DNA from: Baffinella frigidus | Taxonomy: Eukaryota > Cryptophyceae > Cryptomonadales > Baffinellaceae | NCBI GenBank assembly: GCA_026770585.1 | Contig: MU646377.1 | Location: forward strand, 56,391 to 86,752 | Length of the DNA stretch: 30,362 bases | Direction: 5' to 3' | Shown: one piece after another, positions 1 to 30,362 of the stretch | Position numbering within the stretch: position 1 is the stretch's first letter | Layout: each line of letters opens with the position of its first letter | The notes under the pieces: generated by a model | What the model was told of the DNA's origin: nothing | Databases searched by the model: none | The model's input: the letters and a program-made list of their open reading frames with translations, nothing else | Translations under genes and position numbers: made by a program

Positions 1-240
1 TGTTTGGGATTCGGGGTTTGGGGTTTAGGGTTTGGGGTTTGGTGTTTGCCGTTTAGTGTATTGAGTTGAGTGTGTAGGTGTAGGTTGCATGGTGTAGGGT
101 GCAGGGTTTAAGGTGTAGGGGTTTGGGGTTGGAGGTTTGGGGCTAGGAATTGGGGTTTATGGGTTAGGGTGTGGGGTTTGGGGTGTAGGGTTCAGGGTTT
201 GGTGTTTGGTGTTTTGGGTCGAGGATTTCGGGTTCAGGAA
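1..240. repeat. Degenerate telomere-like array (G-rich on plus)
   Basis: TTTGGGG, TTTAGGG and GTGTAGG units with many changes. No gene seen. Confidence 0.9.
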
Positions 241-481
241 GCAACTTTTGTAGAGGAGGGGCGCCACGAGTACTGGCAGGGCTAACACACAGGCCATGGC
301 TCGATATCAGCACTTCATTGGATGATCACTCGCTGCCAACGCGAAGGTGCAGGGGTTCGAAATCCGCACCGGGTGGCTTGATGCGATCCTAAGGGAAGCA
401 GGGCCCTTCTGCAGGATACGTTCCAGTGTCCGCCTCTGCTAGAGGACCTAAAGGCATCCCTTCCACGTGTCGGTACGCTGT

Positions 482-600
482 CACATACCTATCCCTTAAG
501 TGCCCATAGGGTGAATATTCACCCCAACTTGCCCTAGGCAGGTCGTAGGGTCCTACCGTAGGTCCTTTGCGTATGCGCCTACTGGGCACTTGAGTGATAC
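482..600. mobile_element. TIR element, family 2 (about 115 bp)
   Basis: Ends are TATCCCTTAAGTGCCCA and TGGGCACTTGAGTGATA. The core holds the palindrome GGTGAATATTCACC and GGGTCCTACCGTAGG. A second copy is at 4870-4976. Confidence 0.8.
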
Positions 601-714
601 CAACCCCTCGACGGTACTGCCGAGTCCGACTAGGCGCCCGGCTATGGCGAGATTGAATCAATCCAAAAGCTCCTCACGGCGATGGGTGTCTTGCGGCTCA
701 TACTTGAGCCTTGC

Positions 715-749
715 GGCTCATACTTGAGCCGCATACTCAAGTATGAGCC
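715..749. repeat. Perfect 14-base inverted repeat
   Basis: GGCTCATACTTGAG and CTCAAGTATGAGCC with a 7-base spacer, preceded by a direct copy TTGCGGCTCATACTTGAGCC at 691-710. Strong hairpin potential. Confidence 0.8.
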
Positions 750-1031
750 TCGAGGCGATGTCGGAGAGTTGGTCCTCAAAGCGCCGCAAATGGCCAACAC
801 ACATGTCCTTGCTCCATGTTATCAGCACTTTTATTGAAACAGCGCTCACTGCAACCGCGAAGGTGCAGGAATTCGACAGCCACTTATCTGTCCCGGCGAC
901 GGGTGTCTTGCGGTACACGGGCTTCGCGCGGGGTGGTTGTCGAACCAGTCGTCGCGGCCCTCAAGCTTCGGTGAGCCGGCCGCAGTCCTCAAAGTCGTGG
1001 AGCCCGGCGCCGGCGTCTCCGGGCGGCGGTG

Positions 1032-1562
1032 TCAAGCCACGCTTCGGGCGGCCGCGGGCGAGTCGTTGAGAGGCTCTTCGAACCTGTTGAGGCGCGCAGA
1101 GGAGCCACAGATGTCGTCCTGGGACGGGGCGGCGGCGGCGATCTCAGAAGTAGATTGGTGGCGGTTGTAGATTGGTGGCGGTGTCTTACGGAACACGCGC
1201 CTTAATCGGCCGGACAAGTCATCGAGAGGCTCCTGGAACCTGTTGCGGCGCGTAGAGATGTCGTCCTGGTGCGGCGCGGCGCCGCCAACCTCAGACGTAG
1301 ATATGCGGCCGGCCGTGTCGTTGAGAGGCTCCGAGTACCGCGCATCGTCCTGGTGGCGGTCGGCGTTCGAACGCCGGAGGTTGACGTTGTTTGCCTCTCC
1401 TGCCGCAGTCGCTGGCGACCACGGGTTGGCTTGCAAGGGCGTCTCGGTCTGGGCGAGCACGTCCAGAAAGAACCGCTCCTCCTCCTCATCGGGATACACG
1501 GCGTCGGTGCTGGCCTCAATCCCTGGGACGAGCGCCGGGACGGGGTTGGGAGCCGGTGCCAT
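1032..1562 (-). CDS. Unidentified protein with internal repeats
   Basis: From ATG 1562 the frame reads MAPAPNPVPALVPGIEAS, then an acidic stretch (YPDEEEERFFLDVLAQTE), then three related units centred on HQDD or SQDD and EPL(N/D)D (for example QDDISTRRNRFQEPLDDLSG and QDDICGSSARLNRFEEPLND), ending SVA-stop at 1032. GC-rich third positions support coding. No family recognised. It may be one exon of a larger gene, or the units may be a local exon-duplication series like those in the CysRS gene. Confidence 0.45.
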   Translation of the reverse strand: MAPAPNPVPALVPGIEASTDAVYPDEEEERFFLDVLAQTETPLQANPWSPATAAGEANNVNLRRSNADRHQDDARYSEPLNDTAGRISTSEVGGAAPHQDDISTRRNRFQEPLDDLSGRLRRVFRKTPPPIYNRHQSTSEIAAAAPSQDDICGSSARLNRFEEPLNDSPAAARSVA

Positions 1563-1849
1563 GCTGTGTGTAGATTCGGGAGGCGTGCAGTGATCCAAAA
1601 TCGCATCCGGAGTGCGCACACGACCCCCCTCTCTAGCTAGAGAAGTCACGGGGGGTGGCGCCCATCTATTCCCTTTGATGGCTGTTCCCGGGTTTACTAC
1701 AAGTGTTCTCCCTTGTACCGGTAGTAAACTACCAGTGTAAACTCCAGTGTACACTGCGAAGGTTCGCTCTAGAGCCTCGAGATTCAGTCTTTCTCCGTGG
1801 TCCTCGTGGCCGTGAAAAAAGAGAGGGCCGAGTTACGCTGTTTGGCGGA

Positions 1850-2320
1850 CGGCTGCTAATAGCTGGCTCTTTTGTCTTCCTTGGTGATATGATTCTGGGT
1901 AGGTGACCCTCTTGAGCATCTTGTCCTCACGTGAGTCGCCTCCCAGAGAGGCGCATGTTGTGTCCTCTCCAGGTAGTAAAAATCAGCTGACAGGTCGTGA
2001 CCAATCTCGAGAAAAGGTGAAGGGATTCACGCAGTTGGGGAGATTCGGTCCTCTGCTTGGTAAGTACCTGTGTCACGCGGGTGGGTCTAACAATGGTAGT
2101 TTTACTAGTTTAGTACTTCTATCTGCGAATAGCTGGCTCTATCTCCTGCACGAGAGTCGGCACAAATAGATGGCTCATGAAAACTTCGAAAAGTGAACTG
2201 AAAAGTGTCGGTTCAAAACATGATCTTGGTATCTGTGTCACACGGGTGGGTCCAACAAACCCCCCATGTAATACTCTGTGCGTTTCTATCTGCGAATAGC
2301 TGGCTCTATCCAAAAAATCT
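1850..2320. repeat. Direct repeats in an unassigned stretch
   Basis: ATAGCTGGCTCT occurs at 1859, 2129 and 2297. GTGTCACGCGGGTGGGTC (about 2069) and GTGTCACACGGGTGGGTC (about 2236) mark a duplicated unit of about 165 bases. No coding region is supported here. Confidence 0.65.
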
Positions 2321-2477
2321 CCGTTTTGTTTGCTGAAGGGGGCATCCCGACGCCCCGCATCCAAGGGGGCATCCCGCTGCCCCCTTGAAAATCTCCCTGG
2401 GAGGCAGACGTCCACCAACCGCACAACCGTCGCCGTGTGCTACGCGCGTCCCAGCGACAGGACACACGCAGCGCAAC

Positions 2478-3008
2478 ATGCCGTGGCGCGAGTGCATCTT
2501 CACCGGCACCGGTGTAGTTTATCCGGCCAGTTGGGACATGAACTCCTTGCGCATCTCCGATGCAATTGTACGCAGGGGACTGACTGCGTCAGTCCCCGCC
2601 TTGGCCGCCACGCCGAAACAAGGACCGAGCGATCGCATCGCCACTCAAGACCTCGCCACTCAAGACCTCTTCTCTCGCCGCGACGATGTTCCCTGGTCGC
2701 CTGCTGCGTCTTCACAAGGCCTACGCGATGGCATCACCACGCAAGACCTCTTCTGCCGCTTGACCTCTGCTCCCGAGTCACCTGCCACGCCTTCACTCCC
2801 GACCGACGAGCGCGCGGCGCTGCCTGCCGAGATGTCGCCCTGCGCCAGCATCGGGTCCGAAAAGCAAAAGGACTCTTCGCCCCGATGCTCCTCCCCAGGA
2901 TGCGCCAAAGGCAGCCACTCCATCTCCCCGTTGGCCACTCTCGATTTTCCCTCCCCGTTGGCCATTCGCGGTCCTCTCTCCCCGACGGCAACCGCGAAGC
3001 GCGCTTGA
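2478..3008 (+). CDS. Unidentified Ser/Pro-rich protein with internal repeats
   Basis: From ATG 2478 the frame reads MPWRECIFTGTGVVYPASWD, then repeated ATQDLF/TTQDLF units and SPLATLDFPSPLAIRGPLSP near the end, with stop at 3006-3008. Codon third positions are mostly G/C. The minus strand is also open over 2660-3019, so strand is not certain. No family recognised. Confidence 0.4.
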   Translation: MPWRECIFTGTGVVYPASWDMNSLRISDAIVRRGLTASVPALAATPKQGPSDRIATQDLATQDLFSRRDDVPWSPAASSQGLRDGITTQDLFCRLTSAPESPATPSLPTDERAALPAEMSPCASIGSEKQKDSSPRCSSPGCAKGSHSISPLATLDFPSPLAIRGPLSPTATAKRA

Positions 3009-3127
3009 GGGGGAGCCACCCGCGTCGCCTGTCAACTACCTCGCCTAGGCTTTCCCGGAGGGTTCGGGTAGAGTGCGCGTGACCACTCTCGTCGTCCCTG
3101 ATGACCACACGCCCACCGAAGTGGATC

Positions 3128-3213
3128 AAATCGAGGCTGTGCAACCACCGCCTTCGTGGGGGTGCTGGCACATGTGCACACATGGTGGCCGTGTTGGTAT
3201 CAATAAATCATTA
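3128..3213. repeat. Dispersed repeat family 7
   Basis: Motif CACATGGTGGCCGTGTTGGT with TTCGTGGGGGTGCTGGCA. Other copies: 4783-4843, 7083-7112 (inverse CCAACACGGCCGCCATGC) and 21091-21128. Confidence 0.65.
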
Positions 3214-3276
3214 TAAAGGTCTCCATGGTGTTGGTGGCGGTGGTGCGCGTGCCCTAGCTCTGCGTGTGCGTGTCCT

Positions 3277-3382
3277 AGCCCTACCTCAGTCGGGTGTGTT
3301 GGTGGTATGCACCCGTCAACTTTGGAGCGGAAAAGAGCCTGGTCACACGAAATTGGTGAGTGCAAATAGACTTAGACAGAGG
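3277..3382 (+). mobile_element. TIR element, family 1, diverged
   Basis: Contains CTAGCCCTACCTCAGTCGGG, CGTCAACTTTGGAGCGGAAA and AAATTGGTGAGTGC, with a decayed right end TTAGACAGAGG. Confidence 0.72.
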
Positions 3383-3534
3383 TGTCCGGCGGGCAAGACA
3401 GAGACTGACTTGTCGTTCGTCGTCCCTGCTGAGACAGCCTCGGTGGGGGTGCAAACCAGCCGTTTCCCCTGAAACCTGTGGAAAGTGCATGTTTCGAGCC
3501 CTCTGGCGTGGAACACCACCCACCAGCCCTCACA

Positions 3535-3657
3535 ATTGGACCAAATCGTCGATTTCAGATTATATAGATTTATCCTTGATTTACCCTTGCAGAGACCCTG
3601 GATCTGGGGACTCTGCAAGGGTAAATTTCAAGTCTAAAATCGATGATTTGGTCCAAC
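3535..3657. mobile_element. Inverted-repeat element, family 4
   Basis: Outer arms TTGGACCAAATCGTCGATTT / AAATCGATGATTTGGTCCAA and inner arms TTACCCTTGCAGAG / CTCTGCAAGGGTAA make an almost complete fold-back of about 120 bases. Confidence 0.8.
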
Positions 3658-3951
3658 CGGGAAGGTTGGTGGACAGCTGGCTACAAAGGGAAGTGCTGGC
3701 CGATTCTAAGAGGACAGCAGATGCCCTCTCCCCTGGCCACTTATGGCGTGAAAAGTGGACCGCACTAAGTGGACCACTCTCAGATTCCAAGCGAGAATCG
3801 GTTAGGATGTCGGTAGGAACACCCCTATGTCCCTACGGATGGCCTAGATGTACCGTAGTGTCCTAGAGAGTATCCACGCGTGGGACATTCAGGAACCCCG
3901 TTGTAGTCCGCTGCGTGGCGAATACCCTCCCAAGGAGGCTTGTTTGTTCCC

Positions 3952-4285
3952 CAGGGCACGTGTTTACCCCGAATATAGTAGGCCTATGCCTAGGGCCCGA
4001 AGGTGGTCCTAGGCGGGGGGTCGCTTCCTTATGAGCGAGGTAACCCTTGTAAAGTTTCTTTATTGGAAGGGGGAGAGGAGCGAGGGGCCATCCTTGGTAA
4101 GACCCCGCGTGGATTCCTTCGATTCCGATATTTATTCGCCAGGGCACGTGCAGCGTACCCCGAATACAGTCGATCTAACGGCCCGAGGCGGGCTCGTCAG
4201 ACCCAGGTCCACTTTACCACAAGGACCACTTTTACTGGATGGGGACGAGGAGCGAGGGGCCATCCTTGACGTCTTTGATCGTGAA
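3952..4285. repeat. Duplicated block of about 150 bp
   Basis: CCAGGGCACGTG...ACCCCGAATA and GAGGAGCGAGGGGCCATCCT occur twice in the same order (3951-4105 and 4140-4285). No gene recognised. Confidence 0.75.
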
Positions 4286-4299
4286 CCCCCGCGCCTGGT

Positions 4300-4425
4300 G
4301 TAGGGTTTGGGGTTTGGTGTTTGGTGTTTGGGGTTTGGGTTTTGGGTTGTGGGGTTTGGAGGTTGTGGTTTGGGGCTTGGGGTTTAGGGTTTAGGGTTTA
4401 GGGTTTAGGGTTGAGAGTTTAGGGC
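4300..4425. repeat. Telomere-like array
   Basis: TTTGGGG variants pass into four clean TTTAGGG units near 4382-4412. Confidence 0.9.
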
Positions 4426-4624
4426 CTAGGGCCTGCGAGAGTCGGGCCCGCATCAGGGCTCAGGAAAGGCGTGGGATAGGCCCGCTTCGGGAAGGACAGG
4501 CCCGCCTCAGGAAAGGCAGGGTTCTACAAGTATACTCCAAAAGTTTCTGGACACGAGTACTAATTTTATAACAAGAACTCGAGACAACCAAAGGACAGGA
4601 CCAGCCTTGCGTGGCGTTAGGGTG

Positions 4625-4731
4625 GTTTTGCACGCGCGTGGCGCGTCGCGAATCGCCGCGCACCAACCCACACAACCCCCCCCACGGAATTGCAGCCTTT
4701 CCTTCTGAAATAACGCTAACGTCTCCAATTC
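4625..4731 (-). pseudogene. Ghost block of CysRS C-terminal exon segments
   Basis: 4690-4731 parallels 5163-5204 (both read ERLQF). 4628-4660 carries GGCGCGTCGCGAATCGCCGC, resembling the IRDA region of exon 20. It probably lies beyond the gene's true end. Confidence 0.5.
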
Positions 4732-4869
4732 CTACGGGTTTGCGCAAAACAGAAATGATAGACTCTCCCCGAGTGTGTCATGGCCTCCCTCCGTGGTGGT
4801 GCATGCCGATGCACGGCGACCGTGGTGGCATTGATAAAGGTATCTCACTCTAGGGATTAACCCAGGTCT

Positions 4870-4976
4870 CTCTATCCCCTAAGTGACCATGGGGTGAATA
4901 TTCACCCTAACTCGTCCTGGGCAGGTCCTAGGGCCCTACCGTAGGGCGTATGCACCTACTAGGCACTTAAGGGATA
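4870..4976. mobile_element. TIR element, family 2, second copy
   Basis: TATCCCCTAAGTGACCA...TAGGCACTTAAGGGATA with GGGGTGAATATTCACCCT inside. About 75-80% similar by eye to 482-600. Confidence 0.8.
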
Positions 4977-5031
4977 TAAATATGAGGGCGGCGCCTCGCG
5001 CGGGTCGCGGGTCGCGTCGGCGCGCACTGCA

Positions 5032-5137
5032 GGGGTACCTCGCTCATAAGAAACCGCCCCCCCCTAGGACCCTACAGTAGGGCCCTATGGGGGTCCTAGG
5101 GAGGGGGCAGTTTCTTGTGAGCGAGGTATCCCTGTAA
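5032..5137. mobile_element. Long palindromic element, family 3
   Basis: ACCTCGCTCATAAGAAAC pairs with GTTTCTTGTGAGCGAGGT across a core with CCTAGGACCC. A half copy lies at about 4005-4050 (CCTTATGAGCGAGGTAACCC). It borders the CysRS C-terminal region. Confidence 0.8.
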
Positions 5138-5204
5138 CCGAAACACTCTCTCCCACTGGAAATTGGAGCCGTTCCTTGAGAAATGACGCCTCCGACTCCA
5201 AGTC
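5089..5204 (-). CDS. Possible CysRS terminal exon
   Basis: After CCCGTAG| a phase 0 frame reads DLESEASFLKERLQFPVGES and ends at a stop inside the palindromic element at 5032-5137. A diverged copy lies at about 4690-4731 (ELETLALFQKERLQF). Neither clearly shows the family's GI.L.D...GT.W tail, so this is a weak candidate. Confidence 0.28.
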
Positions 5205-5387
5205 CTACGGGCAGAGAGAGGCACCTTCATCCGGGAACATTTTTTTTGCTTTTATGCTGGCTGGCAACGAAAATTACTACAAAAATGAAAGAATCATGTA
5301 GCAATTTTCGTGCAGTTTTTTAAAACAGAAAAAGAGGTGTTCCCGGAAGAAGGAAAAAGAGGTGTTCCCCGGATGAAGGGGATTGAC

Positions 5388-5435
5388 CTGGCACGCGTCG
5401 CGGATCTCGTCTGCCCGCGCGAAGTCCTTCCCGGC
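5388..5435 (-). CDS. CARS: CysRS exon 20 ([12 protein letters not shown])
   Basis: Acceptor GGCAG|GCC, donor CAG|GTCAAT, phase 0 to 0. It encodes [16 protein letters not shown], the R.AKDF..AD.IRD.L block near the CysRS C-terminus. Confidence 0.88.
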
Positions 5436-8400
5436 CTGCCGTCACGCGTTTCGTGTTTAGCGTTTGGGGTTTGGGGTTTGGGGTTTATGGTTTGGGGTGT
5501 GAGGTTTAAAGTTTAGGTTGTAGGGTTTCGGGTGTAGGGTTTGGGTTTTGGGTGTGGGGGTTTGGGGGTTGGGGTTTGGGGTTTGGGGGCTGGGGGTTAG
5601 GGTTTAGGGTTTAGTGTTGAGGGTTTATTATTTAGGGGTTGGGGTTTAGGGGTTGAACCTTGGCCTCGAGCCTCTCCCCCAGCAGCTTCTTCAGGTCTGC
5701 TGGCGCCTCTTCTGCTCGGGGGTTTCGGGTTTCGGGTTTCGGGTTTAGGGTTTCGGGTTTCGAGTTTCGGGTTTAGGGTTTAGGGTTTAAGGTTTCGGGT
5801 TTAGGGTGTAGGGTTTAGGGTTTAGGGTTCAGGATTCAGGGTGTAGGACGGGGCTCCTCGCTCAGAAGTCAACCCAAGGCGGCAACTTAACGCCGCAGCT
5901 GCACAGGCTCTGGAGACGCCTCGCCAGATTGGAGGAGGGTGAATTTTCTAAACCCTATCAGGATAGGTGAATTTTCTAAACCCTATCAGGATAGGATTTG
6001 CAACTTTGAAAACCACTGCCTTGAGGGGAAATTGACTTTTGGCAACCCCTTCCAAGAATCTGGCGTGGCGAGGACAGAGTCTAGGACAGCACATGTTGTT
6101 TAAGTAAAGCATTTTCATTTCGGAACATACCATAATCTGTTGTGTATCTTGAGGCTTCCAACGCTTAAGATAAGGGCGGGTATGCCATTTTAGGCATAAA
6201 ACCAAGGCTTCGATGAGTGTACTTATTAATAGATTGTGTTATGCTATTTTAGGCACAACACTAAGTCTTAGATGAGTGCACTAATTCTTAGATGAGTGTT
6301 AATAGGTGACGTTTGTCTCGCGAGGCGGGGCGAACCTGCTTCAGAGGCAGAAGAGGCCTCTGCAAAGCCGGGCGGATCGTAGCACATTCCTAGCACCTGC
6401 TTCCGGGTGTGCGGTTTTGGGTTCAGTGCTTCAGGGTTCAGGGTTCAGGGTTCAGGGATCAGGGTTCAGGGTTCAGAGGTTCAGGGTTCAGAGTTCAGGG
6501 GTTGAGGGTTCAGGGCTCAAGGTTTAGGGTGCAGGGTTTAGGGTTCAGGGATTAGGGTTTCGGTTTTCGGGTTTCAAGTTTCGGGTTTCGGGTCTAGAGA
6601 CCAGGGTTTCGGGATCCAAGTCTAGGGATTAGGGTTCAGGTTCTAGGGTTGTCCCGATCGATCCTCCCTAGTGCGGCGCCCCCGGTTTCCATTTTCGGGT
6701 TTCGAATTTCGGGTTTCAGGATTCGGGCCTAGGGATTAGGGTTGGGTTAAGGGTTGCGACCTGGTCAATGCTCCCTAGCGCGGCCAGCGCCGCGGCGGCC
6801 CCTGCCGCATCCACCTGCTTTCGGGTTCCGGGTTTCGGGTTTCGGGTTCCGGGTTCCGAGTTTTGGGTGTCGAGTTTCGGGTGTCGGTTGTCGGGTTTCG
6901 GGTTTCGGGTTCCGGGTTCCGTTTGTTTGGTTTCGGGTTTCAGGTTCCAGGTTCCGGGTTTCGGATTTCAGGTTTCGGGTCTCGGGTTTCGGGTCTCGGG
7001 TTTCGGGCTGAAGGTCTCTCCTATCCTGAACAAGGTGGAAGAGCACTCTTCTATCCTGAGCAAGGTGGAAGAGCCTCTTCTTGATACCAACACGGCCGCC
7101 ATGCATTGCCCCCCACAGAGCCACAACCTGCCGTATTCCATACCGGATGAACCAACCGCGTGAACCCCATGCGTTTCCAGCCTAACCTCGAAACCCTCAA
7201 CCTCAAACCCTAGGGGGTTGGGGCCGAAGCGAGCGTCGTCACGATACGAGCCACAACCTACCATGTTCTCAACCACCGTAAAATTGATGAGCGTAACCTA
7301 GCTCCGAAGCCCCAAACCTTAGGGCTAACCTGGTCGGCGTTGAGCAGGTTCTCAGTAGCTTTGATGAGCGAGAAGAGGGGGCGCATGCGCGCAGCTTGTC
7401 CATCTTCTCGTTATCGCCACTTCAACAACGCCATGCCCCGAAACAACGCCCCCCCCACTGGTGCAAGATAGGCCCGCCTCCTGACAGACAGTCCCGCCTC
7501 AGAAGAGGCCCGCCTGAGGCTGGATGGGACGGACAGGCCCGCCTCAGAAGAGGCCCGCCTGAGGCTGGATGGGACGGACAGGCCCGCCTCAGAAGAGGCC
7601 CGCCTGAGGCTGGATGGGACGGACAGGCCCGCCTCGGTTTCGGGACCTGGTCGGAGTAGAGCGCCACAACCTACCGTATTCTCAACCATCGCAAAATTAA
7701 TGAGCGCAACCTAGCTCCGAAACCCCAAACCTTAGAGCTAACTTGGTCGGCGTTGAGCAGCTTCTCGGTAGCCTTGATCAGCGAGAAGAGGGACGCGCAT
7801 GCGCGCGGCGTGTTCATGTCATCCTTCATCGCCTCCTTGAACCTAGGTTGAGGGTATGGGGGGTTAGGGTTTGGGGTCTGGGGTCTGAGGTGTGGTGTGG
7901 GTGGGTGTGGGGCGTGGGGAGTCGGGTTCTCCCCACCACCCCTGCTTGGTGTTTTGGGGTGTGGGGTGTGTGGTGTTGGGTGTGTGGTATTGGATGTGGC
8001 TTTGATGAGCGAGAAGAGGGCGGTGCACGCGCGCGGGGTGTTGATCTCATCCTTCATCGCCTCCGTACCTTCACCGCCTCCGTAAACCTTATCGAGAGAG
8101 GCCTTTATTACTGCCAACAGATTCACTACTTCAAAACATTGTTCTGTGGTATCGTCAGGGTGGTATTCGCTACCTCAGCATCGGCATAGCCTTTACCATA
8201 GCACAAAACCCACCCCTAAGAGAGCAAAAAAAGTTGTGTAGATTGAATATGTTTCCGTATGAGATAGGAGGTTAGACGAGCGAGAAGAGGGCGGGGTGTT
8301 CACGTCGTCCTTCAATGCCTTACACCTAGTGCGAGATGCGAGGTTTGGGGTTTGGGGTCTAAGGGGTGTGGGGTTTAGGGTGTGGGGTTGAACCCTGAGA

Positions 8401-11400
8401 TGCATAAGTCTGCGTGATCCAATATTTGGGGTTTCAGGTTTGGGGTTTCGGGGTCGCAGTTTGGGATTCAGGGTTCGGGGTTTCCCATAAACCCTACACC
8501 TTAAGCCCCAACGGAACCCTAAACCCTAAACTGAACACCCCCCCAGGAGGGCATTCAGTATAACCCTGACCGAACCCTCCTAAACCCTAAACTATACACG
8601 ATGTAGGGTGCGGGGTTTGACCCAGCGATGCAGGAGTCAGCATGCCCCTTAACCTCCCCGCTAGTCGCTGCTTCCGCGTCGCCCGCGACCGCCTGTAACG
8701 CAAGGTGGACGAGAGCGTCAGCATTCAGTATAGGATGGGCCCGCCGGGTCAGCATTGAGTGTAGGATGGGCCCGCCAGCATTGAGTGTAGAATGGGCCCG
8801 CCGCGTGAGTCTAGGATGAGGCCGGCTCGGAGTCCAGGCGCCGCCCCGCCCGCGACCGCCTGGTGTGTGCCGTACCCTGAGCGGTGTGTGCTGGACACGT
8901 TCATAGGCTAACGTCCTGAAAACCGGGTAGTTAAGCCTACGGTATTGCGTACGGTAGGCCGTAGGGGCCTGGGGTGCGTCCTATGAAACCTTAGGTCCTG
9001 TTAACGTGTTGGTGTGTCCATCACTCAGTGGAGTGTGTTGAACACGTGTTAGACACTCACTCGTGTGTGTTGGACACTCGCGTGTTTGTCCAACACTCAC
9101 ACCGATATCGTGTCATCTGTACCACGAAACACTCTTCGCACGAAGCGTCGCGTGTGACGCAAGGTGGTGGAGGGCGTCAGCACGGAGTGTAGGATGGGCC
9201 CGCCTCGGGGTCCCGCCCGCTGCCGCCTGACCTCGCATAGAAAGAGGTTCAAAGGCGTGCGGGTATTTTTGAAGCACGAAAGGTCTGTATTTATATACAT
9301 GAAGGTGGGGAACACAATGGTGTATTGAGATAGGGATTATGGTTTAGGATGTAGGGTGTAGGGTGTAGGGTTTAGGGGAGGTTCCTGGAGCTTGGCGCGC
9401 CACTTGTCGAGCCTCTTCACCGTGTTTCTTGCACTCTGTCCGAAACCCCGAATTTAGGTTGAGGATGGGTAGGGTTCAGGGTTTGGGGTTCAGGTTTCAA
9501 GGTGCAGGGATACTTTGCGCGAATTCCAAAGACGCTTCACCGTGGTCCGCGCACTCTGTTCGAACCGCGAATCAGTACTTTGGAATTCGCGTCAATCAAT
9601 TAGATAGGCAGTGTGATTCCATGGCGGGCGCCCCTCTGTTGCGTTGGATCCAACTACGAAACTTAAACATGGAGGGCAGGCTCTGCTCGAACCCCGAAGC
9701 ACTTGGTCCAAATTGCGAAACATAGGAATGCCGGTTGTGTTGGTCTGATTAGCGCAAATTCCAAAGACGCTTCACTGTGTTCCGCGCACTACGAAACCCG
9801 AAACAAAATGTCAACTTTGTAGCCAGCCGAGGTCGCCAATCTAGTTGGTGCAGATCCTGAAGTTGACACTTTGTATGGGTGTTGACTTTAGCAACTTATT
9901 CCTGCTAGCATGTAATTAGAACTGATCGAATCAGTTATTGCCCGTTATTTTATTAGGCCGCATAGTTCCTTGACTAGCGCCAATTCCCAAATACTATCGA
10001 GTATAGAGTGTAAGATGTAGGGTATAGGGTGTAGGGTGTGTAGGGTGTAGAATGTAGGGTGTGGGGTGTAGGGTGTGGGGTGTGGGGTGTAAGGTGTAGG
10101 GTGTAGGGTGTAGGGTAGGGTGTAGGGTGTAGGGTGTAGGGTGTAGGGTATGTAGGGTGTAGGGTGTAGGGTGTAGGGTGTAGGGTATGTAGGGTGTAGG
10201 GTGTAGGGTGTAGGGTGTTGGGTGTTGGGGGGTGAGGGTACCGAAAGAGATTCCGGGGTGAAGTTGAGGCCCGCGCGGTACTGTAAGGACTTTAGAGTGT
10301 TTTTAGAGTTTAGGGTTTAGGGTGTAGGATTTAGTGGTTAGGGTGTAGGGTGTAGGGTGTAGGGTGTAGGGTGTAGAGTGTAAGGTGTGAAACGTAGGAT
10401 TTATAGTTTAAGATGGAGCTTAGGGTTTAGGGTGCAGGGTTTATGGTGAATTACATTGGAACTGGGGGTGAGGGTACCGAGAGAGATTCCGGGGTGAAGT
10501 TGAGGCCCGCGCGGTACTGCGAGGAGACCACCAGGTACCGGAACGCCCGCGCATCCAGCGCCGTCGTCAGCGTGTCGCGTACCTGCAATAGTATCCAGGG
10601 TTGAAGGGATTTGCGTCTGGGGTTTGGGGTGAGGGATTGCTGAGAGAAAGGTCCTGCACCCGACACGCTGACGACGTCCCGCACCTGGGGCGGTTGGTGG
10701 TGTCTCGCGCCACCGCTGATGCCCCGCACCTCGTGGCTTACTGTCTCGCGTCTCATGAGAGGGTACGGGTGCACGCCCGACTTCCGGCGTTGCGTATCAC
10801 CCTGCTGTAGTGCATTCGGTAGAGCTACTGCGAGGACGCCACCAGGTACGCGTCTATGATGCTGTCTTTCGAGTTCATGTTTTGAGGGGTTCACACAGTG
10901 GACTACGGACCTTTCATCAAAAGTCAACGTACCCTGTGGGTAGTTGACTTTGAGGATTTTCTGATTCAAATTTGGTCACGTTACCGCTAAATCTGGGGGT
11001 CCCGAAAGCCTCGAAGCCCACCGTGTGGTGGGCGCGCACCGCAGACTGTCCACACACAGCAGGAGTAACTTCGTTTTCGTGCTATTTTTTCTTGGTGGGG
11101 GTCTCCTCTGGTGGCCAGACAAGAGGCGAGAGGAGACTAGAGGCTGGGGGCCGCTGTACGGGGTAGTGTTTTCAAACGCCTGTTTCACCGTGAGGACGTT
11201 TCCGAGAGGAATTTTCTCTACGTGACCGTTTCCCAAACCCTAGACCCGAGACCCTAAGCCCTGAGCCCTAATGCCCAAACCCTAAGCACTCGCATCCCAC
11301 CTGGTCATACTCGAGCCGCTCCCCTCTCTCCCTGGTCCTGCTTAACCAGGCGAGTGTTGCAATCTTGGTGTTAACCTCATGCCTCAGATGGCATAAAAGT

Positions 11401-14400
11401 TCAATTTCTGGATTTTCGACGTCTTCCCGACCTGTCCTCGATTCCTGGCGGAGCCCATTTCAACAATAAAGGCCTCTCTCACCGTGAGGGAAATACATAA
11501 ACATTTATCTCACCGTGAGGAAGTTGCCGAGGGACTTGGACATCTTCTCGTTGTTGATGTTCACGAAGCCGTTGTGCACCCACACGCTGCAGTACTCGCA
11601 CCCACAGAACGCCTGTTGGGGGTTTAGGGTTTAGAGGTCGGAGTTTAGCATTCCAGCATCGTCAACTTTAGCCATTATTATGTTGATTTTGTGTGGCCAA
11701 CAAATACGAACAATATCTAGCTGCAGTACTCGCACCCGCAGACCGCCTGCGATCGGACACCGTTATTCATCCCAATTTATTGATACCAGCAATCCCTAAG
11801 TGATACATTGGAGTACCTAATTGCTACGTAGGTCTAATGACGGATCCCGTATTGCTAATTAGGAGTCCCTGTATACGGTAATAGGAAGCCGTTGTAAAAC
11901 ACACACGCTAACTCAAGTGCTCGCACCCGCAGAAGGTCTGCGAGATTACGGTTCAGAGACCTGTTTTGTTGCCACCAAATAAATCGAGCGAATCCCAATA
12001 AAGATATAATAGAAGCTAGTTGCTAATTATCAAATAGTGGCTGATTGTTATTAGCAATTCAACGGAAGAGTCCTCCGTTGAATTGCTGCCGATACGTCCG
12101 ATAAGGGCCGACATCGGTCCCCAGCTGATACAACCGGATAAGGAATTGTCCGATATTACTACCCTACAAAGGACACGGAAATAGAAAGGGTGCAGGACCT
12201 CGCTCTGAGCGATCTCGTTCTCGTGGTGCGGAAACGTCAGGTCCACCCTGGTTTCGGGTTTCAAATTGAGTGTTTAGGGTTTAAGGGTTTAGGATTTAGG
12301 GTTTAGGGTTTGGGGTTTAGGGTTTAGGGTTTAGGGTGTACCCCCCCGCGTGAATGTCGAACGAGTCCCCCAGATACCTGCAAACAAAGGCCTCTCAAAT
12401 TGACGCGTTCTCAAAGTTGACGCATTCTCAAAGTTAAAACGTTCTCAAAGTTGACATCGGGCGCTGTCAGGTTGTGAGTCCCGTGACGGTTGACTAAAAC
12501 GTGCAAGGTTTGTTCCCACAACTGTTGATTAAGCATCGCTTGCCCAGGTACAAACCCTAGCTCTATCTCGGTCTATTTGGGCTGATCAACTTGGTGGGCC
12601 TGGGCTGTTTCCCGCTCCAAAGTTGACGGATTCGTACCGCAATCCCAGCATGTCAAATTGAGAATTGTCGGTGGACCCGAGAAAGGCAGAGCTAGAAACC
12701 CTTCCCACTTCAGCGCAACCGCACTGGCACAAATTCAGCCAGGTTGAGACAACAGTCGGGGGACTCACTGGCTTGCTCGGTTGCGCTCGGCTGGCATCCG
12801 CTATGTACCACCCAGGACTTGCGATTTTACTGCTACCCAATAAATTTTGCGATTTTATTTGTACCCAATAATTTTTTATCATACGGCATTCTCGTACCTA
12901 AAAAATCCAGCCGAGTTTCGACAACAGTCGTGGGACGCTAGGGTCTTGGGGTTCGAGTTTAGGGTTCAGGGGTGAGGGGTTTAGGGTTTAGGGTACCGGC
13001 GGCTCATGGCCGAGCACTCGATGTGCCACCCCGGGCGGCCTTTCCCCAGCTTCGTCTCCCAGAACACCTCCCCGTCTTGCTCCTTGTACGCCTGCAGGGA
13101 GCAAGGAGGACAAGTTACGATAAAATACCGGTACACCCTCCAACCTCCAACCTGAACCCTAGACCCTGAACCTAAATTCTGAACCCTCAGCCCTAACCTC
13201 AAACTCTAGGGCCCTTATAAGCCTGCAAATAAGAGATATTAAGACCCCCTCAACCCGAAAACCTGAATCCTAAACCCTGAATCCTGGACCCTAAACCCTA
13301 AACCCTACCGGACTGGTCAACCCCAAACCCTAGACCCCGAACCCTACACACTACACCCCAAACGCTTACCCATGAAGCCTAAGCCTTGCAGCCCAAAGCC
13401 TATGGCCTTTCCCCGGCTTCCTCTCCCAAAACACGTCCCAGTCAGGCTCCGTATTGGCAGGCCTGCCAAGAGGATACGTCATGCTGCCGGACTGGTAAAC
13501 CGTGGTCCACCCTCCACCCTCCACCCTCCACCCTCCACCCTCCACACTCCACTGTAAACCCTAAGCCCTACACTTCCAACCCTACACCCCAAGCCCCACA
13601 CCCTAAACCCTAAACTATGAACCCCACAACCTACACTCTAAACCCTTCACCCTCAACCCTACACCGTACACCCCAACCCACAAACCCTAAACACCAACAC
13701 AGCAGACATGCAGACCTTTCACAGGACAAAATCGGGCGAATCGCAGGGTTTAGGATTCAGGGTTTAGATCTCAGGGGTCCAGGGGTTCGGGTTTAGGCTT
13801 GAGGGCAAACCTTCCAGAGGGCGAAATCGCGCGAATTAGCCTTCTCGAATTCGCTCGGGTCCGTGATCCCACCCCCCTGCGCCATTCCCGGGTTTAGAGT
13901 TTCGGGTTTCGGGATTAGCCACGCGCCATATAACACATTTAAACCAGACCTCCGGTACAAAAACGCGTTAAAAATGCCGTCTTTCCAATGCTTGTGGCGA
14001 ACCGAGTTGGGACGCTCCGGGGCCTCAACCCGTCGCGTACGGAAAAAGAGTACAACTGACGCAGTCGCCAGGCACGTACCCTAAACCCTCAACCCTCAAT
14101 CCCACACCCTAAATCCCACGCCCTAAACCCTAAACCCTAAACCCTAATGCCGAACCTCGGCGGCGCCGTCCTCCAAGCGTGTTAACTTTTCGCAGCCACG
14201 CGCCATACAACACGTTCAAAAAGGATCTCCGTTACAACAGAGCGTCAAAAACATCGTCTTTCCTGTGGATACGCGCAAACCGAGTTGGGACGCTTCGGAA
14301 CCCAAACCCTGTTCGCACACCCGACTGAGAAGCAACTGTGCGTGTCTGTACGGTCTAGTGGCGACACTTTCTGTAGCGATTTTGTGACACACACACTCTA

Positions 14401-17400
14401 AATTCTAAGTTTCACGTACGCCGACCGCGCGGAGCGCTCGCCCCGCCCCTCTCACCCCCAGCTGGCTGCACGCAGTGCTAGTCACGTCCCCCTCACCCAT
14501 CGCTGTTTGGCGCTACCCCGCCCCACCCGGGGGCGGACGCACTTCTGCAGAGGCCTCGCCAGGGCGTCGGGTTTCGGGTTTCGGGTTTCGGGTTTAGGGT
14601 TTCGGGTTTAGAAAGCACCTCGGCAGCGCCGTCCTCCATGTCATCGAAGTTGAGGCGCGCGAGTTTGCCGTACGTCGGGAAGGACTCCACCGAGAAGTAG
14701 TACGATCTGGCTTCAGGGTTGAGGGCTTAGGGTTTGGACGCCTGGCAAAGCCTGTTTTAGGTTTAGGGTTTGGCTTTCCCGTAGTTGAAGCCTGTTGTGG
14801 GTGTAGGGGTTGGGCTTCCCGTAGGTCGGGAACGACTCCACTGAGAAGTAATACGACCTGCGGTCAGGGTTGAAGTTTCGATTTGTGGGGTTGGGGGGTT
14901 GGGTTCTGGGGTTGTGGTTGATGTTTTAGGGCTCAGGATTTATGGTTTAGAGTCTGGGTTTAGGGATTAGGGTTCAGGGTTTTAGGGATTCGGGGGCGGC
15001 GACTGTCGAGAGAGAGAGTGCGAGAGAGAGAGGAGAGAGGAGAGAAAGAGCGAGAGCGAGAACCAGAGAGAGAGAGAGAGAGAGAGGAGATAGAAGGAGA
15101 GAAGGAGATGAGGGGTGGGGCGACTGACCCGTCTTTCTCGTACGCGGAGCCCTTCTCCACGAGACCCGAAATCATTTCGACCTGGGTTAGGGGTTCGTGT
15201 TAGGGTTTCGTGTTGGGGTTTCGGGTTCGGGTTTCGGGTTAGGGTTTCGGGTCAGCGTTTCGGGTTAGCGTTTCGGGTAAGGGTGCAGGGATTGGGGATT
15301 GGGGATTAATGGTCAAGCTTAAGGGTTCAGGGTTCAGGGTTTAGAGTTTAGGGTTTCGAGTTCAGAGTGTAGGGTTTAGTGTTCAGGGTTTAGGGTTTAG
15401 AGGTGAGGGGTGAGGTGTGAGGTGTGAGGGGTGAGGGGTGAGGGGTCAGGGTGTGGGGTTAGGGTGTGGTGGTTAGGATGAACCAGACAATTACGGGAAT
15501 GTACTGGGGTTTGAGATTCCGGGTTCCGGGTTCCGGGTTTAGGGCGTAGGGCATGGGGTTCCAGGTTGAGGTTTGAGGGGTTTGGGTTTAGGGTTGAAGA
15601 GCGTAGGGTTTGGAAGTGTAGGGTTACCATTTCGGGTATGTGCTGGGGTTGCGACGCGTGTTTATCTGGGGTTGCACCCCTGGTTTACTTGGGGTTTAGC
15701 GGTTACCATTTCAGGAATATGCTGGGTGGCGCGCGGGTAGATGCGCGCAGGCACGATGTTGAGCGTTGCCAGGTCGTCCATGAATGCCTGGGGTTGGGGT
15801 TGGAGTTGGAGTTGGCGTTGGAGTTGGAGTTTAGGGGTTGGGATGGGGGGGGTAGGATTTTGGGAGAAGGGTTTGGGCTTTCAGGGTTTAGGGTTTGGGA
15901 GGATAGGGTTACCCTGTGCAAACTTATCGGTGAGGGGCTGGAGCTTGACGTTGTCTCGCCAAAACCTAAACCCTCACACCTAAACCCTGGACCCTACACC
16001 TAAACTCATAGCCCTCAACCCTGACCCTAAACGCTAAGCCTGTGCGAACTGGTCGGTGAGGGACGGAGCTCGACGTCGTGACACCAAGCCCTAACCCCTA
16101 ACCCCAAACCCTAAACTCAAATCCCTAAAATCCCAAACCACCAACGCGAAAAGCTTTAACCGTTAACCTAAACTCTGACCTGCACGAACTTGCCCTCAAC
16201 CCTCAACCCAGACCCTAAACCCTAAGCCTGTGCAAACTTGTCTCTAAGGGCCTGCAATTTGACGTTGTCGCGTTGCATCCACTGGCTGATCTTGGGAAAC
16301 CTCTACCATAATAAACACACGTTTTCTTCGTCTAACCCCTAAACATCAAGCCCATAACCTGTGCAAACTTATCGGTGAGGGTCTGGAGCTTGATCATGCC
16401 ATCAAGCATCCGCTAGATGATCTTGGGAAACCCCTAGCGTCATAAACACACGTGTTCTTCGTCTGAACCCGAAACGCAAAGGTTGATAATCTGGGCGAAC
16501 TTGTCCGTAAGGGCCTGGAGGTTGATGTTGTCACGCGGCATCCCTACCGTAATAAACGCACTTTTTCTTCTTCTAACACCCAGACCCTAAACCCTCAACC
16601 CGAGACCCTGAAAAAACAAAGGGTGATAACCTGGGCGAACTTGTCCGTAAGGGCCTGCAAGTTGATGTTGTCGCGCTGCATCCTCTGGATGATCTTGTCG
16701 TCCACGTCCGTCAGGTTGCACACCTGGTGTTGCATTCCGGCTTGGGGTTTGGGTGTGGAGATTAGGGTTTGGGTGTGTGCGACTGTTGAATGACTCGAAC
16801 CTTTTCTGGTGCTGGATTAGGTCTTGGGGGCGAATATGGGCGCTGAGTTCAGGGTTTTAGGGTGCAGGGTGTAGGGGTTTAGGGGGTACGTGATCGACGT
16901 CGTGTCCCGTGTAGGCGAGTCAGCGCTTCAGAAGATCGTAGGTCAGGATGTGGGGGTTTGCGGTTTGCGGTTTTTAGGGTTGAAACCATAAACCCTAAAA
17001 CCGTACACCCTACCCGCCCTCCCCAGAATGCTGAACCCTGAGGCGCACGTGGGTTTGGGGTTGTGGGGTTGGTGGGGTTAGTGTGTAGGGTTGATTGTTT
17101 AGAGGTTAGGGGTTAGGGGTAAGGGTTGTGAGCCCTTGAACCCTAAGGGGTGTAGGTTTCAGGGGGTACGTGATCGACGTCGTAGCCCCTATACCCTAAA
17201 CCCTATACCCCTAAAACCTAAATCTGAAACCGTACACCAGAAAACCTCAACCCTGAACCCCCAACCCTCAACACTAAACGTTACGTGATCGACGTCGTAG
17301 CCAGCGTAGGCGAGCCAGCGCTTGAGAAGATCGTAGGTCAGAAACGCCCGGAAGTTCCCTGCAGAGCGATTGCTGTTCAGCCGATTGATACAGTAGCTAA

Positions 17401-19521
17401 ATAGCAACCTTAATTGAAAAGCAACCTTGAAAACTAGCTGAGCTAGCCTCGGGCCCGAGGGATTGATGTCTAGGTATTGTTAAACCCTTAAACTCTAACC
17501 CTGAACCCTGAACCCTGAATCCCAAACCCGTAAACTGTAATGCCGAATGCCTACTCCGCAAACCCGAGTCCCTCCAACGCCTCGAGAAGCCCTCAGCAGA
17601 GAGAGCTACCCGAAACCCGAAAAACTCTTTCCCGAGAGTGGTTCTGGTAGGTGTCCTAGCTCTGCCTCACGCGGGTTGACCGACTTTTCTCAAGTTGACA
17701 TGCTGGATGTACGGTACTAATTCGTCAACTTTGGGGCGGGACAGAGCCCGGGCTGACCAATTTGGTGAGCCCAAAAAGACTGAGACAGCGCTAGGGCAGC
17801 GGGACGAGACCTTATCGCGTCACCTGCTCGAATCTATTTCGAAGCGCGTCCGTCTGCAGGATTTCCGGTACAACTCTCGGCATTTAAGCCCTAACAGCAC
17901 GAACACGGCTCCAACGGCAAGCCGAATGTGAGGTAGATTCTATCAGGTGACGGGACGAGACCGATGTGCGCGAAGTCGTAGACCGTCGGCCCGCACGTGT
18001 ACATCGAAACCTTCACAAGAGAGTCGCGTGTTAAGACAAGAGCGTCACCGGGTAAGAGAGTCGCGTGTTAGACACCTGTTGGACACGGGCGCAAGCGTGT
18101 TAGACACGTTTTAGAGGGCCGCACGTGTGCATCGAAACCTGCAGATAAGAGAGCCGCGACCAGTCAAACCGACTGAGAACGACCAGTCAACCCGACTGAG
18201 GCAGAGCTAGGGTTTCTGGCTCTGCCTCAGTCGGGATGGCTAACTATTCTTAAGTTGTGGAAGAATTCGTCAACGTTGGAGCGGGAAAGAGCATGGCCTC
18301 ACCAAATTGGTGAGGCAGAATAGACTGACTAACTACGCGGAAGGGCTAAAGATTTTTATCCTCCAACCCCGGTCCGTTTTTTGACACAGGAAAAAAGTCA
18401 TTTTGCCCAATGAATTCTTGATCTCTTTCCAAAAGGGGCCGATTCCGGGTACACATGTGTGAACTGACCGCAATCCCCGAATTCACCACAGCCCTTCCAC
18501 GTAGGAGACAGAACTATAAAACGAGACCTCGTTTAAAAAGGAATTGGGGCCCTTTTTTAAAAAAATGCTTTATTTTATAATTGTACCATGACGAATTGCT
18601 TTACAAGATTAAATTTGGGGGACGTCATCATTAATTTAGCTCCAGAAAGAAGTCCGGTAACACTTGACACGCTTCTGAGACCTTCGTTTTGCCGTCCTTG
18701 TAAAGGGGACCTAGCTCGGCCTCATTCGGGTTTGCCGACTATTAGTAAGTTGACTTGCTGGGTGTGTGGAACAAAACCATCAACTTTGGGGCAGGAAAGA
18801 GCATGGCCTCACCAAGTTGGTAAGCCCAAATAGACTGAGACAGAGACCTTCTAGCTCTGCCTCAATTAATCTGTGATCCTCATGAAATACCTTTAGAGGC
18901 TCTTTGTACTGGAGCGCGTGTACGGAATCCTGATCTAAAGGTATTTAATGAAGAGCCGAGATTAACTGAGGCAGAGCTAGACCTTAGTCTTGCCGTCCTT
19001 GCCCGAGGCCTTGCCCGCTTCCTTCGCCACAAACAGCGCCTTATCGCGCTTCATCGTGTTGAACAACATCACCCCCTCCAGCACCCCATCCGCCATCATG
19101 CGCACCCCCGCGCTCCGCGCCCGCCTCGCGCCCGTCCTCCATCCGGTCGGGGGAGCGCGTCCTGAGGAGCGATCGGTCAGAGATGCTGCGTTTCATTCAG
19201 GATTTCGGATTTGGGGTTTCGGGTTTCGGGTGTCGGGTTCAGAGGGCGGGTGCCTCTGCTGGAGGAGGCAGATCTGCTTTGCGAGGGGGTCGATGGTCTG
19301 GGGTTTAGGGGCTAGGGATTGGGTTTACGGTTTACGGTTTGCGGTTTCGGTGAGGGGCCAGGATTCAGAGGTCGGGGCGCACCGCACGCCGCCCGTGCTC
19401 CGAGGCCGAGAGTATAGGGCGCGGCCGGAGCGAACGCCGGCGTGCTCCGCAGCGCGAATGCATCCGCGGGCGCGGGCGAGCCTGCGGATTCACAGGAGGT
19501 CTTCAGGAAAAAGGAAGTCAT
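5388..19521 (-). CDS. CARS: Cysteinyl-tRNA synthetase, multi-exon gene (whole span)
   Basis: This gene charges tRNA-Cys with cysteine using ATP. Twenty exons on the minus strand were joined by hand; nearly all have GT donors, AG acceptors and matching phase. In order they give an Arg/Ser/Ala-rich N-terminus, [15 protein letters not shown] (ATP-binding HIGH-type signature), [65 protein letters not shown], the DALR-like MNTPRA segment, VLG and a [12 protein letters not shown] tail. The Cys of YTCGPT, the Cys of HIECS and the His/Glu of HHENE correspond to the known E. coli zinc ligands. The estimated length is about 545-570 residues, close to bacterial/organellar enzymes plus a leader and shorter than animal cytosolic CysRS. 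Uncertain points are the final exon, the 5' limit of the exon at 8.6 kb, and a one-base phase mismatch at 13.8 kb. Confidence 0.9.
5455..5658. repeat. Telomere-like array in a CysRS intron
   Basis: TTTGGGG and TTTAGGG variants between exons 20 and 19. A further TTTCGGG-rich tract fills 5717-5850. Confidence 0.9.
5659..5711 (-). CDS. CARS: CysRS exon 19
   Basis: Acceptor GAGCAG|AA completes a phase 1 codon. It encodes [17 protein letters not shown] and ends AAG|GTTCAA in phase 0. It is a helical charged segment before the C-terminal R..A.. motif. Confidence 0.8.
5941..5995. repeat. 28-bp direct repeat, two copies
   Basis: GAATTTTCTAAACCCTATCA then GGATAG is repeated head to tail. It is followed by a 60-base direct duplication at 6176-6300 (ATG..ATTTTAGGCA..A). 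Confidence 0.85.
6336..6396 (-). CDS. CARS: CysRS exon 18 (VLGMCYDPP)
   Basis: Acceptor AAGCAG|GTG, donor GCAG|GTTCGC, phase 0 to 1. It encodes [23 protein letters not shown] followed by a short variable stretch is the family's VLGLL block. Confidence 0.83.
6420..6650. repeat. Telomere-like array, TTCAGGG variant
   Basis: A local burst of TTCAGGG units shows that different introns amplified different 7-mer variants. Confidence 0.9.
6655..6682 (-). pseudogene. Ghost copy of CysRS exon 17 end
   Basis: CGATCGATCCTCCCTAGTGC resembles CTGGTCAATGCTCCCTAGCG at the exon 17 donor end, followed by GGCGCC. Confidence 0.6.
6761..6814 (-). CDS. CARS: CysRS exon 17
   Basis: Acceptor AAGCAG|GTG, donor CAG|GTCGCA, phase 0 to 0. 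It encodes [18 protein letters not shown], placed exactly before the VLG block as in the family. Confidence 0.82.
6822..7010. repeat. Telomere-like array, TTTCGGG/TTCCGGG variant
   Basis: Almost uninterrupted TTTCGGG and TTCCGGG units. It produces spurious FGFRVSG-type open frames. Confidence 0.92.
7320..7405 (-). pseudogene. Ghost copy of CysRS exon 16 (downstream in sense)
   Basis: It covers [18 protein letters not shown] with a one-base deletion and keeps the donor as CAG|GTTAGC, which is closer to consensus than the live CAA|GTTAGC. Confidence 0.85.
7489..7636. repeat. 45-bp tandem repeat, about 3.3 copies
   Basis: The unit contains AGGCCCGCCTCAGAAGAGGC and GGCTGGATGGGACGGAC. The copies are nearly identical, so the array is recent. 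The unit is a multiple of three and gives a spurious open frame ([11 protein letters not shown]). Confidence 0.9.
7743..7842 (-). CDS. CARS: CysRS exon 16 (DALR-type MNTPRA helix)
   Basis: Acceptor CCCTAG|G (made from telomere-like CCCTCAACCCTAG), donor CAA|GTTAGC. It encodes [19 protein letters not shown] then [14 protein letters not shown], matching F..AMDDDFNTP.A...LF.L. Three decayed copies flank it (7320-7405, 7996-8072, 8274-8325). Confidence 0.92.
7996..8325 (-). pseudogene. Two ghost copies of CysRS exon 16 (upstream in sense)
   Basis: 7996-8072 reads [20 protein letters not shown] then IKAT in frame. 8274-8325 reads [10 protein letters not shown] then breaks. The nearer copy is better conserved. 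Confidence 0.85.
8622..8725 (-). CDS. CARS: CysRS exon 15 (linker to DALR domain), 5' limit uncertain
   Basis: It encodes [19 protein letters not shown] then [16 protein letters not shown], in the position of the family's A..AL.RL helix. The donor GCTGG|GTCAAA is phase 2 and fits exon 16. Upstream in sense the frame runs into 3-4 short repeats containing GGGCCCATCCTA, so the true acceptor is not resolved. A decayed copy lies at 9155-9240. Confidence 0.65.
8736..8820. repeat. Short tandem units with GGATGGGCCCGCC
   Basis: CAGCATTGAGTGTAGGATGG then GCCCGCC recurs 3-4 times next to the 5' edge of CysRS exon 15, with a further copy at 9180-9202. Confidence 0.75.
8881..9110. repeat. Repeats of a TGTTGGACAC motif
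   Basis: GTGTGCTGGACACG, GTGTTGAACACGTG, TGTGTTGGACACTC and related words recur. A similar cluster is at 18065-18110. No gene seen. Confidence 0.55.
9155..9240 (-). pseudogene. Ghost copy of CysRS exon 15 start
   Basis: The minus strand reads [10 protein letters not shown] in the frame matching [10 protein letters not shown], and the same GGGCCCATCCTACACT leader is present. Confidence 0.72.
9405..9800. repeat. Three diverged copies of an unassigned sequence
   Basis: GCGAATTCCAAAGACGCTTC then ACCGTGGTCCGCGCACTCTG (from 9518) recurs at 9750-9795 and in part at 9412-9455. The arrangement resembles the ghost-exon series, but no live exon is identified. Confidence 0.6.
10008..10228. repeat. Telomere-like array, TGTAGGG variant
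   Basis: About 25-30 units of TGTAGGG with a few indels, next to the ghost of CysRS exon 14. A second burst is at 10336-10385. Confidence 0.93.
10231..10290 (-). pseudogene. Ghost copy of CysRS exon 14 end, nearly identical
   Basis: It includes GATTCCGGGGTGAAGTTGAG and CCCGCGCGGTACTG as in exon 14, and the GGGTAC donor side. It reads [14 protein letters not shown] as in the live exon. It is the best preserved ghost in the CysRS gene. Confidence 0.88.
10478..10582 (-). CDS. CARS: CysRS exon 14 ([16 protein letters not shown])
   Basis: Acceptor TTGCAG|GTA, donor TCG|GTACCC, phase 0 to 0. It encodes [20 protein letters not shown] then [15 protein letters not shown], matching the .RYF.LS.HYRS.LNFT.E.L block at the end of the catalytic domain. 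Confidence 0.93.
10827..10870 (-). pseudogene. Ghost copy of CysRS exon 14 middle
   Basis: CTGCGAGGACGCCACCAGGT parallels CTGCGAGGAGACCACCAGGT of the exon, then diverges. It lies upstream in sense. Confidence 0.7.
11183..11495 (-). pseudogene. Ghost copies of CysRS exon 13 end
   Basis: CTCACCGTGAGG at 11479-11490 repeats the donor junction, and 11183-11224 carries CACCGTGAGGACGTTTCCGA then a decayed KxPLGNVLT reading of KSLGNFLT. Both lie downstream in sense. Confidence 0.75.
11514..11612 (-). CDS. CARS: CysRS exon 13 (KMSKS loop)
   Basis: Acceptor CAACAG|GCG, donor ACG|GTGAGA, phase 0 to 0. It encodes [19 protein letters not shown] then [19 protein letters not shown] is the second ATP-binding signature of class I synthetases. 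CGCEYC is Cys-rich where most family members have variable residues. Confidence 0.94.
11720..11751 (-). pseudogene. Near ghost copy of CysRS exon 13 start
   Basis: CTGCAGTACTCGCACCCGCA is nearly identical to the exon 13 start at 11588-11607. Confidence 0.82.
11885..11943 (-). pseudogene. Distant ghost copy of CysRS exon 13 start
   Basis: GAAGCCGTTGT then ACACACGCTAAC...TGCTCGCACCCGCAGAAGG parallels exon 13 (GAAGCCGTTGTGCACCCACACGCTGCAG...). It is more diverged than the nearer copy at 11720-11751. Confidence 0.78.
12199..12247 (-). CDS. CARS: CysRS exon 12 ([12 protein letters not shown])
   Basis: Acceptor ACCAG|G, donor GAG|GTCCTG. It encodes [16 protein letters not shown], containing the His and Glu zinc ligands. 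This is the most diagnostic CysRS signature in the window. Confidence 0.95.
12342..12377 (-). CDS. CARS: CysRS exon 11 micro-exon ([12 protein letters not shown])
   Basis: A 36-base exon, too short for ordinary ORF finding. Acceptor TTTGCAG|G, donor GG|GTACAC. It encodes [12 protein letters not shown], the invariant FDIH.GG block. Phases 2 in and 2 out agree with both neighbours. Confidence 0.92.
12400..12455. repeat. 17-bp tandem repeat just upstream of CysRS exon 11
   Basis: Three units of TTGACGCGTTCTCAAAG with changes. Similar GTCAACTTTGGG repeats precede carboxypeptidase exon c (23580-23655). Confidence 0.8.
12557..12696 (-). mobile_element. TIR intronic element, family 1
   Basis: About 140 bases bounded by CTAGCTCTATCTCGGTC and its imperfect reverse complement ending GGCAGAGCTAG. 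The interior includes CCCGCTCCAAAGTTGACGGA. No coding capacity; it resembles a MITE or introner-type element and lies within a CysRS intron. Confidence 0.8.
12997..13091 (-). CDS. CARS: CysRS exon 10 (GWHIECSAM)
   Basis: Acceptor CTGCAG|GCG, donor CGCCG|GTACCC, phase 0 to 2. It encodes [20 protein letters not shown] then [12 protein letters not shown]. The HIEC Cys is the second known zinc ligand of CysRS. Confidence 0.93.
13140..13690. repeat. Telomere-like tract, C-rich on plus
   Basis: AACCCTAAACC-type units with a short CACCCTC array (about 13506-13548). The opposite polarity to neighbouring tracts shows separate insertions or inversions. Confidence 0.85.
13401..13470 (-). pseudogene. 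Ghost copy of CysRS exon 10 start
   Basis: About 65 bases match the [18 protein letters not shown] part of exon 10, with several changes. It lies upstream in sense and ends near a GCAGGCCTGCC that parallels the acceptor. Confidence 0.82.
13710..13745 (-). pseudogene. Ghost copy of CysRS exon 9 end
   Basis: GACCTTTCACAGGACAAAAT matches the exon 9 donor end AACCTTCCAGAGGGCGAAAT (13808-13827), followed by CGGGCGAATCGC, which parallels CGCGCGAATTAG. Confidence 0.72.
13811..13877 (-). CDS. CARS: CysRS exon 9 ([12 protein letters not shown])
   Basis: It encodes [18 protein letters not shown] then ALWK; DFALWK is diagnostic. The donor AAG|GTTTGC is phase 0. The acceptor GCGCAG precedes a run of six G. 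As written the start is one base out of phase with exon 8; a homopolymer length error or another splice choice is possible. Confidence 0.82.
13917..14305. repeat. Duplicated 110-bp block
   Basis: AGCCACGCGCCATATAACAC at 13917 and AGCCACGCGCCATACAACAC at 14194 begin two copies ending AACCGAGTTGGGACGCT. They lie between CysRS exons 8 and 9 and match no live exon seen. Confidence 0.8.
14150..14186 (-). pseudogene. Ghost copy of CysRS exon 8 end
   Basis: CCTCGGCGGCGCCGTCCTCC matches the exon 8 donor end CCTCGGCAGCGCCGTCCTCC at 14618-14637. Confidence 0.8.
14619..14706 (-). CDS. CARS: CysRS exon 8 ([14 protein letters not shown])
   Basis: Acceptor GCCAG|A completes the previous Gly codon. It encodes [20 protein letters not shown] then DDMEDGAAE, matching VYFDV..FP.YGKLS..N.DD...GA. 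The donor is GAG|GTGCTT, phase 0. Confidence 0.9.
14812..14870 (-). pseudogene. Ghost copy of CysRS exon 8 start
   Basis: About 45 bases match the [12 protein letters not shown] start of exon 8, including the acceptor side, with scattered substitutions (CTCCACTGAGAAGTAATACG against CTCCACCGAGAAGTAGTACG). A shorter relic is at 14773-14793. Confidence 0.82.
15005..15112. repeat. GA-rich simple repeat
   Basis: GAGAGAGAG runs with interruptions. The long open frames over it (ERERER or SLSLSLS) are by-products. Confidence 0.9.
15129..15181 (-). CDS. CARS: CysRS exon 7 ([11 protein letters not shown])
   Basis: Acceptor ACCCAG|GTC, where the upstream tract is telomere-like CCCTAACCC. It encodes [18 protein letters not shown] with donor GACGG|GTCAGT, phase 2. 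It matches the family's LI.KG.AYE.DG block. Confidence 0.88.
15488..15652 (-). pseudogene. Two ghost copies of CysRS exon 6 end
   Basis: 15622-15652 (GTTACCATTTCGGGTATGTG) and 15488-15512 repeat the exon 6 donor end (GTTACCATTTCAGGAATATG, 15702-15721), including the splice junction in the nearer one. The farther copy is more diverged. Confidence 0.72.
15707..15787 (-). CDS. CARS: CysRS exon 6 ([10 protein letters not shown])
   Basis: Acceptor CCCCAG|GCA, donor ATG|GTAACC, phase 0 to 0. It encodes [20 protein letters not shown] then TQHIPEM, the F..D...L....P....RATEHI.EM block of the family. Confidence 0.92.
15912..16543 (-). pseudogene. Five ghost copies of CysRS exon 5
   Basis: Partial copies of exon 5 occur at 16484-16543, 16353-16430, 16227-16300, 16039-16080 and 15912-15960, all in the sense direction. 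Each retains the segment for L..L.DKFAQ. The copy nearest the exon differs at only a few sites; the distant ones are strongly diverged, and none keeps LTDVDDKI intact. Confidence 0.85.
16631..16723 (-). CDS. CARS: CysRS exon 5 (LTDVDDKI)
   Basis: The acceptor is ACCAG|GTG and the donor CAG|GTTATC. It encodes [19 protein letters not shown] and then [20 protein letters not shown] is the NITDVDDKI block of CysRS. Phase 0 at both ends. Five decayed copies follow it in the sense direction within the next intron. Confidence 0.92.
16887..17188 (-). pseudogene. Two ghost copies of CysRS exon 4
   Basis: 16887-16946 matches the [19 protein letters not shown] end plus the donor (GTACGTGATCGACGTCG on the plus strand). 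17167-17188 repeats only the last 20 bases with the junction. Confidence 0.85.
17285..17358 (-). CDS. CARS: CysRS exon 4 ([12 protein letters not shown])
   Basis: The acceptor is CTGCAG|GG; the first two bases complete the Gly of HIGN. It encodes [20 protein letters not shown] then DVDH, matching the family segment GN.RT...FDLL.R.L...GY.V. Donor CAC|GTAACG, phase 0. Confidence 0.92.
17655..17794 (+). mobile_element. TIR intronic element, family 1
   Basis: Begins CCTAGCTCTGCCTCACGCGG, contains GTCAACTTTGGGGCGGGAC, and ends ACTGAGACAGCGCTAG. It is the best full-length copy. Confidence 0.82.
17962..18010 (-). CDS. CARS: CysRS exon 3 ([11 protein letters not shown])
   Basis: It encodes [16 protein letters not shown] plus the first base of the next Gly codon. 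This contains the zinc-ligand Cys and the start of the HIGH-type ATP site. Phase 0 in, phase 1 out (ATCG|GTCTCG). The intron cuts inside the Gly codon of HIGN. Confidence 0.92.
18117..18152 (-). pseudogene. Ghost copy of CysRS exon 3 start
   Basis: GGGCCGCACGTGTGCATCGA resembles the exon 3 start with its acceptor region (GGCCCGCACGTGTACATCGA at 17988-18007). It lies upstream in sense. Confidence 0.75.
18170..18332 (+). mobile_element. TIR intronic element, family 1, with an extra end fragment
   Basis: 18217-18330 carries GGCTCTGCCTCAGTCGGGAT, GTCAACGTTGGAGCGGGAAA and CTCACCAAATTGGTGAGGC. An inverted end fragment (CCCGACTGAGGCAGAGCTAG) precedes it at 18191-18210. Confidence 0.78.
18678..18700 (-). 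pseudogene. Ghost copy of CysRS exon 2 end
   Basis: Plus-strand GAGACCTTCGTTTTGCCGTC matches the exon 2 donor end (TAGACCTTAGTCTTGCCGTC, 18979-18998). It lies downstream in sense inside intron 2. Confidence 0.7.
18710..18846 (+). mobile_element. TIR intronic element, family 1
   Basis: Begins CCTAGCTCGGCCTCATTCGG, contains ATCAACTTTGGGGCAGGAAA and CTCACCAAGTTGGTAAGCC, and ends ACTGAGACAGAGA. Confidence 0.8.
18851..18980 (+). mobile_element. TIR element with family 1 ends but a different core
   Basis: Both ends are CTAGCTCTGCCTCA...; the core has an inverted repeat AATACCTTTAG / CTAAAGGTATT. The right end abuts the exon 2 donor, so the intron starts GT and then the element. Confidence 0.8.
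18983..19161 (-). CDS. CARS: CysRS exon 2
   Basis: The acceptor is CTCAG|GACGCG and the donor AAG|GTCTAG. It encodes an Arg/Ala/Gly-rich linker, then [20 protein letters not shown] followed by a Lys/Gly-rich stretch. [12 protein letters not shown] matches the start of the CysRS catalytic domain (family pattern L.LYNT.TR.K..F). ATGs at 19099 and 19096 could give a leaderless cytosolic form, an inference only. The donor is directly followed by the end of a terminal-inverted-repeat element (CTAGCTCTGCCTCAGT). Confidence 0.85.
19383..19521 (-). CDS. CARS: CysRS exon 1, targeting-like N-terminus
   Basis: The exon starts at ATG 19521 with [14 protein letters not shown] and continues Ala/Pro-rich ([17 protein letters not shown]). 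The composition fits an organelle transit peptide: Ser, Ala and Arg rich, few acidic residues. The donor TGCG|GTGCGC at 19383/19382 is phase 1 and matches the acceptor of exon 2 exactly. The frame stays open upstream to about 19596, but no earlier ATG was seen there. Targeting is inferred from composition only. Confidence 0.6.
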
Positions 19522-20012
19522 GGAAAAGGATTCGAGCCCGAATCTCCGGAGGGATGATTGGATCCAAGCGGAGCACCGCCTCCTTGCACCACGCAAGAAG
19601 GCACAGATTCCCTTTCAGCGGAAAGCTCAGGGGCAGGGAAGGCAGAAGGTGGGCGCGCAGAGCTCAGTGGAGCTGGAATTTTGCCTGTGCAGAAGAAGAG
19701 TGCCAGAGCGATCACCGCCTGCGGACGGAGCCTTGCAGCCATAGTCGGAACCTCGAGTACAAAGACGCTCTCCTGTACAAGAAGGTGCACCCAGACGCTC
19801 GCACGCCAGCGTCAAGAACGATCTGTTTGCGGCCTCTTCTGGACCGTCACAATTTTCCACTGAGTCGCTTTATAAAGCGGTGGACGCAGTAAGTTGACAG
19901 CTGTAAGTCAATTGCCCACAAGGCACAAACTTAACGGTAACTCACCCGGTGTGATTATCAGGAGTGGGAGCATTTCTATGGATTGTAAAAGGCATCGACC
20001 GACAAGGTGAAT
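19522..20012. promoter_or_regulatory. Divergent intergenic region between CysRS and the plus-strand gene
   Basis: About 490 bases separate the ATG of the minus-strand CysRS (19521) and the ATG at 20013 on the plus strand. The interval lacks long telomere-like tracts, unlike the introns. TATAAA at 19871-19876 lies about 140 bases before the plus-strand ATG. A shared bidirectional promoter is inferred from position. Confidence 0.4.
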
Positions 20013-20443
20013 ATGCTGGCGCGACCTCCCCTCGCCGCGCCGAGGAAGGGCCTGTGCAAGGGCCGCGCCCTCCAATCGAAGTGGATGTACGGCCCTGCCG
20101 AGAACGACACAGCGAACGACAAGGAGAACGCGAGGGAGAAAGAAAAGGGGAGGAACGCGGCGGCCGGCAAGCAGCTGGCGAAGGCGCTTGCGCAAGGAGC
20201 GGCGCGGCCTCTGGCCGAACGTACGCCCAACCAGGGGGCGGCCAGCGCCCAACCACTTGCCAAACTGCAGCCGGCGAAACCACTCAGCTTCACCGCGCCG
20301 CGGATGCGCCCCGGCAGCGCGGACGTGGGCTCCCGCGGGAGGAGGATGCAGGGTGGGAATCTAGATGGAGGGGCAGAACGGCCCGGGAGCGCGCGGGTGC
20401 CGCGGCTGGAGTTCGGGAGGGAAGACATGGCGATCTTGGGCGA
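20013..20443 (+). CDS. Putative first exon of the plus-strand gene (carboxypeptidase leader or separate protein)
   Basis: The frame opens with MLARPPLAAPRKGLCKGRAL, transit-peptide-like, then becomes charged (DTANDKENAREKEKGRN) and Ala/Pro-rich, and stays open to a cluster of possible GT donors (20446, 20449, 20452). GC-rich codon ends support coding. No domain is recognised. It sits 140 bases after a TATA-like box and upstream of the carboxypeptidase exons in the same orientation, so it may be its N-terminus, but the joining exons are unresolved. Confidence 0.45.
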
Positions 20444-20454
20444 CGTGGTGGTGC

Positions 20455-20600
20455 TAACCCCAAAACCCTGAACCCTAAACCCTAAACCCGAACCCCTAAC
20501 CCCTAACCCCTAACCCCTAGCCCCTAAACCCTCAAACCTAACCCCTAACCCATAATCCATAAACCCTCTGCTCCATAAACCCGAAACCCGAAACCCTAAG
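20455..20600. repeat. Telomere-like tract, C-rich on plus
   Basis: CCCTAAACC and CCCTAACCC units follow directly after the coding frame at 20013-20443, as expected for an intron start. Confidence 0.85.
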
Positions 20601-20679
20601 CCCCGATGCAGGTGCGGTCAGCACGGGACCAGAGCCCGTCAGGACGAGCCTGCGGTCCAAGGTGCACCCCCACCGAGCC

Positions 20680-20823
20680 TGTCTACCTCCGTCCCAAGTG
20701 TATTTCGGCTCGCCAATTTGGTGAGCCCGGCCTCTTTTCGGTCCAAAGTTGCTGGATTTTGTCCCGCAAATCCAATATGTCAACTTGAGAATAGTCGGTC
20801 AACCCGGGTGAGGCAGGGCTAGG
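20680..20823 (-). mobile_element. TIR intronic element, family 1
   Basis: An inverted copy: CGCCAATTTGGTGAGCC, then AATATGTCAACTTGAGAATA and CCGGGTGAGGCAGGGCTAG. It lies in the 5' part of the plus-strand gene. Confidence 0.8.
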
Positions 20824-20824
20824 C

Positions 20825-20872
20825 TGTGTCTGCGCGAGACCGGAGCCCATCAGGCCGAGCGGGCCAAGGTGG
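20825..20872 (+). CDS. Possible small exon of the plus-strand gene
   Basis: A segment after GGGCTAG| ending CCAAG|GTGGTC has a diverged copy at 20613-20662 that ends CCAAG|GTGCAC. This is the same live-exon/ghost pattern as in the assigned exons. The reading frame is not fixed (one option reads LRETGAHQAERAK). Function unknown. Confidence 0.25.
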
Positions 20873-21208
20873 TCTTGTCCACCAACCACCAACCCTCACG
20901 GGAGGCGCAAATCATCCATGTTAAGATCTCAGATTTACCCGGCCAGCCAGTCGAATACGACTGGCTGGCCGAAGGAAATGGCTGCAAAAACTCGTCGATT
21001 TGCTCCGACCGTGAGGGTTGGTGGAACCCTACACCCCGAGCGAGGCAGAGCCGCCTGCACCTGATGTAAGAGAGAGAACTGTGTTACTGCCAACACGGCC
21101 GCCATGTATGCACCCCCACCGAGGCTATGTCTGGTCAGGACAGAGAGAGAGGTCATGTGCACTCTACACGTTTTGCATCCCGAACCCCGAACCCCTCAAC
21201 CCTCAGCC

Positions 21209-21247
<39 letters not shown>

Positions 21248-21251
21248 ACCC

Positions 21252-21470
21252 GGGTAGTAGTAAACGCGAACCCCCGAAGCAGCAGCGAGGAAAGGGCGAA
21301 GCAGGACGAGAACGAAGAGAACAGCGCCCCGCAACTCTGCGCGGAGCGGAATCGAGATCGCCCCTGGGCCCAAGCCCACCGAGTCTGCCCCATCGAACGC
21401 CCGGTACCGCCCTCTGCCCAACGAGCGTACGGTAGAAATGGGCTCCGCGCGGAATTTTGCAAGGTCCGGT
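21252..21470 (+). CDS. GC-rich coding-like block, possible disordered exon
   Basis: All three plus frames are mostly open. The first half looks coding in one frame (NANPRSSSEERAKQDENEEN) and the second half in another (GIEIAPGPKPTESAPSNARY then RPLPNERTVEMG), with donors AAG|GTCCGG or AG|GTCCGG near 21467-21470. The frame switch could be a sequence error, an unseen mini-intron or chance. If real it is a low-complexity linker before the carboxypeptidase domain. Confidence 0.3.
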
Positions 21471-21664
21471 GGTCGGGTCGGGAAACCCGACCATGAGAAG
21501 TGCAGCGAGACACCCCCCCCAGGGCCCCCCGGCATCCAACGCCAGCTCCTCCCCTCCCTCCGAAACGCCTGACAGACCCGGTTGTTCTTCGGGCATACGC
21601 TCCTAGTATAACCCATTGGGGCTGGGGGCACAGCGAGCGCGGGCCCTGAACTGTTAAACTCTTT

Positions 21665-21775
21665 CGATCCAGCATCTCGTACAAGTTCTGGCCCCACGCC
21701 ATCGCCTACCGGACACAAATTGAACCCTAAACCCTGAACTCCCAGGGCGAGCGAGGGCCGCCCTTGCTCGCTTTG
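21665..21775 (+). pseudogene. Ghost copy of carboxypeptidase 5' region
   Basis: ACAAGTTCTGGCCCCACGCC and the following 40 bases are identical to 21968 onward; then CCCAGGGCGAGCGAGGGC parallels TCAGAGCGAGCGAGGGC before diverging. Confidence 0.8.
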
Positions 21776-22032
21776 GACTCTAGACCTGTCGCCTCTGGGT
21801 CCTACTGAACCCTGAATCATCAACCCTCAACTCCAGGCGCCCTAAAGAACCTTGAGCCTAAAGAACCCTGAATCCTGAACCCTGAGCTCAGGTCCTAACG
21901 AACCTTGAATGCTGAAGCCTGAACTCCCTTGGGGGGCAGAGCGAGAGAGGGCGGCACAGCCTCTTGTACAAGTTCTGGCCCCACGCCATCGCCTACCGGA
22001 CACAAATTGAACCCTACGCCCTTCACTCTCAG

Positions 22033-22110
22033 AGCGAGCGAGGGCGGTACAGCGCGACGCCGGCGTCTGTGGTCGCTCCAGCTACCGGGCTGCCATGTGT
22101 GCGGGCCAAG
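22033..22110 (+). CDS. D-Ala-D-Ala carboxypeptidase exon a (ends VRAK)
   Basis: Acceptor TCTCAG|AGC (start inferred), donor AAG|GTCATC, phase 0. It encodes SERGRYSATPASVVAPATGL then PCVRAK. VRAK joined to AYAVVDGDTG in the next exon reproduces the family start (..AKAY...D..TG). Upstream, LYKFWPHAIAYRTQ (21964-22005) is duplicated at 21680-21721 and may be a further exon. Confidence 0.6.
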
Positions 22111-25100
22111 GTCATCTCATTCACACGCCCGAAACCCGAAACACGGAAACCCAGAACGCTGAACCCGAAACGCTAAATGCGAAAGACGGAACGCGGTAGC
22201 TCCAGCCACCGGGTTGCCGAGCGTGCGGGCCACGGTCTGATCTCATCCGGGAACCGGAAACACGAAACCCGAAACGCAAGACCCGGAACCCGGAACCCGG
22301 AACCCGAAACCGGGAATCCTGCACTATACACTCGAAACCCGAAACCCAAACCCCTGAGCCATAAACCCTAAAGAGCCGCTCGCTGGGTTAATTTCCAGGT
22401 GTGCGTTTAGAAGGAGGTACTCAAGTCAGGTTTTAGTGCAGGACTAGGTGCAGGCGAGACAGGGTGAAACTGAATTAAGCGTGTTTCCGGGGGAAAGGCG
22501 TACGCGGTTGTCGACGGCGACATTGGGGAGATGCTGGTAGGTGCTGATAGGGTCAAGTCCTGGGGTTCAAATTGTGAGTTTAGGCCTGGGTGAAACTTCA
22601 TGAAACAACGTGAAATAGCGTGAAACTGAACTAAGCGTGTTCCTGGATGGAAGATTTCGTTAAACTGAATCACGCGTGTTCCCACATGAAAGCCAGTGCT
22701 GAATTAATCATGTTTTGGGGGGAAAGGCGTACGCGGTGGTGGATGGAGACACGGGGGAGATGCTGGTCGGCGGCTCCCACAACTTCCGTCGCCCAATCGC
22801 CTCTCTCACAAAGGTGGGGAATCCACGACGGTTGACTGATCCGCGCGCGGTTTGTACCAGGATCAGGACGAGACCGGCGCGGTTAGTACCAGGAAAAGTG
22901 ATGGTTAGTCAACCCGCTGTAGGAGGAGGCGCCCAATCGCCTCTCTCACAAAGGTACTTTTCATAGCCTGGCCATCCCCCCGATGTGTACTCCGTGTCGC
23001 CGGAAATCGGTCACTCCTGGTACAAATCCGACTGAATCAGACCCAGCGAAAAGGGGGAGATGTAGGGAGGCGTACACACCGTCCGCCTCCAGATCACCTC
23101 TCACACAAAGATGGGGAATTGCTCCTTATTTTCTTTACAGCCTCGCGTAATAAAGTCCAGCCTAGAGTAATAAAGTGTATTGCTTTCAAGTCCCGCAACG
23201 GTTGACTGATCCGTTCAGTGTTTGTACCAGGAGGTGGACGAGACCGGGCACGGTTAGTACCAGGAAACGTGATGGTTAGTCAACTGCTGTGGGAGGAGGC
23301 GCCCGATCGCCTCGCTCTCAAAGGTCGACAGTCCCGCAGCTGTTGGCTCCACACGGCGGACTTCGAAGGGATTTCGTGAACAACCCATACGCGATAAAGC
23401 ATACGACCCTGGGGTAGGAAATAGCGTAGGGACATATGGGGGTTCCTACGGATGAGTTACCTGATTTTGATTGGGATGTGGCCATATTTCCCCTTCGTAG
23501 CCCACTGTGTGAGCTCCTCCTGAAAGTGTTCGCCGAGTTGACTTCACCTCTTCCAAAACCCGTTTCACGAGAGTCAACGCGTGTCAACTTTGGGGGCACA
23601 CGTTTCAAGTCAACGTGTGTCAACTTTGGAAAGTTGACAAGTGTCAACTTTGGGGCGCAGGTGATGACGTGCATGATAGTGGTGGACCTGGCCGCGCGCG
23701 ACGAGCGGATCCTCGAGGAGCAACTCCTCGTCTCGGTCCGTCCTAATTCCCCTTACGGGTTATTTTGAAAGTCGTTGTGTGAGTTTGTACCGGGCATGAC
23801 AACCTGATCATATGTGCACTGGGTATGCCAACAACCTTAAGTTGTGTGTACTGGGCGTGGAAATGTTAAGTTGACACGAAACGGTGTGTGCGCGACGCGC
23901 GGATCCTCGAGGAACAACTCCGCGTCTCGGTCCGTCCTCCACGCCAGATTCTTGGAAGGGGTCGCCAAAAGTCAATTCCCCTGAAGAAATAAGGGGAAAA
24001 TATTTAGTTTTGGCATAGTTGAACGCCAAAGTTGGCAAGGGAGTGACCCCCTCGAGCACTCTGGCGTGGCACGAAACAGTAATGTTCCAGATGTGCGGAT
24101 CCTCGATGAGCGAGTCCGCGTCTCGGTCTGCCAAACGCACCCTTGGAACCCCAAAGCCAATTCGGCCCCTCACGGCTGGACACAGGGGTTACTTTAGAAC
24201 GCGATTGTATGAGTTTGTACTGGGTATGACTATATGACTGTCTTAACGTGTTTGTACTGGGTATGAAAACAGATACACCCTCTGTCAAGTTGACAACCGT
24301 AAGTTGACACGAAATGGTATATGCGCGATGAGCAAGTCGTCGTCTCGTTCCGTTCTGGGCTTGGGTGTGGGGTCAAGGCTAGGAATGATTTATGTTGTAA
24401 TGCGTGTGTATGAGTTTGTACTGGGTGTGGCAATCTTGACATGTTTGTTCTTGGTATCCAACCCCTACACCCTAACCCCTCCTTCCCCATCAGGACGCTG
24501 CCTCGCGTATTATCGGAACACCGGCGCAGCTACATACCAGAGCCTAGTGTTTGATTAGCCGGAGCAGGCCTGCGCCTAAGATTTAATTAGGCCGCCTAAT
24601 GATTGACAGCGCAGAACACCCCGCAGGAGGCCGCATCCCGCATCATCGGGACATCCGCGCGTTTGCGGAGTGGCGACTGCCTCTCAGTGCGCCACGCGCT
24701 CCTTGCTATGATGTTACCCTCTGGTAATCCCGAAACCCTGAACCCTAACCTAAAACCCGAGATCCGAAATCCTAAATCTGAGACCCGAAACCCGAAACCC
24801 TTCACTCGAAACCCTACATCCGAAACCCTGCACCCTGAACCCTAACCACAACCCCCACTCCCCAAACGCAGGCAACGACGCCGCATGGGCGCTGGCCGAG
24901 CACTTCGGTATGCGGCTCTACGCTCGGAGGGTCGCGGCGAGCAGGTCCGCTGCCTGAACTCTCAACCCTGCACCCTAAACCCTAAACCCTACACCCTGAA
25001 ATCTAAACCATGAACCCTAAACCCTAAACCATGAAGCCTAAACCCTAAACCCTAAACCCTAAACCCTAAACCCTAAACCCTAAACCCCAAACCCTAAACC

Positions 25101-28100
25101 CTTAACCCTAAACCCTAAACTATAAACCCTCAACCCTAAAACCTAAACACTTAACCCTCAACTCTAAACTCTAAACCCTAAACCTGGACCCTCCGGGACA
25201 CCCTTAACCTAAAGCCAGAACCCTACACGCTTGACCGTAACCCCTACACCCTAACCCCTCAACCCTGAGCGAGCAGGCGAGCAAGGAAGGTTCGGGAGGA
25301 GAGGGGGAGGGAGGCGCTTGAGGTGTGCCCCCTTGCCACCCAATGGCTCGAATCACCGCACCACACACGCACCAAAACACCCCCTGCCTCTCCCCTTGAT
25401 TGAGTCACCATACAAGCACCAAAGAAACTCCCTGCCTCCGTGTTGGGGTGTGGGGTTTGGGGTTTGGCTCGTGCACTGCCTCTTCTGCTAGACTGTTGCA
25501 GCCACTACGGCGGTGTGCTGGCAAGTCGCAACAATGGGCAAGCAAATCGGAACTTTTGCTATTTTCAAAGATCAAAGTTGGCACGTTGTTGTACCAGCAC
25601 CATCAACGTTTACCATTTCTGCACCGGTGTTTGCACTGCTGCGCTGCGCCTTTGAATCTGGCGCGGGTAGGTGTCGCGTGCGGTATTGGACTAGGGTGCA
25701 CCCTAGGGCTGTCTCATGTAGTATTGGGTTACGGTGGGCGCTGAGGTGTTCAACAGCCCTCACAGAAAGCTCAAATCACTTTTGTCCTTCTATTTTTGGG
25801 TAAAAAACAGCTGCAGTCAAGTCAAATTCCGAGGCTTACTATGCCACACCGATTTAGGATTTGAGCGCCCTCTGAGAGCTGGTGGGTCTCATGCGGTATT
25901 CGACTACGGCAGGTGCTAGGGCTCCTACAAGAGACGGGGTCCTAAAAGCCCTAGACCAATCACGTACTCTGGCAGAATACGTACGTGGTCCACGGAGCCT
26001 TGCTCGACCAATCTCATCTTGGAAGATAACTGAATCACTTCTTTTTCAATAGGAGCTTGAATAGGAGAAAATCGTTGGCGCATAGTACATCTAATTAGGC
26101 CTCCTAATTAAATCAAGAAAACGCTAATTAGGGAACTGGTTCAGTTACCTTTCGAGATGAAATGAAGAGCTCTGACCCTGGGGCGGTGTTTCAGGATAAT
26201 GTGATCAACTCGGCGCTACCGAGCGGAAATGAAGCGCTCGAGATCCTCGGCGGAAAGCAAAGAGATGCCACCCACGACCCTGTCAGCAACTGGTACCCGC
26301 CCGTTTCATCTAGGATTTAGAGAATTTGGAGTTCCCCGCAATTGGTTGAGACCCTCAAAGGCGGAAAGCCCCTAGCCCTTGTGGGCTACAGGTCAGGGTG
26401 TGGTCCGTCAGGGGTAGGGGTTTAAGGGTTTCTCAACGTTGAGTCAACAACTGGCACGAGCCCTTCTCAGTGCTTGGGCGGGTTTCTTTTTGGCGGGGGG
26501 CGTTTAGGGGTCAGGGGTGACGGGTTAGGGTTTAGGGACTACACTAGATGCAAAAACAAATCAGATAACGGTTGCAGGTTTCAAGGGTTTGGGGACGGAG
26601 GGCTGAGCCACTTTCGTGGACCACGTTTTGCAGGTTGGCGGAAACGAATTTTTACTCTGCGCATCCAAACCCCTACACCCTACACCCTAAACCCTGAACC
26701 CAGGCACCTGAAACTCAAAACCCTGAACCCTCAATTCTGAACCCTGCAGGGTGGCGGAAATCCATAAAATGAACATCTACGCAGCGCATCTACAGCTCCT
26801 CTCGGCCCACTCGGGTTGGCAACCTATTCTCTGGTTGACATTCCGAGTGTGTCAACTTACCGGAATGTCAACTTACGATTTGTACAAACCCGTCAACTTT
26901 GGGGGTGGAATGGCAGGGTGGCGGAGATGAACTTCTACGCGGCGCATCTCCAGCTCCTCTCGACCCACTTCGAGAACCCCCACGGGTGCTCCCCCACCTC
27001 CCGTACAAAACGTTGAACAACTTTTAAGAGTTGACTTTCAGCGGGGATGTACATCCATGGAATGAGGGACCACGTTCATACACTGCGCATCCATCACACA
27101 CGAGGGGGAGGGTTGTCCCGAGGCTGTCTTTTGCCCTGTAGTTCGAGATCGGTCTCGTCCCTAAATGGCCTCCTGCTTCGAAGAGTTGGGGTCACCCCTC
27201 GCCTTTTGCAGGTACAAACCGGACGCGTGTGCGACACACCCATAAAGGGTGGAGGCGCATCCATAAAATGAGGGCCCACATTCATACACTGCGCATTCAT
27301 AACCTCTCCCCCTCGGTGCAAAGTTACAATTTGCCCTGAACACTAAACCGTTTCCCATCGGGTGTAGGATGAGCCAGCGGTGGCACCTCTCGACAGCGCG
27401 CGACGCCGCCGCCCTCACCGTCGCGGCCCTCCAGCGCCCCCTCTTCCTGCGCGTTGTCGGCACCGCTGAAGCTACCATCCCGGTATTTCCCCTCCTTGGA
27501 TCTGCGGTCACGAGGTTTGGGATTGGTCACGCGGTGCTAGTGCCCTCATTAACCGCCGGATAAGGCACGTTAACCTCCGGATAAGGCACGTGCGTCTCTC
27601 ACCGTCACCCCCTCTTCCGGCGCGTTGTCGGCACCGCCCAAGCCACCATCCCGGCATGCCCCCCCCTGGGTGTTTTTGTACGGGAATTGGAGCCGATCGT
27701 TCAAACTCAGCCGGGAAATGGCTCCAGGGACGCCTCCCCTCTAAGGGGGGTTGAGGGTTTTGGGGGCGCTTACACGCCCAATGTTCCAAGGGGCAATCGT
27801 CGAAGCTACTGTCTCGGTCCGGCCCCGAACCCCTAAACCCTAAAACCCTGAACCCAAAGACCTTGAAACTCAAAAACCTAAGCCGTAAAAGCTAAGCCCC
27901 TGAACCCCTGAGACCCTGAACTCTAAACCCCCGAAACCGTTAACCCTTGACACTAAACCCTAAACCCCAAACCCTTGAGACCCTGAAGACCCTTGAAACT
28001 CTACACCCTAACTCCTGATCCCCAGTTCCTAAACCATAAACTATGAGACCCGGACCCCCAAACCCAAACCGCAATCCCTAGAACCTATCGCCGAACCCCA

Positions 28101-30362
28101 AGTGTAAAACGTGCTGAGTGGGGACGAGCCTGGCCCTCAACCCCTAACCCCTTAAAATCCTGAACTTCAAACTCTAAACCCTTGAAACCCTTCAAACCCT
28201 GGAAACCCTGAATCAAAACCTTCCCCAAACACCAAACTTTTTCCTCTTCTTGATTACCCTCAAAAAAAGACCTCGAGAGAGGTCCTCCAGCCTTTTGAAA
28301 AGTGATCAACTTACTACTTCTCGAATACCGCGATGTGGCGGGCGGGCTTGACTCCCTTTCAAACCCTGAATCCTAACCGCATACCCCAGGTGCGCAACGA
28401 GATGAACAAAGAGCAGCCAGAACGGGAAATGACGTACCAGGTTCTAAACCCTAAACCCTAAACCCTAAACCCTAAACCCTAAACCCCACACCCTAAACCC
28501 TAAACCCCACACCCCAAACACCACAACCCCAAACCCTGCCCCCCAAACCCCAAAACCCCAAACCCTAAACCCCAAAACCCCAAACCCTAAAACCCAAACC
28601 CCAAACCCCAAATTCTAAACCCTAAACCCCAAAATCTAAACTCTAAACCCTAAACCCTAAACCCTAAACCCTAAACCCTAAACCCTAAACACCTATACCA
28701 GAACACGAACGCGCTTCTGGCAGAGGGACACTTCGGCGTAAAAACAGGTGCGCGCTCAGCCACCCGAAACCCGAAACCCGAAACCCTAAATCCCGCACCC
28801 TAGCCCCCAGATGCAGCTTCTCCGTCTTTCTCCTGACAACTCGACTTCCTTCCTCGTTTTGGAAATGCTAATTTGCACCCATTTTCACGTCAAACGCTAC
28901 TCGAGTACCGCTCAGAAGGCTACGTGGAACCAGCAGCCCCGGATATCCAGGGTAACGTGACCCATTTCCAATACAAATTGAAGAAACGGATCCAATTCCG
29001 GTTCAAACGTGTTTCCTGTAGCCTTTTGAGAGGACTGGGACCTCCCTTGAGAGTTTAAAGTGAAACACGTAACACTGGTTGGCCTATTTGTGTTTTCAAA
29101 TTATCGATTCAAAATTAGGCCGATTTGTACCCAGACCCCAAACTCTGAACCCTAAACCCTGTTTGCCGATCATACCCGCAACTCTCCTCGTCAGCCTATT
29201 AACCCTCCTCCCCCTTCTCTTTCACACATTTCACTATTAATAGTATGACCCAATTGTTGAGCGATTTTGACGAAAATTGCTAACCAATTGGGTCATACTA
29301 GTAATAGAGACTAGGTCCGACCCCGTAACAAAAACCTAAACCTCCAATCCTCAACCCTCAACCCTAAACCCTAAACCCTAAACTCTAAACCCTAAACCCA
29401 GAACCGAAACCGAATGGACGGCCCCTGTCTCGCAAGTCATCACACGTACCACCGCAAGGGGGGCCTGAGATGAGGCCTGCCCTAGGATGCTAAGACAATG
29501 GTGTCCTTTGTTGCGAGTAACCCCAGTGCTTTCACAGCAGAGACGACTCCTGCAGAAGGGCACTGTCTTGCGTCTGCAAAGTGGGCCCACTTTATCACGG
29601 GCACCGCCGCTGGGGGGTCCCTAGGTTCCTAGTGTCCTTAGCTCCAAGGAATAAGCCAAACGTAGGACCCTTAGCTCCTAGGAATAAGCCTAACGTAGGA
29701 CCCTTAGCTCCTAGGCGTAAGCCAAACGTAGGACCCTTAGCTCCTAGGAATAAGCCTAACGTAGGACCCTTAAATTACTACACGAATGGTTGACTATTAC
29801 TAGTATGATGCGTTGCTATTGCTAGTATTTTTCAACCCTAAACAGTAAAACCAAACGGCAGGGACAACTCCCGCCGCAGGGCACTGTCTCGCGACTGCGA
29901 AGCGGGTCCCTCCAGAGAGAGTTTGATTGGATACCAATCACTATTACTAGTATGACTCAATCGTGTGGCAATTTGGTTGCAAAAACTAATAGTTTTATTC
30001 ATTTTGAACTTTGGAGACGGCTCCCGCAGTAGTATTATCCTGCTGACTCGTAGTATTATCGTGCTGTCTAATAGTATTTTAGTGCTGACCCCACACCATC
30101 CCCCACGCCAACCGCAGGGACAACTCCAGAGACGACTCCCGCAGTAGTAGTATCCTGCTGACTAATAGTATTATAGTGCTGACTACCACACCCTTCCCCT
30201 GACCACCAACCGCAGGGACGACCCCAGCCGCAGGGCACTGTCTCGCGTCTGCAAAGCGGGTCCCTCTCGGTAACCCCCAAACCCCAAACCCTAAACCCCA
30301 AACCCCAAACCCCAAACCCCAAACCCCAAACCCCAAACCCCAAACCCCAAACCCCAAACCCC
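22033..30362 (+). CDS. D-alanyl-D-alanine carboxypeptidase (peptidase S11, PBP type), multi-exon, partial at right edge
   Basis: This is a serine DD-peptidase that removes the terminal D-Ala of peptidoglycan stem peptides. Ten exons join in phase to give AYAVVDGDTGEML, RPIASLTK (catalytic Ser and Lys), a helical segment, GTSARLRSGD, LPSGND (SxN motif), ALAEHFG, MNFYAAHLQLLS, FENPHG, HLSTARDAAALT, NTNALLAEGHFGVKTG (KTG motif) and TTPAAGHCLASAKR. All three catalytic boxes are intact. The gene has spliceosomal introns and host-like repeats, so it is nuclear. By analogy with moss and prasinophyte plastid peptidoglycan genes the product probably acts in the plastid; this is inference. The 3' end lies beyond 30362 and the 5' exons are uncertain. 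Confidence 0.88.
22190..22226 (+). pseudogene. Ghost copy of carboxypeptidase exon a end
   Basis: GTAGCTCCAGCCACCGGGTT matches GTCGCTCCAGCTACCGGGCT of exon a; it then keeps GTGCGGGCCA and loses the donor context. Confidence 0.82.
22492..22552 (+). pseudogene. Ghost copy of carboxypeptidase exon b start
   Basis: GGGGGAAAG| followed by a frame reading AYAVVDGDIGEMLVGA, against AYAVVDGDTGEMLVGG in the live exon. Most base differences are synonymous, which is unusual for a dead copy. Confidence 0.9.
22727..22813 (+). CDS. Carboxypeptidase exon b (SLTK active site)
   Basis: Acceptor GGAAAG|GCG, donor AAG|GTGGGG, phase 0 to 0. It encodes AYAVVDGDTGEMLVGGSHNF then RRPIASLTK. SLTK is the SxxK box with the nucleophilic serine. 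Confidence 0.92.
22930..23325 (+). pseudogene. Three ghost copies of carboxypeptidase exon b end
   Basis: CGCCCAATCGCCTCTCTCAC then AAAGGT at 22930-22956 is nearly identical to the SLTK end with its donor. 23086-23117 and 23298-23325 are diverged. The intervening sequence (GTACCAGGA...GATGGTTAGTCAAC) is also duplicated at 22855-22920 and 23224-23285. Confidence 0.85.
23661..23735 (+). CDS. Carboxypeptidase exon c (VMTCMIVVDL)
   Basis: Acceptor GCGCAG|GTG, donor TCG|GTCCGT, phase 0 to 0. It encodes VMTCMIVVDLAARDERILEE then QLLVS, the helix after SxxK (family MTA..VLE). Three decayed copies follow it. Confidence 0.9.
23880..24360 (+). pseudogene. Three ghost copies of carboxypeptidase exon c end
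   Basis: Copies at 23880-23940, 24093-24135 and 24318-24360 repeat the RDERILEEQLLVS|donor segment, spaced about 200-230 bases apart. The nearest keeps GCGGATCCTCGAGGA and GTCTCGGTCCGTCCT; the farthest keeps only CGTCTCGTTCCGTTC. Confidence 0.88.
23938..24068. mobile_element. TIR element, family 5
   Basis: The left end CACGCCAGATTCTTGGAAGG and the right end ...GAGCACTCTGGCGTGG are inverted. A related inverted copy of its left arm is at 6022-6066 (CTTTTGGCAACCCCTTCCAA). It sits between ghost copies of exon c. Confidence 0.7.
24492..24535 (+). pseudogene. Ghost copy of carboxypeptidase exon d start
   Basis: CAG|GACGCTGCCTCGCGTATTA reads DAASRIIGTPA, against EAASRIIGTSA in the live exon. Third-position changes dominate. 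Confidence 0.85.
24627..24723 (+). CDS. Carboxypeptidase exon d (GTSARLRSGD..LPSG)
   Basis: Acceptor CCGCAG|GAG, donor TCTG|GTAATC, phase 0 to 1. It encodes EAASRIIGTSARLRSGDCLS then VRHALLAMMLPS plus the first base of Gly. It carries the Ser and half the Gly codon of the SxN motif. Confidence 0.92.
24872..24944 (+). CDS. Carboxypeptidase exon e (ND.AWALAEHFG)
   Basis: Acceptor ACGCAG|GC completes the Gly of SGN. It encodes NDAAWALAEHFGMRLYARRV then AAS, with donor AGCAG|GTCCGC in phase 2, matching exon f. Another donor at TTCG|GTATGC would break the phase. Confidence 0.88.
24955..25265. repeat. Telomere-like array, nearly perfect CCCTAAA
   Basis: It contains about 8 consecutive perfect CCCTAAA units near 25030-25086, the cleanest run in the window. 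It fills the start of the intron after carboxypeptidase exon e. Confidence 0.93.
25270..26600. other. Long intron interior, no gene supported
   Basis: About 1.3 kb between carboxypeptidase exons e and f. It holds a thrice-repeated word like TCATGCGGTATTCGACTACG (25675, 25713, 25890), AATTAGG-rich pieces near 26095, and a telomere-like tract at 26500-26540. No coding segment of the enzyme was found here. Confidence 0.5.
26616..26815 (+). pseudogene. Two ghost copies of carboxypeptidase exon f (upstream)
   Basis: 26745-26815 reads VAEIHKMNIYAAHLQLLSAH and then diverges before NPHG, with a six-base in-frame insertion. 26616-26672 keeps only the acceptor and the first 30-40 bases. Confidence 0.87.
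26917..26985 (+). CDS. Carboxypeptidase exon f (MNFYAAHLQLL..FENPHG)
   Basis: Acceptor GGCAG|G, donor CACGG|GTGCTC, phase 2 to 2. It encodes VAEMNFYAAHLQLLSTHFEN then PHG, the MN..A..LGM..T.F.NPHG block. A near copy at 26745-26815 lacks the NPHG end. Confidence 0.92.
27044..27302 (+). pseudogene. Two ghost copies of carboxypeptidase exon f start (downstream)
   Basis: 27044-27098 and 27247-27302 share CATCCATAAAATGAGGG-type and ACACTGCGCATCCAT-type segments related to ATGAACATCTACGCAGCGCA. They resemble each other more than the live exon. Confidence 0.65.
27368..27482 (+). CDS. Carboxypeptidase exon g (HLSTARDAAALT)
   Basis: Acceptor GTGTAG|G in phase 2, donor CCG|GTATTT in phase 0. It encodes MSQRWHLSTARDAAALTVAA then LQRPLFLRVVGTAEATIP. 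NPHG followed shortly by H.STARD is typical of S11 enzymes. Confidence 0.9.
27588..27660 (+). pseudogene. Ghost copy of carboxypeptidase exon g end
   Basis: CGGCGCGTTGTCGGCACCGC followed by CATCCCGGCATG repeats the FLRVVGTA..TIP donor end. The donor GT has become GC. Confidence 0.82.
27825..28250. repeat. Degenerate telomere-like tract
   Basis: CCCTGAAACC and CCCTTGAAACC variants with irregular spacing, between carboxypeptidase exons g and h. No gene seen. Confidence 0.8.
28390..28440 (+). CDS. Carboxypeptidase exon h (linker)
   Basis: Acceptor CCCCAG|GTG, donor CAG|GTTCTA, phase 0 to 0. It encodes VRNEMNKEQPEREMTYQ. It has the right place and phase between the STARD and NTN blocks. Confidence 0.82.
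28441..28692. repeat. Telomere-like array with CCCTAAA and CCCCAAA blocks
   Basis: Clean CCCTAAA runs flank a CCCCAAA-rich middle. The whole intron between exons h and i is essentially repeat. Confidence 0.93.
28702..28747 (+). CDS. Carboxypeptidase exon i (NTNALL..GVKT)
   Basis: Acceptor ACCAG|AAC, donor ACAG|GTGCGC, phase 0 to 1. It encodes NTNALLAEGHFGVKT plus the first base of Gly. It holds the KT of the KTG box. Confidence 0.93.
29233..29308. mobile_element. Small TIR element, family 6
   Basis: CTATTAATAGTATGACCCAA and TTGGGTCATACTAGTAATAG are inverted around an AT-rich core of about 35 bases. Related ends occur at 29793-29830 and 29940-29990. Confidence 0.75.
29536..29592 (+). pseudogene. 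Ghost copy of carboxypeptidase exon j (first)
   Basis: CAG|AGACGACTCCTGCAGAAGG reads TTPAEGHCLASAKWAH. It is in phase but lacks the first G of the KTG glycine codon and the VPLG|GT donor. Confidence 0.82.
29638..29771. repeat. 33-bp tandem repeat, about 4 copies
   Basis: The unit contains AGCTCCTAGGAATAAGCCTA and ACGTAGGACCCTT, with AAGCCAAACG and AAGCCTAACG variants mixed. It lies in the intron before carboxypeptidase exon j. Confidence 0.9.
29860..29912 (+). pseudogene. Near-intact copy of carboxypeptidase exon j without donor
   Basis: GGCAG|GGACAACTCCCGCCGCA reads GTTPAAGHCLATAKRVPP. The acceptor is good, but the donor CTCG|GTAACC is replaced by CTCCAGAGAG with no GT, so the copy at 30216 is preferred. 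Confidence 0.82.
30005..30150 (+). pseudogene. Short relics of carboxypeptidase exon j start
   Basis: GGAGACGGCTCCCGCAGTAG (30005-30024) and GCAGGGACAACTCCAGAGAC then GACTCCCGCAGTAG (30115-30148) repeat the exon j acceptor and first 15-20 bases. They are mixed with a short tandem GTAGTATTATCCTGCTGACT. Confidence 0.7.
30216..30269 (+). CDS. Carboxypeptidase exon j (G-TTPAAGHCLASAKR)
   Basis: Acceptor CCGCAG|GG completes the KTG glycine. It encodes TTPAAGHCLASAKRVPL with donor CTCG|GTAACC, phase 1. It matches the family's KTG.T..AG.CL..SA.R. The next exon lies outside the window. Confidence 0.88.
30276..30362. repeat. CCCCAAA array at the right edge
   Basis: About 11-12 near-perfect CCCCAAA units immediately after the exon j donor. 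The array continues past the window. Confidence 0.93.

Follow-up and report, generated by a model that had tools for sequence, protein, structure and literature searches.

Partial exon copies beside their source exons in Baffinella frigidus: probable scars of short direct duplications at staggered breaks

Exons of Baffinella frigidus are accompanied by partial, direct copies of themselves in the adjacent introns, and the copies lie in a fixed order: those upstream of an exon repeat its 5′ part and those downstream repeat its 3′ part. The copies were studied in a stretch of 30,362 nucleotides (the window) from an assembly of 382 Mb in 1364 contigs, and exons of further genes, located on different contigs, have them too. 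Probably they were left by short-range direct duplications that arose repeatedly at staggered breaks, in many cases together with an insert. The first-pass annotation of the window had suggested a recurring local process such as template switching or break repair. A recurring local break-repair process fits the copies, whereas template switching, in the sense of a copy pasted elsewhere, predicts the observed order at a frequency of 0.51, against 50 of 52 copies seen.

Genes of the window and copies of their exons

The minus strand of the window carries the gene for cysteinyl-tRNA synthetase (CysRS; 5388-17358), with 15 mapped exons from C1 (17285-17358) to C15 (5388-5435) and with the 5′ end of the gene outside the map. 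The closest organism-named match is a protein of Guillardia theta, a cryptophyte, with 67% identity over 90% of the query. On the plus strand lies a peptidase S11 gene (D-Ala-D-Ala carboxypeptidase-like; 22727-30259) with nine mapped exons, from S2 (22727-22813) to S10 (30216-30259); a gene of this kind is here divided into many exons in a eukaryotic genome. Both exon maps are homology-based, combining HMMs of outside homologues with splice sites fitted by hand. AG precedes all 24 mapped exons and GT follows 23 of them (the exception, C12, has GA), scores that are partly by construction, the borders having been hand-picked to match AG/GT. The joined reading frame breaks at C12/C13 and S5/S6, and joins beyond these are putative. 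The intron after C12 (exon end 9385) starts with GA, and the C12 border is possibly misassigned.

After masking of telomere-like 7-mers, each exon with 60 bp on either side was searched against the surrounding DNA as far as the next exon on each side, up to a limit of 3 kb, or of 1.5 kb past the end of the gene. For the 24 window exons, 46 direct matches and one inverted match exceeded the 99th percentile of 100 shuffles; the copies are thus in excess of the shuffled expectation and, as had been proposed, keep the orientation of the exon. At least 18 exon bases are contained in 33 of the 46 direct matches, and their sources are 16 of the 24 exons with one to five copies each, in agreement with the earlier count of at least 15 exons of two genes with one to five partial copies. 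Under a stricter cut (exon alone, score above all 60 shuffles, within 1 kb), counted over 22 exons with two dropped, 14 exons had 30 direct and no inverted copies. Self-BLAST of the whole masked window gave 52 direct and 10 inverted pairs. Several copies are matched independently by the HMMs, clearly so at 8066-7986 (E 3e-6) and 16293-16228 (E 0.005) and weakly for the rest.

Most copies are fragments. Thirty of the 33 are partial and three are near-whole (C13 7270-7418, S10 29537 and S10 29858), so the statement that this is not whole-exon tandem duplication largely holds. Among the 28 partial copies on the matching side, 22 come within 3 bp of the exon edge or run beyond it and all 28 come within 10 bp; the description of the copies as reaching the exon edge is therefore mostly accurate. 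The splice junction and some intron are often included, several alignments crossing the junction into the intron, which also bears out the earlier argument against retroposition. Copy lengths in the window range from 19 to 149 bp, with no fixed target-site-duplication length. Mismatches between copy and exon amount to 8.4%, 6.3% and 19.7% at codon positions 1, 2 and 3 (44 of 55 copies examined), and because of this divergence an assembly doubling is an unlikely source of the copies. Eight of the 44 codon-scored copies are frame-shifted, and three show no mismatch over 23-41 aligned exon bases. The codon rates fit a copy that changes neutrally together with synonymous change in the exon, although third positions diverge rather more than twice as much as positions 1 and 2.

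Along the CysRS gene (all exons on the minus strand), the 3′ part of C1 recurs downstream at 16893-16946; an additional match at 17169-17182 (14 bp, 13 exon bases) falls under the 18-bp cut. C2 (16631-16723) has 3′-part copies downstream at 16484-16543, 16354-16376 (with 16406-16425), 16232-16294 and 16044-16062, and a weak HMM match at 15914-15967. The least secure copies are the short, weak 3′-part copy at 15628-15646, downstream of C3 (15707-15787), and the weak copy of C15 at 4994-5025, past the last mapped exon. C5 (14619-14706) is flanked on both sides, by a 5′-part copy upstream (14819-14854) and a 3′-part copy downstream (14157-14175). C6 (13811-13876) has a 3′-part copy downstream at 13714-13741 and C7 (12997-13091) a 5′-part copy upstream at 13404-13450. 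The KMSKS exon C10 (11514-11612) has 5′-part copies upstream at 11720-11747 and 11885-11934 and a 3′-part copy downstream at 11185-11213. The 3′-part copy downstream of C11 (10478-10582), at 10241-10289, is 94% identical and, in unmasked sequence, extends through the donor site; a mid-exon match of C11 lies at 10826-10849. C13 (7743-7842) has 5′-part copies upstream at 8002-8064 and 8291-8320, and its near-whole copy, downstream, carries about 60 bp of intron. In a further alignment set, self-matches hid several close copies, and non-self alignments alone were used.

In the peptidase gene (all exons on the plus strand), S2, which contains the SLTK motif, has a 5′-part copy upstream at 22470-22541 and 3′-part copies downstream at 22930-22955, 23053-23119 and 23300-23325. 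Copies of the 3′ part of S3 (23661-23735) lie downstream at 23890-23938, 24095-24128 and 24326-24351, and that of S7 (27368-27482) at 27608-27670. Upstream copies of the 5′ part are found for S4 (24627-24723) at 24491-24527 and for S6 (26917-26985) at 26769-26811 and 26630-26664. The near-whole copies of S10 are both upstream, at 29858-29912 and 29537-29588, and any of the three may be the exon in use.

Copies at other genes and the order of the copies

The gene for CCT-alpha (L023), on another contig, was mapped base by base into 18 exons, and their joined translation equals exactly the transcript-derived protein P0241. P0241, which bears an MMETSP transcript label, shows 100% identity to CCT-alpha over the aligned 40% of the X-filled query; a protein with an organism label starting 'Hemise' is 80% identical. 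The intron at L023 8640 starts with GC and not GT, and the exon join there is confirmed by P0241. Copies occur at six of the 17 exons tested, with eight direct matches and one borderline inverted match (score 26.0, threshold 24.5). None of the CCT-alpha copies is included in P0241, a search that covers this one protein, other isoforms apart. The first four L023 anchors (three copies on two of them, none inverted) were left out in favour of the base-exact map. Eleven further exon anchors (three in L024, two in L025, one in L026, three in L029, one in L030 and one in L031), which are HMM match cores and hence partial exons, yielded 14 direct and no inverted copies: one in L024, one in L026, nine in L029, of which the copy at 8278 is marginal, and three in L031, with no copies at five of the 11 anchors. 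Over 144 kb of readable DNA, pairs within 1 kb number 316 direct and 59 inverted. Elsewhere in the genome, two uninterrupted HSP70 matches (G000:C709:130108-134621) lie on opposite strands with equal scores, divergent and ∼870 bases apart, in contrast to the other sampled genes, which are all split.

Many introns consist largely of telomere-like sequence. The masked telomere-like share of the window is 26.1%, against 7.5% in a local shuffle; 39 introns average 52%, with 19 at least half and six below a tenth telomere-like, and the CCT-alpha exons hold 41 such bases in 1659. In three genes, 71%, 86% and 92% of the masked intron bases have the C-rich form on the coding strand. Degenerate heptamers (CCCTAAA variants) fill most of many introns, in the window and in L023 (3619-3813, 4253-4423 and 6857-7005).

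The order of the copies is nearly invariant. It holds for 50 of 52 exon copies, namely 20 of 21 upstream copies with the 5′ part and 30 of 31 downstream copies with the 3′ part; by set, 28 of 30 in the window, eight of eight in CCT-alpha and 14 of 14 at the other exon anchors. The two exceptions, both in the window, are a mid-exon piece of C2, 20 bp long and next to a larger 3′ copy, and the mid-exon C11 match, of 24 bp. The corresponding binomial figure, 3.1e-13, overstates certainty, because copies of one exon are not independent. On non-exon tiles the same order was found in only 38 of 89 cases (17/46, 17/38 and, for L023, 4/5), although the few intron tiles of L023 thus also lie mostly on the near side. 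Events were then simulated on the window exon map with the window copy lengths and 32 of the 33 observed offsets as inputs. The model of duplication around a break gave an order of 1.00, a value that follows from its requirement that the exon stay whole; pasting elsewhere at the observed distances gave 0.51. The exon was destroyed in 43% of exon-touching events. Near-whole copies made up 0.16 and 0.09 in the two models, compared with 3/33 observed, which does not separate them. From the order of 50 in 52, therefore, duplication of a stretch around a break is most likely.

The events may be pictured as follows. At a staggered break, fill-in on both sides would leave the joint flanked by two copies of one stretch B (about 20-60 bp), giving A-B-[insert]-B-C; the two would often be parted by other DNA. 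Were B to lie inside an intron, the scar would decay freely on both sides. Were it to overlap an exon, the event would survive only if one side kept the whole exon, that is, if B spanned the splice junction; the second B would then stay in the intron as a noncoding fragment, with 3′ parts downstream and 5′ parts upstream. In the model, survival of the whole exon explains why the copies include the exon edge. Scars at exons would remain visible for longer, because the working copy hardly changes.

Intervening DNA, exon borders and alternative origins

Young pairs (at least 96% identical, over the 144 kb) were counted as 33 spaced and none contiguous, but two or more of these, among them window 7483 and 29652, in fact sit in contiguous TRF tandem arrays; the median copy is 30 bp and the median offset 186 bp. 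Contiguous tandem duplications of 15-45 bp are also present by TRF. Two young contiguous arrays, at 7483-7635 (45 bp × 3.4) and 29636-29772 (33 bp × 4.2), indicate that adjacent duplications form as well. Several young copies extend, by eye, past the masked match. L029 offers an example: a 37-bp segment of exon tail and donor region recurs, with one difference, beyond a spacer of about 115 bp that resembles, by eye, a dispersed element of the window. Identification of the spacers with known dispersed elements was nevertheless rejected, the enrichment being slight (0.316 for spacers against 0.234 for random intervals, 39 pairs of at least 95% identity). Telomere-like filler as the link between copies was likewise discarded: a direct repeat (score at least 28) flanks 22 of 92 arrays (24%) and 69 of 273 random non-array gaps (25%). 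For intron gain with duplicated target sites, no repeat signature was found at 39 introns.

Two dispersed repeats of the window were noted on the way. One, of ∼60-140 bp, occurs in both orientations at 3304-3381, 12555-12695, 17655-17796, 18263-18328, 18704-18845 and 20685-20823; by eye it is possibly a short element with inverted ends, and a similar fragment lies between the exon-tail copies of L029. The other (23931-23986 and 6020-6078) is 90% identical in opposite orientation, and its copy at 23931-23986 begins where the S3 copy at 23890-23938 ends.

Three other origins of the copies were weighed against duplication at staggered breaks. Ordinary tandem duplication, through slippage during replication or through unequal exchange, would have the copy spacing as its unit; the middle of each unit would afterwards have decayed or become overwritten with telomere-like repeats and mobile elements. 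This origin matches the order rule equally well, by the same logic, and contiguous tandem arrays are present. Moreover, spacing recurs in the C2 and S3 arrays, that of C2 resembling a plain tandem repeat with units of 120-190 bp, and the spacer is similar to the DNA beyond the copy (p ≤ 0.05) in 14 of 32 copies, a count that multi-copy arrays inflate. The youngest pairs, however, do not support whole-unit tandem duplication as the sole route: none of the 33 was counted as contiguous (at least two of them miscounted), and the spacers of several young copies (S2 22930, S7 27608 and C10 11720) are unrelated to the DNA past the copy. This origin is accordingly considered unlikely, if well above negligible. 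Highly improbable is templated insertion, in which a nearby stretch is pasted at an intron break by polymerase-theta-like end joining or by template switching at a fork. Short copies at 70-900 bp and mostly unrelated spacers would suit it, but it predicts random order (0.51) and both orientations, against the 50 of 52 and the 46:1 ratio at window exons; the 316:59 ratio over 144 kb shows that some inverted copies do form. Least probable of all is an origin from whole-exon tandem duplications, in the manner of alternative or mutually exclusive exons, followed by loss of one end. The three near-whole copies of C13 and S10 and the coding-like excess at third positions are consistent with them. 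Yet only three of 33 copies are near-whole, no copy appears in the CCT-alpha transcript-derived protein (one isoform), and upstream copies should hold 3′ parts about as often as 5′ parts, whereas 20 of 21 hold 5′ parts.

It had also been proposed that the process acts at exon-intron borders. The copies do reach the exon edges, but local direct copies are carried by intron and intergenic tiles as well; their rate there is 33%-82% of that at exons, according to which control is used. When exons were blocked from the subject sequence, the copies numbered 51 on 101 intron tiles, 41 on 96 intergenic tiles and 31 on 24 exons. A laxer control gave 126 copies on 113 intron tiles, 52 on 100 intergenic tiles and 30 on 22 exons, with direct copies at 61, 37 and 14 of these units, respectively, and 14, 21 and no inverted copies; strong copies (score at least 45) were carried by 27% of intron tiles, 8% of intergenic tiles and 50% of exons. 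In L023, eight copies on 17 exons compare with five on 30 intron tiles. A border-specific process, with breaks tied for example to splicing, transcription or nucleosome position, would in part share its mechanism with duplication at staggered breaks and differ in where the breaks fall. That it makes most of the copies is very unlikely. The exons-blocked control speaks for it (1.29 copies per exon, 0.50 per intron tile), as do the young window pairs (at least 92% identical), five of nine touching exons and covering 10.0% of exon and 3.4% of intron bases. In the laxer control, however, the rates are 1.36 per exon and 1.12 per intron tile, and L023 shows no excess (three of seven young pairs touching exons; 4.8% of exon and 5.9% of intron bases). 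Furthermore, survival alone would suffice for edge inclusion. Some excess at exons is to be expected from the slower decay of an exon compared with an intron partner; by our estimate a pair of exon and ghost can be recognised for about twice the time of an intron pair, accounting for about a factor of two. Slower decay thus covers much, perhaps not all, of the excess, and an excess of copies at exon borders is possible. A bolder reading, that breaks or nicks fall preferentially at exon-intron borders, for instance through co-transcriptional R-loops at the start of telomere-like introns, and that introns lengthen mainly because such breaks are repaired with inserts, is quite unlikely; if true, each exon would be a recorder of local damage.

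Relation to known processes and implications

The first-pass annotation knew of no named element of this kind, but related processes are in print. Small tandem duplications from staggered-break fill-in by CST-guided Pol alpha-primase are described in human and mouse cells (PMC8355091), the introduction of which cites such work in plants and other species, and in potato an intron arose from a duplication spanning an intron-exon boundary (PMC4974935). The duplications of PMC8355091 and those of the alga are alike short, direct, local and order-preserving, with break repair as the source of the former and the probable source of the latter. Tested against that pattern, the copies show direct orientation and collinear order; head-to-tail adjacency is seen in none of the 33 young pairs as counted, at least two being miscounted. 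In contrast to the events of PMC8355091, most copies in the alga are separated, old, decayed and very dense around exons, and the enzymes would be assigned by analogy. As in the alga, a splice junction lies within the duplicated segment in the potato case and in internal gene duplication (Gao and Lynch, 2009), but in those cases a new intron arises, whereas in the alga existing introns lengthen. Tandem duplication and break repair are among the routes of intron gain in a review (PMC3443670).

The search that recovered the copies was itself a comparison of each exon with the DNA around it. Introners occur in protists among other eukaryotes. They too are repeated intronic DNA, but form mobile families inserted at many genes (PMC9860276), whereas the copies in the alga, as recovered, repeat the exon next to them; the word cryptophyte does not occur in the main text of PMC9860276. 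The literature search found no report of partial exon copies flanking cryptophyte exons, which is no proof of absence, and no genome with such scars at the majority of a gene's exons.

For gene finders the copies are a caution, as intronic homology matches may be scars and not exons. If they are such scars, intronic exon copies mark places of break repair that in neutral DNA would be lost from view with time; these stay locatable because the constrained exon keeps one duplication partner nearly unchanged. The order of the copies tells duplication around a break apart from copy-and-paste, and the test could be run on any intron-rich genome. For the alga itself, the copies suggest a route by which introns lengthen, and its introns would record past DNA damage.
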